A stretch of DNA of 64,000 nucleotides from a virus, in IMG/VR virus record IMGVR_UViG_3300028377_000007, positions 1 to 64,000 of that record. One strand, given 5' to 3'. Positions 1-64,000 of this stretch are shown here, piece after piece. Within the stretch, counting starts at the first letter, position 1; every line of letters begins with the position of its first letter. Both the position numbers and the translations under genes were made by a program. The notes under the pieces were generated by a model. That model did not search any database, was not told where the DNA came from, and saw only the letters and a list, made by a program, of their open reading frames with translations.

Positions 1-172
1 ATCAGGGTTTTTTACAACTTTTTGACAATTATTTACAAGAAACTGGATCAGGGTTTTTTACAACTTTTTGACAATTATTTACAAGAAACTGGATCAGGGT
101 TTTTTACAACTTTTTGACAATTATTTACAAGAAACTGGATCAGGGTTTTTTACAACTTTTTGACAATTATTT
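1..172. repeat. 46-bp tandem direct repeat array (about 3.7 copies)
   Basis: Copies start at 1, 47, 93 and 139 and are identical; the fourth breaks off near 172. The array begins at the window edge, so more copies may lie to the left. Each unit contains TTTTTTACAAC and TTTTTGACAATTATTTACAAG. There are no spacers, so it is not a CRISPR. Iteron-like binding sites for a replication or partition protein, or a regulatory array, are the likely readings; neither is proven. Confidence 0.9.
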
Positions 173-545
173 ATAGCCATAATAGCGATTGTAAATCTTT
201 TGTTAAAAAATTTTTCATCAATAAATTGGCACGAGAGTTGCTTCAAATCACTTCTCTAAGTCGTTGGAAATCAAGGTTTTAGAAAAGCCTTCGAGAATGC
301 CGTACAAAGGGTTTTCAGGAGTCGATGCAGGTGATTATATAGGTCTTTTTGTAAGTTGTTGAAAAACAGTGACTTACGAATCTGGCATGAAATATGAACG
401 CCAAACCTCGGGCATTTTAAAAAACACTTGACATTGTAGCACTAACATGTAAGCCGTGTTTTACAATTTTTTTACATTTTCCTGTTTTACATTTTTTTTA
501 CAATTACGCGGTTCGGGCCTAGGCAAAAATAAATCAAAATAAACC
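173..545. other. Noncoding leader region with hairpin and TTTTACA clusters
   Basis: No convincing gene is seen. Positions 351-377 can fold as GTAAGT-TGTT-gaaa-AACA-gtg-ACTTAC. From 430 to 510 the motif TTTTACA recurs, echoing the 46-bp array. A TTGACA at 438 lacks a good -10 partner. The stretch may be an origin or control region for the DUF932 gene. Confidence 0.5.
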
Positions 546-574
546 TTGCAATCTACAGCTTTATTCATTTAGTA
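546..574 (+). promoter_or_regulatory. Possible promoter of the DUF932 gene
   Basis: TTGCAA and TTAGTA are separated by 17 bp. A small hairpin (ATCGT 82-86, ACGAT 95-99 of the 500s block) follows in the predicted leader. The match is weak. Confidence 0.3.
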
Positions 575-627
575 TTTTGCTATCGTTAATTCTGACGATG
601 TTTAAAAATCAAATATAAGTTAATCAA

Positions 628-1524
628 ATGACTACTAAATCAGATCTCCTCTCTATCCTCCCAAATGTCCAAACCCTGTCTGTCGAAGACGCAGTACACG
701 CCGCTGGCCTAAACTGGCAAGTTGAATCCGAACCCCTTGGCGGTTTAGACACTGGACGCAAAGCAACGGGCCGAAAAGGCTTGTTTACTTCCGACGACCG
801 CTTTCTGGGTGACGTTGGAACGGGTTACACTCCTACCGATCCGAGCGAATTCGTTTCGAGTCTTTACGGTTTAGCGGAATTTTCTGGTTTTCCTGTCTCC
901 CGCCTTTCCTTCATGGCATCCCGCTCGCAAATTGTTGGTTTTATTGATATGAAACCGATTGAATTTGCGAACGAGAAAATCAATGTGGGGATGATTGTAC
1001 GAGACGGTTTTGACGGGTTTACCCCTCGCTCTTACGCCATCACCTTGATTCGTGAAATTTGCAAAAATGGAATGGTTTCAAAAACCGTTTTCGGAAAATC
1101 ATCCGCTAAACACTCAAAAAACTTCGACATTAAAAATGATGAGCTTTTCAAAACTGTAACCGCGAAAATGGAAAAGAACATTGCTGACCTTTCCGAAAGG
1201 TTTCAAAAGCTTTACGGTTTGGAAATCACACCTTCGCAGGTCGATACAGTCATGGCAAAACTTTTCCCTTTTAATGCTGAAAATGAACGCTCTACTAGAT
1301 CGCAAAACACTGTTGATGACATCCTTACGCGTTTCGCTCGTGGGATCGGGAATAAAGGCCAAACCGCTTGGGATTTGTTCAACGGAATCACTGAGTTTGA
1401 AACCCACGGCAAGACTTACAAACAAACCGAAAATCAGACACCAGATTCAAACCGTTTCAAAGCGTTTACCGATGGATTCTCGCTTGCGGAAAAAGCGCAA
1501 ACGGAATTGTTAGCACTAGCCTAA
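628..1524 (+). CDS. DUF932 family protein
   Basis: A 298-residue protein recognised as the DUF932 phage/plasmid family from its overall pattern: an N-terminal segment, then a mid region with MIVRDGFDG and a Cys-containing REICKNGM stretch. The family occurs widely on phages and plasmids but its biochemical role is unknown. GC content is clearly higher than in the rest of the window, as is that of the 8.4-8.7 kb gene. It is one of only two plus-strand genes and has its own strong terminator. No Shine-Dalgarno is seen; the start is preceded by an A/T-rich leader. The flanking repeats on both sides suggest a replication or copy-control setting, which is inference. Confidence 0.85.
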   Translation: MTTKSDLLSILPNVQTLSVEDAVHAAGLNWQVESEPLGGLDTGRKATGRKGLFTSDDRFLGDVGTGYTPTDPSEFVSSLYGLAEFSGFPVSRLSFMASRSQIVGFIDMKPIEFANEKINVGMIVRDGFDGFTPRSYAITLIREICKNGMVSKTVFGKSSAKHSKNFDIKNDELFKTVTAKMEKNIADLSERFQKLYGLEITPSQVDTVMAKLFPFNAENERSTRSQNTVDDILTRFARGIGNKGQTAWDLFNGITEFETHGKTYKQTENQTPDSNRFKAFTDGFSLAEKAQTELLALA

Positions 1525-1535
1525 ACTTTCCGACC

Positions 1536-1570
1536 AATCCCCCGCCTTTAATCGGGCGGGGGATTTTTTA
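1536..1570 (+). terminator. Rho-independent terminator of the DUF932 gene
   Basis: A GC-only stem (CCCCCGCC / GGCGGGGG) with a short loop is followed by six T residues. Confidence 0.9.
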
Positions 1571-1580
1571 TGCCCTGACT

Positions 1581-1613
1581 CACTGGAGTAGCAGCACTGG
1601 AGTAGCAGCACTG
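1581..1613. repeat. 14-bp tandem repeat, two copies plus partial
   Basis: CACTGGAGTAGCAG occurs at 1581 and 1595, followed by CACTG. Confidence 0.85.
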
Positions 1614-1616
1614 TTA

Positions 1617-1696
1617 ACAACTTTTTTACATTTACAAGTTTTTTACAAAAAATTTACAAGTTGGCGCGGGAAAATTTTTACAAGTTTTTGACAAGT
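1617..1696. repeat. TTTACAAG motif cluster
   Basis: TTTACA or TTTACAAG is repeated about six times within 80 bp, interrupted by a short GC patch. It matches the core of the 46-bp array on the other side of DUF932. The rest of the gap to 1950 shows a weak CCGCT/AGCGG hairpin near 1719-1736 but no gene. Confidence 0.6.
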
Positions 1697-1952
1697 AATT
1701 GCCTTGGTAATTCTACCGCTGTTTTTATAGCGGCGTTCTTTATTCTACTATTCTAAGGTAATAGATACCTTTATAATAAGCCGTAGGATCGCCCTGACGG
1801 GGTTTGAATATACTGTAAGGGTCAAGACACCTGTAAGTCCCGATCTCCAATCCTAGAGGTTCATGGATGCCCCGAAAGGGAAATCAATCTTTTTTTAAAA
1901 AAACACGAAAAAGCTTTACAAAGTAGCGCAAAAAGGCATTTGAGACACCTAT

Positions 1953-1984
1953 AAAAAAACCCCCCACCGTTTCCAGTGGAGGGT
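1953..1984 (-). terminator. Rho-independent terminator
   Basis: Read on the minus strand, CCCTCCAC pairs with GTGGGGGG across an eight-base loop, followed by seven T. It lies just after the stop of the 2003-2200 gene and faces the DUF932 unit. Confidence 0.85.
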
Positions 1985-2002
1985 TGCCGTGGATCCTATT
2001 TG

Positions 2003-2200
2003 CTAATTCCCTTGTCCAAAACCCTCAAAGGCTTCTTCAAGGTACATATCCTCAAGGCGCTGATCTTTTGCTGCTTGAAGACCCCCGATTTCGATTTCCT
2101 CAAGAATATCCTCTTGAGTTGGATCGATAAGGCACGGATTGTTCCTTGACTCGTTGAATGCTTCGGCTCGTTGACGGATTAGCTTTTCTCTATTTAACAT
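2003..2200 (-). CDS. Hypothetical small protein
   Basis: A 65-residue charged protein without a recognised domain; predicted largely helical, with an acidic C-terminal half. Last gene of the minus-strand series before a terminator. TTGACA sits 17 bp from a poor -10 close to the ATG, in the usual layout of this region. Confidence 0.6.
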   Translation of the reverse strand: MLNREKLIRQRAEAFNESRNNPCLIDPTQEDILEEIEIGGLQAAKDQRLEDMYLEEAFEGFGQGN

Positions 2201-2205
2201 AACTT

Positions 2206-2234
2206 TACTTTGCTGGTTTATGGTTGGTTGTCAA
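2206..2234 (-). promoter_or_regulatory. Promoter of the 2003-2200 gene
   Basis: TTGACA, 17 bp, AAAGTA, then 5 bp to the ATG. The -10 is weak. Confidence 0.4.
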
Positions 2235-2235
2235 A

Positions 2236-2517
2236 TTAAATATTATATGATTCGTCTTCAAAGTCAGAAAGTTCAATTGAACATTCTTCAAGTAATTCGT
2301 TTCTGACAAGCTCCGAGAAGTCAAGGTTTTTATTCTCAACTTCAAATTGTGAGATGTCTTTCTTGGAAGAATTTGAATCTCCCCAAACAATGGAAAAGTC
2401 ATTCAAGACAACCCCCATTTTTTGTTTGTCTTCGCCGATGTCTTCGATCCGCCACTCCGCTTCCACGGAAAGATCAAGATCGAATTTGCAAATGTAAACT
2501 GATTCTTTTGTTATCAT
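2236..2517 (-). CDS. Hypothetical protein
   Basis: A 93-residue acidic protein, likely beta-rich in its N-terminal half (VYICKFDLDLSVEAEWRI) and very acidic at the C-terminus. No domain is recognised. It has its own promoter with a leader of about two bases. Confidence 0.65.
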   Translation of the reverse strand: MITKESVYICKFDLDLSVEAEWRIEDIGEDKQKMGVVLNDFSIVWGDSNSSKKDISQFEVENKNLDFSELVRNELLEECSIELSDFEDESYNI

Positions 2518-2526
2518 GTTTTAAAG

Positions 2527-2555
2527 TAAAAGATAATTTCCTGTTGATGTCAACC
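2527..2555 (-). promoter_or_regulatory. Promoter of the 2236-2517 gene
   Basis: TTGACA, 17 bp, TTTACT, then 9 bp to the ATG. Confidence 0.7.
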
Positions 2556-2648
2556 CCTATTTTAAAAAAGTTTTTGTGGTTCTGTTTGTGCCCCTTTGTC
2601 AAACAAAAATTTGCTGGTCATGTTTGCCTTATAAGGCCAAGAAAAAAA

Positions 2649-3089
2649 TCAAATATTCTTTTTCACCTTTTGCCAATAGTTTTTTAAGTTCAATTCTTTT
2701 TGTGGATCCTTTTCGCTTTGGTCTTTCCAAGCACTTGCCCCGCCGTTCCAAATTCTTGCAAGGTCTTCAAGTGTGACATACCCCTTTGTATTTACGATTC
2801 GCTTCCCATAGAAAGAAAGTACAGTTTTGCAAACAAAAACGCTTATTTCTGGATTAAAGGCGTCGGAGTGTTTCAAGAAAAGTTTATTTCCTTTGATTTT
2901 TTGAATCCGATTGAAGTCTTGAATCATTATATCGTGAATTTGCAAGACTCCGTACGCTTTTCCGTTGTCGCCTATTGCGCTTGCATCTCCGCCACTTTCA
3001 ACTTGTATTAAAGCCTTGACAAGTGAATCAAATTCATTTGCCGCAAAACAAGTAATTGACGAAAGAATAAATAGAATAAGTTTTTTCAT
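2649..3089 (-). CDS. Secreted lytic transglycosylase-like (SLT) protein
   Basis: 146 residues: a signal peptide (about 1-17) followed by a small SLT-type lysozyme fold. IQVESGG carries the expected catalytic Glu, and AYGVLQIHD plus ARIWNGG match the family's later motifs. It would cleave peptidoglycan outside the inner membrane and could act as a phage lysin or entry/exit enzyme. The ATG follows the stop of a 16-residue membrane peptide by four bases, so translation is probably coupled to the unit starting at 3488. Confidence 0.8.
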   Translation of the reverse strand: MKKLILFILSSITCFAANEFDSLVKALIQVESGGDASAIGDNGKAYGVLQIHDIMIQDFNRIQKIKGNKLFLKHSDAFNPEISVFVCKTVLSFYGKRIVNTKGYVTLEDLARIWNGGASAWKDQSEKDPQKELNLKNYWQKVKKNI

Positions 3090-3093
3090 GTAT

Positions 3094-3144
3094 TTAAGCT
3101 AATACGAAAACGAGAACGATTGTAAGTAAAAAAAGCTCTACCAT
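3094..3144 (-). CDS. Tiny hydrophobic peptide
   Basis: Sixteen residues (MVELFLLTIVLVFVLA), almost entirely a membrane segment. AGGAG lies at Shine-Dalgarno distance and overlaps the end of the upstream gene; its stop is four bases before the SLT gene. A holin-like or lysis-helper peptide is a guess from context. It is too short for certainty. Confidence 0.45.
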   Translation of the reverse strand: MVELFLLTIVLVFVLA

Positions 3145-3147
3145 TTG

Positions 3148-3375
3148 TTATACTCCTATTTCCTTTAATGTATTTTTAAGAGTCCTTACGACTCCATATT
3201 TTAGAATTCGATCTTTACAATGAAGAGTTGTCACGGTTTCCCCAATGTAAACCTTTAAGCAAGAACCTTGCCCCTGTTTAAAATAACCGCCTAAAGATTC
3301 TACAGCCTTCAGTAGATCCCCCATTTTAATTTCTTCGACCCGCTTGATTTTTTGAATGATTTTTTCTACTTTCAT
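3148..3375 (-). CDS. HicA-like small protein
   Basis: 75 residues. The stretch from about residue 18 on, with LLKAVESLGGY, GSCLKVY and a C-terminal VRTLKNTLKEIGV helix, resembles HicA mRNA-interferase folds. The His normally found in the GSHHK-type motif is absent (GSCLK), so nuclease activity is doubtful. AAAGGAG upstream is one of the few clear Shine-Dalgarno sites here. No HicB partner is adjacent. Confidence 0.4.
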   Translation of the reverse strand: MKVEKIIQKIKRVEEIKMGDLLKAVESLGGYFKQGQGSCLKVYIGETVTTLHCKDRILKYGVVRTLKNTLKEIGV

Positions 3376-3377
3376 TT

Positions 3378-3488
3378 TTAGTACTCCTTTTTGTGCTTGG
3401 CTTTGCGCGTGTACTTCACGCGATTTTTGTGGGGCTGTGTGGCAGAACCCATGAGGCCCGTTTTGTTTTTTCTGACTTGCGGTTTCAT
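3378..3488 (-). CDS. Small basic protein
   Basis: 36 residues, rich in Lys/Arg. First gene of a four-gene unit; its last codons contain the Shine-Dalgarno of the next gene, whose ATG follows two bases after its stop. Promoter spacing indicates a leaderless start. Confidence 0.6.
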   Translation of the reverse strand: MKPQVRKNKTGLMGSATQPHKNRVKYTRKAKHKKEY

Positions 3489-3495
3489 TTTTAAG

Positions 3496-3524
3496 AGTGT
3501 TTCAGATATTCACTTTGTGGTCAA
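3496..3524 (-). promoter_or_regulatory. Promoter of the 3488 to 2649 unit
   Basis: TTGACC, 17 bp, AACACT, then 7 bp to the ATG at 3488. Confidence 0.7.
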
Positions 3525-3527
3525 CCC

Positions 3528-4025
3528 CTAAAGCAACCCAGAATCGCTAAAAGAATAATAACCTTTAAAGTTTGCAAGAGAAGATGGATCGCTTGATTGT
3601 TCTCCGCAAACAACATGATCTAAAAGTTTAACACTGAGAATATTTGCAGCTTCTCTAAGTTGTCTTGTAACTCGTATATCCGCTTCACTTGGGGTTGGAT
3701 CGCCACTTGGATGATTATGAGCGACAACAATAGTTTTTATCCCTTCCCTAACTACCGATTGAAAAACGCAAGTGGGAGAAATTAAAGTAGCGTCTTGAGT
3801 CCCCGAAGAAATTATTTCGATTCCTTTAAGCCTATTTTTGATGTTCAAGAAAAGAACCATGAAATGTTCTCTTTCTGGATTAAGTTCCCCCTTATCGGCT
3901 TTTTGTTCCATAAAAGACTTTACGGCTTTCCAAGCTTTTTCTGGGTCATCAATAATTGAATCGGAAAGATTTCCTGTCATTTCCCCGACTTTGCGGTAAG
4001 TGGTTTTTACTTCTCTTATAATCAT
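3528..4025 (-). CDS. radC: RadC-like JAB/MPN domain protein
   Basis: 165 residues forming a single JAMM domain. The metal motif is visible as HNHPSGDPTPSEAD, and MVLFLNIKNRL matches the conserved strand of RadC proteins. The N-terminal helix-hairpin-helix part of full-length RadC is missing, as is common in phage and plasmid copies. Its role is unresolved; a peptidase-like or DNA-metabolism function is suggested for the family. The promoter gives a leaderless start. Confidence 0.88.
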   Translation of the reverse strand: MIIREVKTTYRKVGEMTGNLSDSIIDDPEKAWKAVKSFMEQKADKGELNPEREHFMVLFLNIKNRLKGIEIISSGTQDATLISPTCVFQSVVREGIKTIVVAHNHPSGDPTPSEADIRVTRQLREAANILSVKLLDHVVCGEQSSDPSSLANFKGYYSFSDSGLL

Positions 4026-4032
4026 AGAAAAG

Positions 4033-4061
4033 AGACTAGAATAATATTTTTAGATTGTCAA
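4033..4061 (-). promoter_or_regulatory. Promoter of radC-like gene
   Basis: TTGACA, 17 bp, TAGTCT, then 7 bp to the ATG. Confidence 0.75.
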
Positions 4062-4157
4062 CTACTATTTTTAAAAAAATATATTTTAAATAAAGCTTGA
4101 CATATACGCACAAAAAGACATTCCAAAAAACAGATGCCTTTTTGTAGTAGCTTTTCA

Positions 4158-4196
4158 ATAAAAAAACGCGGCCATCCGAAGAAGACCGCGTTTTGT
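4158..4196 (-). terminator. Rho-independent terminator
   Basis: On the minus strand, ACGCGGTC pairs with GGCCGCGT over a ten-base loop, followed by a T run. It follows the 4208-4378 gene. Confidence 0.85.
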
Positions 4197-4207
4197 TTAT
4201 TTCTTTA

Positions 4208-4378
4208 TTAAATCAAATCGAAAAGGTAATCTGGTTCAAGCCCAAACTCTTCATGAAGAATCTCTTCAGGGTCTTCCCCATCCTCGATCCTTTCCCTTGC
4301 TTCCTCGATCATTTCTTCAGCTTCTTTTTCGCTGAGATTGTCGCGCTCCATTATGGTTTCTTTTAGTGTTTTAATCAT
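4208..4378 (-). CDS. Small acidic protein
   Basis: 56 residues, predicted helical and strongly acidic. No domain recognised. It is a single-gene unit with promoter and terminator. Confidence 0.7.
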   Translation of the reverse strand: MIKTLKETIMERDNLSEKEAEEMIEEARERIEDGEDPEEILHEEFGLEPDYLFDLI

Positions 4379-4385
4379 GGTTTAG

Positions 4386-4414
4386 AGTTAAAGATAATAT
4401 TTGTTAAGAGTCAA
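4386..4414 (-). promoter_or_regulatory. Promoter of the 4208-4378 gene
   Basis: TTGACT, 17 bp ending AAATATTATCT, TTAACT, then 7 bp to the ATG. Confidence 0.75.
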
Positions 4415-4422
4415 CCCTTATT

Positions 4423-4962
4423 TTAAAAACTTTCCCCCTCTTTTACGATGGCTAAATGTCCCATACTCGAAGGATCGCTTTTAAGAAAACGCCTATGCAA
4501 CGAGTTAAGGACTTTCCTTGATGGTGCTTTGCAGTATCTTTTAACAACTCTATTTGAGCGGGTATCAATCATAACGTACTTTATTTCTTGGCACTTCTCT
4601 CTGTTCCCCTTTGTCTTAAACTCGCCAGCGTAAAGCCTTTCTGGTTTAGCCCCAATCTCCAAACATTTAATCTTCCAAGCTATTCCATGTTTCGAACCCG
4701 GAGTCAGAGCGTGTGCTATTTCGTGGAGAATAACATCTAGAATTTCCTCATCAGAACCTATTTCCGAGAACTCTCTATTGATTGCGATTGTCTTCTTTCT
4801 GTACTCGCAAAGACCATAGCAACGATAAGTACCAGTTCGGAGAAACCTCGCATTCCAATCTGACAAACCGTACAGGTTTAGAAAAGAGCGAATAGCTCCC
4901 AGTGTATCAGTTAAAAGCTTTTCCTTTGGGAAAGGCGATTTAGATAGTTCAGTTTTAATCAT
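4423..4962 (-). CDS. SprT-like zinc metallopeptidase
   Basis: 179 residues from the ATG at 4962. HEIAHALTP supplies the HExxH zinc motif in an SprT-like context, with a downstream basic C-terminal part. SprT/SPRTN relatives act on DNA-bound or DNA-crosslinked proteins; a similar job is possible. A longer frame begins at 5001, but the promoter geometry (7 bp between -10 and the 4962 ATG) supports the shorter start. Confidence 0.8.
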   Translation of the reverse strand: MIKTELSKSPFPKEKLLTDTLGAIRSFLNLYGLSDWNARFLRTGTYRCYGLCEYRKKTIAINREFSEIGSDEEILDVILHEIAHALTPGSKHGIAWKIKCLEIGAKPERLYAGEFKTKGNREKCQEIKYVMIDTRSNRVVKRYCKAPSRKVLNSLHRRFLKSDPSSMGHLAIVKEGESF

Positions 4963-4969
4963 GGAAAAC

Positions 4970-4998
4970 AGTATCAAATAATATTTCCCCAATGTCAA
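4970..4998 (-). promoter_or_regulatory. Promoter of SprT-like gene
   Basis: TTGACA, 17 bp with AAATATTATT, GATACT, then 7 bp to the ATG. Confidence 0.78.
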
Positions 4999-5012
4999 CA
5001 CCGAAATTGTAC

Positions 5013-5046
5013 AAAAAAACTCCCAACGCTTGCTAACGCTGGGAGC
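5013..5046 (-). terminator. Rho-independent terminator
   Basis: CTCCCA pairs with TGGGAG and the stem extends through GCGT/GCGT wobble pairs; seven T follow on the minus strand. Confidence 0.85.
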
Positions 5047-5310
5047 TAAAAACTAATTAAATACTTATTTCTAGATTTTAAGTCGAGAGCTTAGTTTTTT
5101 GTTTTGTTTGCCCTATTATTTATTTTCCCTGCTGTTACAAGACCTCTCTAATAAATTGCCGCATATTTAACAGAATATTTGGCGCGAGCTTCTATTATTT
5201 TTTTAGTTACTTTATGCTTACTTCATTGCTTTTTTCTCCTATTTTTTCATCTATTTTTTAGGTTTAGTTTGTTCTAGTTTTCTCTGACTGTCGAGAGAAA
5301 TCCTTATTAT
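5013..5310 (-). ncRNA. Candidate untranslated transcript of about 0.3 kb
   Basis: A promoter identical in class to the gene promoters fires at about 5310, but no ATG lies at the start and no open frame longer than nine codons follows before a strong terminator at 5013. Near its 5' end TTTCTCT pairs with AGAGAAA; further on CTGTTA can pair with TAACAG. It does not match an RNA family I recognise. Confidence 0.5.
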
Positions 5311-5316
5311 TTACGA

Positions 5317-5345
5317 AGACTAGCGTGTTTTTTGGCGTTTGTCAA
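5317..5345 (-). promoter_or_regulatory. Promoter of the candidate ncRNA
   Basis: TTGACA, 17 bp, TAGTCT; no start codon within 30 bp downstream, unlike its neighbours. Confidence 0.65.
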
Positions 5346-5353
5346 GAGTTTTT

Positions 5354-5509
5354 TTAATATCCCGCCCAAGTTTTTAGCTTAGAGAAAGAAGAAAAAACAA
5401 TTCTTTTATCGTTATCTCTCCAGTCTATGATAATGATCTTACCGTTTTCAAGAGAAGAGTTCTCCCCCCAATCGTGTAACTTGCCCCAATTCAAATGTTT
5501 CTCGTTCAT
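5354..5509 (-). CDS. Small hypothetical protein
   Basis: 51 residues with several Trp and a IIIIDWRDNDKRIVF strand pair. No family recognised. Leaderless start from a private promoter. Confidence 0.65.
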   Translation of the reverse strand: MNEKHLNWGKLHDWGENSSLENGKIIIIDWRDNDKRIVFSSFSKLKTWAGY

Positions 5510-5515
5510 GGTTGT

Positions 5516-5544
5516 ATAAAAAGATAATTTTGCGGCAAAGTCAA
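5516..5544 (-). promoter_or_regulatory. Promoter of the 5354-5509 gene
   Basis: TTGACT, 17 bp, TTTTAT, then 6 bp to the ATG. Confidence 0.72.
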
Positions 5545-5567
5545 CCCCTAATTAAAGAATCTGCGAT

Positions 5568-5909
5568 TTAGTTAAGAACATAATCGGATTCCTGACAAAA
5601 AGAATTTAATTGAGATTTGAATAGAAGTTCAAGCTCTACTAAATATTCATCAATTCGGCTGTGTAGATTATATGCCACAAGATCGCCGAATTCCTCTGAC
5701 GAATCGCCAATAAAAACTAGAGAATTTTCTTTAATTTTAACAAATTCATTTTTATTTTTTGGAATTACGATCATAGAACTACCCAAGTCTAAAATAATGT
5801 CTTTATCTATATGGGCATACAAAACAGGAGAGTTTTTTTCTGAAGTTACAATAACAGCGGCACTCCCTTGGATTAGATCGATGGCTTTTTGTAATTTGAT
5901 TAGTTTCAT
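5568..5909 (-). CDS. Hypothetical protein
   Basis: 113 residues, mixed alpha/beta in appearance (AAVIVTSEKN, SSMIVIPKN). No domain recognised. Upstream TTGAAT, 17 bp, ATTATC, 6 bp to ATG follows the local promoter layout. Confidence 0.65.
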   Translation of the reverse strand: MKLIKLQKAIDLIQGSAAVIVTSEKNSPVLYAHIDKDIILDLGSSMIVIPKNKNEFVKIKENSLVFIGDSSEEFGDLVAYNLHSRIDEYLVELELLFKSQLNSFCQESDYVLN

Positions 5910-5952
5910 GGTTTTGATAATGATGATAGAACTTATAAATTCAACTCTTTTT

Positions 5953-6153
5953 TTAAAAAAGTTTCATTTGTTCAAGTTTAATTAAATGATTTTTGGCGTC
6001 GGTTTTTTGTTGGTCGATTCGCGCTTTCTTTCTTTTTCGCGCTTCGACGCTTCTTCTGCTAGCAATCTTGCAAGCTTCAGAGTAAGAGGGCCGGGGACTA
6101 GTTTCATTTTGGATCCTTAGTGTTAATGAGTGGAATGATTCTTTTCTCTTCAT
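5953..6153 (-). CDS. Small basic protein
   Basis: 66 residues with a strongly basic middle (RRSVEARKRKKARID), possibly nucleic-acid binding. No family recognised. Its promoter lies inside the last codons of the upstream gene. Confidence 0.65.
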   Translation of the reverse strand: MKRKESFHSLTLRIQNETSPRPSYSEACKIASRRSVEARKRKKARIDQQKTDAKNHLIKLEQMKLF

Positions 6154-6159
6154 AACGTT

Positions 6160-6188
6160 ATTTAGAATAATATATTACGAAAAGTCAA
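6160..6188 (-). promoter_or_regulatory. Promoter of the 5953-6153 gene
   Basis: TTGACT, 17 bp, CTAAAT, then 6 bp to the ATG. The -35 is embedded in the final codons (Leu-Asp-Phe) of the 6175-6396 gene. Confidence 0.7.
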
Positions 6189-6396
6189 GCATTCTTTTTT
6201 CAAAATCTAAAATTTCTTCTAAGTTAATCCATTCTATTTCTCCCAGTGGAATCAATAAATTATATAGTTCTTTCATCTTAGCAATTTGGTCCACAACGCT
6301 CAAGGCCCAAAGATGCTTTTCTTTTCTATCTCCAAAGCCTAAAAAATATTCGCAATCTTGTTGTAGTCTAGCTAGCAATTGGTATTCAAAGTTCAT
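6175..6396 (-). CDS. Hypothetical protein
   Basis: 73 residues, predicted all-helical, no recognised domain. Leaderless start. Confidence 0.65.
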   Translation of the reverse strand: MNFEYQLLARLQQDCEYFLGFGDRKEKHLWALSVVDQIAKMKELYNLLIPLGEIEWINLEEILDFEKRMLDFS

Positions 6397-6402
6397 GATT
6401 AA

Positions 6403-6431
6403 GATACTGATTATTATTTCGCGAAAGTCAA
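6403..6431 (-). promoter_or_regulatory. Promoter of the 6175-6396 gene
   Basis: TTGACT, 17 bp, AGTATC, then 6 bp to the ATG; overlaps the region just after the 6435-6563 stop. Confidence 0.7.
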
Positions 6432-6434
6432 TGA

Positions 6435-6563
6435 TTAAAATTCTTTTTCTGCCTCTTTTTTTGCCGCCAAGTATCCACCCTTATAAGGATTTGAACTAGT
6501 TTTTTTGTTGAGCTTAAAAGAAACTCGATTGTCGTGAATATAAATGAATAAGTGATTTTTCAT
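6435..6563 (-). CDS. Small hypothetical protein
   Basis: 42 residues, starting MKNHLFIYIHDNRVSF and ending in a Lys/Glu-rich helix. No family recognised. Promoter spacing supports the start. Confidence 0.6.
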   Translation of the reverse strand: MKNHLFIYIHDNRVSFKLNKKTSSNPYKGGYLAAKKEAEKEF

Positions 6564-6569
6564 TCTTAT

Positions 6570-6598
6570 ATACAAACAAAGGTTTCTGATAAAGTCAA
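6570..6598 (-). promoter_or_regulatory. Promoter of the 6435-6563 gene
   Basis: TTGACT, 17 bp, TTGTAT, then 6 bp to the ATG. Confidence 0.72.
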
Positions 6599-6855
6599 GA
6601 ATTATTTTCAGCTAATGGTAAATAGTTTTTATCCCCCTCATATCCTTTGTATGATACTCTAAAATCATTAAAGTCTTTTATGGTTGCGGATCGAAGAACC
6701 GGTTTCTCTGGGACATAAATCCAACCTTGTTCCGTGGGTATTGTTGCCCCGCGCAAAACAGAAGAATGCAAAATCCCAAAAAACCTTTTATTATCTTGGC
6801 GCATATACCCAAGAATATTATTATTTAAAACAAAAAACCGTATTTTCTTATTCAT
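6595..6855 (-). CDS. Hypothetical protein
   Basis: 86 residues, beta-strand rich, no recognised domain. Leaderless start. Confidence 0.65.
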   Translation of the reverse strand: MNKKIRFFVLNNNILGYMRQDNKRFFGILHSSVLRGATIPTEQGWIYVPEKPVLRSATIKDFNDFRVSYKGYEGDKNYLPLAENNS

Positions 6856-6861
6856 GCCCTT

Positions 6862-6889
6862 AGTATTACAAAGAAAGCGGCGAAGTCAA
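6862..6889 (-). promoter_or_regulatory. Promoter of the 6595-6855 gene
   Basis: TTGACT, 16 bp, AATACT, then 6 bp to the ATG. Confidence 0.68.
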
Positions 6890-6931
6890 GTCTTTTTTGG
6901 AACGATTTTGGAACGATTTCATTATTTAAAA

Positions 6932-7005
6932 TGGTGCGCCCACTGAGATTCGAACTCAGATTGATTGGTTAAAAGCCAAATGTTCTACCATTGAACTATA
7001 GGCGC
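6932..7005 (-). tRNA. tRNA-Lys (UUU) with encoded CCA
   Basis: Acceptor GCGCCTA pairs with TGGGCGC (one G-U), D stem GTTC/GAAC, anticodon loop CTTTTAA giving anticodon UUU, T arm CTGAG-TTCGAAT-CTCAG, discriminator A and genomic CCA. The variable loop is four bases and the outer anticodon-stem pair is a mismatch. It would read AAA/AAG, which are very common in this AT-rich genome. Confidence 0.92.
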
Positions 7006-7039
7006 ATTTTAGATTTTTAGTACCCTCTCTATTTGTAGG

Positions 7040-7218
7040 TTAAATGTCAACAACAAATTTATCAATATTCAAAATAATAATTTGCTTTCCAGTTGGCAAG
7101 CTCTCATGTTTATGTTGAATGATATATGCATCACAATTAAATCCTTGAATAAATTTTTGTATTGAGTGTGAAAACCTATGATAATTTGAATAATTTACTC
7201 TACTCTATAGAATTTCAT
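7040..7218 (-). pseudogene. Small gene with an apparent frameshift
   Basis: A perfect promoter leads to an ATG at 7218, but the frame stops after seven codons. One frame over, an open frame continues to 7040 with a sensible sequence (FSHSIQKFIQGFNCDAY, then GKQIIILNIDKF). Total length is two bases short of a codon multiple, consistent with one lost base. About 59 residues if repaired; no family recognised. Sequencing error, decay or programmed frameshifting are all possible. Confidence 0.5.
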
Positions 7219-7224
7219 GGTGGT

Positions 7225-7253
7225 TATAATGTATATTTAACTTTAAATGTCAA
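7225..7253 (-). promoter_or_regulatory. Promoter of the 7040-7218 gene
   Basis: TTGACA, 17 bp, ATTATA, then 6 bp to the ATG; among the best promoters in the window. Confidence 0.75.
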
Positions 7254-7272
7254 GGTTTATCTCGCAATCAAA

Positions 7273-7310
7273 CAAAAAAGGGGAATAGCCCCACCACAAA
7301 ACTACTCCCC
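7273..7310 (-). terminator. Rho-independent terminator
   Basis: On the minus strand GGGGAGTAG pairs with CTATTCCCC (one G-U) over a 13-base loop, then six T. It follows the 7319-7525 gene. Confidence 0.75.
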
Positions 7311-7318
7311 AACCATGT

Positions 7319-7525
7319 TCAAGCTTTTTGGCAATCAGTCGGCTTATTTTTATTTAATATTTTTTCGCACTCTTCTAAAATGTCATCTTTTAAATCAAAT
7401 AATTCTTTAATTGCAGAAATTCTTTGAATAGCCCCATCTGTAAAATCTCCAACCCAGATAGCTTTGCCGTCTCGAACAATATCGACCACTGTTATTCTGT
7501 CTCGATTTGCGGCGAGAAAGCCCAT
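7319..7525 (-). CDS. Hypothetical protein
   Basis: 68 residues with a short beta part (RITVVDIVRDGKAIWVGDF) and a helical C-terminus with one Cys pair far apart. No domain recognised. No clear promoter of the local class; it may be read from the 7816 promoter. Confidence 0.6.
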   Translation of the reverse strand: MGFLAANRDRITVVDIVRDGKAIWVGDFTDGAIQRISAIKELFDLKDDILEECEKILNKNKPTDCQKA

Positions 7526-7567
7526 ACTTACAACGAAATTTAAATCTTTATAGTGTTTTCCATAACT

Positions 7568-7816
7568 CTAAGTCCTCAAAAAGTCAAGCAAATATTTCTT
7601 AAATTCTCCCACTGAGATATCCATAAGAGAACTTCCACGCGATCCGTTCGGGTCTTCGGCAATCTGGATCCAAGTATTGTAGAATTTGAATCTATAATTT
7701 AAGCCGTTGACGTTGACCTTAACAAAAACCCATTCGTTTTTATGATTCAAACGAGTCTTATTTAGTTGCTTTACAGCGTCTTCGGTGTTTCCCGCAATTA
7801 TTTCTAGTTCATTCAT
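7568..7816 (-). CDS. Hypothetical protein
   Basis: 82 residues, beta-rich middle (WVFVKVNVNGLNYRFKFY). No domain recognised. Leaderless start. Confidence 0.65.
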   Translation of the reverse strand: MNELEIIAGNTEDAVKQLNKTRLNHKNEWVFVKVNVNGLNYRFKFYNTWIQIAEDPNGSRGSSLMDISVGEFKKYLLDFLRT

Positions 7817-7822
7817 GGTTGT

Positions 7823-7851
7823 ACAAAAAGATATTTTTGTTATAAAGTCAA
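7823..7851 (-). promoter_or_regulatory. Promoter of the 7568-7816 gene
   Basis: TTGACT, 17 bp, TTTTGT, 6 bp to the ATG. The -35 contains the TGA stop of the upstream reading frame (GCT TGA CTT). Confidence 0.65.
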
Positions 7852-8238
7852 GCTATATTCGCAAAATCATCAATATAATATTGGGGAAATTTTTTGATTG
7901 TTTTTATTCTATCGTTCATTTCTTGTTTTGCTTTCTCCATGCTTCGGTGTTTAGTAGAAGACTGACCCCCTCCATAAACAGTATAAACAGGCTTGCTATT
8001 TGGCTTTATTTCAGTCCATGAGTGGCCAGAGTCAAATCCAAACTATTTGCCAATTATAACAATTCAAAGTAACCCTTTTTCTGGAAACAGGTCTATTGGA
8101 ATAATGCCAAGGCCAGCGGCAATAAAATTTAGTTGCTTTTTTATCCTTATAAAAAACTGTATCAAACCTCTTAGCTTTTGGCGAGTATTCTTTTAATACC
8201 TCATCTGTTGTCGGCTCTTGTCTGGCGTATATTTTCAT
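7848..8238 (-). pseudogene. Hypothetical gene split by an apparent +1 frameshift
   Basis: The first part (8032-8238) encodes 68 residues; the second (7848 to about 8028) continues one frame over with FGFDSGHSWTEIKPNSKP and a helical tail. Removing one base near 8030 joins them into a protein of about 129 residues. No family is recognised. Promoter: TTGACT, 17 bp, AATACT, 9 bp to the ATG. Confidence 0.5.
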
Positions 8239-8247
8239 TATTTTCAG

Positions 8248-8276
8248 AGTATTAAACGTTATTTGCTATAAGTCAA
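8248..8276 (-). promoter_or_regulatory. Promoter of the 7848-8238 gene
   Basis: TTGACT, 17 bp, AATACT, then 9 bp to the ATG, so the leader is about two bases. Confidence 0.68.
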
Positions 8277-8296
8277 TAAAATAATTCCCTATTTAA

Positions 8297-8327
8297 CAAA
8301 AGAGGCGACAGGATTTTACCCTGCCGC
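8297..8327 (-). terminator. Rho-independent terminator
   Basis: GGCGGCAGG pairs with CCTGTCGCC over a seven-base loop, followed by TCTTTT on the minus strand. Confidence 0.85.
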
Positions 8328-8372
8328 CCCCGATCATTCTTTTTGGATCCGCCCCGATCATTCTTTTTGGAT
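8328..8372. repeat. 21-bp direct repeat, two copies, 24-bp period
   Basis: CCCCGATCATTCTTTTTGGAT occurs at 8328 and 8352, between the stop of the 8372 gene and its terminator. Confidence 0.85.
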
Positions 8373-8737
8373 TAAGCTTTTACCTTGACTTTTTCAGCCT
8401 TGGTTTGTTCCTTGGCTTGTTCCTTTTCCAACTTGGCTTTTTCCTTGGCAGCGACCTCTTCCGCTTCTGGCAACCAAGCGGTTGTCTTTTGAACCGTAGT
8501 GTCCTTGACTTCCGCCGTTTCTTCGTCTCCAAACTGGTAGGTCTTTAGTCCCTTCATGCCTTGAGCGATAGCGTACTTGCGAGCCGTCTGAACCTCAGTT
8601 GGCTTGAGCTGAACGGAAGGAGTGTTTTCTTCAGTAAAGCCCCCCTTCTTAGTTGCGGCGATCATTTCGTCAAGCTCATTATGGTATGGCTTGCGGATTT
8701 CACGGTTATGGCGAACGGTGATGTTTCTGGTATTCAT
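8372..8737 (-). CDS. Hypothetical protein with Lys/Glu-rich tail, probably highly expressed
   Basis: 121 residues. The first 85 look folded; the last 35 are a low-complexity Lys/Glu/Ala tail (AKEKAKLEKEQAKEQTKAEK). GC content is higher than that of neighbours. Unlike them it has a 48-base leader that opens with a stable hairpin, a Shine-Dalgarno (AAGGA, 8 bp upstream) and a strong promoter, all signs of high expression. No family recognised. Confidence 0.75.
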   Translation of the reverse strand: MNTRNITVRHNREIRKPYHNELDEMIAATKKGGFTEENTPSVQLKPTEVQTARKYAIAQGMKGLKTYQFGDEETAEVKDTTVQKTTAWLPEAEEVAAKEKAKLEKEQAKEQTKAEKVKVKA

Positions 8738-8767
8738 TATATTGTCCTTAGTTTTTGTTGTTAGTAA

Positions 8768-8785
8768 ATAGTCATCCTTGACTAT
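8768..8785 (-). promoter_or_regulatory. 5'-terminal mRNA hairpin
   Basis: ATAGTCA and TGACTAT form a perfect 7-bp stem with loop AGGA exactly at the predicted transcript start of the 8372-8737 gene. Such 5' hairpins stabilise mRNAs; that role is inferred. Confidence 0.6.
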
Positions 8786-8792
8786 GAAAAAG

Positions 8793-8821
8793 AGTATTTC
8801 AGAAGTTATCTATAATGTCAA
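8793..8821 (-). promoter_or_regulatory. Promoter of the 8372-8737 gene
   Basis: TTGACA, 17 bp, AATACT; start predicted near 8786, leaving a true 5' leader. Confidence 0.75.
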
Positions 8822-8829
8822 TAGTTTTT

Positions 8830-9057
8830 TCAAGAAATCGAAACTTTTCTGCGATTCTCGATCATTTCGCTGATATCGACAGAAGTTGCTTTTTGAGTCA
8901 ATGCCCCCAAGCGGAAATTCAAAACGTTTTTAGCTTTGCCTTTTCCCGCTTCCAAAAAAGAAATAACGCGAATCTTGCCGCCATTCTCGTATTTAAGATT
9001 AGTGCGATAAAGATCGCTGTTGCGTTGCTTGCGAATGGTTTTCTGTATTACTTTCAT
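8830..9057 (-). CDS. Small basic protein
   Basis: 75 residues, Lys/Arg-rich N-terminus and a beta-like middle (KIRVISFLEAGKGKAK). No domain recognised. Leaderless start. Confidence 0.65.
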   Translation of the reverse strand: MKVIQKTIRKQRNSDLYRTNLKYENGGKIRVISFLEAGKGKAKNVLNFRLGALTQKATSVDISEMIENRRKVSIS

Positions 9058-9064
9058 GATTAAG

Positions 9065-9093
9065 AGACAATAGTGTTATTGTTGTGAAGTCAA
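9065..9093 (-). promoter_or_regulatory. Promoter of the 8830-9057 gene
   Basis: TTGACT, 17 bp, TTGTCT, then 7 bp to the ATG. Confidence 0.72.
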
Positions 9094-9468
9094 GAGTTTT
9101 TTTAAATCTTTGTTGAAGTAATTGCAGTAATCAAACAAAGTATCTGTTTGTTTTTGGGAAAGCTCTTTTTTTGTGAAAAAAAGTTCTAGGTTGTCATCAT
9201 AACCGATCCACGAACCATCTTTTATTCTAGCCCAACCCACCTTGAAAAGATAGTCGTCAAACAATTCTTTAAAAAATCTTCCACTCTTTAAAACAGATTG
9301 ATCTTTATTTAAAATAAAAACCCCTATATATTTAGCAACCCTATTATGCTCTGCCCCGCCGCAACAATAGAAATCCCCTTTCGGCGAAATCCAACCATTC
9401 CTAGTAAAAGAATCAGTTTCCTCGTGCTTCAGGTTTTCGAGGTTAGAAGAGTGAACTAAGTATTTCAT
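9076..9468 (-). CDS. Hypothetical protein
   Basis: 130 residues; GWISPKGDFYCCGGAEHNRVA in the first third, then alternating strands and helices. No domain recognised. Leaderless start. Confidence 0.7.
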   Translation of the reverse strand: MKYLVHSSNLENLKHEETDSFTRNGWISPKGDFYCCGGAEHNRVAKYIGVFILNKDQSVLKSGRFFKELFDDYLFKVGWARIKDGSWIGYDDNLELFFTKKELSQKQTDTLFDYCNYFNKDLKKLLTSQQ

Positions 9469-9474
9469 TATTAC

Positions 9475-9503
9475 AATAAATACTATTTATAGATCCTAGT
9501 CAA
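9475..9503 (-). promoter_or_regulatory. Promoter of the 9076-9468 gene
   Basis: TTGACT, 17 bp, TTTATT, then 6 bp to the ATG. Confidence 0.7.
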
Positions 9504-9721
9504 GGATTATTTGAGAAATTTCTAGAAATAATTTCTGCGATGGCTTTTTGGCCCTCTTTTGTTCCTATTCTCGATCCAGTAATAGAATACTCGTATATTT
9601 CTTTTGCTGATACAATCGCTCTGGTATCTTCCCCACAAGAAAAACAAATTCTGTTTCTGGTAAGTACTGTTCTTTCGCTCGAAGACCGGTTATTTAAGCA
9701 CTTTGGGCAAGTGGTTCTCAT
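9500..9721 (-). CDS. Zinc-ribbon protein
   Basis: 73 residues. Two CxxC knuckles (CPKC at 5-8 and CFSC at 27-30) make a zinc ribbon similar in layout to NrdR and Ogr/Delta proteins, followed by a helical tail. A small transcriptional regulator is plausible but unproven. Confidence 0.65.
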   Translation of the reverse strand: MRTTCPKCLNNRSSSERTVLTRNRICFSCGEDTRAIVSAKEIYEYSITGSRIGTKEGQKAIAEIISRNFSNNP

Positions 9722-9728
9722 ATTACTT

Positions 9729-9757
9729 TATTTAATTTAAAGTGCCGCGAAAATCAA
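9729..9757 (-). promoter_or_regulatory. Promoter of the zinc-ribbon gene
   Basis: TTGATT, 17 bp, TAAATA, then 7 bp to the ATG. Confidence 0.65.
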
Positions 9758-9993
9758 TATACATAAAATGCTATTCCTTCGTCGATGTTTTTTTCTTCAA
9801 CGTTGGCGCTTATGTTATTTGCATAAGGGTACTGGCCCCACTCCACGCCTTCAGATACAATATCCCTTTCTAACATGTCGTCATCGAAAGGATAGGTCTT
9901 GGTATTAACTAATACCCCAAACTTAAACTGTTTGTTATTTTCTCGGTCTAATCCCGAAACTACAAATGAGCGGATTCTATTTTCGTTTTCCAT
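9754..9993 (-). CDS. Hypothetical protein
   Basis: 79 residues from the ATG at 9993 (MENENRIRSF). An upstream ATG at 10029 would lie inside the promoter, so the shorter form is chosen. Beta-rich (FVVSGLDREN, KFGVLVNTKT). No domain recognised. Confidence 0.65.
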   Translation of the reverse strand: MENENRIRSFVVSGLDRENNKQFKFGVLVNTKTYPFDDDMLERDIVSEGVEWGQYPYANNISANVEEKNIDEGIAFYVY

Positions 9994-10000
9994 GCTTATC

Positions 10001-10029
10001 ATACAATAGAAAACTATAAGCTTTGTCAA
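10001..10029 (-). promoter_or_regulatory. Promoter of the 9754-9993 gene
   Basis: TTGACA, 17 bp, TTGTAT, then 7 bp to the ATG. Confidence 0.75.
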
Positions 10030-10046
10030 ACAAAAAGTTAAAATAC

Positions 10047-10193
10047 TTATTTATCTTTATAATCCTCGTGCCACCCCATTTCCTTGCTAAAAAAACTATA
10101 TAGTTTATAGCAACAACAAACCACGAACCCAAACGTTATTCCTATCGTAGCGAATAAGAGGTCTACAATCTTATTTAATGTTTTATTTGGCAC
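10047..10193 (-). CDS. Small membrane protein (GTG start)
   Basis: 48 residues with one membrane helix (LLFATIGITFGFVVCCCY) and a charged cytoplasmic tail. The only start in frame is GTG at 10193, which overlaps the previous small gene. Function unknown. Confidence 0.5.
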   Translation of the reverse strand: MPNKTLNKIVDLLFATIGITFGFVVCCCYKLYSFFSKEMGWHEDYKDK

Positions 10194-10242
10194 AAACAAA
10201 TATTAGGATTAACACAATAATAAAGACTTCGCCGCCGCCCAT
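10183..10242 (-). CDS. Tiny membrane peptide
   Basis: 19 residues, MGGGEVFIIVLILIFVCAK. Its ATG overlaps the upstream stop as TAATG, a typical coupling signal. Compare the 16-residue peptide at 3094-3144. Confidence 0.45.
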   Translation of the reverse strand: MGGGEVFIIVLILIFVCAK

Positions 10243-10415
10243 TATTTATCCCCCTCTTTGGATTTTTGAAACACTTCTGGACCACCATCGCTTGATAGTA
10301 GATTTCCCACTGGAATATCTGTTGAGGTTAAAAGTTTTTCAACTCTTTCCCTAAATTCAATCCACTCTTCGTCTGTGAATGCTCGTTTGTTATCATAGTA
10401 GTGTGAATATCCCAT
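10242..10415 (-). CDS. MGYSHYY-type small phage protein
   Basis: 57 residues opening MGYSHYYDNKRAFTDEEW. Many phage and plasmid proteins begin with a similar MGYxHYW motif followed by a helix; the usual longer C-terminal part is missing here. Function unknown. It sits four bases after the upstream stop. Confidence 0.6.
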   Translation of the reverse strand: MGYSHYYDNKRAFTDEEWIEFRERVEKLLTSTDIPVGNLLSSDGGPEVFQKSKEGDK

Positions 10416-10419
10416 AGTT

Positions 10420-10646
10420 TTATTTGTTTAGTTCAAACAGTCCAGTCGCTAAAATGATCTCTTCGACCTTCCAATAGTCTTCTAGTTCTTTCCGTAATTC
10501 GATTTTCCGTAAAGGTCTTCGTCTTCTTGAATCCAAGTGCCCTCGAAGTTCTCAGAGAAAGAGAAGATCATTTCTCCGTTTTCGCCTTCTTTTGAGAAGT
10601 AAGTTTCACCATTTGCATTTGTAAGAGTGTTGATTTTGTTTTTCAT
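10420..10646 (-). pseudogene. Small gene with an apparent homopolymer frameshift
   Basis: From the ATG at 10646 the frame runs to a stop near 10484. Adding one A to the run GGAAAATCG continues the protein naturally as IELRKELEDYWKVEEIIL and ends at 10420, four bases before the next ATG. About 75 residues, acidic, no family recognised. Confidence 0.55.
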
Positions 10647-10651
10647 ATTTT

Positions 10652-10702
10652 TCAGTTATTTATTTGGTTATCGGTGTGAAAACAGTGTCTTTTGGATTTC
10701 AT
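10652..10702 (-). CDS. Very short open frame
   Basis: 16 codons (MKSKRHCFHTDNQINN). The ATG overlaps the stop of the 10699-11400 gene (ATGA), and TTGACA, 17 bp, CACTCT at 10711-10739 points at it with 8 bp spacing. It may be a leader peptide for the following unit. Confidence 0.3.
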   Translation of the reverse strand: MKSKRHCFHTDNQINN

Positions 10703-11400
10703 TGTTTTTGAGAGTGAACTATTTTTGAGGTTTTGTCAATATTTATTTGAGTTGCCGCAGCCGCCTTTTTCTTGTTACTCCCATGAACAGGAAAAGCAAT
10801 AATTGTTTTGCGCTTTGCACGTTGGCACAATCCACAAGACATACAATTTACATATTCACTTTTAGTTGCGGGACAAATCGTTACTCGATTGCCTTGTTTC
10901 GTGTACTTTTCATCAAAATCTTCGGGCGCCACCGATACAACTGGACCGATACCAAGCTTTTTGTATTCATCCGCTTGGTCAAGATTGTTGGCGCTAAGAT
11001 TTACAGTCAAACCGTTTTCGTTGGCCATTTTAATGGCATCTCGATTTTTTTTCTTGCTTACGTCATGATGGGTATAAGTAAACATCCTTTTGTCCTTTGC
11101 CGCTTTAACAAGACCTTTTAAAAAAGAAAGATTAATTGTTTCATCTTTATTCTTGAGTAAATCCCCCGCTTGATTGTGTCTCATCAAAATTCCATCTGGC
11201 AAAGCCTTAATTGCTTTGAAGAATTCGCTTTGGGATAATGCGTTGCGCGAACGTTCCCATACTATTCTCAAAGGTCCACTGTTGGCATAACAACCGTTTG
11301 CTTTTAATGGACAAGAGTTTGGGCAACTATCGGGAGTTGTAGTAGTTACAGGGATCGGACCCGTCTTACGGTTGGAAGATTTCGCTGTTAAAATAAACAT
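10699..11400 (-). CDS. Conserved Cys-rich phage/plasmid protein
   Basis: 233 residues. It starts MFILTAKSSNRKTGPIPVT, with CPNSCPLKANGCYA at about 26-39 and a second cluster CMSCGLC at about 187-193. Several phages carry relatives, but I know no established function. The Cys pattern suggests a bound iron-sulfur cluster or zinc, and a remote link to Gp37/Gp68-type proteins is possible. Leaderless start. Confidence 0.7.
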   Translation of the reverse strand: MFILTAKSSNRKTGPIPVTTTTPDSCPNSCPLKANGCYANSGPLRIVWERSRNALSQSEFFKAIKALPDGILMRHNQAGDLLKNKDETINLSFLKGLVKAAKDKRMFTYTHHDVSKKKNRDAIKMANENGLTVNLSANNLDQADEYKKLGIGPVVSVAPEDFDEKYTKQGNRVTICPATKSEYVNCMSCGLCQRAKRKTIIAFPVHGSNKKKAAAATQINIDKTSKIVHSQKQ

Positions 11401-11406
11401 GATCGC

Positions 11407-11435
11407 TACAATGACGGCTCATCTTAAAATGTCAA
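11407..11435 (-). promoter_or_regulatory. Promoter of the 10699-11400 gene
   Basis: TTGACA, 17 bp, ATTGTA, then 6 bp to the ATG. Confidence 0.72.
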
Positions 11436-11457
11436 CCCCTTTTTTAAAAATATTTTT

Positions 11458-11838
11458 CTAAGACTTATATTTTTTAAATGCTGACTCTGGATACTTCATA
11501 ACCCTATTACCTTCATCAACAAGAAAGGGAAATTTTGTTGATCTAGGTTTGTAGCCTATAATCTTAACTGTTTTTCCGCAAACATTGATCTCTTTATTTA
11601 ATAGGTCTTCTGGAAGTCCATGAGAAAAAGAATAAGCTTTAAAATCCTGAGCTTCTTTTGTTTCTACTATTCCGTCTTCGTTTATTAGCGCGACTTGCAA
11701 TTTAAAACTCGCATTTTTATCGGTAAAACTCACATTCCCTGCGTTAATTTCTACGTTATATTTATCGCCCACGCTCTTCAAGGCTCTATTTATTTCGCTT
11801 CGCAATACTCTAAGGTTATCTCTTGTTATTTGGTTCAT
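11458..11838 (-). CDS. Conserved phage protein of unknown function
   Basis: 126 residues with a pattern I recognise from many phages: an N-terminal helix (ITRDNLRVLRSEINRAL), AGNVSFTDKNASFKL, and a C-terminal barrel-like part with IIGYKPRSTKFPFLV. Function unknown. Preceded by an A-rich leader without Shine-Dalgarno; probably co-transcribed with the 36-residue gene upstream. Confidence 0.7.
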   Translation of the reverse strand: MNQITRDNLRVLRSEINRALKSVGDKYNVEINAGNVSFTDKNASFKLQVALINEDGIVETKEAQDFKAYSFSHGLPEDLLNKEINVCGKTVKIIGYKPRSTKFPFLVDEGNRVMKYPESAFKKYKS

Positions 11839-11871
11839 GATTGTTTATTTAGTTTTTATTGTGGAATAAGG

Positions 11872-11982
11872 TTAGAATTTCGGCTCTTCATCATGAAGTT
11901 TGTTGATATCAGAAATAAAATCCCCTTTTTCGGCGCATATTGATTCCAAGAATCGAACTAGACTGATTAGTAGTTTTTTCAT
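11872..11982 (-). CDS. Small hypothetical protein
   Basis: 36 residues, an amphipathic N-terminal helix (KKLLISLVRFLESI) then a charged tail. Leaderless start. Confidence 0.55.
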   Translation of the reverse strand: MKKLLISLVRFLESICAEKGDFISDINKLHDEEPKF

Positions 11983-11989
11983 AGCCTAA

Positions 11990-12018
11990 AGTTAAAAAGA
12001 ATATTTGAAAAAAGTCAA
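11990..12018 (-). promoter_or_regulatory. Promoter of the 11982 unit
   Basis: TTGACT, 17 bp, TTAACT, then 7 bp to the ATG. The -35 includes the TGA stop of the upstream gene (GCT TGA CTT). Confidence 0.74.
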
Positions 12019-12179
12019 GCCTCTTTTTTGTACTTGCTTGGATTGTTCTTTTGTCTGGCCTTTAACTTCTTATTTGAAATAACTTCTCCAGTTACTGAAT
12101 CAACAGTTGTACCGCTTGCGCGACCAGCTTGTTTGAATTTTGGATTCTTAGGCTTTGGGCTCTTTGCTTTTTTTGACAT
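12015..12179 (-). CDS. Small basic protein
   Basis: 54 residues, Lys/Pro/Ser-rich, likely disordered and nucleic-acid binding. A-rich leader (AACTAAATAAACATC) before the ATG, no Shine-Dalgarno. Confidence 0.55.
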   Translation of the reverse strand: MSKKAKSPKPKNPKFKQAGRASGTTVDSVTGEVISNKKLKARQKNNPSKYKKEA

Positions 12180-12268
12180 GATGTTTATTTAGTTGTTTAT
12201 TTGGCGAAATTAATATTTAAAATATATGCAAAATCGTTAATATTTAAGAATATATGGTAAACTGGGCA

Positions 12269-12931
12269 TCACAAATCAGTAGTCACATCTAAGATTTTTT
12301 TAGAATTTTTCTGCCAGAATCCTTTTATTTTAATTTGGTTTCGGCGATTCCCACCGATGTACTCAATGATTTTACCCTTATGGTCATGAAGAGTAACAAC
12401 CCACTTAGATAAACTACTATGTCGATCAAAGTTTTGTAACTTGACGGTGTTTCCCCCTCCATCTAGATTACCAATATTAAAATTAATTGTTTTTTCTTGC
12501 TGGATTGCTATATTCCCAGAAAACAATTCTTTATAAGAATATATTTCTTCATTATTGGTTGTAAATTTCCAGCCGTATACTTTATAAGAATAATCCCTAT
12601 TGCCGCGATTTTCTAGTCTAATTTTTAATTCGTCATACCTTGCATTAGGAACAGCCTCGAAAATAGTAAAGGGGGCAGGAAGAATTTTTTTTAAATAAAG
12701 TATATCTTCGTCGCTCAAATCTTTAAAATCAACCCAAAAGAATCTCCCATCAGATCGGAGTATTTGAATCGATTTCCCCTCTAGCGTTTTTGCTTCTGCC
12801 TTAATGGTTTGTCCGCTTTTTGAGGTCCAAACCCTTGTTTCGCCCTCAACTTTTGTATGAGGAAATGAACCAAGACCTAAAGTAGAACAAAAAGCCCAAG
12901 TAGCAGATAAAAAGAATAGTATTGTTTTCAT
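12269..12931 (-). CDS. Secreted protein with SHD1-like N-terminal repeat
   Basis: 220 residues from the ATG at 12931. A signal peptide (about 1-20) precedes RVWTSKSGQTIKAEAK, an aspartate-glycine turn (RSDGRFFWVDF) and LSDEDILYLKK: the pattern of SHD1-like repeats I associate with Verrucomicrobia and Planctomycetes secreted proteins. The rest is beta-rich and unassigned. It is the main clue to a PVC host. The start follows the promoter geometry; ATG at 12940 would lie in the spacer. Confidence 0.65.
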   Translation of the reverse strand: MKTILFFLSATWAFCSTLGLGSFPHTKVEGETRVWTSKSGQTIKAEAKTLEGKSIQILRSDGRFFWVDFKDLSDEDILYLKKILPAPFTIFEAVPNARYDELKIRLENRGNRDYSYKVYGWKFTTNNEEIYSYKELFSGNIAIQQEKTINFNIGNLDGGGNTVKLQNFDRHSSLSKWVVTLHDHKGKIIEYIGGNRRNQIKIKGFWQKNSKKILDVTTDL

Positions 12932-12938
12932 TGTTAAC

Positions 12939-12967
12939 AATTAATAGTGTTTTTTTGTTTTTGTCAA
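12939..12967 (-). promoter_or_regulatory. Promoter of the SHD1-like gene
   Basis: TTGACA, 17 bp, TTAATT, then 7 bp to the ATG. Confidence 0.72.
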
Positions 12968-13731
12968 GGGTTATTTGCGAATTCGTTGATTTGTTTCCAA
13001 TGTTTGCGGGTAATTTCTACTCCAGAATCAAGTTTTACAGCTTCGATGTTACTGTTTCCAAAAGTACTAGAGACATTAAAGGCGTCTTCTAGCATTTTGA
13101 AACTAATTTCGGCGCAGCCATATTTAACTAAATGATCTTTAATTTTTCCCTCATAACCATTAATTTTCGGCATAGAAACATCAGGCTTATTAAATAGGGT
13201 TAAAAATTCATCAGAGCTAATTATTTTGCGCGAGCTGTATGGATATTGCCTTTCTATATAATCAATATAATTAGTTGTTATTTGCTCATTCTGCAATATA
13301 ATATGATCTAGCCTAATATTTTCGTAAAAAAGAATTAAAGTATTTACATTACCATTTCTACACTTTTCATTTTCAATACCATTTTCGATTAAAAAAGCTT
13401 GAAAAGCTTTTTGTTCAAACTCAGTGGAGAACTTAACAATATGGTTTTCAAAAATATTAAAGATTTTTTGTTTCATGTTTTTGTTTCTTTTGCTGTTTGG
13501 TAGATATTTTTCCTCAAATTTTTTGTAGGATAATACCGGAAATAGCTTTTTGTGATTGTTGCGGATATAATCCCAGCTACAATAATTATAATCCATATAA
13601 ACCCTAACAGGGTAATTGCTGCAATCTTTAGGAAAAGACACATAATTATATATTTTTATTGCAAAATCATAAATAGCTTTTTGCTGGATCTCGTTGTGAA
13701 TGATTACTTGAAATGCTTCTTGTATTTTCAT
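12964..13731 (-). CDS. Hypothetical protein, paralogue of 16528-17355
   Basis: 255 residues from the ATG at 13731. It shares with the 16.5-kb gene an N-terminal FQVIIHNE/FQVIIENE region, KFSTEFEQKAF/KFSSEFEQKQF, and a C-terminal block with PKINGYEGKI and KYGCAEI. No known domain. The promoter fixes the start and is nearly identical to the one at 14676. Confidence 0.7.
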   Translation of the reverse strand: MKIQEAFQVIIHNEIQQKAIYDFAIKIYNYVSFPKDCSNYPVRVYMDYNYCSWDYIRNNHKKLFPVLSYKKFEEKYLPNSKRNKNMKQKIFNIFENHIVKFSTEFEQKAFQAFLIENGIENEKCRNGNVNTLILFYENIRLDHIILQNEQITTNYIDYIERQYPYSSRKIISSDEFLTLFNKPDVSMPKINGYEGKIKDHLVKYGCAEISFKMLEDAFNVSSTFGNSNIEAVKLDSGVEITRKHWKQINEFANNP

Positions 13732-13738
13732 GGTTCGT

Positions 13739-13767
13739 ATATTTAAGAAAAAGTTCGCACAAGTCAA
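13739..13767 (-). promoter_or_regulatory. Promoter of the 12964-13731 gene
   Basis: TTGACT, 17 bp, AAATAT, then 7 bp to the ATG. Nearly the same sequence recurs at 14676-14704. Confidence 0.74.
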
Positions 13768-13778
13768 GCTTTATTTTA

Positions 13779-14246
13779 TCAAATACTAGAATAGTCTTCC
13801 TCAATTTTAAGAAGATCCATAATTGCGTCCACAATGCGCCTCAATGACCTCTCTAGTTTTATATTTCGTTCTTCTAGTTTTCGAGCAAAAATCGCTTCTA
13901 CAACTTTATCAGTGTAAGAATCAATAATAACTTCAATAATATCTTCTCGGCAAAGTTCTCCAGAATAATTTATTAGTAGTTTCTTTGTTTCTTTGCTTTT
14001 TTCTTCTGCGATTCTATACGCTTTAATCTTGCTTCTAAATTGCGATGGGGCGGCGCAAACAGCCTTCGCGATGGGAATGCCATCTTTTTTTCTATTGCAA
14101 ATTTCGTATTCTGCAATCCCCCAATAAGAATATTGTTTAGCTTTTCCTTTCGCCTTTGCGGAAGAAACTTTAATAACTGGAATGGGTCCAGAGATTTTCA
14201 ATAAATCAGATAGTATTTTTTGCGGATTTGTAAGCTCTTTTTTCAT
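13779..14246 (-). CDS. Hypothetical protein
   Basis: 155 residues from the ATG at 14246 (MKKELTNPQK). Basic N-terminal half with KVSSAKAKGKAKQYSYWG, then a long helical C-terminus. No domain recognised. An upstream ATG at 14321 is rejected because it would cross the promoter. Confidence 0.65.
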   Translation of the reverse strand: MKKELTNPQKILSDLLKISGPIPVIKVSSAKAKGKAKQYSYWGIAEYEICNRKKDGIPIAKAVCAAPSQFRSKIKAYRIAEEKSKETKKLLINYSGELCREDIIEVIIDSYTDKVVEAIFARKLEERNIKLERSLRRIVDAIMDLLKIEEDYSSI

Positions 14247-14255
14247 GATTGTTGC

Positions 14256-14284
14256 ATATTTAAGTAAAAAGTGGCGAAAGTCAA
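14256..14284 (-). promoter_or_regulatory. Promoter of the 13779-14246 gene
   Basis: TTGACT, 17 bp, AAATAT, then 9 bp to the ATG. Confidence 0.68.
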
Positions 14285-14287
14285 GCT

Positions 14288-14472
14288 TTATTCTTGTCCT
14301 TCCAAAAAAATTATAACACAAAAGTAAAATAAAATAGCAAAAGGAATTCCTAGAATTATATAAAATAAAACAAATGGCGTCCTGAGTATATTATGATAAA
14401 CAGAAGTTTTTTTGGAAATATGTTTTGAATTACTCTGTTCAAAAGAGTTTCCCGATATTTATATTTTCTCAT
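14288..14472 (-). pseudogene. Small membrane protein gene with an apparent frameshift
   Basis: The promoter (TTGACT, 17 bp, AAAATA at 14482-14510) points at the ATG 14472. Shifting frame after about six codons gives a Ser/Lys-rich stretch followed by a long membrane helix (LFYIILGIPFAILFYF) and a stop at 14288. Length is one base short of a codon multiple. The unshifted frame is also open for 38 codons, so this call is tentative. Confidence 0.4.
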
Positions 14473-14517
14473 TTGTATGTATATTTTGCGCGAAAGGTTA
14501 CTAAAGTCAAGTTTTAT

Positions 14518-14668
14518 TTAAGAAAAATAATTTTCTAATTCTCTATCAGACAAAAGAACCGCTTTACTTTTTAACCCCAACCAGTTAAGATTGCAAGGAA
14601 TTTAATCCCTTCGCGATAATGATTCTAAAATCTTTAAATGTTTTTTCTGGTATTGTTATTTTTTTCAT
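14518..14668 (-). pseudogene. Small gene with an apparent frameshift
   Basis: Starting at the ATG 14668, 27 codons run to a stop; one frame over, LNWLGLKSKAVLLSDREL continues to 14518. One surplus base near 14590 would explain it. No family recognised. Confidence 0.45.
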
Positions 14669-14675
14669 GATTCGT

Positions 14676-14704
14676 ATATTTAAGGAAAAGTTCGCACAAG
14701 TCAA
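14676..14704 (-). promoter_or_regulatory. Promoter of the 14518-14668 gene
   Basis: TTGACT, 17 bp, AAATAT, then 7 bp to the ATG; near-copy of the 13739-13767 promoter. Confidence 0.72.
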
Positions 14705-15590
14705 TAAAAAAACAAACTTCTCAGAAAAAAAGTCTTTTTTCTATAAAAAAGTAAATAAAGTTTATTTTCGGAGCATAAAAAGAGGTATTTCGCCGCGATA
14801 TTTTGCTTTTTTGTGTCTCAATAAGCTTTTTTTCTGTATTTTTTTAAAAAAAAGAAGTAAAATTACTATTTTCCCGTATTTTTTATACTTACCCCCCTCT
14901 GAACCTATACCCCCGATTCTGTAAGTCGTTGTTATTCAGTTATATAAGTTTTTTTGCTTTTTTGCCTATTTTTCTTGATTTTGCCCTTTTTTTGCTGTTT
15001 TTGTCTATTTTTTTGGGGTTATTTTGCTTTTTTTATTGAGACTGGCTTTTTTCTCAGCTTTTTTTGGAAACTTTTCTAAAGTTTGTATTTTTTATTGCTT
15101 TTTGTGGGTAAAAGTGGGGCTAAATGGGTGATTATGGAGTATTTTTGTTATTTATATTGTGTGTTTCGAGCTAATCCAAAAACCCCCCCCCCAAAAAAAA
15201 ACAAAAACAGCCTTCTTCTTCTTCCTTTACTATATACTCTATATGTATTTTGGGTATTGATGCTAATAATTAAAGGCCCAGCTAAACCCTGCTAGCTATC
15301 AATAACCCTTTGTTAATCAACGCTTTAAGAAACATTTTTATCTATTATTTGAATGCTTAAAGCCTTAAAATTTTAAAACAAAAAAGCTATTATTATCCTC
15401 TATTTTTACCTATGTATTTGGCCTATATTACTGGTTATTTTTATGGTTTTGTAAGTCTTTGACAGGAAAAGCGTTATACTTCATAACAAAAAGCTAATAT
15501 CATAATACACTAGGTCTAATAGTTTAATGTAGTTGAATTATAGTTTAATAACTAACTATGATATTAAATTACCCCTTTGTTTAACTATGT
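14705..15590. other. 0.9-kb noncoding, T-rich region with homopolymers and repeats
   Basis: No convincing gene on either strand. The plus strand is strikingly T-rich from 14710 to 15080. C10 is followed at once by A9 at 15183-15201. TAATATCATA (15495-15504) is the inverse of TATGATATTA (15557-15566), and TAGTTTAAT repeats at 15520 and 15541. It separates the cluster of single-gene promoters from the longer operons and could hold an origin or a recombination joint. Confidence 0.55.
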
Positions 15591-15785
15591 TTAATGTATG
15601 CCCAGAAGACGTGAAATGAAAAATGGCTGGGAATCGTTAGAAAATAGCTCACATGCAAAAAATCCCGGTTCGCGTAATGACGGCGGAACATAATGTGAGC
15701 CCTGTTTCTGACAATTTGGGCAAATAGGTTTACGCTTCACGCGGGCGTTCCAATTAGCTAGACGTTTGATCATTTTTTCTTTCAT
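15591..15785 (-). CDS. Small Cys-containing conserved phage protein
   Basis: 64 residues with CPNCQKQGSHYVPPSL and a later GFFACE. This CxxC-GxHxVPPS-GFFxC layout recurs in phage proteins and probably binds zinc. The ATG lies one base after the methyltransferase stop, indicating coupling. Confidence 0.65.
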   Translation of the reverse strand: MKEKMIKRLANWNARVKRKPICPNCQKQGSHYVPPSLREPGFFACELFSNDSQPFFISRLLGIH

Positions 15786-15786
15786 A

Positions 15787-16512
15787 TTATTTTAATCTTT
15801 CCACACAAATATCGTAATATTTTTTTTCTTTTTCAATGCCGATGAATTGTCGGTTGAGGTTTTTAGCGGCTAGGCAGGTCGTGCCGCTTCCCATACAATT
15901 ATCAAGAATGAGGTCGTTTTCATTCGTATAGGTTTTGATTAGGTATTCGCAGAGGTCAACTGGTTTTTGGGTAGAGTGTAATTTCCCGTTTCTATTCGGG
16001 ACGACTTTGGAATCTAAAACCGAACTAGGCTGGACAAAATTAGGATCATACCTTTTCTTTACTTTATTAAGCTTAACATGATTAGACTCTCCACAATAAT
16101 GATCGTAGTTATAACAGGCTTTTCCAATCCCGACTCTCGGTTTCATAACTGGATTGTATGTTGGTTGATTTTTATAAAAAACTAAAATATCTTCATGGTA
16201 TCTCATCGGTCTATATTTCGCCGCTGTCATTCCGGTTGGAACGTTTTTGCTCCAAACTAGAGAATATCTAAATTTATCCCTATTGGAAACTATCAAGTCT
16301 GTTGTAAAGGGCTGGCTTGCGAATAATACAATGGCGGAAGATTCGTCGCAAATTCTTTCGTATTGTTCCCACAGTTTATCGAAAGGGATTATTGTATCCC
16401 ATTTACATGCCGTCGTTCCGTAAGGCAAATCGCACAAAATCATATCCACTGATTTATCAGGGACGTCTTTCATTAACTCTAAACAGTCACCATGCCAAAT
16501 TTCTTGTTTCAT
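15787..16512 (-). CDS. DNA adenine methyltransferase, beta-type
   Basis: 241 residues. DLPYG (catalytic motif IV) comes first and the SAM-binding DNCMGSGTT motif near residue 210, the order of the N6/N4-methyltransferase beta class. No restriction enzyme is adjacent, so it is likely protective or regulatory. Its last 25 codons recur as a diverged fragment at 34064-34146. Confidence 0.9.
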   Translation of the reverse strand: MKQEIWHGDCLELMKDVPDKSVDMILCDLPYGTTACKWDTIIPFDKLWEQYERICDESSAIVLFASQPFTTDLIVSNRDKFRYSLVWSKNVPTGMTAAKYRPMRYHEDILVFYKNQPTYNPVMKPRVGIGKACYNYDHYCGESNHVKLNKVKKRYDPNFVQPSSVLDSKVVPNRNGKLHSTQKPVDLCEYLIKTYTNENDLILDNCMGSGTTCLAAKNLNRQFIGIEKEKKYYDICVERLK

Positions 16513-16527
16513 ATTATGGATGTAATT

Positions 16528-17355
16528 TTAATTCTCTAAAGCCTTCGTATCCATGTTTTCTATGTACTCCTTAATTTCGGCCCAATTATCATAAGTAATT
16601 TTTACCCCCGAAGCAAGTTCAACAGATACAATACTTCTATTTCCCCGATAAGTATCCCCAAAGGAATTTACTAACATACGAGGATCGATTTCTGCGCACC
16701 CATATTTAATCATTCCTTTATCTGTTATTTTGCCATCATGACCGTTGATTTTTGGCATAAAAACATCTGGTTTTTCAAGTAATTTTAAAAACTCATCTGG
16801 AGAAATTATCTTTTTACCGCACATATCAACAAAATTTTTATAAGTTGTTAATACTTGATCTTCATGCAATACAATATAATTCAATCTAGGTGGAATATTC
16901 CCGTTATCCTCCGCTAAACTAATAATTAAAGTTGGAACGGTATTTTCTTGGTGTCTTTGCTCATTTTTTACTCCATTTTCTTCTAAAAATAAATGAAATT
17001 GCTTTTGTTCAAACTCACTTGAGAACTTTATTGCTTGAGATTTTAAAACCCTTTTTATTTTGCTTTCATCGATTTTCATGATATATTTTTGATTAAATTG
17101 TTCGAAAGTTAATTCTGGAATATGTTTTTGAACGTTATCTGAGATCAAATCCCAACCACAACAATATTTTTGGCTGTCCGTTTTTTTTCTTCCAAAATCG
17201 TAAAAATATACTCTTATTGGGTATTTTGTATAGATTCGCTTGAAACAAATTTTGCTATCTGGCCCAAAGATTTCTTTAGCAAAATCATAAACTACTTTGT
17301 TTTGCTCTTCATTCTCAATGATTACTTGGAATTCTTCTTTGTTTTTTTCTTTCAT
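16528..17355 (-). CDS. Hypothetical protein, paralogue of 12964-13731
   Basis: 275 residues from the ATG at 17355. Shares several blocks with the 13-kb gene, best at the C-terminus (KIISPDEFLKLLEKPDV, PKINGHDGKI, KYGCAEI). No known domain. The pair suggests a phage-specific family duplicated before the intervening region diverged. Confidence 0.7.
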   Translation of the reverse strand: MKEKNKEEFQVIIENEEQNKVVYDFAKEIFGPDSKICFKRIYTKYPIRVYFYDFGRKKTDSQKYCCGWDLISDNVQKHIPELTFEQFNQKYIMKIDESKIKRVLKSQAIKFSSEFEQKQFHLFLEENGVKNEQRHQENTVPTLIISLAEDNGNIPPRLNYIVLHEDQVLTTYKNFVDMCGKKIISPDEFLKLLEKPDVFMPKINGHDGKITDKGMIKYGCAEIDPRMLVNSFGDTYRGNRSIVSVELASGVKITYDNWAEIKEYIENMDTKALEN

Positions 17356-17362
17356 GGTTTGT

Positions 17363-17391
17363 ATGTTTTCAGAATTTTTGGTAAAAGTCAA
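17363..17391 (-). promoter_or_regulatory. Promoter of the 17355 operon
   Basis: TTGACT, 17 bp, AAACAT, then 7 bp to the ATG. Confidence 0.72.
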
Positions 17392-17422
17392 GATTTATTT
17401 TACACTACTGTCGGATCTGACA

Positions 17423-17551
17423 TTAAGAAAAAATGCTCTCTAAGACAGTTACATAAGGCAAAGCTAAAGCGTAGCCTAATACCACTCCAAAAAGAAAGCC
17501 GAAAATAATAATTATGAGGTATTTTAGTTTTGTTTTGTTATCTATGTTCAT
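17423..17551 (-). CDS. Small membrane protein
   Basis: 42 residues with one membrane helix (LIIIIFGFLFGVVLGYA). ATG overlaps the upstream stop (ATGA). Function unknown. Confidence 0.6.
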   Translation of the reverse strand: MNIDNKTKLKYLIIIIFGFLFGVVLGYALALPYVTVLESIFS

Positions 17552-17766
17552 AATTTTTTTTCAAAATACTGTTCTAATGCCTTAATAATCAAATCAGCGT
17601 TATTTTCCCACTCCTCTTTTGTCGCAAATTTTGGGGCTTTTGCCATACAATAAGCCATATCCTTATGCTTTTCAATAAAAATACTGCCATTATTCGTACC
17701 ATCTTCATTTTTTCTAAATGAGATTTTCAATTTGTCGTGTGGTTCTATTAGCATATTTGGATTCAT
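17548..17766 (-). CDS. Hypothetical protein
   Basis: 72 residues from the ATG at 17766 (MNPNMLIEP), which overlaps the upstream stop as ATGA. Likely alpha/beta, ending in a helix. No domain recognised. Confidence 0.65.
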   Translation of the reverse strand: MNPNMLIEPHDKLKISFRKNEDGTNNGSIFIEKHKDMAYCMAKAPKFATKEEWENNADLIIKALEQYFEKKL

Positions 17767-17882
17767 TTTGGTATTCTCCCTACTTGAATTAAAATCCCGA
17801 TAATAGCGCAACCAATAATCCAAAGAAATAAATCTTCATTGATCGGTAATTGAAATTCTGCTATGGGAATAAATAGTTTCAT
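17763..17882 (-). CDS. Small membrane protein
   Basis: 39 residues with a central hydrophobic helix (DLFLWIIGCAIIGILIQV). Coupled by ATGA overlaps to genes on both sides. Confidence 0.55.
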   Translation of the reverse strand: MKLFIPIAEFQLPINEDLFLWIIGCAIIGILIQVGRIPK

Positions 17883-18625
17883 TGTTTATGATAAGCGTAC
17901 ATAATAACAGTGTCAATATTTGTTCCAGAATCTTTAAATGATTTCTCTCTTAGGTTTCTGAAACCAATATGTTCAAAGGTTTCTTCCCACTTTTGAATTT
18001 TTGATTTATATTTTTCTTCAAAGTTTGAAGGTAAAATGATAACACAAGAACCGCCCTTATAAATAATATCAAGCATTTTTTCTACATGAAGCAATGCTTT
18101 TTTGAATGGTGGATTTGCATAAATAACATCATACTTTTCATCTGTTTTAAAAGTATCAAAATCTTCCCCAACTAAATTTACGCCCTTTTCTTGTAGGATT
18201 TTTCTGTTTGTTGGTTCAATTTCAACAGCATCCCATGTTATATTCGCCATACTACCCGCGCCATTATTCATATAATCAATAATAGCCCCTCTCCCAGCAG
18301 AGGGTTCTAGGCACCTGACTTCTCCGCAAGGAATATGAGTATTTAACATTTCAATAACAACGTCTTCGGGAGTAGGAAAGTAATGCCATTCCTGTTTATA
18401 GTTTGGTTTTTCGCCGCCTCTTAGTTTATTTAAAAGATCCGTGGGATCAAATGAAAATTCAAAATGCTGTTTCTTTCCACCGATCCATTCCCCCAAATTT
18501 TGAGTTAAAAGTTTTTTAAAATCGGCATAAAGCTTTGGCTCCATTTCAATAACTTCGCGACTTGGCGGGTTTATTGCGTTGCCAGATATAGAACAATTAT
18601 TGAAGACTTCTATTCGGTTGCTCAT
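17879..18625 (-). CDS. N6-adenine methyltransferase-like protein
   Basis: 248 residues. HYFPTPEDVVIEML introduces a SAM-binding fold with LEPSAGRGAI (motif I) near residue 105 and NPPF (catalytic) near 170. The NPPF tetrapeptide fits adenine methylation of DNA, though RNA cannot be excluded. It heads a four-gene chain joined by ATGA overlaps. The promoter is 26 bp from the ATG, so this gene has a short A-rich leader. Confidence 0.85.
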   Translation of the reverse strand: MSNRIEVFNNCSISGNAINPPSREVIEMEPKLYADFKKLLTQNLGEWIGGKKQHFEFSFDPTDLLNKLRGGEKPNYKQEWHYFPTPEDVVIEMLNTHIPCGEVRCLEPSAGRGAIIDYMNNGAGSMANITWDAVEIEPTNRKILQEKGVNLVGEDFDTFKTDEKYDVIYANPPFKKALLHVEKMLDIIYKGGSCVIILPSNFEEKYKSKIQKWEETFEHIGFRNLREKSFKDSGTNIDTVIMYAYHKQ

Positions 18626-18650
18626 GTTGTTTATTTTTTAATATGTAGGG

Positions 18651-18679
18651 AAGTATGAAGAAAAATTTTCAAAAGTCAA
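18651..18679 (-). promoter_or_regulatory. Promoter of the 18625 operon
   Basis: TTGACT, 17 bp, ATACTT; leader of about 20 bases, AT-rich, no Shine-Dalgarno. Confidence 0.6.
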
Positions 18680-18683
18680 CCCT

Positions 18684-18861
18684 TTATTGAAAAAACCAAA
18701 AACAAAATTCGATCCCTCTTCTCTCTGTTCTGTGATGATCAATCAAACAGCTTCTCCAGCTAGTTATTTTTACAACATTATCTTTTTCATCTAGCCATTT
18801 TTTCCATATACAAGAAAAGCATTTAATTAATAAACGATTTTTTTGTTATATTATCTTTCAT
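18684..18861 (-). pseudogene. Small gene with an apparent poly-A frameshift
   Basis: From the ATG 18861 the frame closes after 12 codons. Removing one A from the A7 run near 18840 continues it as CFSCIWKKWLDEKDNVVKIT and on to a stop at 18684, about 58 residues with a CxxC. The length is one base over a codon multiple. Confidence 0.5.
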
Positions 18862-18870
18862 TTTTAGAAT

Positions 18871-18949
18871 TGGTGGGCCTTATGGGATTTAAACCCATGA
18901 TCTTCCATTTATGAGATGGTTGCTTTGAATCAGACTAAGCTAAAGGCCC
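18871..18949 (-). tRNA. tRNA with CAU anticodon (elongator Met or Ile2), encoded CCA
   Basis: Acceptor GGGCCTT/AAGGCCC is perfect, so it is not an initiator. D stem GCTT/AAGC, anticodon loop CTCATAA, T arm ATGGG-TTTAAAT-CCCAT, genomic CCA. The T loop has U56 rather than C, and the D loop has GA where GG is usual, so A19-U56 appears to replace G19-C56. If modified by lysidine it would read AUA. An A-A mismatch closes the anticodon stem. Confidence 0.88.
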
Positions 18950-18962
18950 GTAAAATTAAAAG

Positions 18963-19056
18963 TTATTCTTCATTTTTAAGTGGACGCTTGCTTTGAAACC
19001 ATTTTGCCGCTAACATAAGCAAAGCAATAACAAAAGCTATAAGAAGTTTTGTTCAT
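18963..19056 (-). pseudogene. Small membrane protein gene with an apparent poly-A frameshift
   Basis: The ATG at 19056 overlaps the upstream stop (ATGA). Dropping one A from AACAAAACTT gives MNKLLIAFVIALLMLAA, a membrane helix, with a basic tail and stop at 18963. Without the correction the frame encodes an unlikely Cys/Tyr/Ser-rich peptide. Confidence 0.5.
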
Positions 19057-19235
19057 TGTTCTACTCTAGGTTGATATTCTTGTATCTTTTCCCAAGAAAC
19101 TACTTCAATAAAGTTTCTATATAAGCTCATTTCGTTTGACAATGGATTTCTCCATTGAAATACAGTCCAAGCAAAAAAAACATAAAACAAAAATACCATC
19201 AATAAAATTTTTAATAAACTAATAGAAGCTTTCAT
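19053..19235 (-). CDS. Small membrane protein
   Basis: 60 residues with an N-terminal membrane helix (LLKILLMVFLFYVFFAW) and a soluble tail. Coupled to the upstream gene by an ATGA overlap. Confidence 0.6.
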   Translation of the reverse strand: MKASISLLKILLMVFLFYVFFAWTVFQWRNPLSNEMSLYRNFIEVVSWEKIQEYQPRVEQ

Positions 19236-19459
19236 TTCATAATTACCCCCATAAGATATTGTTCTTGTTTTTTGAGTTCGCCGATAGAGCGATCATAATC
19301 TTTATTATTCGCCCAAAATATAATACTTTCATTGAACATAATCAACTGAAAGTTTTCTTCATTAGAAAGATTTTGTCGCCCAAAAGAAATAATTACATTG
19401 TTTAGTTCGAACATTTCTTGCCGGATGTAATTAATTGTGTCTCTGTTGTGTCCGTCCAT
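19232..19459 (-). CDS. Hypothetical helical protein
   Basis: 75 residues, predicted helical. TTGACA, 17 bp, CACTCT lies upstream with a leader of about 14 AT-rich bases. Confidence 0.6.
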   Translation of the reverse strand: MDGHNRDTINYIRQEMFELNNVIISFGRQNLSNEENFQLIMFNESIIFWANNKDYDRSIGELKKQEQYLMGVIMK

Positions 19460-19573
19460 GATTTTTTATTATTTATAAAGAGAGTGGGGAAAATTTCTCT
19501 GATTGTCAAGAAAAAAAATTATTCTTCCCAAAGTAATCCACACGCTTCTGCAATTTTAATTCTTTGTTTCTTT

Positions 19574-19699
19574 TTATCCAATTTTTATATGATAAGGGTT
19601 ATCTACTGGAATTAAATCACAAGAATATGCTTCATGTCCTTTTTCTCTAAAACAATCTCTAATAACCCCAGAGGATTCGCAACCAATTAATACCTTCAT
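19574..19699 (-). pseudogene. Truncated MKVLIGCE-type protein
   Basis: 41 residues beginning MKVLIGCESSGVIRDCF and continuing GHEAYSCDLIPVDNPYHI, the N-terminus of a phage protein family related to cytosine methyltransferase folds, normally far longer. Just downstream, another frame ends with KQRIKIAEACGLLW, the tail of an unrelated small phage protein, suggesting a deletion fused two genes at about 19570. Confidence 0.55.
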
Positions 19700-19917
19700 T
19701 AAAATTGAGTCCTTACTTGGTCTGTACTCCTAATCGCCATTTTAAATAAATGCTTTGTTTTTTCTCTCCATTTTTCCATTGCGGATAATTTGTTCGAGCT
19801 TTCTTCTTCAAAAAGAAAATCAATTTCTACGTTTGATTCTTCCTCGCTTTTATCAGAGTAAACAATAATTTCTTTGCTGTCTTCTGTTACATAGATCAGT
19901 ATCTTTTGCTTTTCCAT
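19699..19917 (-). CDS. Hypothetical acidic protein
   Basis: 72 residues from the ATG at 19917, which has AAAGGA about 10 bp upstream. Beta-strand start (KILIYVTEDSKEIIVY) then a very acidic stretch. Its stop overlaps the next ATG (TAATG). Confidence 0.6.
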   Translation of the reverse strand: MEKQKILIYVTEDSKEIIVYSDKSEEESNVEIDFLFEEESSNKLSAMEKWREKTKHLFKMAIRSTDQVRTQF

Positions 19918-19924
19918 AGTATTA

Positions 19925-20173
19925 TTATCCTTTAATGTTTCCGCATTTAAAATCAAATACGGTTTCTAGGTTGATGCTTCTGTAGTTTTTCTTTTGGCAA
20001 TCCCATACAGTTACAAGATTAGAATGGTTTTTATGGGTATTTTCACCGCCGCGAAGATACTTTTTCACCCCCGTTCTAGCCAACATTTTCCTTTCACTTC
20101 CATCTTTTTTGATGAATGATGCAGAAAAGAATTTGCCGCGAGTTTGTTCAATTGCTTGTTTTGTATTTTTCAT
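19925..20173 (-). CDS. SH3-barrel-like conserved phage protein
   Basis: 82 residues. FFSASFIKKDGSERKML, RTGVKKYLRGG and DCQKKNYRSINLETV match a small phage/plasmid family usually described as SH3-like barrels. Role unknown. Confidence 0.7.
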   Translation of the reverse strand: MKNTKQAIEQTRGKFFSASFIKKDGSERKMLARTGVKKYLRGGENTHKNHSNLVTVWDCQKKNYRSINLETVFDFKCGNIKG

Positions 20174-20180
20174 TATTTAT

Positions 20181-20209
20181 ATCCTTTCAGAATTTATTTG
20201 TTTTGTCAA
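20181..20209 (-). promoter_or_regulatory. Promoter of the 19925-20173 gene
   Basis: TTGACA, 17 bp, AAGGAT, then 7 bp to the ATG. The hexamer also resembles a Shine-Dalgarno, so the -10 assignment is uncertain. Confidence 0.5.
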
Positions 20210-20221
20210 CAGTTTTTTTAG

Positions 20222-20298
20222 TGGTACGGAGGGCGGGACTCGAACCCGCGACCCACGGTTTAGAAAACCGTTGCTCTATCCAACTGAGCTACCCCCGC
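20222..20298 (-). tRNA. tRNA-Arg (UCU) with encoded CCA
   Basis: GC-rich canonical cloverleaf: acceptor GCGGGGG/CCTCCGT with two G-U pairs, D arm GCTC/GAGC, anticodon stem ACGGT/ACCGT around TTTCTAA, T arm GCGGG-TTCGAGT-CCCGC, and CCA. It reads AGA/AGG. Its composition is unlike the phage genes, suggesting recent acquisition from a host. Confidence 0.97.
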
Positions 20299-20303
20299 AA
20301 AAA

Positions 20304-20576
20304 TCAAGTGTATTCCTTCTCTGGTTCTGGAATATCCAAACACTCTAAATAAGCAAATAAAAGCCCTTTAATATCATCATAAAACCTTGAAAAAGTATTA
20401 TTATTAATAATAGAATTAGAATTGTCATTATTAATTAACAACAAAGAATATTTCTTAACTTCTCCGTCTATATGTTGTCCTATAATCTTAAATATGAAAG
20501 TTTCATCGAAAGACACTTCATCACCAAGATAAAATCTGCCGTTTTCTATGTCTGATTTGTTATTTATTGTTTTCAT
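20304..20576 (-). CDS. Hypothetical protein
   Basis: 90 residues, beta-rich start (GDEVSFDETFIFKIIGQ) with an Asn/Ser-rich insertion. No domain recognised. Overlaps the end of the upstream gene by 17 bases. Confidence 0.6.
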   Translation of the reverse strand: MKTINNKSDIENGRFYLGDEVSFDETFIFKIIGQHIDGEVKKYSLLLINNDNSNSIINNNTFSRFYDDIKGLLFAYLECLDIPEPEKEYT

Positions 20577-20952
20577 TTTCTTTGTTTTTTTCTATTTCTT
20601 TTATAATGTTATTTGTCTCCAATATCAACAAGGTGGATATTAGACATATATAATTTGCTTTTAGCGATTTGTGAAAAAATCCTACCATCAAAGTAATAAA
20701 AAAATATAAAAATGCGTAATAAGATAAAAATACCGCCACAATTGTTAAAATAACATTATAATTATTGATAAACAAGTAAATAAATACAGCAACTGTCGAT
20801 AATATAGAAAAAAGGGATATAAAATTTATCCAAAGCTTTTTTACCGCTATTTTCACAGATCTTAATACATAGTAGATAGACGGCTTCTTGTTTTTTCCTT
20901 CATAAACATCATAAATCTCGAAGTCATTTTTATTTCTCTTTTCTATCTTCAT
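20560..20952 (-). CDS. Integral membrane protein
   Basis: 130 residues: a charged N-terminus, three hydrophobic helices at about 43-62, 65-90 and 98-112, and an Asn/Glu/Lys tail. Function unknown. Adjacent to the RuvB-like gene with no gap. Confidence 0.65.
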   Translation of the reverse strand: MKIEKRNKNDFEIYDVYEGKNKKPSIYYVLRSVKIAVKKLWINFISLFSILSTVAVFIYLFINNYNVILTIVAVFLSYYAFLYFFITLMVGFFHKSLKANYICLISTLLILETNNIIKEIEKNKENENNK

Positions 20953-21885
20953 TTATATAAGGGATTTAATAATTTGCTTGCCATGCATCGTGACTGACCT
21001 TTTGGAATCAATTGATATTGCGTCGATCTTCATCAGATAAGGTTCAATTGTCTGTCTAATCACCTGAGTTGTCAAGCCTGTACTTGCTCCAATCTTAGTC
21101 AAAGAACAGGGGGAATAGTTGTCAATTGTTTTTAAAACATTTACCTCTGAATTATTCAAACCATAAGGTTGAATATGTAAACTCTTTTTAAGATTGCCCA
21201 ACTCTTTCTTGGTAAAAGACTTGTCTTCTCTATCGGATAATAGAATTTTAATATCTTTGGCAATAAGAGCCGCGTTTCTAGCATTAAACCTTGCTGCCTT
21301 GCTGATTTCTTCTAAAGATTCGTTGCAGAACTTACAATTCTCAACATTCATTTTAATAATCCTTCCTAACTCTGGATAAGAGTAAGGAACAAAATCAATA
21401 ATAATCATCCTATCCAATAAAGGTTTTACCAACTTTTGTTGATCCGTAGTGGCAAATAAAAAAGTTAACTTTCTAAAATCAAAAGTAATTTCTTCTCCAT
21501 TTGCGCGGGTAATTGTTTTTCTATTGCCCTTTTCTGTATTCATAATACTCAAAAGAATATTCTGAACATCTTTTGGGATTTCATGTACTTCATCAAACAA
21601 GATAGTAATCCCGTCGCAATCCTCTGATAGCAAAGGTATAATCAAGCAATCAAAAAACTGATTAACATTTTTAAGGATAGAACAGTTAACTTCTACAAAC
21701 TTTGTTTTTTCGTCTGTATTTGACTTTACTTTCTTTGCCACTTCTCTAGCAAAAAGAGTTTTACCATTACCTTGTGCGCCAGTGAACATTAGAAAAGGCA
21801 ATGCCTCTCCGTTCTTATGCCCGTTTAGGTAAAAAGATAATTTACTTTTTGCTATGCTTTGTCCGATTAATGATTTGAATAACAT
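20953..21885 (-). CDS. RuvB-like AAA+ ATPase
   Basis: 310 residues. Walker A GAQGNGKT near 36-43, Walker B ILFDEVHEI near 94-102, sensor FLFATTDQQ, arginine-finger region LLDRMIIIDF, and a C-terminal winged-helix-like part. The order resembles Holliday-junction helicase RuvB, so branch migration during recombination or replication is likely. No RuvA or RuvC is nearby. Confidence 0.82.
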   Translation of the reverse strand: MLFKSLIGQSIAKSKLSFYLNGHKNGEALPFLMFTGAQGNGKTLFAREVAKKVKSNTDEKTKFVEVNCSILKNVNQFFDCLIIPLLSEDCDGITILFDEVHEIPKDVQNILLSIMNTEKGNRKTITRANGEEITFDFRKLTFLFATTDQQKLVKPLLDRMIIIDFVPYSYPELGRIIKMNVENCKFCNESLEEISKAARFNARNAALIAKDIKILLSDREDKSFTKKELGNLKKSLHIQPYGLNNSEVNVLKTIDNYSPCSLTKIGASTGLTTQVIRQTIEPYLMKIDAISIDSKRSVTMHGKQIIKSLI

Positions 21886-22125
21886 TTATAGATCCTCTGA
21901 TTTGAAAAGTGGAACAGATTCCCCTTCTTTTTCTTTAACAACACTAATCTGTACTGTTTCTGGCGGCTTGTCAATAGAAAAACCCAAAACTTCCAACCAT
22001 TTTCTGCTTACCCTTATAGGGGCATTCTCTGGAAAAAATTCGTTTAACGTAGAAAGAGAAATATTCACAAGGGTTTCCCCCTTTTTTCTTTCTTTTCTTG
22101 CCTGACTTATATTGATTTTTCTCAT
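21886..22125 (-). CDS. Hypothetical protein
   Basis: 79 residues from the ATG at 22125 (MRKINISQARKER); an ATG at 22137 would overlap the -10. No domain recognised. Ends directly before the RuvB-like gene and is probably its operon leader. Confidence 0.6.
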   Translation of the reverse strand: MRKINISQARKERKKGETLVNISLSTLNEFFPENAPIRVSRKWLEVLGFSIDKPPETVQISVVKEKEGESVPLFKSEDL

Positions 22126-22135
22126 TTGTAGAAGC

Positions 22136-22164
22136 ATAAAAACACAGTCTGGTTATTTTGTCAA
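22136..22164 (-). promoter_or_regulatory. Promoter of the 22125 to 20304 operon
   Basis: TTGACA, 17 bp, TTTTAT, then 10 bp to the ATG. Confidence 0.62.
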
Positions 22165-22634
22165 GCGTTTTTTTTAAAATTTACGGTATTATAGTAAATT
22201 TGTTCTTCTAGGAATTTTTTTGTCTTTTTATAAAGCCTTTTTCTCTCTGATATTAATGATGGCCTTTTTGAGCTATATTCCATGCAACCAATATAATACT
22301 CTTCTTTCTCGCAATAATAACTTCCCGCTTTTCCACTTTTAAAGTACTTTGACCAAGCTTCTGCCACAAAAGCATCAAAGATCATTTTTTTAAACAGATG
22401 TTCTTTTGTTCTATTTTTGTAGCTTCTTTCTTTGCAAGTTGTGGGCGAAATAGAAAAACAATAAGTTGATCCATTTATAGAGTAATAATCTGGGTTTCTC
22501 TTTAAATTATATGGAGCAAAGTTTTTAACCAAGCACATAAATTCTCTAATTAGATTGAACTCAGAAAAATTCGGGTAAAAGATTAACCCGCTGGTACCGT
22601 AGTTGTCGATGATGATTTTATTATTATTTAGCAT
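22161..22634 (-). CDS. Hypothetical protein
   Basis: 157 residues rich in Tyr, Lys and aromatic residues; no domain recognised. Its start lies 35 bp from the divergent metallopeptidase-like gene, so the two share a promoter region. Confidence 0.62.
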   Translation of the reverse strand: MLNNNKIIIDNYGTSGLIFYPNFSEFNLIREFMCLVKNFAPYNLKRNPDYYSINGSTYCFSISPTTCKERSYKNRTKEHLFKKMIFDAFVAEAWSKYFKSGKAGSYYCEKEEYYIGCMEYSSKRPSLISERKRLYKKTKKFLEEQIYYNTVNFKKNA

Positions 22635-22669
22635 TATGTTTTTGATGTGTAAAATTAATATATATTGTT

Positions 22670-23074
22670 ATGGTTTGCGATTTTCAAAGAAGTAGGGTTT
22701 ATTATTCTGAAAATGATGTTTTTAAGGATTATTCACTTGTGACTATTGATAAATTGATTTTATATTTTGCTTCTATTATTAGCTCTGATATATTTATAGA
22801 AAAATTTGGCCATCCTATAATTTTTTTAGAGTTTTATGATAGAAAGTATTCTATGTTTGATTATAAAAAAAGAACAATATTTATTTCGGCGCAACAACAA
22901 ATGGAACCCACTATTTTGCACGAGTTATCCCACGCGGTTTGTAAAATTTATAAACAACCCCTACATGGCAAAGAGTTTTGCAAAAGGTATTTATGGTTTA
23001 TTTATAATTTTCTAGAAATAAAATACTATTATTCTTTAGAAAAGTCTTTTCAGGATAATAAGGTTATTTTTTAG
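22670..23074 (+). CDS. Small HExxH metallopeptidase-like protein
   Basis: 134 residues. ILHELSHAV gives an HExxH zinc motif at about 86-90 and PLHGKEFCKRY carries a later HG pair typical of small SprT-like phage peptidases. It is the only plus-strand gene outside the left end and converges with, and overlaps by 11 bases, the 23064-23282 gene. Confidence 0.72.
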   Translation: MVCDFQRSRVYYSENDVFKDYSLVTIDKLILYFASIISSDIFIEKFGHPIIFLEFYDRKYSMFDYKKRTIFISAQQQMEPTILHELSHAVCKIYKQPLHGKEFCKRYLWFIYNFLEIKYYYSLEKSFQDNKVIF

Positions 23075-23282
23075 ATTTTTTTCTCCTATTTTTCTTTGAG
23101 AACATCTTTGTTTCGATCCCGTTCTCTAGCTCTTCGATCACTACTCCTCCGAATGAATTAGCGTTTTGCTTTGCGTAATTGAAAGCAGAACCTCTTCCAA
23201 AGATCAAATCTAGATCTTTTGAATAACTGGCAACCAATTCTTCGTGTTCGTTGTATACTTTGTATCTTAGTTTCTTGTTCAT
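23064..23282 (-). CDS. Small basic protein
   Basis: 72 residues: a beta-rich N-terminus (LRYKVYNEHEELVASYSKD), a helix, and a Lys/Arg tail (KKNRRKKSKK). Possibly nucleic-acid binding; no family recognised. Confidence 0.6.
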   Translation of the reverse strand: MNKKLRYKVYNEHEELVASYSKDLDLIFGRGSAFNYAKQNANSFGGVVIEELENGIETKMFSKKNRRKKSKK

Positions 23283-23291
23283 ATTTGTTTT

Positions 23292-23366
23292 TTAAAGTTC
23301 TTTGTATGATTCGTGTAATTTTAATGCTTTATAGGTTCTATGAATCTCTATAAATACTTTTTTCAA
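23292..23366 (-). CDS. Possible short peptide (TTG start)
   Basis: 24 residues in the frame that opens with TTG overlapping the RNase Z stop (TTGA). Charged and helical. Evidence is limited to the overlap and the open frame. Confidence 0.3.
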   Translation of the reverse strand: MKKVFIEIHRTYKALKLHESYKEL

Positions 23367-24163
23367 AACTTAAACTTAATAGGTTTGTCCAACAAGACCA
23401 TGCCATTCGGCACTTTTACTTTTGGCGGTTCATTAAAATAACGACTGCTAACATGAGTGAGGATTGTATTTTTTGCGTCGATTTCATTGGCTTTATTAAT
23501 AGCTTCACTTAAAGTATTATGGGTATTTCTTTCTTTGTCATCTGGATTAAGAAAATTAGCATCCTGAATGAACCAGTTACAACCATTAATTTCTTCAGAG
23601 AAGCCGCAATTATCCAAGGCATAAACAAAATCTGCAAATTCATATTGTTCAGATATTTTTTCGCCAGAAGCCACGAGTCTTTTTATTTCGTGCTGATTAC
23701 GATTTTTGTATTCTCTTTTTAATCTTGTACGCTTTTCATAAATAATATACCCGAGGCTTTCTTTTGAGTGTCTTGTTTTAAAAGCTGTGATATAGTGTTT
23801 ATTTGTTATATCTTGCTTGAAGTCTGGAAGGATTCCAACCCATTTTACATGTTTGTTGAACTTGGTGAGCGTTTTAATTGCATCGATCTTTTCTTGCCCG
23901 TAAACACTAATCGGATAATAAATAGTTAGTTCTTTTTCTTTGTCTCCACGAGCGGAAGTGCGAGAATTTAAAAATTGTGGAATTCCGCTTAAATGATCAG
24001 AATGTACATGGCTAAGGTAAAGACTATCCACCCCAAAGATTTTATTTCTAAAATGAGTAGCAAAACCTTCTCCGCAATCAAACAAGGCTCGAAATGGTTT
24101 GTAATAGCACCAAGACGAATACCCGCCGATTGAGAAGATTTCTATGTTGTTGTTTTTGTTCAT
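23363..24163 (-). CDS. RNase Z-like metallo-beta-lactamase fold protein
   Basis: 266 residues. SHVHSDHLSGIP is the HxHxDH zinc motif (about 52-58); FDCGEG precedes it and HTRHSKESLGY and THVSSRYF supply later metal ligands. The arrangement fits tRNase Z rather than other lactamase-fold families. It could trim tRNA 3' ends; here the three tRNA genes already encode CCA. Coupled upstream by ATGA. Confidence 0.8.
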   Translation of the reverse strand: MNKNNNIEIFSIGGYSSWCYYKPFRALFDCGEGFATHFRNKIFGVDSLYLSHVHSDHLSGIPQFLNSRTSARGDKEKELTIYYPISVYGQEKIDAIKTLTKFNKHVKWVGILPDFKQDITNKHYITAFKTRHSKESLGYIIYEKRTRLKREYKNRNQHEIKRLVASGEKISEQYEFADFVYALDNCGFSEEINGCNWFIQDANFLNPDDKERNTHNTLSEAINKANEIDAKNTILTHVSSRYFNEPPKVKVPNGMVLLDKPIKFKF

Positions 24164-24255
24164 TTATCAATTTTTTCTATAGATTCTGTTGTATATATCG
24201 GAATGATAAATAACCACCAAGTTTTTACTTTAAACGTGATAACAATTGATACCAT
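24160..24255 (-). CDS. Short hydrophobic peptide
   Basis: 31 residues with VKTWWLFIIPIY in the middle; its stop overlaps the RNase Z start (ATGA). Function unknown. Confidence 0.4.
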   Translation of the reverse strand: MVSIVITFKVKTWWLFIIPIYTTESIEKIDK

Positions 24256-24331
24256 CTAATTAACTGTTTTTTTTGCCTAGCGAATTATAATATTTTTTTA
24301 TTATTTTTTCTGTTTTTTTTAATAATCATTT

Positions 24332-24571
24332 TTATATTTCTTCGTATAAAGATTTAATATAATCTTTGCGCTGTTTATTTAAAATATTTAAGGAAAAAAG
24401 CCCCAGTAAAATACCAGGGAGAAAAAAAGCTAGACCCAAATAAGTTCCCTCCATAGATGCTGATATTACTATAAATAAAAAAAATAAAGTTATAAAAGAA
24501 GCTAAAAATGTATTCAATCTCCAATCTTCATAATCGAACTCAATTGCTATTTCTATTTTATTTGGATTCAT
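24332..24571 (-). CDS. Two-helix membrane protein
   Basis: 79 residues: soluble N-terminus (IEIAIEFDYEDWR), two hydrophobic helices at about 21-40 and 44-63, charged tail. Overlaps the end of the CCA-adding enzyme gene. Confidence 0.6.
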   Translation of the reverse strand: MNPNKIEIAIEFDYEDWRLNTFLASFITLFFLFIVISASMEGTYLGLAFFLPGILLGLFSLNILNKQRKDYIKSLYEEI

Positions 24572-25289
24572 TTGTTGGTTTTAGCCAGAGGCTTTTTACT
24601 TTGTCTTTGAAAAGGGAGTCTCTTAAATTTTTATATTCCTCAAGTTGGCACAATGTAGCGTGAGTGTCGAACAAAAAGCAACGAAAAAGTTCTTCTCTCA
24701 CTCTTTCTTGGGAAACATTTTTTTCTAAAGCACCGCAATAATATTTATCGCTCATACATTCTTTGATTTCGTTGGAAAGAAAAAAGCTTTTTGTGATAGC
24801 AAACCTGAAATATCTTAACAATCTAAGGTTATCCTCTTTGATTCTTACTTTAGCAGAACCCACAGCATTAATTAAACTGTTTTTAATATCCTCTACCCCG
24901 TTAAAAGGATCAATGATTTCGCCATTCGATAAATCTACAGCAACAGCATTCATTGTCGCATCTCTACGCTTCAAATCCTCTTCAATCCTAGACGCCACCT
25001 TTACACTGTCTGGCCTTCTTGCATCGGTATAAGCTCCGTCCTTGCGAGCCATAGCAATATCTACAGATCCTAACTTTGGCAACTTGCAACGAACAGTTAG
25101 ATATTCTGGTTTAGAAATAAAAACTTTGCCGCCGACTCTTTCAATTTCAGATTCTACTTCTGCGATTGAATCGCAAACCATACACAAATCAATATCCTTT
25201 GGCTTAGAATTTTCATTCATAATTTTATCCCTGACATAACCGCCGACTATGTAAGTTGGATAATTAAAGCTTATATTTGGAATCTTCAT
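24558..25289 (-). CDS. cca: CCA-adding enzyme / poly(A) polymerase head-domain protein
   Basis: 243 residues. VGGYVRD and KDIDLC give the class II nucleotidyltransferase GG and DxD motifs; RRDATMNAVAVD, DPFNGVEDI, EDNLRLLRYFRF and SQERVREE follow in the family order. The C-terminal body and tail are shorter than in bacterial CCA-adding enzymes (usually about 400 residues). It would rebuild tRNA 3' CCA ends after nuclease damage. Confidence 0.9.
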   Translation of the reverse strand: MKIPNISFNYPTYIVGGYVRDKIMNENSKPKDIDLCMVCDSIAEVESEIERVGGKVFISKPEYLTVRCKLPKLGSVDIAMARKDGAYTDARRPDSVKVASRIEEDLKRRDATMNAVAVDLSNGEIIDPFNGVEDIKNSLINAVGSAKVRIKEDNLRLLRYFRFAITKSFFLSNEIKECMSDKYYCGALEKNVSQERVREELFRCFLFDTHATLCQLEEYKNLRDSLFKDKVKSLWLKPTNESK

Positions 25290-25700
25290 TATAGTTTTTT
25301 TATCAATACAGACATATGATTAAAAATATAGTCTGATAATTGTTCTTTTGTTACTAATAGGTATTTGTCCATTTCTGGATAATTTCTAAGCTCGACAGTG
25401 GTTGAACAGGTAAGCTTTGTCAAGTCTAAATCGTCTTTTCTACCAATAAAAAATACAAAGTTCTTTTTGTTTGTTGAATATTTGTGGAAGAATACTATTT
25501 CATCTTTTTCGAACAGCAAACCAGATTCTTCTTTCGTTTTTCGAATCGCCGCATCTTTCTCTGTTTCACCTTGTTCTATTTTTCCTTTTGTGAAACCCCC
25601 AAACTTCTCTTCCTTTGTTATCCTTAGAGAATGTAGAACGAGCTATTAGAAATTTATCTCCGCTTTTAACGATTATGCCGCATGATGTTTGTTTCGCCAT
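25289..25700 (-). pseudogene. Nudix hydrolase gene with an apparent poly-G frameshift
   Basis: The N-terminal frame from the ATG 25700 (MAKQTSCGIIVKSGDKFLI) and the C-terminal frame to 25289 join if one G is removed from GGGGG near 25590, giving VWGFTKGKIEQGETEKD and the Nudix box ending KEESGL. The usual RE of the box reads RK. About 136 residues if repaired. The conserved family makes the frameshift secure; whether it is real or a sequencing error is not. Confidence 0.7.
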
Positions 25701-25714
25701 TATTTTAAATTTTA

Positions 25715-25864
25715 TTAAGCAAAAGGCATTGTGGGGCCAATATAGGGCTCTTTATCAGTTTCTATCCTTTCTGGGTTATTTTTTTTGTCAATATATTCTT
25801 CGATTGTTTCGCAAAGTTTTTCATCATCTAAAATTTCCTCCATTTTTGATGTCATAAACTTCAT
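25715..25864 (-). CDS. Small acidic protein
   Basis: 49 residues, helical and acidic, no family recognised. Confidence 0.5.
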   Translation of the reverse strand: MKFMTSKMEEILDDEKLCETIEEYIDKKNNPERIETDKEPYIGPTMPFA

Positions 25865-25868
25865 GTAA

Positions 25869-25982
25869 TCAGATAAAGATATTTTTAGGTTCTTTTTTTT
25901 CTCTTCTTATTGCTTGTGTGTGGGAAATTATGTTTTTATCAAAATTATCCCCCAGACTTAATCCTATTTTTTCTTTTCTCAT
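25869..25982 (-). CDS. Small hypothetical protein
   Basis: 37 residues from the ATG at 25982, one base after the upstream stop. Charged; no family recognised. A longer overlapping frame from 26054 is less likely. Confidence 0.45.
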   Translation of the reverse strand: MRKEKIGLSLGDNFDKNIISHTQAIRREKKEPKNIFI

Positions 25983-25983
25983 A

Positions 25984-26481
25984 TTACTTCCTCTTGTATA
26001 CTTTTGTGGGTTTTCCTCTCCCGCCCTTAATTTCTCTTGATATAACCCAATCATCGCGCTTCATAAGTTGATTATAAATATAGGAATTACTTTTACCGTA
26101 TTCTTTTGCTAGGTCTTTGATGGTAAATTCTTTGTCTGGTAATTCCATAATGAATTGATTTGTTACTCCAGAGATTTTTTTATTGTCCTCGAACTTTTTC
26201 TTTTTCAACTCTTCATATTTAATTTTTGCGCTTTCTATATTCGGGTAAGTAAAACCATACGTTCCCCACAATTCATTGCTTGGATACATTTCTGCTGGTT
26301 CAACCTTGTTTCCTGCAATTTCATATCCATCATGTTTACTAATTTTGATTACTTCGAAGGCAATAAATTCATCGTTATCTTTCTTTCTTTGTTCATAGAT
26401 TGCGACATCCCCCTCTCTTTTTACTTGTGTAAAAGTGAATTGCCATTTTGTGATTTTTTTCTCTAGTATTTTGTAGTTCAT
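25984..26481 (-). CDS. Protein with C-terminal winged-helix-like domain
   Basis: 165 residues. The first 95 form an alpha/beta part with WGTYGFTYPNIESA; residues 110-165 (FTIKDLAKEYGKSNSYIY, then RDDWVISREIKGGRG) look like a helix-turn-helix with a basic wing. A DNA-binding regulator is likely. Confidence 0.55.
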   Translation of the reverse strand: MNYKILEKKITKWQFTFTQVKREGDVAIYEQRKKDNDEFIAFEVIKISKHDGYEIAGNKVEPAEMYPSNELWGTYGFTYPNIESAKIKYEELKKKKFEDNKKISGVTNQFIMELPDKEFTIKDLAKEYGKSNSYIYNQLMKRDDWVISREIKGGRGKPTKVYKRK

Positions 26482-26488
26482 CGTTTTG

Positions 26489-27487
26489 TTATTTTACAAT
26501 AAGAACTTTAGACGGTGTATTATTATCGCCGCGAGTTTTATAATTGTTCTCATTCACAATTCCAAGGATTTGTTCTGAAACAAAAGGTGTCTTGAAATTC
26601 TTTTTGATTGTTTTGATCATGATTGAGCCAGCTTCTTTTAGCTTTCTATCGATATAGACGATCAATTTTTCTTGGCTATTTTCAACCTTCTTTTCTTTTG
26701 CCACAGGAGACTTGTTTTCTGGTTTTTCTTTGTTCAATTCTTTAATAATTTCATAACGGCAAACTCTGCACTTATGAAAAGTGGAATTATTTGGAACACT
26801 AACGGCGTCTGCTGGATTGAATCTTACAAGAATAAATTTAGTCCCCCATCCTTTCGCAAAGGAATAAGATCCAACATGTAGCCCCTCCGCGCAACTTGCG
26901 TCTGGATTATCAACGCAAGATAGTCTGCTGATTTCAATTGTGGAACCCACCTTATTGAGAATTTGGCCCTTTTCATTTGTTTCTCCTTGTAGTACAATAG
27001 TGTTTGGATTTCCCATAACACTATAATCGTTTTCTTTAATCCCCTTGAATGCTACAACAAAACCATCTTCATCAATAACTAAATTATGATGTTCTAAAAA
27101 TCCGTATAGTTGGTCAACACTATTCTTTGACGGATTCTTGATCAAATGATTAACAAATTTCAAAAGATGTTTAATGTTTTTATTTCCGCTGTTATACTCA
27201 GCTACAATATAATTTGTAACATATGTATTCAACAAAATCCATTTGTTGTTGATAAAGATTTCAAGACCACTTGCGGTAACTCTTGTGTTTTCGTATTCAA
27301 AAACCCCGCTTTCATCCTCTTTTTCGAAAATGGTGCCTTTTAATAGACTCGGAATAACATCATACTTTGCCTTTCTCAAAGCCATTAAAATGTTATCAAA
27401 GTTTTTATGAGATTTGTTGATAATGGTTTGCTCCCCATCAATAAAAAGCGTGATTTGATTAGTGGTAATTGTGTGTAGTATTTTCAT
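26489..27487 (-). CDS. rIIB: rIIB-like protein
   Basis: 332 residues. The T4 rIIB signature is clear in the middle: YGFLEHHNLVIDEDGFVVAF, the VDNPDASCAEGLHVGSYSFA block, FNPADAVSVP and CRVCRYEII. rIIB works with rIIA in protecting infection against other phages' exclusion systems. The C-terminal 90 residues are a separate helical, Lys-rich part. Directly downstream of rIIA, as in T4 relatives. Confidence 0.88.
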   Translation of the reverse strand: MKILHTITTNQITLFIDGEQTIINKSHKNFDNILMALRKAKYDVIPSLLKGTIFEKEDESGVFEYENTRVTASGLEIFINNKWILLNTYVTNYIVAEYNSGNKNIKHLLKFVNHLIKNPSKNSVDQLYGFLEHHNLVIDEDGFVVAFKGIKENDYSVMGNPNTIVLQGETNEKGQILNKVGSTIEISRLSCVDNPDASCAEGLHVGSYSFAKGWGTKFILVRFNPADAVSVPNNSTFHKCRVCRYEIIKELNKEKPENKSPVAKEKKVENSQEKLIVYIDRKLKEAGSIMIKTIKKNFKTPFVSEQILGIVNENNYKTRGDNNTPSKVLIVK

Positions 27488-27496
27488 TGTTCGTGT

Positions 27497-27525
27497 ATAT
27501 TGAATTATTTCTCTTGGATTGTCAA
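27497..27525 (-). promoter_or_regulatory. Promoter of the rIIB-like gene
   Basis: TTGACA, 17 bp, CAATAT, then 9 bp to the ATG. Confidence 0.65.
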
Positions 27526-27533
27526 ATTTTTTC

Positions 27534-29702
27534 TTAGATATTTAGGATTTTTTCTTTGTTTTTTCTTAGGTATTCGATGCTCCCAGATTTTTCAAAATCT
27601 ATATACTTTAAAATCTCATATTTTTTAGATATGGATTCTGATTGTTCTTTTAGGGCATCGTGCACGGATATTAAAGCTTTATGTATTTTATTCCCATTGA
27701 TTTTTGGATACTCAAAAAACTTTTCTGTTGATATTTTTGAATGCTTTAAATATGAATGATAACAATTTTCGCAATCATAAGAAAAGCTATAGTCCACACT
27801 TCTTTCGGATATTTCAATTTTTAATGGAGACTTGTCCTTTTTGATAATTGATTTATACAAAGAAAGACCAAACATTGAGCTATTTTCGTGGGAATAAATT
27901 CTAAAAGATGGGTGAGCATTAATAATAGATTTCCTGATATCATACTTTTTGTGCTTAATTTCAGATTTGATCTTTTCATCTAGGTTAACCCAAGAAGATT
28001 CTAAGTCTTTGATGTCATTTTCTCTAATAATATAAATGTTTTTGATTTCAAAAGTAATTCTAGCGGTTTCGTATTCAAAAAACTCTAATCTAGCAGAGCT
28101 ATTCTTTACAGAAAAATGCTTCGTTGGAATATAATACTTTTCCTCTAGTTCATCTAGTTCATCAATTTCATCTTCTGTTAATGGCTTTGAACATCTTCTA
28201 TCTGAAACATCTGAGTACTTAAATTTAAAAAACTTAACCCCTGACTTTTTTTCCACCTTACTCAAGTTGCTAGCTTTTGCTCCTGTTCTTGTTTTTACTT
28301 CAAAACTCCAATTTGAAATATCTACAATCTCAATACCCAATTTATCTTTCCCGCCAACAAGATTGATTAGGTTTTCCAACTCTTTTGGTTCTTTGATTTC
28401 AATATTGTCCTCTCTTGAATCAGATTCGATATTATCTTTGAATTTAGCTGCACTTCTTTTCCCTTCTATATTAATATATAGTTTCTCTATTTGGTCGAAG
28501 TGAATGCGGTCGGTGTTATCTGACTTTAAAACCCTTCCATACCCTCTGACTTTAGACCTAAAATAATAATTCTTTCCAGAAATCTTAAATGGGTGAAAAA
28601 TATTCAAAAACACACCATTAAAAGAAAGTTCGTCATATACTTTTCTATAGAATGGAAAAACTTTCTTAGATAATGCTAAAGCCTCTTTAAGCGTCTTTGT
28701 TGCGCTGATCTTTTTCGAATAATCCTCTACTAAATTATCATATATTTTTAGAAAATAATTGCCAAGGTTAATTACAGTTTTCTTATCCAGCGTTAGGTTT
28801 TCTCTACTAGGAGGAAAAGAAACTTCTTTTGGTAAAACATACAAATGAATAGAAAAAGAGTTTAAAAGATCATCAATATTGTTATAATCTTTTTCGCTAA
28901 AAGAACTTTCTATTTTTCTGAGAAGTTCATGCTTATCAAAGTTATAGGCAATATTGGCCATGATAACTTTTTTCTGACCATCATTTTTTCTACGAATCTT
29001 ATATTTAACTCCATCGCTCAAATCTTTTTCAAAATCAAATTCAGGAATATGATCGTCAAAACTAAAAGAGGGATCATTTGTAATCACTGGCAACACAGAA
29101 AAGAAACTAAAACACTCTTTTGCTGTCCTATTAAAATAATTTACTTCGCAATCACCGATTGAAAAAGAAATCTCTAATCCATTAGGTTGATCTGTATCGA
29201 ATGTGCCGATGTTATAAACAGTATTATTGTTTTTATCATTAATTCTTACTTCATAGACGCCAAGCTTTCCATTTTGAAAAGTCTTAACAATAAAAGAGTC
29301 ATTACCTTCGATTGCTAATGGGGCGAACCTACCAATCCCAAAACAACCAGCTTGATTTTCGCTTTGAAAATTATCCTCTCTTTTTGTACTTTTACCAAAG
29401 AGATTATATGCGGTATCCATTCTTTCAAACGAAATTCCGTTGCCAAAGTCTCTGATGGAACAAGTCTTATCTTCTAGAGTAGGAAGTTTAACATGAATTG
29501 GTTTATCTTGAATCCCAGAATCGAAGTGGGAATCCATAGCGTTTGTTGTGGTTTCTCTGATCGCCGCCAATTCTTTGTTGGAATAGATAAAATCCCTCAA
29601 AAGAGACGCCATATAACCGCTGTCCTCTGTATCAAAAGAACAGTCCTTAGAACTGATTCCTTCGCTTGAGATAACTTTTTGCTTTGTGGTGATTACGTTC
29701 AT
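27534..29702 (-). CDS. rIIA: rIIA-like protein with GHKL ATPase domain
   Basis: 722 residues from the ATG at 29702. N box IRETTTNAMDSH, G1 IRDFGNGIS and GCFGIGRFAPLA show a Hsp90/histidine-kinase type ATP site in the first 150 residues, as in T4 rIIA. The large remainder is phage-specific. A longer frame from 29783 would start inside the promoter. A hairpin covers the transcription start. Confidence 0.88.
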   Translation of the reverse strand: MNVITTKQKVISSEGISSKDCSFDTEDSGYMASLLRDFIYSNKELAAIRETTTNAMDSHFDSGIQDKPIHVKLPTLEDKTCSIRDFGNGISFERMDTAYNLFGKSTKREDNFQSENQAGCFGIGRFAPLAIEGNDSFIVKTFQNGKLGVYEVRINDKNNNTVYNIGTFDTDQPNGLEISFSIGDCEVNYFNRTAKECFSFFSVLPVITNDPSFSFDDHIPEFDFEKDLSDGVKYKIRRKNDGQKKVIMANIAYNFDKHELLRKIESSFSEKDYNNIDDLLNSFSIHLYVLPKEVSFPPSRENLTLDKKTVINLGNYFLKIYDNLVEDYSKKISATKTLKEALALSKKVFPFYRKVYDELSFNGVFLNIFHPFKISGKNYYFRSKVRGYGRVLKSDNTDRIHFDQIEKLYINIEGKRSAAKFKDNIESDSREDNIEIKEPKELENLINLVGGKDKLGIEIVDISNWSFEVKTRTGAKASNLSKVEKKSGVKFFKFKYSDVSDRRCSKPLTEDEIDELDELEEKYYIPTKHFSVKNSSARLEFFEYETARITFEIKNIYIIRENDIKDLESSWVNLDEKIKSEIKHKKYDIRKSIINAHPSFRIYSHENSSMFGLSLYKSIIKKDKSPLKIEISERSVDYSFSYDCENCYHSYLKHSKISTEKFFEYPKINGNKIHKALISVHDALKEQSESISKKYEILKYIDFEKSGSIEYLRKNKEKILNI

Positions 29703-29723
29703 TTTTTGTTGATTAGTTGGTTT

Positions 29724-29758
29724 CCGATTTGATGCTGTCCACAATGACAGGGAATCGG
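29724..29758 (-). promoter_or_regulatory. Hairpin over the rIIA transcription start
   Basis: Nested inverted repeats: CCGATT pairs with AATCGG outside and CTGTC with GACAG inside. It overlaps the -10 and +1 region and could be an operator or leader hairpin. Confidence 0.55.
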
Positions 29759-29768
29759 GGGTTGTCAA
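29740..29768 (-). promoter_or_regulatory. Promoter of the rIIA-like gene
   Basis: TTGACA, 17 bp, ATTGTG; leader of about 30 bases. Confidence 0.6.
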
Positions 29769-29791
29769 GCGTTTTTTCAACATTTATAATA

Positions 29792-30043
29792 TCAAGAATC
29801 TGGATCTGGATAACTGGGACAATCAATTGTAGGTATTTCAACAGCCACGCAACCGCTAGACTCTTTGACGGGTTCGACATAGATTCCCGCTAACTTTTCA
29901 ATATCACTTCTATAATAGCGTCTATGTCCGTCTTCTGTATGGAATGGGGTTAATTTACCCACACGTTCCCAATTTCTAAGAGTTTTATCGGAGACTCCAA
30001 GGATGGATACGGCATCGCTGATTGATAGAATTTTCTTATCCAT
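29792..30043 (-). pseudogene. Truncated IS607-type TnpA (HTH part only)
   Basis: Residues 1-64 are nearly identical to the TnpA N-terminus at 40175 (ISDAVSILGVSDKTLRNWE, GHRRYYRSDIEKLAG): the MerR-like helix-turn-helix of IS607 serine recombinases. The catalytic resolvase domain is replaced by a 19-residue unrelated tail. It may be a dead insertion remnant or, less likely, a captured DNA-binding protein. It overlaps the end of the C5 methyltransferase. Confidence 0.7.
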
Positions 30044-30965
30044 TTTTGAATTCTTGGGGTAAAAAAGAAAATATATGGGCTATTACATCTACTGTCCAAC
30101 CGTTACCTAGAGCGGCTTTAGCTTTGTTAATTTGAATCGGTGATGTATAATTATCTGGAATGGTTTGTAATCTTTCGTGCTCGATTCTGGTAGTCTTCCT
30201 AACCCCATTTTTTGTTAAAATTTTTGCTCCATGTGGAGCGGAATGCGAAAGGCATCCCATTTTACCATCGAGAAAATACGCCCTATAGTTTTGAGAATTA
30301 TATCCCTTGTTTGTGCCGTCATATTGCCACGATATACCTCTCTTTTCGCCGTTTTGGTAAATATCTTGGTGGACAAACTCAAAATCCCCGCTCGTCTCAA
30401 TAATATCCTTAATAGTAATTTTTTTGTCTATTAGAGGCAAAATATTACCTTCGATATTTGTCCAATAGAGACGTTTTCTTTTTTGAGCAGAAACTAAAGA
30501 AGAGTCTATTTCTATAGGAGTTGTATTTAAGTTGTCTGAGATTATTTTTTGAAATTCTTTTTTCATCTTTACGTTCTCAAGCAAGAATTTAATATCTGGA
30601 TTTTTTACTTTTAATTCATTGAGTAATCTAACAAATTCAAAAAATAATTTACTTCTAGGGTCCAGAAAATTTAATTGTTTGCCAGCAAAACTAAACCCCT
30701 GACAAGGCGACCCTGCAATTATTAAATCTATTTTAGGTAAATTCTTAACATTAACATCAACAACCGAGCCTAATTGAATCGCATCTGGCCAGTTATGCTG
30801 AGTTACTTTAATTGCATGTTTGCCAATTTCGCTTGCAAAATATTGATTGACTTTAATTCCTGCCCGATGTAGCGCAATTTGCCCACAGGAAATACCGTCA
30901 AACAAACTCAATACATTAATTCCTTTGTTATAATTTGGTTCAATTGGTTTGCTCATAATATTCAA
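30036..30965 (-). CDS. DNA (cytosine-5) methyltransferase
   Basis: 309 residues. LSLFDGISCG (SAM motif I), GSPCQGFSFAG with the catalytic Cys (motif IV), ENV near residue 128, and a C-terminal GNGWTVDV (motif X). No cognate nuclease is present, so it most likely shields phage DNA from host restriction. The last residues may have been altered by the IS607 remnant that overlaps the stop. Confidence 0.9.
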   Translation of the reverse strand: MNIMSKPIEPNYNKGINVLSLFDGISCGQIALHRAGIKVNQYFASEIGKHAIKVTQHNWPDAIQLGSVVDVNVKNLPKIDLIIAGSPCQGFSFAGKQLNFLDPRSKLFFEFVRLLNELKVKNPDIKFLLENVKMKKEFQKIISDNLNTTPIEIDSSLVSAQKRKRLYWTNIEGNILPLIDKKITIKDIIETSGDFEFVHQDIYQNGEKRGISWQYDGTNKGYNSQNYRAYFLDGKMGCLSHSAPHGAKILTKNGVRKTTRIEHERLQTIPDNYTSPIQINKAKAALGNGWTVDVIAHIFSFLPQEFKNG

Positions 30966-30977
30966 GAGATTTTTTTA

Positions 30978-31310
30978 TTATTTTCCGAAGATTTTTAATG
31001 TTCTTCCATCATCTTGCACAGAAAAATCAAAATTGTCAAGGTATTTTACCAATTCTCTGCTATTTTCTCCAATAAATTCTACGCGGGTGATTTTTTGTGG
31101 ATCGAATTCAATGGTTTTGTCTGCTTCGATTTCATATTCCTCTGTTTTAGTGAAATAATTATATCCCTCTGTTCTAAGGGTTTGTATATAATCGTTTATT
31201 TCGCCGATATTAATATATCCCTTTGAGCATATTAAACTAGATAACATCTTTTTTTCAATAATATCATAAAATCCGTAACTAAACTTGTATCTTTTTTCCT
31301 TCTTACTCAT
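30978..31310 (-). CDS. Hypothetical protein
   Basis: 110 residues from the ATG at 31310 (MSKKEKRYKF). Alpha/beta, acidic; no domain recognised. Confidence 0.6.
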   Translation of the reverse strand: MSKKEKRYKFSYGFYDIIEKKMLSSLICSKGYINIGEINDYIQTLRTEGYNYFTKTEEYEIEADKTIEFDPQKITRVEFIGENSRELVKYLDNFDFSVQDDGRTLKIFGK

Positions 31311-31317
31311 AATTCTT

Positions 31318-31465
31318 TTAAAATATAAATGTATTAAATAAAACCGCCAAACACAAGAAATGAAGCATCTGGTCAAATCCGACTATAACGAACCCCATAT
31401 GATAAATAGTGCGCTGATAAAACCATATAAACATTTATAAAGAAAAAATATAAGTCTAAATTCAT
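31318..31465 (-). pseudogene. Small membrane protein gene with an apparent poly-G frameshift
   Basis: ATG at 31465 overlaps the upstream stop (ATGA). Dropping one G from GGGG joins LDLYFFFINVYMVLSA to GFVIVGFDQMLHFLCLA, giving a two-helix protein of about 48 residues ending at 31318. Confidence 0.45.
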
Positions 31466-32013
31466 ACGTACAAATATTCATAAATTGATATTGCTTTTAT
31501 TAACATTTCTTTTTCTTGCTTTTCTTTGTTTGATTCTATCTCTTTGAGTTCTTTGTTCAGTTTCCTTTCCAATTCTTTGTCTGGAATTTCACGCAACATT
31601 TCTAATCCGCCGTTTTTACATGCTTCAGTTTCCACAAAAGAAGTTTTAAATGTTTCACTCCAATCTTTTAAAGCTTTTTCACACTTTATTTCATTGTTGT
31701 TTCTACCGTTTTTTGCGTACTCATAAACTTCGTTTAGGATATTGCCATATAAATCCATATCTACCAAAACCCGATCAAAGATTTTATCCTGTTCTACTAT
31801 TTGGATAATTGACCCGAAAACAAAGTCTGGAATTAATCCGCTCGTGTCGCAATAAGTATTATAGCGGATATATTTCTTTATCCATCTTTGCCTTGGAAAA
31901 ATAAAATACTTTGCAGCGTAATAAATTTCCCTTGGATATAGAAAATAAAATCTTATTGCTCTAAAAAAATTAGAGGGTCTATTTGGTATATGGTGTTTCC
32001 AGTGTGTTTTCAT
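31462..32013 (-). CDS. Hypothetical protein, paralogue of 60293-60778
   Basis: 183 residues. The N-terminal half shares the pattern PRQRWIKKYIRYN-CD-LIPDFVFG with the 60.3-kb gene (PRQKWIKKHISYN-CD-LITDFLFG). The C-terminus is a Lys/Glu coiled-coil-like segment. Function unknown; a phage-specific family. Confidence 0.68.
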   Translation of the reverse strand: MKTHWKHHIPNRPSNFFRAIRFYFLYPREIYYAAKYFIFPRQRWIKKYIRYNTYCDTSGLIPDFVFGSIIQIVEQDKIFDRVLVDMDLYGNILNEVYEYAKNGRNNNEIKCEKALKDWSETFKTSFVETEACKNGGLEMLREIPDKELERKLNKELKEIESNKEKQEKEMLIKAISIYEYLYV

Positions 32014-32915
32014 TTATTTAATATTTTTAAAATTGCTTTGTCTTTTGCTTTAACCTCGCACTCCCATATAATTTGTGGGTTGTCAAGGATAATTTGTGGA
32101 ATATTTGAAAAATAATCTACATGGGAACGAATTTTTCCATTAGCACCACCCTCAGACCAATGAAAAATTGGTGTAAAATCTCTCCATGTTTTTAAAAAAT
32201 AACCAAATAAGTCTGATGGTTTATTGCACTCGTTATGAAGATTATCGAACGTCAAAGGCAAATCTTGGTTTGTTGTATGATTATAGTATTGCCAAAACTC
32301 AAACAACTTTTCCATATTCCAATAAGCCTTATCACAATTTTCAAGAACCAATCTTTTTTTAGCGCTATCAGATAGTTTATTTAAGTTGTTGACAAAAATA
32401 TCAAACGCATCTTGAACACTTTCGAATGTTCCTGTTGGGTGAATATTGATAGGATTAGAATAATCTTGCGGCAAATCCAAGCAATCATGAATCCATCCAT
32501 GCAATTCTAAATCAATAATAGAATTATTTATAATCTTATCATCTTTATTAAACATTACTATGTATTGCGATGGGTGAGTGGACACAGTTATGTTATTTTG
32601 TTTTAAAAGTTTACCACATTTTGACAATAAATCTTTATATAAAGAATAACTTTTTACTTCCTCCCATGAATCAAAGCATTGTTGATCTGTATAAGCGGGA
32701 AACAAAGAACTAGAAAGCCTATAGTGTTTTATGTTATTTTGTGCGCAATGTTTTATTATTCTTGATGTTACTTGTAGATTGTTTATTGTTCGATCATGCA
32801 CAACTTTTTTAGCTTCTTCTCTCGGCAAAGATAAAAACCGTTTGCGGGTAATGGTTTGGAAAGAAAACCCTTTGTCTTTAAGAATTTCCGATATGCAACA
32901 TAATCCTAATTTCAT
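32010..32915 (-). CDS. uvdE: UV damage endonuclease (UvdE/UVDE)
   Basis: 301 residues of the expected TIM-barrel type. IKHYRLSSSLFPAYT, THPSQYIVMF, LELHGW and LVLENCDKA carry the conserved His, Glu and Asp residues that bind the metal cluster. The enzyme nicks DNA 5' to UV photoproducts. Overlaps the neighbouring gene by four bases. Confidence 0.9.
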   Translation of the reverse strand: MKLGLCCISEILKDKGFSFQTITRKRFLSLPREEAKKVVHDRTINNLQVTSRIIKHCAQNNIKHYRLSSSLFPAYTDQQCFDSWEEVKSYSLYKDLLSKCGKLLKQNNITVSTHPSQYIVMFNKDDKIINNSIIDLELHGWIHDCLDLPQDYSNPINIHPTGTFESVQDAFDIFVNNLNKLSDSAKKRLVLENCDKAYWNMEKLFEFWQYYNHTTNQDLPLTFDNLHNECNKPSDLFGYFLKTWRDFTPIFHWSEGGANGKIRSHVDYFSNIPQIILDNPQIIWECEVKAKDKAILKILNK

Positions 32916-32961
32916 GATAATTCTTTTATTTTTTCTGTGTTCATTTTATTATTTTTATTTA

Positions 32962-34047
32962 TTATTTTTTCAAAACTTGATATAGTAATTTTTTGTAATT
33001 TTCTTTTGTCAGCTCTTTTCCCTGCCTCAAACTAAAAACAAAGCCAGACCGATTTGTATCTCCCCATTTTTGAAATGTTTTTGCGGCAAAGGTTTTTTGA
33101 TCTATTTCCTTATGATCCTGCACGAATTTTTTCATAAAGTCAACAATTTTTTTGACTTCTTTCCAACCGTCACAGATTCTAGAAATGCTTCCCTTCGTTT
33201 GTTCAGCAATTTCATAGTCTAAAGTATCAACAATTATTTGATAAGCTTTATTATATTCTGGCATATCATGAGAAATCCAAAAATCAATAACCCTTTCAAA
33301 AGAACCGAGTTCTGATTTCATTCTATGTAAAGATAAATAGTGCTCGGCTTTTAGTTTTCTAATATCCTGGCCTTTATTACAATAAATACAAACTCCTTCC
33401 TTCCCTTCCCAAGAAGGTACGTCAGATAAAACATCTTTTATGCTATTATAACTGTATGTTTTTGGGCGCTTAACTAGAATGTTATTTGCTTCTTCATCAA
33501 TAATAAATTGTGATGCCATAGTATAATTCTCATGTTCTATTATGCCAATTAAATAAAGTTCTGGCTCTTCTCCGTAGTCAAGTACAATCTTATTATTTGG
33601 AGTCACCCACTCATAAAGATAGGAGAGTTCAGAATTGATTTCAAAAGCTTTTGGATGCTTTTCTTTTAGATAATTTATTTCAAAACCGTTATCTAATTTT
33701 GTAGCATCAATTGTTCCTCTAGTTCTAACAATCAATTCATTTTTATACTGCGAGACTATCAACGTAGAACCATCTATCTTTTCAATAATTTGGACCCCGC
33801 CGTTTGCAGTAGTAGAAAACGGAGTATAAGTTAATTCTGGTTGCTCTGAAAAGTTAAAGAATTTTTTAAATCCAGCGGAAATCAATTCACCATCAACATT
33901 CCAAATAGAAGATCTAAAAATTAGATTGTCTTTGGTCCACTTTACACCTATATGTTTTGGGAAAATCAAAAAGCATTTATCGCCGCCAATTATTCCTTCT
34001 TTAAGAATAAAATCTGATAAATCATAGTCTGCTAAGTTTATTTTCAT
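32962..34047 (-). CDS. RNA ligase, T4 Rnl1-like
   Basis: 361 residues. Adenylation motif EKIDGST (nucleotidyl Lys at about 89), YLYEWVTPNNKIVLDY (motif IIIa), EGVCIY (IV) and KLKAEHYLSLH (V), then a helical C-terminal domain as in T4 Rnl1. It would reseal cleaved tRNA together with the polynucleotide kinase at 57.5 kb. Confidence 0.85.
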   Translation of the reverse strand: MKINLADYDLSDFILKEGIIGGDKCFLIFPKHIGVKWTKDNLIFRSSIWNVDGELISAGFKKFFNFSEQPELTYTPFSTTANGGVQIIEKIDGSTLIVSQYKNELIVRTRGTIDATKLDNGFEINYLKEKHPKAFEINSELSYLYEWVTPNNKIVLDYGEEPELYLIGIIEHENYTMASQFIIDEEANNILVKRPKTYSYNSIKDVLSDVPSWEGKEGVCIYCNKGQDIRKLKAEHYLSLHRMKSELGSFERVIDFWISHDMPEYNKAYQIIVDTLDYEIAEQTKGSISRICDGWKEVKKIVDFMKKFVQDHKEIDQKTFAAKTFQKWGDTNRSGFVFSLRQGKELTKENYKKLLYQVLKK

Positions 34048-34063
34048 TTTGTGGTATTTTGAG

Positions 34064-34146
34064 TTATTTTAATCTTTCAACGCAAATATCATAATATTCT
34101 TTCTCTTTTTCAATCCCTATAAATTGTCTATTGAGATTATTTCTTT
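34064..34146 (-). pseudogene. Duplicated tail of the 15.8-kb adenine methyltransferase
   Basis: The frame reads NNLNRQFIGIEKEKEYYDIC and ends VERLK-stop, matching the last codons of the 15787-16512 gene at protein level while differing at many silent sites. No start or catalytic part remains. It is the relic of a second methyltransferase copy. Confidence 0.75.
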
Positions 34147-34148
34147 TT

Positions 34149-34460
34149 TCATTTCTGTAATATTTCTAAATGGTATATACTATTAAATGTTTCAAAGATA
34201 TATTCTTTATCTGATATTTTTTCTACATTTATAACGCATGAAGTACGAAAAATTCCGTCAACTTTTATGCCGTTTCTTTCTATTCTCTTGAGACAACAAT
34301 GCTCATCTTTTTTGGGAATGCCAAGCGCATAACAAATAACTTCGTAGCCAGACCAAATAGATTTTTCTGGATCGCTAAAGTCTTTATTTACATCCTTATC
34401 TGTTGAAGTCTCTACTGCGGGATTTTTTGACGCTGATTTTTTCTTAATTTTTACTATCAT
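34149..34460 (-). CDS. Hypothetical protein
   Basis: 103 residues: a Lys/Ser-rich N-terminal tail, then a compact part with KDEHCCLKRIERNGIKVDG. No domain recognised. Confidence 0.6.
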   Translation of the reverse strand: MIVKIKKKSASKNPAVETSTDKDVNKDFSDPEKSIWSGYEVICYALGIPKKDEHCCLKRIERNGIKVDGIFRTSCVINVEKISDKEYIFETFNSIYHLEILQK

Positions 34461-34461
34461 T

Positions 34462-34713
34462 TTATTTACCCTCTTCTAACATACCCTTTTCAAAAAGCCA
34501 CTCATCAAAATAAGTTGGTTTATCTCCCCCGTTAAAACAATAATCAAAAAGCCATTCTTCTGTATTTTCTGTCAAGCCCTGAGATTTTAATTTTTCGACC
34601 ATTTCATCATACTCTCGTTGTATGATTCTATTTAGGTTTATCAAAAGCTCTTGCTTTGCCCAAATTTCGTCTAGCCACTCTGTTTTTAGCTCTGATTCTT
34701 TTACTTTGCTCAT
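34462..34713 (-). CDS. Hypothetical acidic protein
   Basis: 83 residues, mostly helical and acidic. Its ATG overlaps the upstream stop (ATGA). Confidence 0.6.
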   Translation of the reverse strand: MSKVKESELKTEWLDEIWAKQELLINLNRIIQREYDEMVEKLKSQGLTENTEEWLFDYCFNGGDKPTYFDEWLFEKGMLEEGK

Positions 34714-34889
34714 ATTTTATTTTTAAGATTTTCCTTAGTTTCTCCCGTCGTCCAAGTATTTAATTCTCCGCAACAATCGCAGATATATTTTCCTTCGATA
34801 TGTCTAATTTCCCTATAAATCGTAGTTCGATAAGCTTTTATTCTTTTTTTGCTCATTTTATTTAAAACTTTATCTTCTATATATTTCAT
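34710..34889 (-). CDS. Small protein with CxCC motif
   Basis: 59 residues, basic N-terminus, then YICDCCGELNTW, which could be half a zinc knuckle. No family recognised. ATGA coupling to the next gene. Confidence 0.55.
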   Translation of the reverse strand: MKYIEDKVLNKMSKKRIKAYRTTIYREIRHIEGKYICDCCGELNTWTTGETKENLKNKI

Positions 34890-34910
34890 TTTTTTATTCC
34901 CCTTCTATTT

Positions 34911-35906
34911 TTAAAAGTTTCTATCAATAATATTTAAGAAATTCTCTCTAATCAATGTTGACGAGGATTGATTAAGGCTTTTGAATAAAAGTTTTTGCTC
35001 TGACTTTTCAAGTTCATTATATTTCTGCGAGTTTTCGCGCATATAATCTTCTAAAACATCTGAGTTTAATTCCTTCATAATCTTGCCGAAATCTTTATCA
35101 GTGACATCTCCAATTTTAGACAATGCACTTCTTAATCTATTTTCATTAACAAAGCTTTCGAGTTCTTCAATTTCTTTGGATAGTTCGGGCGAATATTCGA
35201 TTTTTTGTTTTTTCTTTTTTGTTTTTTCTTTCTCTGAGAATTTGGGGTTCTTATTTTTAAGTATAACCCTAGAACCGCACCCAAAAAACTTTGGAATAAA
35301 AGATTTGATAACGATCCCCTCTGACATATTTCCTTCTACTTTTTCCAATCCAAAATCTTTGTAAATCGGGTCTTCAAAAATAGGACTAAATTCTAAACAT
35401 TCGTCAAAAGTTCCAGTAAATAAAATTGGCGAATAAGGTATATCCGAATTCTTAAAAACATCAATTTTATAATCAAAGTCTAAATAAAAAGTATCTACTT
35501 TAATATCAACAGCATAAAACTCTATTTCTGGGGAATATTTTACCCTGTTTTGAATTGCTTTGACATTTGATTTAATATTTGGGTATGAACCGCCAAATAA
35601 TTCTCCGTAAATAGATAGACATTCAAATGTGACATATTTGCTTTTTAAATATGCCCAAGCTTTTTTTATGTAAGACTCTAATTTTTCTTCAATAGAGCGA
35701 AAATTATAAAAGTCTTCATTTCCGCCGATAAAACCAGACCTTTTAGCATATCTTATTTCTTTCCCATCATAATGAACGGAAAAGTTTGCTCCATCAATTT
35801 TATTTGATACTTCCCATAGACCATCTTCAAGGCCATCGAACCTAATTTGTTCGATTGTTTTTTCTCTATAGGTGTTTTCGATTGAGTTATATTTTGTGAA
35901 CTTCAT
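34911..35906 (-). CDS. RNA ligase, T4 Rnl2-like
   Basis: 331 residues from the ATG at 35906. WEVSNKIDGANFSV holds the adenylated Lys; YGELFGG, SEGIVIK and VILKNKNPKF are motifs III, IV and V. A helical C-terminal domain follows, as in Rnl2, which seals nicks in duplex RNA. Having both ligase types in one phage points to a strong need for RNA repair. Confidence 0.88.
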   Translation of the reverse strand: MKFTKYNSIENTYREKTIEQIRFDGLEDGLWEVSNKIDGANFSVHYDGKEIRYAKRSGFIGGNEDFYNFRSIEEKLESYIKKAWAYLKSKYVTFECLSIYGELFGGSYPNIKSNVKAIQNRVKYSPEIEFYAVDIKVDTFYLDFDYKIDVFKNSDIPYSPILFTGTFDECLEFSPIFEDPIYKDFGLEKVEGNMSEGIVIKSFIPKFFGCGSRVILKNKNPKFSEKEKTKKKKQKIEYSPELSKEIEELESFVNENRLRSALSKIGDVTDKDFGKIMKELNSDVLEDYMRENSQKYNELEKSEQKLLFKSLNQSSSTLIRENFLNIIDRNF

Positions 35907-36180
35907 GATTATTTTCTCTGTTTCTTGCAAACAACTTTGCTTGATATTTGAATCTGATTTTTTGTAAAGCTTCTAAATTATTGATAAGTAATGCTATATT
36001 TAATCCATCATCAAATATTTTATCTATTTGATTAAAAATATCTTCCATATATTCGATTTGGGTTGCAATTTTAATTTCTGAAGATTTTGTAATTTTATCT
36101 GAAAATTCACATATGGTATGCGGATAATCCCCATCAGAAGTAGAAATCGGCGCAACTATTTTATTTTTGTGGTATTTCAT
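35887..36180 (-). CDS. Hypothetical protein
   Basis: 97 residues, helical C-terminal two thirds. No domain recognised. Overlaps both neighbours slightly. Confidence 0.6.
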   Translation of the reverse strand: MKYHKNKIVAPISTSDGDYPHTICEFSDKITKSSEIKIATQIEYMEDIFNQIDKIFDDGLNIALLINNLEALQKIRFKYQAKLFARNRENNHEVHKI

Positions 36181-36529
36181 TTTGTATATTTTTTCCTAGT
36201 TGCAAAGCTGTTCTTGCATTTTCCAATGCTTTTTCTAAATAATTAACCTGTCTTAATTTTCTAATTAAAAATGAATTTAAAGCCTCTTCTTTGGTGGGGT
36301 AAGCATATCTCTTTCGAGAGACTTTCGAAACCCATTTTTCTGTACACTTAAATATATAAAAATCTCCTTTATAAATTTCTTTTATCCAATAGCCCTTTGG
36401 GGTTTCTTTTGTTACATCAAACTCAATTAGTTTTACCTCTATATTATCATAACTACATCTTACAAAATTATCAAATGGGTCTATTCCTCCTGTTGAGTGT
36501 ATATCTTCTTGATATCTATAGTGTTTCAT
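36161..36529 (-). CDS. Hypothetical protein; its 5' end is duplicated upstream
   Basis: 122 residues, beginning MKHYRYQEDIHSTGG. No domain recognised. The first 15 codons and the preceding 50 bp recur at 36757-36783 plus 37063-37118, interrupted there by a 279-bp insert. Confidence 0.62.
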   Translation of the reverse strand: MKHYRYQEDIHSTGGIDPFDNFVRCSYDNIEVKLIEFDVTKETPKGYWIKEIYKGDFYIFKCTEKWVSKVSRKRYAYPTKEEALNSFLIRKLRQVNYLEKALENARTALQLGKNIQNEIPQK

Positions 36530-36568
36530 TAAATTTTTAAAAAGTAAGTATAATCAGATTCATTTAGG
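36485..36568. repeat. Duplicated junction, intact copy
   Basis: 84 bp containing the 3' end of a metallophosphoesterase-like frame (NESDYTYFLKI) and the start of the 36161-36529 gene. The other copy is split across 36757-36783 and 37063-37118. Confidence 0.85.
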
Positions 36569-36588
36569 GATTCTATTTGTTAAGAATT

Positions 36589-36617
36589 ATTGTGGCGTCT
36601 TTTTTTTTAAAGTCAAT
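36589..36617 (-). promoter_or_regulatory. Promoter upstream of the 36529 gene
   Basis: TTGACT, 17 bp, CACAAT (or 18 bp, ACAATA). It lies between the two copies of the duplicated junction and gives a leader of about 55 bases. Confidence 0.55.
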
Positions 36618-36756
36618 ACTTTTTTGAAAAATTTATTTTTTAAGTTTCTCGTGGGGCTTGGATATCGTCTTTTTCGCTTACATCGAACTCGTGGTTTTAT
36701 TCGCTTATTCTGCCGTGAGAATATTCGCTTATTGCGCAGAAAAATAAAATAGATTC

Positions 36757-37118
36757 TCCTCCTGTTGGGTGTATATCTTCTTGTTATAATTCACTGGAGA
36801 AGAAAAAATGGTCAGTATCGGCGGCAGCGTATTGCCCTAGTTTTTGGCTCACCCCATCCTTAGCTAAATGATAGCACAACCATCCCTTGTATTCATCGAG
36901 GTACCTGTTCGTGTAGGAAATGGAATGAGGGCGCTTGCCGTATTTTTCGATATACTTGTCCCAAGCCTTGCGGTCCTTACCTCTAGTCGGTCTCGATTCG
37001 TAATACATAATTATAACCAGCCAGATCAGGACAACTCGCTTCGCTAGCGCCTGTCTTCGAAAATATCTATAGTGTTTCATTAAATTTTTAAAAAGTAAGT
37101 ATAATCAGATTCATTTAA
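36757..37118. other. Split copy of the duplicated junction with a 279-bp GC-richer insert
   Basis: Left part 36757-36783 and right part 37063-37118 together equal the 36485-36568 repeat with a few changes. Between them, 36784-37062 is visibly richer in GC than the surroundings and encodes its own frame. No terminal repeats or transposase are visible. Confidence 0.75.
36784..37080 (-). CDS. Hypothetical chimeric protein in the insert
   Basis: 98 residues from the duplicated start MKHYRY; the foreign part has its own ATG (MYYESRPTRGKDRKAWDKY) and could be the true gene of about 73 residues. Aromatic and basic. No family recognised. The higher GC content suggests horizontal transfer. Confidence 0.55.
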   Translation of the reverse strand: MKHYRYFRRQALAKRVVLIWLVIIMYYESRPTRGKDRKAWDKYIEKYGKRPHSISYTNRYLDEYKGWLCYHLAKDGVSQKLGQYAAADTDHFFFSSEL

Positions 37119-37868
37119 GGACTCAAACATCAAGCTTTTACTCTTTACCACCATATAGGATTTTTGTAAATTGTCGAGGCAAAAATTCGTTTTTTCTTTT
37201 TCCCTCAACTCCGAAGTCCTTTTTGTTGTATGCCCGACTATTTGGCGAATATTATCAACTGGAACAAATTCTTCCCAATCAACCCAAATCGGCGAAGAAT
37301 AATGATCCGAGCCGCCCCTGTATGAACTCACATTCCAAATCCAATGGAAAGGTTTGTGATGAAAAGAAAGCTTATCTTTCTCCCACTCATCGTAAAGATA
37401 TTGTATATTATCTTCCTCGCTTAAATATGGCTTAAATTGAGCATATTGAAACCCAGCATGTACACAATAATATTCCCCGACTTTACAACACAACTTTAAT
37501 TTTTTAAAAAACTTTGGGTCTATGTATTTGTTGAAATCAGTAGCTTTACTTCTTGTCCAACCAGAACAACAATAGAAAGTATTTTTTGACGGAATTATTT
37601 TTGGCGTATAAGATGCTAAATATGCTAAATCATGGTTTCCAAGTAAAAAATTAAACCTTTCATCGTCTAGTTTATCGTTTATCCACTTACAAACATTTTT
37701 AATAGAGAAATGCGTAGCATTGTTTATGTTATCGAATGTATCAAAGAAATCCCCTAAAAATACAACATTATCAAAGTCCTTTTCTTTTTCAAGAATTGCG
37801 TCAGCGAAACCTAAATTTTGATGGATATCGGGGATTATGATTGTTTTACCTTTGTTTATTTTTTTCAT
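37080..37868 (-). CDS. Calcineurin-like metallophosphoesterase
   Basis: 262 residues. IPDIHQN, FLGDFFD, LLGNHD, CVHAG and VGHTT give all five metal-binding blocks. Close to the PPP-type Ser/Thr phosphatases found in phages; substrate unknown. Its C-terminal codons lie in the duplicated junction. Confidence 0.85.
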   Translation of the reverse strand: MKKINKGKTIIIPDIHQNLGFADAILEKEKDFDNVVFLGDFFDTFDNINNATHFSIKNVCKWINDKLDDERFNFLLGNHDLAYLASYTPKIIPSKNTFYCCSGWTRSKATDFNKYIDPKFFKKLKLCCKVGEYYCVHAGFQYAQFKPYLSEEDNIQYLYDEWEKDKLSFHHKPFHWIWNVSSYRGGSDHYSSPIWVDWEEFVPVDNIRQIVGHTTKRTSELREKEKTNFCLDNLQKSYMVVKSKSLMFESLNESDYTYFLKI

Positions 37869-37918
37869 CTTCTTTTGTTGCTTTTTCTTCCGCTATATCC
37901 ATTTACTGGTACAGGTTT
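37865..37918 (-). pseudogene. Right half of the gene interrupted by the IS607 element
   Basis: Reads KPVPVNGYSGRKSNKRR-stop, in register with the left half at 40176-40343 if the element is removed. Its stop overlaps the next ATG (ATGA). Confidence 0.6.
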
Positions 37919-37948
37919 CCGTTCTTTTAAACTTACAAAAATCTAAAG

Positions 37949-39166
37949 TCATATTTTTAAGATATAAACTCTTGATTTTTTGTTAAATTCCTGCTTCACA
38001 GAACAGCTAACCAAACTTTCGTTTGATGAACTCTGTTCTCCACAGGCCGACACGGTAGAGCTTACCGCCAAATTCTTTAAATTGATAGAGGCATTAAAAT
38101 CCCTATCCATTTTATTGTCACACACCTTACACTCAAATACTCTATCCGTCAAGGTCAGACTTTCGTTTTTCCATCCGCAGCATGAACACAATTTAGAGCT
38201 AGCGAAGAAAGTATCGGCAAAGATAACTTTTCTATTGCTCCATTTTGCTTTATATTCGACCTGACGACGAAATTCGAATAGTCCAACATCACTGATAGCT
38301 TGCGCCAAACAATGATTCTTCATCATATTGCTTACTTTCAAATCTTCTAAAACTATTGTTTTATTTTCACGAACAATTTTAGTGGTTATTTTATGCAAGC
38401 AATCTTTACGAATATTTGATATGTGATTGTGTAGTTTTGCTAATTTTTGTTTTGCTTTTCCATAGTTTTTACTTCCTTTTTTCTTTCTTGATAATTGACG
38501 TTGTTTGAGCTTTAATTTATTGAGATTCTTCTTTAATGCTTTGGGATTTTCGTAAGTCGTCCCGTCTGAGCAAGTAGCCAGAGTCTTAATGCCTAAATCA
38601 ACTCCAATTACATCATTAATGGCGTTTGTAGGCTCTCTATCGGGCGTTTCTACTTGAACCGACACAAACCATCTGCCAGCTTTCTTGGACACTGTAGCAG
38701 ATAAGATTTTACAATCGGTTGGAATATAATCTTTTTCGGCTAATTTCAGCTTACCGATTCGCGGCAATTTAATACATCCAGATTCAACCGAAATTGCTCC
38801 ATCCAATCTAAAAGATTGTTTGTCATTCTTTTTGGATTTGAATTTCGGGAACCCTTTCTTGCCTTTAACTTTTTTCTTGCAACGAGTGAAGAAATTTTGA
38901 AATGCTTTATCACAATCTCTTAATGCGTTTTGTGGCGAACTTTTGCTTGAATTATACATCCAAGGAATATCGGTTTTCTTTAGTTTGTTTAATTCTCTAT
39001 GAAGTTCAATAGCATTAGGGGTTTTCTCTTTCTTATCAAATGCCTCTTTCTTGATATTTAAAGCCCAATTATAAGCAAAACGCGCCGCGCCCAAAGATTT
39101 CATCAGGTCGGTTTTTTGTGCATTGTTGGTCACTACAATCTCGGTTTTATATGCTCGTAAAATCAT
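37949..39166 (-). CDS. tnpB: TnpB RNA-guided nuclease-like protein
   Basis: 405 residues. RuvC-like motifs GVDLGIKTLATCSDG, IVLEDLKVSNM and DRDFNASINL carry the three acidic residues; a zinc ribbon lies in CSCCGWKNES and CKVCDN. Full length and intact. In related elements the guide RNA comes from the region at the end of tnpB, here about 37910-37990. ATG overlaps the Dam-type gene stop (ATGA). Confidence 0.92.
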   Translation of the reverse strand: MILRAYKTEIVVTNNAQKTDLMKSLGAARFAYNWALNIKKEAFDKKEKTPNAIELHRELNKLKKTDIPWMYNSSKSSPQNALRDCDKAFQNFFTRCKKKVKGKKGFPKFKSKKNDKQSFRLDGAISVESGCIKLPRIGKLKLAEKDYIPTDCKILSATVSKKAGRWFVSVQVETPDREPTNAINDVIGVDLGIKTLATCSDGTTYENPKALKKNLNKLKLKQRQLSRKKKGSKNYGKAKQKLAKLHNHISNIRKDCLHKITTKIVRENKTIVLEDLKVSNMMKNHCLAQAISDVGLFEFRRQVEYKAKWSNRKVIFADTFFASSKLCSCCGWKNESLTLTDRVFECKVCDNKMDRDFNASINLKNLAVSSTVSACGEQSSSNESLVSCSVKQEFNKKSRVYILKI

Positions 39167-39672
39167 ATCTTAAAAACCCTACCGAAATTAGAAAATATAT
39201 GCTCAAATTCTGAAAATTTATTTCCCTTATAACATAAACAACAAGCCATTGGAGCACCTTTTTTATCCTCTATTCCGTTGTTAAAAAAACGAAGTCTAGT
39301 GTCTGATAAAAAACAAATAGCGGTATATTTTTTAAAAACTATTTCCTTAAAGTGTTTGGTGTTAGTAGCGACAGGAACTAAGAAAATTAATTCACCCTCT
39401 GTCTCAAGGGATTTTTTAAACCAGTCATATAGAGACTTCCCTTTACTTCTGCCGTAAGGAGGATTTACAAAGATGGTTTTAGCGTCCCATTTTTCAATTA
39501 ATCCGTCCTTATTTGGGTATATTAGATTATTTCTCGCAGAAACCAGAGAATTCTGATTGGAACATGGGTCTAATTCGATTTCTCCACCAAAAAATGCTGT
39601 TATTGGAATTATGTATTTCGGAGGGGTATTCCAATCCTTTTTATCAGAATTATTTTTGCGACCAGCACTCAT
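39163..39672 (-). CDS. Phage-type DNA N6-adenine methyltransferase (Dam family)
   Basis: 169 residues. DWNTPPKYI, ELDPCSNQ and FVNPPYGR match phage Dam enzymes of about this size. It sits between tnpA and tnpB and begins within the 3' end of the tnpA remnant, so it was either captured by the element or inserted into it. Confidence 0.85.
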   Translation of the reverse strand: MSAGRKNNSDKKDWNTPPKYIIPITAFFGGEIELDPCSNQNSLVSARNNLIYPNKDGLIEKWDAKTIFVNPPYGRSKGKSLYDWFKKSLETEGELIFLVPVATNTKHFKEIVFKKYTAICFLSDTRLRFFNNGIEDKKGAPMACCLCYKGNKFSEFEHIFSNFGRVFKI

Positions 39673-40175
39673 ACCAATTCCTCCATTTCTTTCTTAATTC
39701 ATTTTCAAAGCCCTTAGACATCACTTCTTCAACTTTTTCAATCCTAACTTTATATGAATTAAAATATGAAACCAAATAATTAAAGCAAAATCTCGACAAT
39801 CTATCTTTATGCTCAATCAAAACCACATCAATTTCTTTCGCTTCCACCAATTCAAATAATTACAGCAATAATACTGTAACCGCGTTTAAGAGCTTCTGTA
39901 GTCATTCTACCAACCTGCCTCCCTAAGTCGCCTTTAGTCTTTTGTTCGTGCGGGCTAACGCGACAATAGATAGCTGCACGCTTACCGCTAGATTCTTTAA
40001 TGGGTTCAACATAAATTCCCGCCAACTTCTCAATATCGCTGCGATAATAGCGTCTATGTCTGCCTTCGGTATGAAACGGCGTTAATTTGCCTGCACGTTC
40101 CCAATTCCTTAATGTTTCGTCGGAAACACCAAGAATAGATGCGGCATCGCTGATAGATAGAATCTTTTTATCCAT
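39650..40175 (-). pseudogene. tnpA: IS607-type serine recombinase TnpA, broken
   Basis: The first part has the MerR-like HTH and RAAIYCRVSPHEQKTKGDL with the catalytic Ser of the resolvase domain, then stops after SIIAVII. The following frame resumes at LVEAKEIDVVLIEHKDRLSR. About 17 residues that normally link these are missing, and the C-terminus runs into the Dam-type gene. It should be inactive. Confidence 0.85.
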
Positions 40176-40343
40176 TTTATCTATCAATCCTTTCTGTTGA
40201 AATAATCTAAACCATCCATCGTAGATTTTCTGAAATTCCTCAATTGTAGGAACCTCATCCAATTCAAACGGAATATCATGGATAACTCCATCATCGGTTT
40301 CAAATTCTGTTTTGGTAACTCTTGTAATCATTTTTGGTTTCAT
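40176..40343 (-). pseudogene. Left half of the gene interrupted by the IS607 element
   Basis: 56 codons (MKPKMITRVTKTEFETDDG to QQKGLIDK) that run in frame into tnpA. With the 37865-37918 part it would be a protein of about 73 residues. No family recognised. Confidence 0.65.
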
Positions 40344-40412
40344 ATATATTTACACTAAAAGTTTAGATTTTTCAAGAAAAAAGTTAAATTATTTTAATTT
40401 TATTTAGATATT

Positions 40413-40649
40413 TTAGATTATCGGGTAGCAGTTGTCAACCCCGTCATTTGCTAATTTTAATATTCTTCTTAGAATTTTTAACTCTGTTTTTGTAAAATTT
40501 ATTTTATGCCATAGATCTATAATATCGTCGACTAAATATAAATTCTCACATTCTATATTTTTTAAAAAATTAAAAAGCTTTTCTGAATTGTTATATTTGC
40601 AACCCATATGGGAATCAGATATAAAAATATGCTTTGATTTTATCATCAC
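40413..40649 (-). pseudogene. N-terminal fragment of a metallophosphoesterase
   Basis: 78 residues: HIFISDSHMGC supplies the first metal motif, but the second reads LVDDIID where GD is expected and the later GNHD and H motifs are absent. Similar in start to LpxH-type enzymes. Truncated and probably inactive. Confidence 0.6.
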
Positions 40650-40957
40650 CCAATTTTATTAAAGAATTCTATTATTTTATCTTGGAAATCTTTTTCTTCA
40701 TAAATTTCTGAATGAACTACCCTTGCGGAGCCTTGCCCTAAAATACAAAACTTATATTTCCATGTTTTTTCATGGCATATCTCGTCAATAATAAAAAGAA
40801 ATATTTCGCCGAAGCTTTGTTTGATTCTATGACCGCCGAAATTAATTTCTCTGCTTCCTTGGTGTTGCCTTGTGAATCTATTAACTTTGCCGATTTTCTC
40901 TAACTCAAAGTTGTTTTCCAAGATTTTTTTGCGGAAGTCTGTTTTTTTTATTTTCAT
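40646..40957 (-). CDS. Hypothetical basic protein
   Basis: 103 residues, FTRQHQGSREINFGGHRI in the middle, alpha/beta. No domain recognised. Confidence 0.58.
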   Translation of the reverse strand: MKIKKTDFRKKILENNFELEKIGKVNRFTRQHQGSREINFGGHRIKQSFGEIFLFIIDEICHEKTWKYKFCILGQGSARVVHSEIYEEKDFQDKIIEFFNKIG

Positions 40958-40966
40958 TTTAATAAT

Positions 40967-41223
40967 TTATAATTTATTTTTTAAAAGTTTTACAATAAAA
41001 TCTACGGAGTCTTTTCCCTGAATTGCTATAACCGAATTAGCTCTTTTCATTTGTTTTGAAATTCTTGATGAATAAAAATTTTTAATCTCTAAATAAACAT
41101 CGTATTCTGGTAAATAAAAATCTAAATGTAAAGATCCCTCTTGCTCATGAAGATATTTTATACCAGCTTGATCCAAGGATTCTGCTATTTTTTTTCAAGT
41201 GGGCATGTTATTCTATCATTCAT
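40967..41223 (-). pseudogene. Small PD-(D/E)xK-like nuclease gene with an apparent poly-A frameshift
   Basis: Adding one A to the A8 run near 41190 joins MNDRITCPLEKK to IAESLDQAGIKYLHEQEG. The core HLDFYLPEYDVYLEIK has the spacing of Vsr/DUF559-type nucleases (D and ExK). About 85 residues if repaired. Confidence 0.55.
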
Positions 41224-41225
41224 TT

Positions 41226-41262
41226 TATAAAAAAGGGGGCTGTAGATTTTACAAACCCCTTT
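41226..41262 (-). terminator. Rho-independent terminator
   Basis: GGGG and CCCC flank TGTA/TACA pairing on the minus strand, followed by seven T. Confidence 0.7.
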
Positions 41263-41286
41263 GTATTTTGTTATTCAGAAAAGTTG

Positions 41287-41604
41287 TTAAGCGTTAACTC
41301 TTTTCAATTCAGCCAATTCTTTTTTCAAATCGGCAAGCTCTCTTTCAGCGTAACGCACTTCAATAATGTACTTGACCAAATCAAGTTTCAAATTAAGAGT
41401 TGTGCTGCCTCTTTTTTCGGTCGCAGAATCTGGAATAAAGCTTTCTTGCTTTGTTTCTTTCAACTCTGCGTTGATACTTTGAGCCAAACGATCCAAATCT
41501 CTTAAAGACAAATCCCACAATTCTTCAATTATCAAATTGCCTTTTCCAGACATGAAACGTAGCTTGTTTCTTGTTGCTTTTTCGAACATTTGTTGTGTTT
41601 CCAT
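41287..41604 (-). CDS. Conserved phage protein of unknown function
   Basis: 105 residues. MFEKATRNKLRF, IEELWDLSLRDLDRLAQ and a helical Lys/Glu-rich C-terminus match a protein seen in many phage genomes. GC content is above average and the leader contains repeated AACAATAACAAT, suggesting strong expression. Followed by a terminator. Confidence 0.7.
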   Translation of the reverse strand: METQQMFEKATRNKLRFMSGKGNLIIEELWDLSLRDLDRLAQSINAELKETKQESFIPDSATEKRGSTTLNLKLDLVKYIIEVRYAERELADLKKELAELKRVNA

Positions 41605-41643
41605 TTTTTTGTTTTTTATTGTTATTGTTATTGTTTAATAAAA

Positions 41644-41815
41644 TTACACTTTTACTTTGAGTGTTCTTTTAAATTTGCCTTCTACTTTTACGATGAAGTC
41701 GTTTCTTATTGTGTCAGAAAATCCGATTCCCGATAAAATTGTTTATTTGATATTTCTTTATTATATCCTTAAATCTTTTCTTTGCGTATATTATCTGTGC
41801 TAATTTTTTATTCAT
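41644..41815 (-). pseudogene. Small gene with an apparent frameshift
   Basis: ATG overlaps the NadE stop (TAATG). The first 35 codons are Lys-rich; one frame over, SGIGFSDTIRNDFIVKVEG continues to 41644. One surplus base near 41725 would explain it; about 56 residues if repaired. Confidence 0.5.
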
Positions 41816-43524
41816 TACATTATACTTTTAATACTTGTTTTATATTTTTTTGCGATTGGGATATTTCGGCCAAAACCAAAACTTCTTTTATTAACTCTTA
41901 AAATTGGCGGCATGATTCTCCTTTTGTACTCATTTTTCTCCACCATATTAATTATTTTTTCGATTTTGTCAATGGAAATTTCCTTAATTGCAGAAAAACA
42001 CTGTTCTTTTTCTTTGAAACTAAGTAAATCCCCCTCTAAATATAATTTTAAAACATTATCTAAAATATGATAAGGCGGTAGACTATCAGTGTCAACTTGC
42101 CCCCCCCATAATTCCGCGCTCGGTTCTTTATCAATAACAGATTTTGGGACAACTTCACAACCATAATAATTATTCATCCATTTTGCGAGAGTATATACCT
42201 CTGTTTTGTAAAGATCCCCTATAACAGAAATTCCCCCAACAGTATCCCCTAAAATTGAAAAATACCCCATAGAAGACTCTGATTTATTACTCGTATTTAA
42301 TACTAAAGCCCCAAAATCATTGGAATATTCCATTAATTTTCTTGCGCGAATTCTTGGTTGAATATTCTCAATTGTTAATCTCTTGGGCTGTTGAAATGTT
42401 TCTGTGTAATTTTTAATTGCCAACTCTACTTCTTCGCCGATTGGCATTGTATATAAATTAATACCCAACTCATCACATTGCTTTTTGCTATCTGTGATAC
42501 TTCCTTCGCTAGAAAATTTTGATGGCATTGTAATACACTCAATATTATCTTCGCCTAATATTTTAGCTGCTAAAGCAATTACTAAAGCCGAATCAATTCC
42601 CCCACTCGCTCCGACAACAGCTTTTGTGAAGCCATTTTTCCGAAAATAATCTTTAAGTCCGATTTCTAAAGAATTAAAAATATAAGTATATTTGTCGGAA
42701 GTAACCGTACTAATTTGTGTATTAGGAGATTTTGTACTTACAACTTGGGGAGATTTTGTACTTACAACTTGATTTGCTTCTCTAATTTCTTCTCTAAATC
42801 CGCACATAGTAATAACATCATCCCCATCAACATAAAAAGAATGCCCATCAAAAATTAATTCGTCATTTCCGCCGACTTGATTAACATAAACAAACGGAAC
42901 CTTATAAATTTTAGAAAGCTTTCGATACATATCATAACGGTCATTATGTTTAAGAATATTACTAGGAGAAGCGTTTAGGGTTATAATGGCTTCGATATTT
43001 TCGCTAGAATTTTTATACGGGGAAAGGGGCTCTGCATTGTATATTTTTCTACTAACAAAATTAGAATCATCAAAACAATCTTCGCATATTAAGATTCCAA
43101 CATCTCCATATTTACTATTGAAAACAACGCCGCTTTCTTTCCCAACTTCAAAGTATCTGCTTTCATCAAAGATATTATAAGTTGGTAACAATTGTTTGTT
43201 GTATGTTTTGGAAATTTTTCCGTCTTTAATATGAACTGCCGAATTAAAAAGAGGTTTGCCTATTTTATTGTTTTCTGTGATGCATCCCACGATTATTTCT
43301 GCGGGATTATTAAACGTTAATTCTACAAGTTTTTCAAGATAACAGTTTTGTTCTTCAATAAAATCTTTACGAAGCAACAAATCATTCGGTGGATACCCTG
43401 TTAAAGCTAATTCGCTATATACATGAACCCCTTGGAAATTTGGACTGTAATTTTGCTTTATTTTTAGAAAATTATTTTCTATATCTCCAACTGTGAAGTT
43501 TAATTGGTGTATTTTGAGGTTCAT
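41815..43524 (-). CDS. nadE: Glutamine-dependent NAD+ synthetase
   Basis: 569 residues from the ATG at 43524. The N-terminal nitrilase-type glutaminase shows Glu in SELALTGYP, Lys in NKQLLPTYNIF and Cys in GILICEDCFD; the synthetase domain has VVGASGGIDSALV and later conserved blocks (NTSNKSESSMGYFS). It performs the last step, nicotinate adenine dinucleotide to NAD+. Coupled to the upstream YqeY gene by one-base spacing. Confidence 0.95.
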   Translation of the reverse strand: MNLKIHQLNFTVGDIENNFLKIKQNYSPNFQGVHVYSELALTGYPPNDLLLRKDFIEEQNCYLEKLVELTFNNPAEIIVGCITENNKIGKPLFNSAVHIKDGKISKTYNKQLLPTYNIFDESRYFEVGKESGVVFNSKYGDVGILICEDCFDDSNFVSRKIYNAEPLSPYKNSSENIEAIITLNASPSNILKHNDRYDMYRKLSKIYKVPFVYVNQVGGNDELIFDGHSFYVDGDDVITMCGFREEIREANQVVSTKSPQVVSTKSPNTQISTVTSDKYTYIFNSLEIGLKDYFRKNGFTKAVVGASGGIDSALVIALAAKILGEDNIECITMPSKFSSEGSITDSKKQCDELGINLYTMPIGEEVELAIKNYTETFQQPKRLTIENIQPRIRARKLMEYSNDFGALVLNTSNKSESSMGYFSILGDTVGGISVIGDLYKTEVYTLAKWMNNYYGCEVVPKSVIDKEPSAELWGGQVDTDSLPPYHILDNVLKLYLEGDLLSFKEKEQCFSAIKEISIDKIEKIINMVEKNEYKRRIMPPILRVNKRSFGFGRNIPIAKKYKTSIKSIM

Positions 43525-43525
43525 A

Positions 43526-43963
43526 TTATTGTAATTTTTCTTTAACCATAGAGGAAATTTTCTTAATGTCAACACTAATCCCGAATTTTTCCTTGATTTT
43601 CCCAATCACCTTGCCCATATCTCTCATAGACTCTGCCCCAACCTCTTTAATATATTGGTCTATCATATCTGGGTATTCAGATTCTAAAACTTTTTCTGGC
43701 AACAAATCGTCTAATACTTCTGATTTTTCAAAAAATAACAAAGACTCCGATGGTTTTTTATCTTTGAATAACTCATAAGAATCTAAGAATGCTTTCTTCT
43801 CTTTTTCGATAACAGAATAAATTTCGTCCTCTGAAAGCGTTTTGTTTTCTCTATTTTCCCTTTCTTGAATCGCGGATAAAACAGATTGGTATGCCAACAT
43901 TTTTGTTGGTTCTTTATTTTTGCGCGAAGCAAAGATATAGTCTTGGATTGTTTTTTTGTTCAT
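43526..43963 (-). CDS. yqeY: GatB/YqeY domain protein
   Basis: 145 residues of the YqeY type: AYQSVLSAIQERENRE, an acidic centre, LLPEKVLESEYPDMI and MGKVIGKIKEKFG. In GatB this domain helps bind tRNA; a free-standing phage copy may act on tRNA. Between DNA ligase and NadE. Confidence 0.85.
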   Translation of the reverse strand: MNKKTIQDYIFASRKNKEPTKMLAYQSVLSAIQERENRENKTLSEDEIYSVIEKEKKAFLDSYELFKDKKPSESLLFFEKSEVLDDLLPEKVLESEYPDMIDQYIKEVGAESMRDMGKVIGKIKEKFGISVDIKKISSMVKEKLQ

Positions 43964-44065
43964 TTTTTTATTTTCCTTTCTTTATTAATTGTTTCTGCAA
44001 CCATAGAATGTATTTTAGATTCTTTCGACTAATACAAGCCTAACTGTTTCTAGCACTTCACTCAT
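43960..44065 (-). pseudogene. Small gene with an apparent frameshift
   Basis: Starts inside the DNA ligase stop region and ends with an ATGA overlap onto yqeY. The two frames (MSEVLETVRLVL and SKESKIHSMVAETINKE) join if one base is removed. About 34 residues. Confidence 0.4.
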
Positions 44066-45179
44066 AATTTCTAATTATTAAATTTGTATAAGGAATCAAA
44101 GGCACCCCATATTCTGAATACTCTTGAAAATCAACTGTAATCACTTCGCCAATATATTTTTCTTTGTTTTCTAAAACCTCTCTTAAAAATTCCATTGTTC
44201 CACGAACATTAGACTCGAAAGTTTCTCCGTTGTCAAGCTCACAAACAATCTTTTTTGCACAACCGCCCCAGTTTCCTTTTCCCCCTAGAATATCAACAAT
44301 TTTAAACTCAGCGTCAATAAAGTTCTTTACTTTTAAAAGATCATGGGTTCTTTTGTGTTGATAAGGCATATCCTTGATTCTAAGAATTGCACCTTCATGG
44401 CCTTCGTTGATAATTTTTTCGGCAAATTCTTTTACTTCTATTTCATCGTTTGCGTATTCCCAAATAACTTCTTTGCAGTATTTTGATTCTTTGGCTATTT
44501 CTGTTATTTGCTGAAATCTTTTTTCATAAGGAACGCCTTCTTTCCCTTTAAAGTATCCGTCATAAACATAAAAACGAACTATTTCCTCTGATTCTTTTAT
44601 TAAATCATCTGTTAGATCTTTTTCTTTTCTTGTTACGGCTACTAATTTAATCAATCTATTTAAATTGTTGCGCAAGTCTTCGTTAAAAAGTTCCCCATCC
44701 AAAACTAAATCTGGATACTTTTCAAAAATAGGTTTTAAGGATTCTTTTATGTGTTTTATATTAAAAAATTCCTCCCCCTTTCTTGAGTTTGCGGAATCTT
44801 TACTTATTACGCATCTTACCCCGTTATATTTTATGTTCATTATAACGGGCCAAATGATTTCTTTTTTTCGATTTTTAAATGGTTTTGCTAAAACAGGTTG
44901 AATCCAAGACTCTTTATCTATGTCTTCAATGTTTTCGTAATGCTTTTGTTTCTTTTTCTTTTTGAATTTTGCCTCTGCTTCTATAAATGCTTGTTCTTCT
45001 GGAGTTGTTTCGTTCTTTTTACCGATATTTTTTACCTCGCAGAAAGTCGGTTTATCAATAACAATAGATCCACCTTGAATTCCATGTTCTGACCAGAATT
45101 TATTATCTTCGACTACAATAGTCCATTCTTGGATTGAGCCGCTTGTATTGCGCTTGTAAAGTGTTGGAAATTTTTTCAT
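44058..45179 (-). CDS. ATP-dependent DNA ligase
   Basis: 373 residues. An N-terminal WGR-like domain (about 1-60) leads to the ligase core: NIKYNGVRC with the adenylated Lys, LDGELF, FYVYDGYF, EGAILR and LLKVKNF, then an OB domain. The WGR-like addition is common in large phage ligases. It does not use NAD+. Confidence 0.92.
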   Translation of the reverse strand: MKKFPTLYKRNTSGSIQEWTIVVEDNKFWSEHGIQGGSIVIDKPTFCEVKNIGKKNETTPEEQAFIEAEAKFKKKKKQKHYENIEDIDKESWIQPVLAKPFKNRKKEIIWPVIMNIKYNGVRCVISKDSANSRKGEEFFNIKHIKESLKPIFEKYPDLVLDGELFNEDLRNNLNRLIKLVAVTRKEKDLTDDLIKESEEIVRFYVYDGYFKGKEGVPYEKRFQQITEIAKESKYCKEVIWEYANDEIEVKEFAEKIINEGHEGAILRIKDMPYQHKRTHDLLKVKNFIDAEFKIVDILGGKGNWGGCAKKIVCELDNGETFESNVRGTMEFLREVLENKEKYIGEVITVDFQEYSEYGVPLIPYTNLIIRNYE

Positions 45180-45254
45180 TATTTTAGTTCCTTGATTATC
45201 TTTTCTAATCTATCGAAAGATTTTCCTGTTATATTTGTAAGGCTGTAATTATTA

Positions 45255-46424
45255 TTAATAGTTTTCTATGGCGTGAATTAAATATTTAAGGTATAAAGGA
45301 TCTTCACAACTAGCCTTCCCAGAGTCAGCCGATAACTTTGCCACTGGTTGATCATTGTTCTTCGTAACCTTCATTACAATAGACGGAACTTTAATTCCAA
45401 CATCATTAGTTAAATCTGTTCCTATTCCAAAAATTGGCTCTATTTTCCCGCGACAATATTTTTCTATTTCAATTGCTTTTGGAATATTTAAGCCATCTGA
45501 GAATACAATTTTTTTAAACATAGGATCAATATTAAAATCTCTATACATTTTAACAATCATATCTGTATATTCAAAAGGACAACCACTGTCATGCCTTACT
45601 CCATCATACCCTTTTGCTAAGTCAAAGGAAAAATCCTTCAAAAACTTTTCATCCCCAAAGGTATCTGTCAAACAAATAGCTAATTTTCCCTTATATTGAT
45701 TTAACCATTGTTCAAAGATTTCTTTTTGGGAATTTTGAATTGGATATAAACTCTGAACGCCCATAAAAATTTCATGTCCCATTGTACCAATCGGAGTAGA
45801 GTCATATTTTCGCGCCAGATTAACATTTGAAGTCCCAGAAATAAGATTGTTTGAATTAAGCATAGAAAAGATATATTCTTGCCATTCCGCGCTGAATCTT
45901 CTTCTTGTTCCAAATTCTATTAAATTAATTTGGCTTTCTTTAAGGTACTTGATTTTTTCAATTATTTTTTCTGTACCATAATGTATTTCGAATGGAGTCC
46001 CATATTTAAAACTTTTCTCGCCATAAATTTCATTCACTATGCTCAAAACGATTGTCTCAAATAATATAACAGACAACCAACTACCTTTTGCTCGTAATTT
46101 CCAAGGCTCTGATTCATCATCGTTCTTTTCGAAAACCAATTGCGATGGATTAAATCTAAAATCTTGCAACCACCTTATAAAGCTATCGCTAAAATAACCC
46201 AAAGATTGCAAATATTTTTTTTCTTCATTAGTAAGTTTTAGGATTTTTAGTTTATTAAATTCTTCCAAAAGATCTGATGGCCTGATAATATTATAAAAAT
46301 CAGTGGCTTCCGCATTACGGCATTTAAACGTGTATTCAATTTCTACATTACTGAACCTATCATAAACCATTTGCGCAACGGTTAATTTATAAAGATCTAA
46401 ATCTAGTATGCTTTTTATAATCAT
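45255..46424 (-). CDS. pncB: Nicotinate phosphoribosyltransferase
   Basis: 389 residues of the PncB type. LDLDLYKLTVAQMV, FGTRRRFS, GTSNVNLARKYDSTPIGTMGHE and YDGVRHDSGCPF correspond to the substrate and phosphoribosyl-binding blocks. It converts nicotinic acid and PRPP to nicotinate mononucleotide. Lies between the metallophosphoesterase and DNA ligase genes. Confidence 0.93.
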   Translation of the reverse strand: MIIKSILDLDLYKLTVAQMVYDRFSNVEIEYTFKCRNAEATDFYNIIRPSDLLEEFNKLKILKLTNEEKKYLQSLGYFSDSFIRWLQDFRFNPSQLVFEKNDDESEPWKLRAKGSWLSVILFETIVLSIVNEIYGEKSFKYGTPFEIHYGTEKIIEKIKYLKESQINLIEFGTRRRFSAEWQEYIFSMLNSNNLISGTSNVNLARKYDSTPIGTMGHEIFMGVQSLYPIQNSQKEIFEQWLNQYKGKLAICLTDTFGDEKFLKDFSFDLAKGYDGVRHDSGCPFEYTDMIVKMYRDFNIDPMFKKIVFSDGLNIPKAIEIEKYCRGKIEPIFGIGTDLTNDVGIKVPSIVMKVTKNNDQPVAKLSADSGKASCEDPLYLKYLIHAIENY

Positions 46425-46425
46425 A

Positions 46426-46977
46426 TTAGTGGTGGGTCATTGTTTTTTTGTTTTTTGCTAAGTTAATTATAGTATCTAAATTCACTGGAGTATAATCCCA
46501 AAGATTTACTCCCATGTCAAACACTTTATGTTGATAATAGTCTTTTTGCTTGCCGATGAGGTTTCCATGAACATGACCGTGAAGATGAATTGCGTCCCTA
46601 TGGCATTTGTTCCACTCCAAAATCGGGAAATGAAACATACAAAACATCTGTCCTTTATATTTCAACTCATAATAGTCTTTTACCCAAACAAGTCTATCTC
46701 TAAAATCTTTATTATTTAAAGCTTTAAAATCGTGGTTGCCTTTAATAAAATGAATATTACCATTAAGTCTTTCAATTATTTTAATAGCTTTTTGTGCAGA
46801 AAAACAAAAATCCCCAAGATAATAAACATCTTCATTTGGTTCGACTACTTTATTCCAATTGGCGATATTAATTTCATCATGTTCTTGAATATCTTTGAAC
46901 GGCCTATTATCATATTTCATGATATTGACATGAGAAAAGTGTATGTCGGAGATTGCGAATTTATTGTTTTCTTGCAT
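46426..46977 (-). CDS. Calcineurin-like metallophosphoesterase
   Basis: 183 residues. ISDIHFSH, YLGDFCF, IKGNHD, FHFPILEW and LHGHVHG form the full metal site of the short phage-type family. Substrate unknown. Ends one base before pncB. Confidence 0.88.
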   Translation of the reverse strand: MQENNKFAISDIHFSHVNIMKYDNRPFKDIQEHDEINIANWNKVVEPNEDVYYLGDFCFSAQKAIKIIERLNGNIHFIKGNHDFKALNNKDFRDRLVWVKDYYELKYKGQMFCMFHFPILEWNKCHRDAIHLHGHVHGNLIGKQKDYYQHKVFDMGVNLWDYTPVNLDTIINLAKNKKTMTHH

Positions 46978-46998
46978 TTTATAGAGTTGTTTTAAATA

Positions 46999-47207
46999 CT
47001 AAATTTCATTGTAAATCTTTCTGGCCTCTTTTATTTCACGAAGTCGTTTATATTTCTCTCGGATTGGTCTCCGTATTAATGAATAAGGGGTCCCGCTTCA
47101 ACTGGAAAATGGAGTGTTTCCGTATTCCAAGTTTTTGCGCCATTTAATACTCTTCTAATGTAGGGGATTATTTTGGATTTTTCTTCTTTTGTTAAAATCT
47201 TTTTCAT
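46999..47207 (-). pseudogene. Small basic gene with an apparent poly-G frameshift
   Basis: ATG overlaps the macro-domain stop (ATGA). Adding one G to GGG near 47090 joins HFPVEAG to TPYSLIRRPIREKYKRL and a basic tail ending at 46999. About 69 residues if repaired. Confidence 0.5.
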
Positions 47208-47734
47208 ACTAGTTTCTCCTGATTAGAAAGTCTACAAATTACAACATCAATACCATAATCCGCCGCTAATACTTCGATCATTTTCAAAATAATAGGAAAT
47301 CTAGCCCCAGCCAAATTACTTGCAATTCCGTAGGGCACTAAAATCTTATATTCTTTATCTTTGATACACGAAAACAAGCCTTTCACGCAATCGTGAAAAG
47401 CATCATAACTTGTGTCTCTATCCCCTAAACTATCTCTTGTAAATTTATATTGACTATAAAAATTGACTATAATCTTGTTTTCTGCAACTTTGGCGAAAGA
47501 ATAAGTTCCCAATTTGTTGCTATCGCCTTTTCTTGTTGAACAATCTGCTTGGTATGCTTCTGGGTATTTTTCGCGAATTAAGCGAGCAACACCACTCCCC
47601 ATTGTATGAAAACAATTTGCTTGATGAATTATTACAGCTTTTTCTGACTCCTCAAAAACCTCAAAAATATCTGCTTCTATAATTTTGCAAGTTCCTGATT
47701 CATAAAGTGTATGGTATTTACTTAATTCTTTCAT
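47204..47734 (-). CDS. Macro domain protein (ADP-ribose binding)
   Basis: 176 residues. VIIHQANCFHTMGSGVARLI is the ligand loop of macro domains, followed by GDSNKLGTYSF and VPYGIASNLAGARFP. Relatives hydrolyse ADP-ribose 1''-phosphate or remove ADP-ribose from targets. Its place among NAD+ synthesis genes suggests handling of ADP-ribose by-products. Confidence 0.88.
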   Translation of the reverse strand: MKELSKYHTLYESGTCKIIEADIFEVFEESEKAVIIHQANCFHTMGSGVARLIREKYPEAYQADCSTRKGDSNKLGTYSFAKVAENKIIVNFYSQYKFTRDSLGDRDTSYDAFHDCVKGLFSCIKDKEYKILVPYGIASNLAGARFPIILKMIEVLAADYGIDVVICRLSNQEKLV

Positions 47735-47735
47735 T

Positions 47736-48038
47736 TCATTTATTAGTGAGTATTTCTTTGCCTCTTTTTGTTATTGCTATCCATCTTCCCCATCCAGTAA
47801 TAAATCCATCGCTTTCTAATTTTGGCAATAGTATTTTATAAAAAAAATTTTCATTCAACCAATAATCATTCTTTTTAATGGTATTAAATGTTTTCTTTTT
47901 TGTGGTAAATGGAAATCTTTTTTTTGATAATTCTTCAAGAATAAGGACGTTCAATGTTCTCATTGTATATTCTAGGTAATAACCAGAATGGCTACTATAG
48001 AAATTATCTTTTTCTGGTTTTTTTCTTTTGCTTTTCAT
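47736..48038 (-). CDS. Probable winged-helix protein
   Basis: 100 residues, basic N-terminus; ILLPKLESDGFITGWGRWIA then TKRGKEIL resembles the recognition helix and wing of small winged-helix regulators. Tentative. Confidence 0.5.
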   Translation of the reverse strand: MKSKRKKPEKDNFYSSHSGYYLEYTMRTLNVLILEELSKKRFPFTTKKKTFNTIKKNDYWLNENFFYKILLPKLESDGFITGWGRWIAITKRGKEILTNK

Positions 48039-48199
48039 TGATTCTCAGGATATTTCCACTTATGGGTTACTTTATATTTTTCGTATGGAGTAATTAACTC
48101 ATATTTATCATTCTCTGTCAAGCGTAAAATCCAAACTTTTCCATTCGATGGGTTCTTTATTTCCTCAAACTGCTCAACGGTCAAATGCAAAAACTTCAT
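48035..48199 (-). CDS. Small hypothetical protein
   Basis: 54 residues, LTVEQFEEIKNPSNGKVWIL then a Lys/Tyr-rich half. Coupled to the next gene by ATGA. Confidence 0.58.
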   Translation of the reverse strand: MKFLHLTVEQFEEIKNPSNGKVWILRLTENDKYELITPYEKYKVTHKWKYPENQ

Positions 48200-48260
48200 A
48201 AACTTTTATCAACATTTCCCTCTGATTGTCCGTGTCTGATTATGTATATGTATTTTGGCT

Positions 48261-49952
48261 TCATTTGCTATTCAATTTATATAATTTATTCGCACAAGCT
48301 ACTAACGTTTGATTTTTGTCGGAAAAAAGTAGATCCTCCGAATTCAATGGCGAGTCTAACACTTTTATGCGCGAATTGTCAACAAAAATCTCTATATTTT
48401 GGCCGTTTTTCGCAACAGAAACCCCTTTTTCTAAAACTGTAAAATCAAAATCGTCCAAATCAACTTTCTCACTTCTATATGTATATGTTCCATCTTTATT
48501 GAAACAAAAAACACATCTAAAATAATAACCACTTTTTTCTATAGTAAAGACAGCAACATTATTTAAGTATTTTACTTCAAGAATTTTTAATCCATTCAAC
48601 TCTTTTAAATAGGTCTTTTTCGCTGTATTGTTTTTCGGCGTAATAATATTAACCTTATTAAAAATCTTATTTCCATCGTCAAAAGGCCAATATTCGACAA
48701 CACAGCCATCAAATAATTCATAGTTCCAAAAAAGATTTGCCACTGGTTTATTTGAAGCCAGCAACTTTTTCATTTTGCTTATTTTAACTTCATAAAGGCT
48801 GTCTGCTTTTTCAATATAAATATTATTTTCATAAACAAAGAAATTTTTCGCCGCTATACTGCATTTATCTTGTTTTGTGATATTAAAAACTTCTATTGTT
48901 GACTTAGCTTTATCTAATTCTACAATATATGGTTCATTATTTAAAAATAAGAAGTCCCTTTTTATATTAGAATTTGCGTTTAATGATAGATTGAACTTGT
49001 TGCCATTTTTATAAAAACTATTTTTCGTTAATACATATTGAATCCCGAAATCATATTTTACAGATGCGATTATAGAATCAAAATCTTTTATTAATTCTAA
49101 AGAAAAACTTCCATTACTAGAAATTATTTTTGGCGTTACTTTTCCAATTTTGATTTCTTCGTCGTCTGACTTTGGCGGCTTTATTCTTTCCCCATGCTCG
49201 AAAACCTTTTGAAACCATTTTAAATGACTTTTCGGAATGACATCCCAATCTTGTGAGGCTGGCGGCAATTTGCTTTTATTATTAAAAACAGAAATTCCAT
49301 CCTCCAATCTTTTCAACCAATCTTTTATTCCGTAGTCTGGGTGTCTGCCTTTGTATGGATGCGAACCCATATACAATTCAAACATAACTATTCCCCAAGA
49401 AAACCAATCGCTTTCTTCTGTAAATTTTTTATTTTTAACAAGCGGGTCGCGGATACTATCCATGATTGCAGTTGCTGGGTAGTTCTTTGTTTGATAGCTA
49501 TCTACGTCTATATGATAAGGTGTTTTATAATCTCTGCTTACAAGAAAATTAAATGGATTGTAATCTACCACCAAAGTTTCATTTTTATGTACAAACTCTA
49601 ATACTTCTCTAAAGCCATCTACCAATGCTTTAATATTTTCTGGCGATACGTTGTTTTTATTTCTGTATCCTTTGTTAAAAAGTTTTACTAAATATTCGTT
49701 GTTTTTTATATAGGGCATCGAAAAACCTATATTTTCGCCCTTTGTATTTTGGATGGGAAATTTCGGGCATAGAATTTCTTTTCTATTTAACTTGGCAAGT
49801 TCGCCGATTTTTCCAGAAGAGATACATTTATTTTTTTCATGGTAAATCTTATAAGCAAATCCATCTTTCGTATAAATAGAAGCTTCTCCGCCTTGAGAAA
49901 GATAATTATTTTTTGATAAAAATATCTCTCTATTGTTTTCTATTATTTTCAC
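48261..49952 (-). CDS. Protein kinase-like protein with C-terminal beta-rich region
   Basis: 563 residues, start codon GTG at 49952. The first 290 residues hold a eukaryote-like kinase: GGEASIYTKDGFAYKIY (glycine loop and Lys), VVDYNPFNFLV (catalytic loop, lacking the HRD His), HIDVDSY (DFG position), SDWFSWGIVMFELY. The remainder is strand-rich and may be a propeller-like sensor. Last gene of a block with PP2C, MoxR and VWA genes. Confidence 0.8.
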   Translation of the reverse strand: MKIIENNREIFLSKNNYLSQGGEASIYTKDGFAYKIYHEKNKCISSGKIGELAKLNRKEILCPKFPIQNTKGENIGFSMPYIKNNEYLVKLFNKGYRNKNNVSPENIKALVDGFREVLEFVHKNETLVVDYNPFNFLVSRDYKTPYHIDVDSYQTKNYPATAIMDSIRDPLVKNKKFTEESDWFSWGIVMFELYMGSHPYKGRHPDYGIKDWLKRLEDGISVFNNKSKLPPASQDWDVIPKSHLKWFQKVFEHGERIKPPKSDDEEIKIGKVTPKIISSNGSFSLELIKDFDSIIASVKYDFGIQYVLTKNSFYKNGNKFNLSLNANSNIKRDFLFLNNEPYIVELDKAKSTIEVFNITKQDKCSIAAKNFFVYENNIYIEKADSLYEVKISKMKKLLASNKPVANLFWNYELFDGCVVEYWPFDDGNKIFNKVNIITPKNNTAKKTYLKELNGLKILEVKYLNNVAVFTIEKSGYYFRCVFCFNKDGTYTYRSEKVDLDDFDFTVLEKGVSVAKNGQNIEIFVDNSRIKVLDSPLNSEDLLFSDKNQTLVACANKLYKLNSK

Positions 49953-49954
49953 TT

Positions 49955-50131
49955 TTAATATCCAAATTTAGTATATAAATTTTTTTTATCGCCGACTTCT
50001 TTTTCCCCATCAATGAATTTTTTTATATCTGCCATGACACTTTCGTTTTCCAAAATTTCTTTAGCTGTTAAACCAGAGATTTTTAATGTTAGTTTTTTCT
50101 GTGGCTGTAATGGTTTTAATTTAGAGTTCAT
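49955..50131 (-). CDS. Small hypothetical protein
   Basis: 58 residues, Lys-rich start then helices (LTAKEILENESVMADIKKF). It overlaps the end of the upstream gene and stops two bases before the kinase start. No family recognised. Confidence 0.58.
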   Translation of the reverse strand: MNSKLKPLQPQKKLTLKISGLTAKEILENESVMADIKKFIDGEKEVGDKKNLYTKFGY

Positions 50132-50477
50132 CGTATAAATCTCTTAGTTTTAACTTTTCTTTCAGGTCTTCTAAACTTGAAAATTCAATCTCGAATTCTT
50201 GATTGCTATCTTCTTTTATTGTGCTCATATTTTTTATTAATATTTTTTCTTGCGATTCTATTGTGGATTCTATAAGTTTTTTGGGATAATAAAATCCAGA
50301 CATAAGTCGGTAGCTGTAAAAACCACTATTTCCATAATTTTGAGACGGTTTATTCTTCGGGACTTGGCTGGCTATTATTTTGGCGAAATCTTCATTCTTA
50401 TCATATTTTTTAGCAAAAAGATTAATAAATCCATCACTAATTGCTTTTTCTGCTTCAACATACAAATCTTTTATCAT
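50121..50477 (-). CDS. Hypothetical protein of the kinase/VWA block
   Basis: 118 residues from the ATG at 50477, which overlaps the VWA stop (ATGA). Helical start (MIKDLYVEAEKAISDGF), then acidic C-terminus. No domain recognised; conserved position makes it a candidate partner. Confidence 0.6.
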   Translation of the reverse strand: MIKDLYVEAEKAISDGFINLFAKKYDKNEDFAKIIASQVPKNKPSQNYGNSGFYSYRLMSGFYYPKKLIESTIESQEKILIKNMSTIKEDSNQEFEIEFSSLEDLKEKLKLRDLYDEL

Positions 50478-51616
50478 ATATAAATATTCCTTCCAAATGG
50501 GGCTGGACCGACATTCTCTGTCAACAAAGTAATTTGTTTTGCGCGGGTTCTTTTCACATTCCAATCTGTATAACCATCTGTAATTGTTAATATAACATTC
50601 GGCTTTAATTTGTCAACATCCTCAATCGCTTTTCTCATCGAAGTTCCGCCGCCACCTAAAGCACAAATACTTTCGATGCTTTTAACTTGCTGTATGTTGT
50701 GTATTTCACAATCGGCGGAAATTATTTTTACATCATCGAATCTTTTTAATATAGCATTGACCTCCGACAAAACTTTGTTTCCTTCTGAATTCATTGACCC
50801 AGAAGTGTCTAGAATTACTGCGATAGATGGTTGCCTAGAATATGGAGAAGGAAAAATTAAATCGCCGCAATTTCTTCTATGATTAATTTTTGAATAAGTG
50901 ACATCATCATAGCCTCTTTTGATTATGCTTGCTATTCTACTTTTTAATTCTTTTCTATAATCGACTTTTGGCGGGGCCAATTGAAAATCTGCCCATATTT
51001 TCATTCCAATTGGAACATTCCCCTTTTCTTTAGAATGAGACTTTATGGCTTTTGCGGTTTCTTTTATAATACAATCAGCCATATACCCATCTATCCCTTC
51101 ATATTCCTCTGGTGTTCCTCCGTCTTTTGCCTCATTATATTCCCATTCCCTTTTTATACCATCCGAACAAGATCCTCCAAAAGTTGATTCCCCGCTTTCT
51201 TTCTCGCTCTTTCCTTTCTTTTTTTCTTCTCTATAATACTCTTCAGCGGTTAATCCATCCTCCATCGAAATTTGGTGGGGAAGACAAAAATCGAAAGGAA
51301 AAGGGAGGTCTTTTATGTCATCGTTTATTTCTCTATCTGTGGCATGATTCCAAGCCATAGCTTCTCTATTTGAAATTCTTTCGTGGTGTTTTCTTAGTAA
51401 GTGGGATAGCTCATGAATTAAAACTGTGGCAGTTACTTTTTCCCCCCATTTTTCAATTGTTTCTTCGGAATAATAACATCTCCAGAATTTATCTACACCC
51501 ATTGTTTCCAAGCCGTCAACTTTGATCATTTTCATAGAAAACAATCCAGTAGAGTAATAGGGGAACTTATGGGCCGCATAATATCGGGCCATTCTTATTT
51601 TTTCACTTTTATCCAT
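50474..51616 (-). CDS. VWA-like protein with metallopeptidase-like N-terminus (DUF2201 type)
   Basis: 380 residues. HELSHLLRKHHERI (about 67-80) gives an HExxH site; the C-terminal VWA part has VILDTSGSMNSEG, the DxSxS metal site, near 270. This pairing is typical of the DUF2201/VWA family encoded next to MoxR ATPases. It would act as the adaptor or substrate handler of the ATPase. Confidence 0.85.
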   Translation of the reverse strand: MDKSEKIRMARYYAAHKFPYYSTGLFSMKMIKVDGLETMGVDKFWRCYYSEETIEKWGEKVTATVLIHELSHLLRKHHERISNREAMAWNHATDREINDDIKDLPFPFDFCLPHQISMEDGLTAEEYYREEKKKGKSEKESGESTFGGSCSDGIKREWEYNEAKDGGTPEEYEGIDGYMADCIIKETAKAIKSHSKEKGNVPIGMKIWADFQLAPPKVDYRKELKSRIASIIKRGYDDVTYSKINHRRNCGDLIFPSPYSRQPSIAVILDTSGSMNSEGNKVLSEVNAILKRFDDVKIISADCEIHNIQQVKSIESICALGGGGTSMRKAIEDVDKLKPNVILTITDGYTDWNVKRTRAKQITLLTENVGPAPFGRNIYI

Positions 51617-51617
51617 T

Positions 51618-52688
51618 TTAAGAACCCTCTAGGGACTTTCTTACTTCAACGAATTTTCTTATAAGACTTTTTTCAAAAATCTTGGGAATACCATAGTTTT
51701 TATTGATATTTTTTAGATTTTTAGAAGACATAACGGCGATATCAGACTTCTTATTTTGGCAAAGATGTTCTAATACTTCCCATCCTTTGTTCCATCTTTC
51801 CTCACTATTATTATCTCTAATTCTATTAATCACGCTATTAATAGTTAACATAGAAATATCATCTCTTTTTGAAATTTTCCAGCTTCTTGGCTTTCTTAGA
51901 ATTTCTTCTGGATCTGGCAAATCCAATGTTTTTTTCCAATTTACAAATTCAATTGCTGCTGATTCTCCAACGCAACCAGCAATAAAAGGGAAGGGATCTT
52001 CATTTAAAGATTCTGAAGCCGCAATAACAGTCGCCACGTTTGTCCAAGAGCGATACGAAGGCCAAGCCTCCCCTTGATTATCTCTGTCTTCTGGCATTTT
52101 GTTTGCTAGATCAGAATTTAAATTCAAGAAAGACGCCACATAATTTCTTGCGTCTTGAATCCCGTCTTTCCAATTTTTCGGCAAATCAAAATAATCCTCT
52201 GATTCAAAATTAGAAAGTAGTTTATTTGTCCACGTATTTAGATCCATTTTCCAATCCAAGTGACAAAACCTATTCGCCATAGGCGGTTCCAAATCGCTTC
52301 CATCTGCCGCTTCTTCTGGTGGATTTGACGCCGCTATAATAATAGTAGAATCTGGAAGAGAAAAAGAGTGAATTTTGCGACTTTGAATTAATGTCAAAGC
52401 TGGAGCTTGAACGCTTGGCCTTGCAGTCGTCAATTCATCAAAAAACAAAATACTTTTCTCTGCTTTCTCTAGCCTTTCCAACCAATCTGGCGGAGCAAAA
52501 ACTGTTCTTCCGTTTTTAATAAAAGGAATGCCACCGACATCTGATGGGTCTCTTTGGCTTAGAACCAATGTTTCACAATGATAGCCGAGTTTTCTAGCTA
52601 TGCTTTCTATCGCCGATGATTTTCCTTGACCGGGACTTGACCAATAAATTGTAGGTATACCCGCAAATGCTGGAATTAGTTGTTTCAT
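51618..52688 (-). CDS. MoxR-type AAA+ ATPase
   Basis: 356 residues from the ATG at 52688. Walker A SSPGQGKSSA, Walker B ILFFDELTT, sensor IIAASNPPEEAADG and the PMANRF block. MoxR proteins work with VWA partners as chaperone-like machines. The VWA gene follows after a single base. Confidence 0.87.
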   Translation of the reverse strand: MKQLIPAFAGIPTIYWSSPGQGKSSAIESIARKLGYHCETLVLSQRDPSDVGGIPFIKNGRTVFAPPDWLERLEKAEKSILFFDELTTARPSVQAPALTLIQSRKIHSFSLPDSTIIIAASNPPEEAADGSDLEPPMANRFCHLDWKMDLNTWTNKLLSNFESEDYFDLPKNWKDGIQDARNYVASFLNLNSDLANKMPEDRDNQGEAWPSYRSWTNVATVIAASESLNEDPFPFIAGCVGESAAIEFVNWKKTLDLPDPEEILRKPRSWKISKRDDISMLTINSVINRIRDNNSEERWNKGWEVLEHLCQNKKSDIAVMSSKNLKNINKNYGIPKIFEKSLIRKFVEVRKSLEGS

Positions 52689-52704
52689 ATTCTTATGTTT
52701 TAGT

Positions 52705-53511
52705 TTATTGTTTGTTATTGAATACCACAAGACTCAAATCATCGAAATGGCTCAGGTTTTCTTTTTTTTGAGTTTTTTCGAATTTTTCTAATCTTCTTTC
52801 AACGAATTTGCCAGAAAAGTTCTTAAAGTCAAGCATTTTTTGTATGGAAATTATAGATTTTTCATCTGAAAAGGATTCTATCCCGTCACTCGTTAGAGCT
52901 ATCCATTCGTAATCAAGGCAACCTGAATAAAAATGCGTTTGGTTTTTGTCCGAGAAATTTAAATCTTGTTCTGGAACGCTTTCGCATTTAAGGTTACTAA
53001 AAAAACTTTCTTGCTTTCTTTTATATTCCCCACTTAAAAATTCACCCCTATTATTTTTAAAAAAAGAATAAAACGGATAAAAAGGAGCAGAATTTTCAAA
53101 CTCGATTGTTGTTCTTTCTATATGACCACTTTTGTATTTAACAACAATATTTCCGTCTCCAAATATGCCATATTGTGTGATATTTTTTTTCTTGTGGTGC
53201 AAGACACATAAAAGAGTAGAAGAAAGGTTTTCTTCTAATTCTGAAACAATAAATTGACTATTCTCTAATCTAGTAAAAATGTTTATCAAAAACATATCCC
53301 AGAAGTTTTTCGTTTCAAAGATTTTTTCTAAACTATCTAAATTATTTTTTGCGGCATGAGCAACCAATCTTGCGCCGAAATCTGTATTTTTAGCTCCACT
53401 ACAACCGTCACAAAGAAAACCATAAACAAAATGTTCTGTTTCTCCATGAAGCGCATAATCTTGACAAATTTTATGTTTATCACCGATAATATAATGCGAA
53501 TCTATATTCAT
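52705..53511 (-). CDS. PP2C-like protein phosphatase
   Basis: 268 residues. KICQDYAL and FLCDGCSGAKNTDFGARLV form the first metal site, FGDGNI and ALTSDGIESF the middle ones, and HFDDLSLVVF the last. It could reverse the kinase encoded at 48-50 kb. First of the block; preceded by a 24-residue frame. Confidence 0.82.
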   Translation of the reverse strand: MNIDSHYIIGDKHKICQDYALHGETEHFVYGFLCDGCSGAKNTDFGARLVAHAAKNNLDSLEKIFETKNFWDMFLINIFTRLENSQFIVSELEENLSSTLLCVLHHKKKNITQYGIFGDGNIVVKYKSGHIERTTIEFENSAPFYPFYSFFKNNRGEFLSGEYKRKQESFFSNLKCESVPEQDLNFSDKNQTHFYSGCLDYEWIALTSDGIESFSDEKSIISIQKMLDFKNFSGKFVERRLEKFEKTQKKENLSHFDDLSLVVFNNKQ

Positions 53512-53517
53512 TTTTAC

Positions 53518-53592
53518 TCAGATAAAATATCTTTTTTGTTCTGCAAACTTTTCTCTTTTTATTTTTGCAATTACTTTGTCGCCTATTTTCAT
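53518..53592 (-). CDS. Short basic peptide
   Basis: 24 residues (MKIGDKVIAKIKREKF and tail). ATG overlaps the NadM stop (TAATG). Low information. Confidence 0.4.
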   Translation of the reverse strand: MKIGDKVIAKIKREKFAEQKRYFI

Positions 53593-54515
53593 TATATTAT
53601 CCCATTCCACAAAAGCCTTTCAATAATCGGATTATGCAATTTCTCTATTTCTGGCAATTTTTTTGTTTTAAACCACTTTAATTTTTGTATGTCGTCTTGG
53701 GCTTTAAACTTAGTGCCTTCTTTTATGGAAACTTGAAAAACGGAAGTTCTAATCTTGTTTTTTGTTTTATTGTATCTTGGATCATCAATGTTTATATTTC
53801 CTAGATAACGAAGGTCTTCTTCTTTTACTGTAATATTTGTTTCCTCGAATAATTCCCTTATCGCGTCTTCTTCATAATCTTCGCTATTTGGATCGGCAAA
53901 ACCGCCAACGATGCGCCAAGAAGTTTGATTTGTTTTTTGTGCCAAAAGAACCTTTGTTTGCTCCAAATTAGTTATTACAATATCAACCGTTGGAATAACC
54001 GTTGGAAATTGATTATTTAAACAATAAACTATTCCTTTTTGGAAATCCTCATTAAGAATCTCTTTGTTTATTGATTCTCTGACCTCTGTTGCGGAAATGT
54101 TTTCCTCTGCTTGAATGTCTTTTTTCTCGAAAGAACCGTTATAAGGAAAGGAATCTCTGCTTCCATAAAGGGTAATTTTGTCGTAGCCTTTTATTTTCTT
54201 GATTTGGGAATCTAAATTTTTAGACCAAATATCTAAATTGTATACATCTTTAATTTCTAGAAAATGTAGTTTTGGACTTTTCTTTAATAACAGTATGCTT
54301 TTTATGTATAGCAAACACCTTTTTATGATGCATTTTCTGTAATTAAATGATAAAGGATTTCTATTGGTTTTGCCATCTAATTTCGATGAGCCAATAAAAA
54401 CTGCTATGCCATCGACCTTATTTTTTAAAATAACTTCTCTAAATAAATTTTCGTGCCCTTCTGTTAAAAATGGGGACTGAAATCTACCGACTATTACTGC
54501 TAGTTTTTTTGACAT
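53592..54515 (-). CDS. nadM: Bifunctional NMN/NaMN adenylyltransferase - Nudix hydrolase
   Basis: 307 residues. N-terminal nucleotidyltransferase: VGRFQSPFLTEGHENLF (GRFQ-xxGH motif with a two-residue insertion) and NISATEVRESI. C-terminal Nudix domain from about 170: WRIVGGFADPNSED and RELFEETN. Relatives (NadM-Nudix) make NAD+ or its deamido form and hydrolyse ADP-ribose. It supplies the third step of the salvage route here. Confidence 0.9.
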   Translation of the reverse strand: MSKKLAVIVGRFQSPFLTEGHENLFREVILKNKVDGIAVFIGSSKLDGKTNRNPLSFNYRKCIIKRCLLYIKSILLLKKSPKLHFLEIKDVYNLDIWSKNLDSQIKKIKGYDKITLYGSRDSFPYNGSFEKKDIQAEENISATEVRESINKEILNEDFQKGIVYCLNNQFPTVIPTVDIVITNLEQTKVLLAQKTNQTSWRIVGGFADPNSEDYEEDAIRELFEETNITVKEEDLRYLGNINIDDPRYNKTKNKIRTSVFQVSIKEGTKFKAQDDIQKLKWFKTKKLPEIEKLHNPIIERLLWNGII

Positions 54516-54536
54516 TTTTTTATGTATTTATTATAT

Positions 54537-54704
54537 TTACGGATTCCACTCGGGAATTTTTTCATATTCTTCTTTAGACATAGAAACTTCTTGTATTTCG
54601 ACAATTGATTCTTTCCCTATTAAATCGAAAAGCTCTTTAATTGTCGAGTTTTTTGGGAGTATCAAATCTTGAATTCCTCCGTCGAATATGATTTTGTAAT
54701 ACAT
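54537..54704 (-). CDS. Small hypothetical protein
   Basis: 55 residues, beta-rich start (YYKIIFDGGIQDLIL), acidic helix. No family recognised. Confidence 0.58.
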   Translation of the reverse strand: MYYKIIFDGGIQDLILPKNSTIKELFDLIGKESIVEIQEVSMSKEEYEKIPEWNP

Positions 54705-54708
54705 AATA

Positions 54709-54828
54709 TTAGTCGAAATGTATCTTGATTTTTTTTACTTCTGAGATCGGGAAAATAATAATATCTTTTTCATCCCAAAAAGAAACAACTTCATTATTAT
54801 CGCCAAAAGGAGTAGTTTGTCTTATCAT
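54709..54828 (-). CDS. Small hypothetical protein
   Basis: 39 residues, MIRQTTPFGDNNEVVSFWD and a strand-like second half. Four bases before the next gene. Confidence 0.5.
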   Translation of the reverse strand: MIRQTTPFGDNNEVVSFWDEKDIIIFPISEVKKIKIHFD

Positions 54829-54839
54829 TTTTCTATTAT

Positions 54840-55268
54840 TTAAATACTAAGATTTGTGCTAGGACCACCAGTTCCAAGGCTTTGGCTCGAACTAGAAATA
54901 GACCTAGAAACGAAATCTGCTAATTTAGCCAAGCTTTTTGCGGTAACTCCGTTGATGAAAATGAATTGAGTTCTTGCATTTTTTTATCAGATTCTGAATC
55001 TATTTTTATAATACCGCTATTTGGTATATCTATAAACTTAATTAAATTATTAAATTGTTTAAAAGCGTTCGGATTTTTTTCTGTGTCATAACACTTTTTA
55101 AAACAAAACATCGTTGTCGGGACATTATTCTCTGATAGAGTCTTCATACATTCTTGAATAATGTCTTCCTTTTCTTTTTCTTCTGGAAATTTTTCAAGAA
55201 ACTCTCTGTTCTTTTTATCCGCTTCTGCCTGTTCTGCCTCGAATTGCTCTATATTTATATTTTTTCAT
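54840..55268 (-). pseudogene. Hypothetical gene with two compensating poly-A length changes
   Basis: Reading from the ATG 55268, removing one A (A6 to A5) opens MKNINIEQFEAEQAEADKK through MKTLSENN, and adding one A (A7 to A8) near 54975 continues into NARTQFIFINGVTAKSLAKL to the stop at 54840. Total length is an exact codon multiple (142 residues), as expected if both are counting errors or compensating mutations. No family recognised. Confidence 0.6.
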
Positions 55269-55269
55269 T

Positions 55270-55596
55270 TTATTTTTCTTCTACTGAGATAATATTTCTG
55301 TATTTTGAAAAGATAGGGAGTCTAAAGCCGTATACGGATGCTTCGTATTCTTCATTTTTTTGAATATTTCCGTAAATATCTGAACTATCGAATTTAAAAT
55401 ACATAATAGAATCGGTATTCTCAAACGTTTCTTCTTTCGTGTAGATTAAATATTTTGAATCACCGCTTTTAACAATTCTTTCTTTATCTGTAACTACTAT
55501 ATTTAGAGTTTCCTTTGTTATATATGGATAGCTAATAAAAGCTGCCACAACAAATAAAATAATAGCTACTACAATATATACTTCTTTGTTTTTCAT
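55270..55596 (-). CDS. Membrane-anchored DUF1523-like protein
   Basis: 108 residues from the ATG at 55596, which overlaps the nicotinamidase stop (ATGA). An N-terminal membrane helix (VAIILFVVAAFISYPYI) precedes a beta domain with YLIYTKEETFENTDS and DSSDIYGNI, the DUF1523 pattern. Function unknown. Confidence 0.65.
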   Translation of the reverse strand: MKNKEVYIVVAIILFVVAAFISYPYITKETLNIVVTDKERIVKSGDSKYLIYTKEETFENTDSIMYFKFDSSDIYGNIQKNEEYEASVYGFRLPIFSKYRNIISVEEK

Positions 55597-56384
55597 GAAA
55601 AGAATTTGTCGGAAGTTGTAATTTGGATTCCCTTGCTTTTTGCCCAATTCATAAAATCATCATGAAAAGACTCAAAACCAGTTACTGGACTCATACAATC
55701 TTCGAGAAGGACTAATTTTTTGGCTTGTTCTTCTCCGAATTGATCAACACAATCTTCTATTGTTGTTTTAACACAGTGGGAGCTTGCTTGACCCGACACA
55801 AGGATTCTGTCTGCTTCTTGTAACCTTTGAATAAAAGATGTATTAATATCTGTGCTTGGGTCTTCTGGGTCAAGAACATCAGCTTGAATAGCGGAATAAT
55901 GTTCTGTAAATGGATTTGAACCCTTCGTTACCCAATCTACCAAAGCAAATTCTTTTTGCCATTCAATCAACGCATCAGAAAAAGAAGGAAAAACAGCATA
56001 ACCTTTTGTGCCGATCAAACAATGTTCTGGCCAAATAAACAAACTATACCTGCCGTTTTCTTCTAGCTTTCTAACATAGGATTCTGCCCTTGATTGAAAA
56101 GAGGGATTATAAGTCTTATATTTACCGTTTTTAACATCTTCTAGACTGATTGGGGTAAATGGCGAAGGATGGTTCCCATTACTATCAACCCAAAAAATAG
56201 GGTGAGCAACATGAACCACTTGATGACTATCCAATGTTACTCGAACATCATCAATTTTTTCTTTATGCTTGATTAGCATCGAAGCCAATCTATCCATATC
56301 TTTTTCCGCCCCATTGACATAAAGCGAACCGTTTGGATCGCAGAAATCATTTTGCGGATCAATTGTTAATAGTGTGATTTTCAT
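55593..56384 (-). CDS. pncA: Nicotinamidase
   Basis: 263 residues of the isochorismatase fold. LTIDPQNDFC carries the catalytic Asp, DSHQVVHVAHPIFW the metal ligands, the following Lys region lies near WPEHCL, and SGQASSHCVKTT has the nucleophilic Cys. The D-H-H metal site and length fit PncA better than other family members. It converts nicotinamide, released by NADases, to nicotinic acid. Confidence 0.88.
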   Translation of the reverse strand: MKITLLTIDPQNDFCDPNGSLYVNGAEKDMDRLASMLIKHKEKIDDVRVTLDSHQVVHVAHPIFWVDSNGNHPSPFTPISLEDVKNGKYKTYNPSFQSRAESYVRKLEENGRYSLFIWPEHCLIGTKGYAVFPSFSDALIEWQKEFALVDWVTKGSNPFTEHYSAIQADVLDPEDPSTDINTSFIQRLQEADRILVSGQASSHCVKTTIEDCVDQFGEEQAKKLVLLEDCMSPVTGFESFHDDFMNWAKSKGIQITTSDKFFS

Positions 56385-56398
56385 ATTTTTATTAGTGA

Positions 56399-56587
56399 TT
56401 AGTTATTAGTTTTTGATGTATAAATTTTAAAAATTACTATATCTTTTTCTTTGTCTACAAAGTAATCATATTTATAAACTTCAACGTTCTTTTCTTTGGC
56501 GGAAAATTCATCCCCGAAATTTGTAATTATATCGCTTAGTTTTATTTCTTGGTATTGAATGTAAAGATTTTGTTTTTCTTTTGGCAT
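56399..56587 (-). CDS. Small hypothetical protein
   Basis: 62 residues, amphipathic strands (EVYKYDYFVDKEKDIVIF). One base after the upstream stop. No family recognised. Confidence 0.58.
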   Translation of the reverse strand: MPKEKQNLYIQYQEIKLSDIITNFGDEFSAKEKNVEVYKYDYFVDKEKDIVIFKIYTSKTNN

Positions 56588-56588
56588 T

Positions 56589-56849
56589 TTATTCCTCTTC
56601 GTTTTTTTCTTTGTTTTTTTCTTTGTTTTTTTCTTTGTTTTTTTCTTCGTTTTTAATGTGTTCTTCTAGTAATCCAGTAATAAAATCAGAAACCTCCTGA
56701 TCTGTCAAATCTTTTTTTTCTTTGCCCAATTTTTCTGCAACCATTTGGTCAAATTCGTCAGTAGTTTCTACTTCAGCATTAACGCTTCCGTCTTTATTCT
56801 CTCGAACGTTTAGAAACTTGATAAGTTTTTTATTTTTGCTATCTTTCAT
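56589..56849 (-). CDS. Acidic protein with KNKE repeats
   Basis: 86 residues; the last 17 are a (KNKE)n tail encoded by four copies of a 12-bp repeat (56600-56650), which is prone to copy-number change. Acidic helical body. Leaderless start. Confidence 0.65.
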   Translation of the reverse strand: MKDSKNKKLIKFLNVRENKDGSVNAEVETTDEFDQMVAEKLGKEKKDLTDQEVSDFITGLLEEHIKNEEKNKEKNKEKNKEKNEEE

Positions 56850-56855
56850 GGTTTT

Positions 56856-56884
56856 TATTATGAATTTTTTTTCGGTTTAGTCAA
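56856..56884 (-). promoter_or_regulatory. Promoter of the 56849 operon
   Basis: TTGACT, 17 bp, ATAATA, then 6 bp to the ATG. It likely drives the run from 56849 through pncA, nadM and beyond. The -35 lies within codons of the gene fragment upstream. Confidence 0.75.
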
Positions 56885-56990
56885 GGGTTTTTTGCGGGGT
56901 TTCTTATTTTTTTTGAAAATATTGTCGTAGTTGTCTCTGAATTTAGAAAAATTAGTTACTCTGTTTTTATCGCCTTTGCCGTTCATATCT
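56858..56990 (-). pseudogene. Right part of a small gene interrupted by a short IS607 derivative
   Basis: Reads QPDMNGKGDKNRVTN then FSKFRDNYDNIF and a Lys-rich tail, a pattern seen in small conserved phage proteins (GKGD...FRxNYDxIF). The left part is at 57139-57199. Confidence 0.6.
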
Positions 56991-57138
56991 GGTTGCCGTT
57001 CTTTTAAACCTACAAAAATCTAAAGCCATCTTTTTAAGATATAAACTCTCGATTTTTTGTTAAATTCCTGCTTCGCGTTTCATCAGAAACTCCTAGAATA
57101 GATGCGGCATCACTAATTGATAGAATTTTTTTATTCAT
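56991..57138 (-). mobile_element. IS607-derived miniature element (about 150 bp)
   Basis: Read on the minus strand, 57138-57076 matches the first 21 codons of tnpA (MNKKILSISDAASILGVSDE) and 57073-56991 matches the end of tnpB and the element's right end. All internal sequence is gone. It interrupts a small phage gene. Confidence 0.8.
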
Positions 57139-57199
57139 CCACCCCCTCCATATTTGCAAAAAAACTTATCGTATTTTTAAATTTTTCATTTGACGGCAT
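57139..57199 (-). pseudogene. Left part of the interrupted small gene
   Basis: Starts at ATG 57199 (MPSNEKFKNTISFFANMEG), 6 bp from a TTGACT, 17 bp, GTACCA promoter at 57206-57234, and runs into the miniature element. The promoter's -35 contains the TGA stop of the 57231-57479 gene. Confidence 0.55.
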
Positions 57200-57205
57200 C
57201 CCTTC

Positions 57206-57234
57206 TGGTACAAATATTTGCACCCCAAAGTCAA
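57206..57234 (-). promoter_or_regulatory. Promoter of the interrupted small gene
   Basis: TTGACT, 17 bp, GTACCA, then 6 bp to the ATG. Confidence 0.55.
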
Positions 57235-57479
57235 GAAGATTTTTGGGATTTTTTTATTAAATCAATTATTTCCTGCTTGTCAGATTCTTTGAAGATTATT
57301 TCGTCAAAATTTCCGTATTTAGATTTATAACCAAAAATATACTTGACTCCAAGAAAAACCCTTTTTAAAAATCTTTTTTCTAACAAATGAAAGGTAAGAT
57401 AAAAATCTTCTCCATCCCAAGTAAAAATCACTTGATGCTCTGGGGAAAAACAAGAACAAATAAATAATTTCTGTTCCAT
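57231..57479 (-). CDS. Conserved small phage protein
   Basis: 82 residues from the ATG at 57479, one base after the kinase stop. CSCFSPEHQVIFTWDG, RVFLGVKYIFGYKSKYGNFDE and a terminal helix match a family found in many phages. Function unknown. Confidence 0.7.
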   Translation of the reverse strand: MEQKLFICSCFSPEHQVIFTWDGEDFYLTFHLLEKRFLKRVFLGVKYIFGYKSKYGNFDEIIFKESDKQEIIDLIKKSQKSS

Positions 57480-57480
57480 A

Positions 57481-58371
57481 TTAAAAGTTCCCAAAGTTTA
57501 CTTGAAAACATGGTACCCCCAATCTATTGCGAACCATTTCAACAACTTGGTCCCTGTCATCGAACCACAACAATACGTTTTCTTTGTCTGTAATATTTTT
57601 CATAAACATCTCATATTTAACAAGAGAATCTTTTCTATGATCCTTTGTATCTCTGAGTATCAAGTGAGGGTTTTCGATCCCGCATTTTACCTCTAAAAAT
57701 CTGATTGTTTCATCGCGGCAAATACCAACATCTTCTCTTGCTGAGAAAAAGATAATTTTATATTGCGGCGAATCCATTTTGCCCAACACAACTAATAAGG
57801 CTTGGTTTGCTTCGTCTTCAAAAACCCTGTCTCCATCGTAAGGACTTCTATCTGTAACTCTGTTTGCAATAGTACCATCCAAATCACAGATAATAAACTT
57901 TTCATATGAACCCAAAGAAACCTTATTTGTTTCTCCATGCCAAACTACTTTATTACCTTCTGGCAAAGTCAAGCCCAACCATTGTCTTTTAATAATATCT
58001 TCTGGGGCTTTCCTTTCCCTGTTTGAATTTCTTTCGCAAGCCTCATTCAAGGAAACGGGAAAATAGTGCCATTCAATCAAAGCATCATTTTGTTTTGCAA
58101 CACTTTCTAAACCAATTCTGTTTTTTGGATTGTAATGTGTCGCATCTACAATTGGAGTTTTATCTAATTGCAAAGACTTGACCACGCGAGAATAAAGGGT
58201 ATCGAAAACAAGTTTCCCGTTTGACTGGTTATTTTCGTCGCCAAAAAGTTCCTTCCTGATCGAATCACTAGAAATATAATCGGTGAATCCACTGATATTA
58301 TTATTTTCGTTGGACGCCCAAGTACTTTTGCCAGAACACGAACATCCGATTGTTGCTACGATTGTTTTCAT
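57481..58371 (-). CDS. pseT: Polynucleotide 5'-kinase / 3'-phosphatase, T4 Pnkp type
   Basis: 296 residues from the ATG at 58371. P-loop GCSCSGKST in the N-terminal kinase; C-terminal HAD phosphatase with CDLDGTIANR and WFDDRDQVV. It heals RNA ends so that the RNA ligases can seal them. The start is fixed by the promoter. Confidence 0.93.
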   Translation of the reverse strand: MKTIVATIGCSCSGKSTWASNENNNISGFTDYISSDSIRKELFGDENNQSNGKLVFDTLYSRVVKSLQLDKTPIVDATHYNPKNRIGLESVAKQNDALIEWHYFPVSLNEACERNSNRERKAPEDIIKRQWLGLTLPEGNKVVWHGETNKVSLGSYEKFIICDLDGTIANRVTDRSPYDGDRVFEDEANQALLVVLGKMDSPQYKIIFFSAREDVGICRDETIRFLEVKCGIENPHLILRDTKDHRKDSLVKYEMFMKNITDKENVLLWFDDRDQVVEMVRNRLGVPCFQVNFGNF

Positions 58372-58378
58372 TATTGGA

Positions 58379-58407
58379 TAGAATGCTGATTTTTTCGCAG
58401 AAGTCAA
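58379..58407 (-). promoter_or_regulatory. Promoter of the polynucleotide kinase gene
   Basis: TTGACT, 17 bp, ATTCTA, then 7 bp to the ATG. Confidence 0.72.
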
Positions 58408-58450
58408 GAACAAAAAAATCATTACCTGTCAAGAAAAATTATTTTTCAAC

Positions 58451-58840
58451 TTATTGTTTTAATTTTTTCTGTTTTTTTGTTTCTGCGTTTATAAGATAGT
58501 AGTTTTTTTGTTTCTTTAACTCTTTTTTTGATTTATAGTTATCGAAAGAATCTAGTGCGGCTTTTTCACTTTGGTATTTTGAGCCGTTAATAAAATCGTA
58601 AAGATATATGGAATCTTCTTTTCTGTTGTTTAGTTCTTTGCCAGTTTTTGTTTTTACTATTTCCTCTGTAAATTTACCATTTTTGAAAATTACGCTTTTA
58701 AAAGTAATAATCGCGTCATCTTTCCACTCAGAAATAATAATCCAAGGTTTTTTCTTGGATTTTTTTAACTTTTTGCCGAATTTCTTTTCTTCGGCGGGAA
58801 GTTGTTTTTTCTTTTTGAACTCTGCTTTTTCTAAAGACAT
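58451..58840 (-). CDS. Lys-rich hypothetical protein
   Basis: 129 residues, very basic at both ends, with a beta-rich centre (PWIIISEWKDDAIITFKS). Possibly nucleic-acid associated. Overlaps the end of the ATP-grasp gene. Confidence 0.6.
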   Translation of the reverse strand: MSLEKAEFKKKKQLPAEEKKFGKKLKKSKKKPWIIISEWKDDAIITFKSVIFKNGKFTEEIVKTKTGKELNNRKEDSIYLYDFINGSKYQSEKAALDSFDNYKSKKELKKQKNYYLINAETKKQKKLKQ

Positions 58841-59631
58841 GCTATTTTTGTTACCTCTTCTATAATTGCTTTTTTATTACATGCATATGTACCACAAGTA
58901 GAAAAAGCGTTAAATTCTAACAAATAAAACTCTTCGTCTTGACCTTGGCAAATATCCACTGAGAATACTTTATCTGGCATATTACCACGCTTTAAGATCT
59001 TGTCAACTAAATTTGTTGCTTTTATTGGTGCGGAAGGAATTTTAGTATCCAATCCGTGAAATTTATAAGAGCTAACAGCAATAATCTTTTCTTCGGAGCA
59101 AATAAATCTCCATTCTCCAATAATATTTTTGGGAGTAGAAATAATAACTAATTCGTCACTTTTCATTCCATACTGTAGATTCTGTTCAAAAACGCTATCG
59201 AAGTCTTTTAAATCAATTACCTGACCCGCGAAAGATTTTAATCCATTATCTGGTCGAACAAAAATACAAGCTTCTTTTCCATATTTAGAATAAACATCCC
59301 ATTTTTGGCGCATAAGCTCTGATGCGGGAAGAATTATATATTTATCATTAAACAATAAATCTCCAAATCTTGGATAATATTTTGAACATAAATAATTTTC
59401 TTCTGTTAGCCAAACTATGGGCCAGCATGTTTTTAATTCTTCTTTTAGTTTTAACCCAAGTTGTATGCTTCCGTTGAAAATAATGCATCTGTTTTCTGGT
59501 TTATATTTTAATTCATAAGCGCACCAGCTATTTAAAACAACACATTCTAAATTTTGATTTTTTACTTCCGCGATAAGTTCTTTATAATTATTATCGTTAG
59601 TAAAATCTTCTATTATCCAAAGTGGCTTCAT
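58831..59631 (-). CDS. ATP-grasp domain protein (DUF4343-like)
   Basis: 266 residues. FVRPDNGLKSFAGQVIDL, GEWRFICSEEKIIAVSSYK and YLLEFNAFSTCG follow the ATP-grasp order, with the metal-binding acid/Asn (EFN) near the end. Such phage proteins probably ligate an amino acid or amine; substrate unknown. Confidence 0.75.
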   Translation of the reverse strand: MKPLWIIEDFTNDNNYKELIAEVKNQNLECVVLNSWCAYELKYKPENRCIIFNGSIQLGLKLKEELKTCWPIVWLTEENYLCSKYYPRFGDLLFNDKYIILPASELMRQKWDVYSKYGKEACIFVRPDNGLKSFAGQVIDLKDFDSVFEQNLQYGMKSDELVIISTPKNIIGEWRFICSEEKIIAVSSYKFHGLDTKIPSAPIKATNLVDKILKRGNMPDKVFSVDICQGQDEEFYLLEFNAFSTCGTYACNKKAIIEEVTKIACL

Positions 59632-59975
59632 CTTCTAACCAATTTTCCTGTTTTTTCAAAAAGTTCTACATTAAAATAAAATGCCCCATGATCTTCTATA
59701 TTTGAATATATTGAATAAGTTTCATTGGTATACGAATTGAATTTCCTATAAACAGGATACACTACGTACCTCTCTTTGTTACTCCATATATATGAATGCG
59801 AAAATTGTGTTGTTCCGATTTCCTCTATCTTTGACGGCGGTTTGTGAAAAATTCTCTTGTACCAAGGTTGTTTTTTGAATTTCATTTCGCCATTTTTATC
59901 AATATAACCATCTTTTCTTTCTCCAGTTATAGAATCTACCGAAACGAATCTTAAACCATTATTTTCTTTACTCAT
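59628..59975 (-). CDS. Hypothetical protein
   Basis: 115 residues, Trp/Tyr-rich, beta-rich C-terminal half. Overlaps the ATP-grasp start by four bases. No domain recognised. Confidence 0.6.
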   Translation of the reverse strand: MSKENNGLRFVSVDSITGERKDGYIDKNGEMKFKKQPWYKRIFHKPPSKIEEIGTTQFSHSYIWSNKERYVVYPVYRKFNSYTNETYSIYSNIEDHGAFYFNVELFEKTGKLVRR

Positions 59976-59976
59976 A

Positions 59977-60291
59977 TTAATATCCCCGACACATTCTACA
60001 AAGAATTTCGCTTATTCTAGGAATGTCTTTTTTATCTATATCTGTTTGACTTATGTTAAAAAGTGGCGAGTAAATACTATAAAGCTCTCCCGCCATTTGA
60101 TATTTATATTTTGATTCTGAATTTAAAAAGTTATCTAGAAATTTTTTGTCCTCTTCTTTTATTTTGTATTTAGAAAAAAGGTCTTTTATTAGATCTTTAG
60201 AGTCTTCTGTCAAAGAAATTAAAGAACGCTTGCTATTCTTTTTTTCTATTCTTTCGGGCGTAACAAATACTGTTGTTTCTACTATTGACAT
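59977..60291 (-). CDS. Hypothetical helical protein
   Basis: 104 residues, helical and Lys-rich, ending ISEILCRMCRGY. No domain recognised. Confidence 0.6.
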   Translation of the reverse strand: MSIVETTVFVTPERIEKKNSKRSLISLTEDSKDLIKDLFSKYKIKEEDKKFLDNFLNSESKYKYQMAGELYSIYSPLFNISQTDIDKKDIPRISEILCRMCRGY

Positions 60292-60292
60292 A

Positions 60293-60778
60293 TTAGGTCC
60301 ACATTTGTTCTTTATATTTAACGATTTTTGTTAAATATTTCATGTCTTTTTCCTCTAGCTCTTTTTGAAATTCCTTCCATTCTCCGTAATTGACACTAAA
60401 AGAATTTTCTATTTTCTCCTCTAGAGCGGGTCTATCAACTTTGATATAATTGTAACATTCTTTTATAAAATCACCGAATTCTTTCCAAGGGGGTTCATCC
60501 ATAACCGTCATTTCAAAAGTTTTTTCTTCCTCAATAAAATGAACCACACACCCAAAAAGAAAATCTGTTATTAATTCTGGCTTATCGCACCATTCGTTGT
60601 AAGAAATATGTTTTTTGATCCATTTTTGGCGCGGATTAAAAAAGAATCTAATCTTCCATGCCCAATTTGTAAAATGTGTTGGAAAAATAAGTTCCCAACA
60701 CCAAAAAATAAACATCAATGGTTTTTCTATAATAAAGGGATACTCTCCGCAGATCAGTTTTAATTTTATGTTATACAT
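60293..60778 (-). CDS. Hypothetical protein, paralogue of 31462-32013
   Basis: 161 residues sharing PRQKWIKKHISYN, CD and LITDFLFG with the 31.5-kb protein. Function unknown. Confidence 0.68.
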   Translation of the reverse strand: MYNIKLKLICGEYPFIIEKPLMFIFWCWELIFPTHFTNWAWKIRFFFNPRQKWIKKHISYNEWCDKPELITDFLFGCVVHFIEEEKTFEMTVMDEPPWKEFGDFIKECYNYIKVDRPALEEKIENSFSVNYGEWKEFQKELEEKDMKYLTKIVKYKEQMWT

Positions 60779-61019
60779 TTTCTTGTTTTATTATTTTGTC
60801 GTCGAACCATTCCCAGTTTTTTGAGAAAATTGGTATTTCCTTGTCCAATTCATCTTTGTAAATTGCCGATCCGCGTTTAATATGGGTTGCTAGATCGTTC
60901 CAGTTTTTGCCACTTTTTTGAAAAATCAATTCCTGTAATTCATCTGTGTTTTTATTATTGCATTCTTTGTGGCGTAATTTATCTGCCCAATTTTGCATTT
61001 TTTCTTTACTCGCTCTCAT
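60771..61019 (-). CDS. Hypothetical protein
   Basis: 82 residues, helical, Trp-containing C-terminus (FSKNWEWFDD). No domain recognised. Confidence 0.6.
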   Translation of the reverse strand: MRASKEKMQNWADKLRHKECNNKNTDELQELIFQKSGKNWNDLATHIKRGSAIYKDELDKEIPIFSKNWEWFDDKIIKQENV

Positions 61020-61021
61020 TT

Positions 61022-61302
61022 CTAATACGCTATCGATTTTTTAACCTTTGTCAATGCTTTTCCCAAAAGATTTTGCCCATCCCAATTTTTGGAATCACAG
61101 TGAATTTCAGAAATATAATCCAATCCAATCCCTATCCCCCAAATTTTATCAATCGGCGATGCCTCTACAAATTCATCCCCCGAATTTATGAGAATTTTTC
61201 TTAGATGAGGATTCTGCGTGAACTTCAATAAATTCCCATAAAAAACAATCTTTTCTTTATGATTATCCCATGTTGATTGTTTGTAATCAAAAATTTGCCG
61301 CC
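61022..61302 (-). pseudogene. C-terminal part of a NADAR (DUF1768) domain
   Basis: From about 61276 the frame reads WDNHKEKIVFYGNLLKF, then TQNPHLRKIL, EASPIDKIWGIGIG and WDGQNLLGKAL: the C-terminal half of NADAR proteins, which act on ADP-ribosylated nucleic acid or related NAD derivatives. The N-terminal half with the first catalytic Glu is missing. The first ATG in frame is at 61228. Confidence 0.75.
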
Positions 61303-61404
61303 CTATTCTCCATTATGCGACCTTGCCTCAATTACATCAATTTTGTTTTGATTTGTTGAACAACCTATGACCGCAAATAATAATGTTAGTATAATATATT
61401 TCAT
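61303..61404 (-). CDS. Short lipoprotein-like peptide
   Basis: 33 residues: a signal segment with lipobox (LLFAVIGC at about 8-15), then a short charged tail. It abuts the NADAR remnant in another frame and might be fused to it through a frameshift. Confidence 0.45.
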   Translation of the reverse strand: MKYIILTLLFAVIGCSTNQNKIDVIEARSHNGE

Positions 61405-61405
61405 T

Positions 61406-62776
61406 TTAAGTATATAGTTTGTAATAATAGTTTTCTTTTCCGCAAATTGATACTTTTATTTTTTTCTTTTTTATTCCGCCATACATTGATGATTTTTTTT
61501 CAATCATTGGCGCATACCCAACAACTCCGATTCCCGACGATGATTTAGAGGATTTTATATTTTTAGAAATTAAGAATTCCTGTAAATCGCTTGTGTTATT
61601 GCCATAAAATCTAGAGTTAAAAATATATTCTCCGTTGTCCAACAAATACACAATAGCTCTATTTTTTAATATGTGTCTATTTAATCTGCCGAACCTTCTT
61701 GTTTTTTCTGATACTTCGCCGCATATATAAACTCCTTTAATAAAAGAAAGAAATATCGGCGCATTAGAATTGCAACCACTACTTGAATAACAGCTCGTCC
61801 AACCATCGCCAAGATTCGACATATTTATCTTGTATAAAACATCATTCGTTATGATATACTTTTTATCATTAAATTTATAAAACTTTTGATCTAATTCAAA
61901 GTCTTCTAATTCATAAGTTTTTAGAATATATTTTATATTATTCTTTTTTCTGGATAAATATTGTTTTAGAATGTCTATCTGTTTTTTTTGTTGTATTATT
62001 TTCTTTGAGCTTGTCGGGATTTTTAATTTTGAAAATTCTAGTAGCCCATTTAAAGAATCTTCATTTTTTTGAAATCTTGCTGCTCGTATTTTTCTTTTTG
62101 TTTTTCTTCCAACATGAATTTCTGAATCAACTTTTATGCCAGTGATATTTCGCCTTCCGTATTTTGAGCTTTGGAAGTGTATTTTCTTTTTATTGGATTT
62201 AAAGCCCACTTTAGAAATTATATTTGGAATATTATTTTTTAAAAATTCAAAAATTGTTTTTTCAGAATGATCTACTAAGAATTTTTCATTTTCACTTTCT
62301 TTGTATGAAAAAGATAAATCATCTGCGTATCTTGTATAAACAATATCTAATTTATGTTTTTTAATAAACCGCAAAATAGCCCGATCTAATTTCAAGGCTG
62401 CTATATTTGCCACAAGTGGGCTTGTCGGCAATCCCTGCCTCGGCGCTAAGTCTATAAAACATTTATTTATTAAATCGTCGCTTATTAATTGTTTAACCAT
62501 ATTTGGTTTTACCGAATCAAAAAAATCTGTCAAATCAAAATTAACAGTGTAATCATATCCTTTGTGGCAAATAGAATTTGTTATAATTGATCTTTTTGGG
62601 ATAAAGCCGTGAACTATAATGTTCTTTGTTGCCCCTAAAATAATCTTTTCTTGCGCGAAAAAACATTCTTCTAGTTCTGAGAGATATTCTTGGTATTTGT
62701 AAGATTCAGAACCAGACAATGAATATATCGTTCTATATTCTCCCTTTGTTTTTTTTGGTATTTTTATTATTTTCAT
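61406..62776 (-). CDS. Retron-type reverse transcriptase with a C-terminal extension
   Basis: 456 residues. HGFIPKRSIITNSICH (retron region X, NSICH for NAxxH, 67-71), FDLTDFFDS (81-88), RQGLPTSP (113-120), YTRYADD (147-153) and ITGIKV (region Y, 211-216). The last 170 residues form an extra domain with GDGWTSCY and a later FYGN, unknown to me. Upstream lies a perfect 28-bp hairpin as in retron msr-msd RNA, then a nucleoside deoxyribosyltransferase-like gene. The start codon sits in a 24-bp palindrome. Confidence 0.85.
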   Translation of the reverse strand: MKIIKIPKKTKGEYRTIYSLSGSESYKYQEYLSELEECFFAQEKIILGATKNIIVHGFIPKRSIITNSICHKGYDYTVNFDLTDFFDSVKPNMVKQLISDDLINKCFIDLAPRQGLPTSPLVANIAALKLDRAILRFIKKHKLDIVYTRYADDLSFSYKESENEKFLVDHSEKTIFEFLKNNIPNIISKVGFKSNKKKIHFQSSKYGRRNITGIKVDSEIHVGRKTKRKIRAARFQKNEDSLNGLLEFSKLKIPTSSKKIIQQKKQIDILKQYLSRKKNNIKYILKTYELEDFELDQKFYKFNDKKYIITNDVLYKINMSNLGDGWTSCYSSSGCNSNAPIFLSFIKGVYICGEVSEKTRRFGRLNRHILKNRAIVYLLDNGEYIFNSRFYGNNTSDLQEFLISKNIKSSKSSSGIGVVGYAPMIEKKSSMYGGIKKKKIKVSICGKENYYYKLYT

Positions 62777-62798
62777 TCGCTATTCGCGAATAGCGAAT
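62775..62798. promoter_or_regulatory. 24-bp perfect palindrome over the RT start codon
   Basis: ATTCGCTATTCG and its exact reverse complement meet at 62786/62787. The RT ATG overlaps the palindrome's end, so it could be an operator or an RNA hairpin hiding the start codon. Confidence 0.85.
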
Positions 62799-62960
62799 TA
62801 AGAATTTTTATATGCTATAATAACTATATTAAATATATAATTAGGCGGAGCGATTAATAGTGTAGAATAATTATATATTTAATATAGTTATTATAACAAA
62901 ATACATCGTAAAACTTTAATAAGCCGAGCTAGACGATAACATCTAAGGCAATAAAGTCTC
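62799..62960 (-). ncRNA. Candidate retron msr-msd RNA
   Basis: Arms 62816-62843 and 62868-62895 are perfect 28-bp reverse complements with a 24-base loop, the shape of a retron msd. On the 5' side (minus strand) a short ATCGT/ACGAT stem surrounds TCTAGCTCGGC, where the branching G of an msr could lie. It is directly upstream of the RT. The exact ends and the a1/a2 pairing were not resolved. Confidence 0.6.
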
Positions 62961-62978
62961 CTTTTATTCCATATAAAT

Positions 62979-63158
62979 TTATTCCTTGTTGATTATTTTT
63001 AACATCTTGTCCTTTTCTGAAAAAGAAAGCTTACAGTTAGAATTAATAAATTGCGTATACTGCCAATCTTCCATAAAAACTGGTATTTTTTTAGATAGAT
63101 CTTTTCTGCCTAGTGACGACAAGAAGATCTTTAATTTTTTTTGTTTATTTGCTGACAT
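62979..63158 (-). CDS. Small basic protein upstream of the retron-like RNA
   Basis: 59 residues, Lys-rich helical start (KQKKLKIFLSSLGRKDL). Its promoter gives a leaderless start and probably also transcribes the downstream RNA and RT. No family recognised. Confidence 0.62.
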   Translation of the reverse strand: MSANKQKKLKIFLSSLGRKDLSKKIPVFMEDWQYTQFINSNCKLSFSEKDKMLKIINKE

Positions 63159-63164
63159 GGTTTG

Positions 63165-63193
63165 TATATTGCTGTTTTTTTTGAAGGAGTCAA
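63165..63193 (-). promoter_or_regulatory. Promoter of the retron-like cassette
   Basis: TTGACT, 17 bp, AATATA, then 6 bp to the ATG. Confidence 0.72.
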
Positions 63194-63200
63194 GAGAGAA

Positions 63201-63740
63201 TTAACGATATTCTTCTTTAAAAAGTCTCCATTTTTTTGAGTCGATTTCTTTTTCGCCGCTGTCGATTTTTCTAATTACCTCAATAGCATCTACCACAGAA
63301 GAGTAAATATAATTATGTTGAAGCATCCAAAAAATCCAAAAAGGGCATTCCTTCTTTCCTTCTCCCCAAACAAAGAATATAGGTTTTTGGCATCTGTTAG
63401 CCCAAGATAATTCTTCTATTGTACCAATGGTAAAAGTTTTTTTCTCGAATACGCAAAGAACAAAATCACAGCGATCAATTAATGCTAAATCCTGTCGGCG
63501 AATATCTTTATAATCTGCAATTTTTTCATACTGCTCATTTTCACGGTATTGTTTTAGTAGATCATGTGTTTCGCTACTTTCTTCAATAAATCCTTCGTAT
63601 GGTCTATTATAATGGTCCCATACAACAATATTCATTTTTGATAATTCTTTTTTTATCTCTTGTCTTAATTGTTTGCCCCTTTCATTATCAGACTCCATTG
63701 GCCCAATGACTACTGTTTTTGTATTTTTTAATTTGTTCAT
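63201..63740 (-). CDS. Nucleoside 2-deoxyribosyltransferase-like protein
   Basis: 179 residues. IGPMES at the start, RRQDLALIDRCDFVLC in the middle and TIGTIEELSWANRCQKPIFFV with the presumed catalytic Glu match the NDT-like fold. Some retrons use an NDT-like effector; free-standing phage copies also exist. ATG overlaps the HNH stop (ATGA). Confidence 0.72.
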   Translation of the reverse strand: MNKLKNTKTVVIGPMESDNERGKQLRQEIKKELSKMNIVVWDHYNRPYEGFIEESSETHDLLKQYRENEQYEKIADYKDIRRQDLALIDRCDFVLCVFEKKTFTIGTIEELSWANRCQKPIFFVWGEGKKECPFWIFWMLQHNYIYSSVVDAIEVIRKIDSGEKEIDSKKWRLFKEEYR

Positions 63741-64000
63741 TTGTTAAAAGTAAAACCTCTCCATTCTTCTCTAATATTTTTTTCTTCAATAAAAAGAAAA
63801 TTTGCAGGAATTTTTGTTCCACTCAAAACTCTACCATCTTTATCATAATAAGGCGTAGTAGAACCTTTCCTTGAGTTACATCTTTTGCAAGTCAAAGTTA
63901 AATTGTTAGAAATATTTGTACCATGATTTGATTTTGGATCAACGTGTTCAATAGTCAATTTGCTTCTAGGAAACTTTCCCCAACAAAGCTGGCAAGTATT
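63737..64000 (-). CDS. HNH endonuclease, cut by the window edge
   Basis: At least 87 residues visible. TCQLCWGKF provides a CxxC, TIEHVDPKSNHG the HNH core, and CKRCNSRKG the second CxxC. The N-terminus lies beyond 64000. Could be a homing nuclease or the upstream neighbour of the retron-like cassette. Confidence 0.8.
   Translation of the reverse strand, partial: NTCQLCWGKFPRSKLTIEHVDPKSNHGTNISNNLTLTCKRCNSRKGSTTPYYDKDGRVLSGTKIPANFLFIEEKNIREEWRGFTFNK

What the first reader, a model, noticed from the sequence alone, without database searches (positions are those of the whole stretch)
2206..14704. Dozens of single-gene promoters positioned for leaderless mRNAs
Seen: TTGACW, 17 bp, a -10 hexamer, then 6 or 7 bp to the ATG for starts at 3488, 4025, 4378, 4962, 5509, 6153, 6396, 6563, 7218, 7816, 9057, 9468, 9721, 9993, 11400, 11982, 12931, 13731 and 14668, and again at 17355, 56849, 58371 and 63158. 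Transcription normally begins about 7 bp after the -10, i.e. at the start codon. Several spacers share AAATATTATCT. Shine-Dalgarno sites are mostly absent. Such consistent leaderless early genes are unusual.
Basis: partly seen in the sequence, partly recalled or inferred. Interest (0 to 1): 0.75.

Follow-up and report, generated by a model that had tools for sequence, protein, structure and literature searches.

The report
Leaderless gene-by-gene promoters across phage lineage
In this uncultivated large phage, and in dozens of its relatives, many small genes each have a promoter placed so that the RNA should start exactly at the protein's start codon, so the phage probably makes much of this protein set from mRNAs with no ribosome-binding leader, a habit firmly documented in only a few phages.

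Summary
On the minus strand of an 87-kb phage fragment, about 30 ORFs have TTGAC starting 34-38 nt (mostly 35/36) before ATG; 26 were seen where 0.7 were expected. The -35 element is strong. The proposed -10 is degenerate in this phage: a T is usual at the last position, but TANNNT is not enriched at -12/-13. The clearest second signal is an A-rich/TATTAT tract inside the spacer.

The leaderless reading gains most from relatives. Two phages sharing 15-17 proteins with it (one found only by the DNA motif) show the same spacing, one with textbook TTGACA-17-YANTAT-6-ATG. In 79 lineage loci chosen only by a recombinase, intergenic TTGAC is absent 24-33 nt before ATG, jumps at 34-41, then nearly vanishes. 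In the window's phage only ATG, not GTG or TTG, is enriched at that distance. T4, phiKZ, PAK_P1 and a Bacillus jumbo phage lack the pattern. Thermus phage phiYS40, whose middle/late mRNAs are reported leaderless, has it.

Best reading: sigma70-type promoters with +1 at the A of ATG, conserved across an uncultivated phage lineage. No 5' ends are mapped. 'Early', 'single-gene' and the host are not shown.

The parts
2198..2234 (-). TTGAC..ATG module, 34 nt, ORF 2003-2200
2515..2553 (-). TTGAC..ATG module, 36 nt, ORF 2236-2517
3486..3524 (-). TTGAC..ATG module, 36 nt, 36-aa ORF
4023..4061 (-). TTGAC..ATG module, 36 nt, RadC-like gene 3528-4025; the G001 ortholog has TTGAC at 35
4376..4414 (-). TTGAC..ATG module, 36 nt; spacer contains AAATATTATCT
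4960..4998 (-). TTGAC..ATG module, 36 nt; -10 GATACT, 391 nt free upstream
5507..5544 (-). TTGAC..ATG module, 35 nt
6151..6188 (-). TTGAC..ATG module, 35 nt
6394..6431 (-). TTGAC..ATG module, 35 nt
6561..6598 (-). TTGAC..ATG module, 35 nt
6853..6889 (-). TTGAC..ATG module, 34 nt, ORF 6595-6855
7216..7253 (-). TTGAC..ATG module, 35 nt; reading frame broken after 7 codons
7814..7851 (-). TTGAC..ATG module, 35 nt
8236..8276 (-). TTGAC..ATG module, 38 nt
9055..9093 (-). TTGAC..ATG module, 36 nt; the -35 lies inside the upstream ORF's 3' end
9466..9503 (-). TTGAC..ATG module, 35 nt
9719..9757 (-). variant module TTGATT..ATG, 36 nt
9991..10029 (-). TTGAC..ATG module, 36 nt
11398..11435 (-). TTGAC..ATG module, 35 nt, DUF7227 gene; the G001 ortholog has TTGAC at 38
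11980..12018 (-). TTGAC..ATG module, 36 nt
12929..12967 (-). TTGAC..ATG module, 36 nt
13729..13767 (-). TTGAC..ATG module, 36 nt; near-identical copy (34 of 36) of the module at 14666-14704, flanks unrelated
14244..14284 (-). TTGAC..ATG module, 38 nt
14470..14510 (-). TTGAC..ATG module, 38 nt, 38-aa ORF
14666..14704 (-). TTGAC..ATG module, 36 nt; second copy of the 13729 module, 27-aa ORF
17353..17391 (-). TTGAC..ATG module, 36 nt; gene is a 41% paralog of the 13731 gene
20171..20209 (-). TTGAC..ATG module, 36 nt; one of the few that also has an SD-like AAGGA
27485..27525 (-). TTGAC..ATG module, 38 nt, RIIB gene; the G001 ortholog has TTGAC at 37
56847..56884 (-). TTGAC..ATG module, 35 nt
58369..58407 (-). 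TTGAC..ATG module, 36 nt, polynucleotide kinase/phosphatase gene (start 58371 rather than 58422)
61017..61054 (-). TTGAC..ATG module, 35 nt
63156..63193 (-). TTGAC..ATG module, 35 nt
7006..7050 (-). contrast: TTGACA 45 nt before the tRNA-Lys 5' end, where no start codon constrains it
8738..8821 (-). contrast: promoter-like TTGACA-17-AATACT 84 nt before the ATG of gene 8372-8737, whose leader carries an SD-like AAGGA

Best explanation
These are sigma70-type phage promoters (strong TTGAC -35, spacer of about 17 bp, short -10, then 6-7 bp) whose transcription start coincides with, or lies at most about 6 nt before, the A of the ATG. The genes are therefore probably expressed from leaderless mRNAs, on which the ribosome starts at the 5'-terminal AUG without a Shine-Dalgarno contact, while operon-internal genes rely on SD sites or coupling more often. 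Shown here: the sequence, its spacing, only ATG enriched at that distance in this phage, and conservation of spacing in relatives. Inferred: the actual start sites, recognition by the host's main sigma factor, leaderless translation, and expression time.
For: Sharp TTGAC peak 34-38 nt before ATG. The peak persists where there is ample upstream space: genes with at least 100 nt free have TTGAC at 34, 36, 36, 36, 38, 38. The base before ATG is C in 17/34 and never G, as expected of a pyrimidine at -1 before an A start. Codons 35/36 nt after TTGAC: ATG 32 v 5.1 expected, but GTG 2 v 2.2 and TTG 6 v 8.7; leaderless initiation depends strongly on AUG in E. coli, though less so in some other bacteria (PMC9031893). 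Relatives: G001 (17 shared proteins) and G022 (15 shared proteins, found by motif alone) have the same peak; in G022 the -10 has A at -11 in 24/25 and T at -7 in 23/25. Orthologs of RadC, DUF7227, RIIB and the 64318 gene keep TTGAC at 35-38 although the promoter sequences differ. In 79 loci picked only by a UvsX-like recombinase (redundancy not removed), intergenic TTGAC is 0 at 24-33 nt, then 3, 13, 10, 7, 8, 5, 9, 4 at 34-41; genes with TTGAC at 34-39 have an SD in 1/45 v 6/23 when TTGAC is further away, p = 0.005. phiYS40 shows the same geometry.
Against: No RNA data. In the window's own phage the -10 hexamer is poor and the strongest spacer signal is A-rich/TATTAT, so recognition may differ from plain sigma70. 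SD sites are rare in these phages overall, so their absence is weak evidence, and the contrast disappears with a coarser test and in G001 plus G022. In G001, TTG is also slightly over-represented at 35/36 (17 v 9.6), and in G022 the ATG excess is smaller (40 v 15.4). Orthologs of several G000 genes lack the motif in one member or the other.
Confidence: 0.83

Rival explanations
1. Ordinary leadered promoters squeezed against the ATG by genome compaction; a short 5' UTR exists and the spacing is a by-product of packing.
For: Many gaps are only 18-47 nt, and some -35 elements lie inside the upstream gene.
Against: The spacing is the same where 100-390 nt are free. The edge at 34 nt is sharp and shared by the lineage. 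In this phage only ATG is enriched.
Confidence: 0.07
2. A phage-encoded sigma factor or activator, not the host's main sigma, reads the window's promoters; the spacer tract AAATATTATC is its recognition site or an operator, and TTGAC is only part of it.
For: -10 degenerate in G000, strong spacer motif. Sigma70 region-4-like domains occur above cut-off in 3 of 16 relatives, including G001.
Against: No sigma-like gene in the 87-kb fragment, though it is incomplete. G022, with no such match, has textbook sigma70 elements at the same spacing. The geometry still implies a start at ATG.
Confidence: 0.2
3. The element before ATG is a translation signal (for example pyrimidines or an AT-rich context before the start codon), and TTGAC is not a promoter.
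For: A dipyrimidine directly before start codons is reported in cyanobacteria and other groups (PMC3160421); C is enriched at -1/-2.
Against: TTGAC is a canonical -35 hexamer at the canonical distance, with conserved -10 elements in G022. At the tRNA-Lys, where no start codon applies, a TTGACA also occurs but 45 nt upstream. phiYS40, with reported leaderless transcripts, has the same layout.
Confidence: 0.03

Closest known systems
Thermus phage phiYS40 leaderless middle/late mRNAs (Sevostyanova et al. 2007, reported in PMC3594737)
   Same: TTGAC-17-TANNNT-6-ATG with TTGAC at 35 nt, C-rich at -1, low-GC genome, SD largely absent at these genes.
   Different: phiYS40 shares only 3 weak protein matches with the window's phage, has about 10-12 such genes by the same count, and uses them for middle/late genes. 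The window's phage has them densely at small genes in a 13-kb cluster, with a degenerate -10 and a spacer motif.
Leaderless '-10-motif' genes of Deinococcus-Thermus and Actinobacteria (PMC12340547, PMC3160421)
   Same: -10 element placed so that the RNA begins at the start codon.
   Different: In Deinococcus most such genes have TANNNT without a classical -35 (PMC12340547). Here the -35 is the strong part.
Lambda cI transcribed from PRM (general knowledge; also used as the model in PMC11514452)
   Same: Phage mRNA beginning at AUG.
   Different: A single gene, against dozens per genome here.

Membership tests
Leaderless transcription units | -35/-10 geometry that places +1 at the start codon | tested here: met
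   TTGAC at 34-38 nt, mode 35/36; lineage edge at 34-41
Leaderless transcription units | AUG start codon at the expected 5' end | tested here: met
   Only ATG enriched at 35/36 nt in G000
Leaderless transcription units | No Shine-Dalgarno upstream | tested here: met
   SD in 2/33 motif genes and 1/45 in lineage loci; discriminating power is limited because SD is rare overall
Leaderless transcription units | Mapped 5' end at or within about 5 nt of the start codon | not testable with these tools
   needs dRNA-seq or primer extension
Canonical sigma70 promoters | TTGACA-like -35, spacer 16-18 bp | tested here: met
Canonical sigma70 promoters | TANNNT -10 with conserved A at -11 and T at -7 | tested here: inconclusive
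   G000: T conserved, A not, TANNNT not enriched. G022: A 24/25, T 23/25
phiYS40-like phages | Homologous phage genome | tested here: not met
   3 weak protein matches only

The most novel reading that the evidence does not exclude
An entire uncultivated lineage of large dsDNA phages routes its small accessory genes through leaderless mRNAs driven by interchangeable 36-bp promoter-plus-ATG modules, which move between genes and follow the host's sigma preference, so that these genes escape SD-dependent translation and can be favoured when the phage changes the host's initiation-factor balance.
Probability: 0.25. Interest if true: 0.75.

Novelty: new variant of a known kind. Interest (0 to 1): 0.58.

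Why it matters
If the starts are confirmed, this is a lineage-wide, promoter-by-promoter leaderless programme in large phages, far denser than the documented phage cases. It would give a natural collection of hundreds of leaderless promoters for asking what a ribosome needs to start at a 5'-terminal AUG. It also warns that gene finders relying on Shine-Dalgarno sites will misplace or miss starts in such genomes; a TTGAC 35 nt upstream is a usable start marker.

Tried and rejected
TANNNT as the window's -10: not enriched at -12/-13. Direct relatives through NAPRTase and DNA polymerase peptides in viral contigs: none. Specific pattern TTGACTT..ATACAAACCATGAA: no hit. Host through TnpB in genome contigs: none. 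Host through terminase: only metagenome bins of three unrelated groups (Flavobacteriales or Flavobacteriaceae, Halobacteriovorax, Verrucomicrobiales) plus one unnamed bacterium, so host unsettled. WhiB as a marker of an actinobacterial host: absent in 16 records. Phage bS21 ribosomal protein as a helper: absent. Structure of the 5' coding end: no difference in G000 or G001, weak in G022. NAD-capped leaderless RNA (the phage carries NadE and NAPRTase): considered and dropped, since nothing here tests it and, from memory, NAD capping prefers a purine at -1 whereas here it is C/A. A first EM run timed out. The phiYS40 paper itself is not held, so its result is cited through a review.
Full report
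What the sequence is. The window is bases 1-64000 of an 87,040-base IMG/VR virus record, a linear fragment. Nearly all genes are on the minus strand. It carries phage replication and host-interaction genes: DNA polymerase III alpha, DnaB-like helicase and UvsX-like recombinase beyond the window's end, and RIIB, RadC, RNA ligases, polynucleotide kinase/phosphatase and NAD synthesis genes within it. I recognised no terminase or capsid gene among the proteins scanned, so the genome is probably incomplete.

Observation. Reading all 23 listed sites confirms a -35-like TTGAC starting 35 or 36 nt before each ATG, except that 9721 has TTGATT; 3488 has TTGACC instead of TTGACW. Over the whole record, ORFs show TTGAC at 34-38 nt 26 times where 0.69 would be expected. 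The pattern TTGAC-N30/31-ATG occurs 32 times against 5 for its reversed control.

Anatomy. Aligned on TTGAC, the informative columns are the A-rich block at 12-17, T18, and T28 (the last base of a -10 placed after a 17-bp spacer). Before ATG, C is common at -2/-1 and G is absent at -1. An EM search finds its strongest extra motif in the spacer (TATTAT / AAATATTATC), well above shuffled controls. The -10 itself is degenerate: TANNNT is not enriched at -12/-13.

Why leaderless. For TTGACA the first T lies near -35/-36 of the transcript, so a distance of 35/36 to the A of ATG puts +1 on that A. Compaction alone does not explain this, because genes with at least 100 nt of free upstream space keep the same distance (gaps). 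In this record only ATG, not GTG, TTG, CTG or ATT, is enriched 35/36 nt after TTGAC, which fits leaderless initiation with its strong AUG dependence in E. coli (PMC9031893). The SD energy contrast is significant with a curated gene list (2/33 v 31/99, p = 6e-6) but not with a coarse automatic one, so I give it limited weight. Two contrasts within the cluster fit: gene 8372-8737 has its promoter-like TTGACA 84 nt away and an SD-like AAGGA, and the tRNA-Lys has TTGACA 45 nt before its 5' end.

Relatives. RadC led to a 193,745-bp record (G001 / L014) with the same peak. A DNA-only scan for the spacer motif led to a 211,117-bp record (G022 / L088). Protein comparison then showed that G000 shares 17 proteins with G001 and 15 with G022, with DNA polymerase at 40% and 48% identity. 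In G022 the promoter is textbook: TTGACA, 17 bp, G at the extended -10, A at -11 in 24/25, T at -7 in 23/25, then 6-7 nt and ATG. Orthologs of RadC, DUF7227, RIIB and the 64318 gene keep TTGAC at 35-38 nt in G000 and G001 although the intervening sequence differs; other orthologs have the motif in only one of the two. An alignment of the UvsX-like recombinase brought in 80 viral loci without any use of the motif. In 31 of those records TTGAC-N30/31-ATG occurs 567 times against 181 for the reversed pattern (my sums over). In 79 loci (the G022 locus left out; redundant records not removed), intergenic TTGAC is absent 24-33 nt before ATG, runs 3, 13, 10, 7, 8, 5, 9, 4 at 34-41, then nearly vanishes. 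Genes with TTGAC at 34-39 have an SD in 1/45, against 6/23 for those with a distant TTGAC, p = 0.005; in G001 plus G022 no such SD difference is seen.

Controls. T4, phiKZ, PAK_P1 and a Bacillus jumbo phage show little or no enrichment by this pattern. Thermus phage phiYS40, whose middle/late mRNAs are reported to lack leaders (PMC3594737), shows TTGAC at 35 nt and TANNNT at 12 nt, which makes it a positive control. The closest isolate matches of the recombinase and helicase are below about 30% identity, so I regard the lineage as uncultivated.

Mechanism, shown and inferred. Shown: sequence, spacing, codon choice, conservation. Inferred: the main sigma factor starts RNA at the A of ATG, and ribosomes load on the 5'-terminal AUG. 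Timing ('early') and one-gene transcripts are not shown; only about four good terminator hairpins lie on the minus strand between 1.8 and 20.5 kb, so nested read-through is likely. A phage sigma or activator reading the degenerate G000 promoters is a serious rival for the recognition step: region-4-like domains occur above cut-off in 3 of 16 relatives. It would not change the leaderless geometry.

A detail of interest. The modules at 13731 and 14668 are 34/36 identical from TTGAC to ATG while their flanks are unrelated. This suggests that the promoter-plus-start-codon behaves as a movable unit, but it is one pair only.

Verdict. Observation confirmed with corrections; interpretation supported; kind already known in phiYS40, but here a denser, lineage-wide variant. 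Host, start sites and timing remain open.

Noticed in passing
window 1-173: Perfect 46-bp tandem repeat, 3.8 copies, made of TTTACAA / TTTTTGACAA elements; could be an origin-like iteron array or a contig-end repeat.
   Followed up: no
window 7020-7218, minus strand: The gene behind one module is frameshifted early, next to a 5-bp AGAGT tandem duplication; an open frame of about 50 codons continues in another frame.
   Followed up: partly
window 13729-13767 and 14666-14704: Near-identical 36-bp promoter-plus-ATG copies with unrelated flanks; the second drives only a 27-aa ORF.
   Followed up: partly
window 48261-53511, minus strand: Protein kinase, VWA/metallopeptidase (DUF2201), MoxR-like AAA ATPase and PP2C phosphatase in a row, resembling phosphorylation-triad conflict systems.
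   Followed up: no
window 41815-46424 and 55593-56384, minus strand: NAD synthesis or salvage set: NadE, NAPRTase and a weak isochorismatase/nicotinamidase-like match.
   Followed up: no
window 61406-62776, minus strand: Stand-alone reverse transcriptase gene (RVT_1) with a palindromic upstream sequence TATTCGCGAATA.
   Followed up: no
L042-L051 (G001): Genes without the TTGAC module have T directly before ATG in 171/255 cases and many have TANNNT immediately before ATG; a second start-site signal of unknown nature. G001 also has a sigma region-4-like protein at 64275-64421.
   Followed up: no
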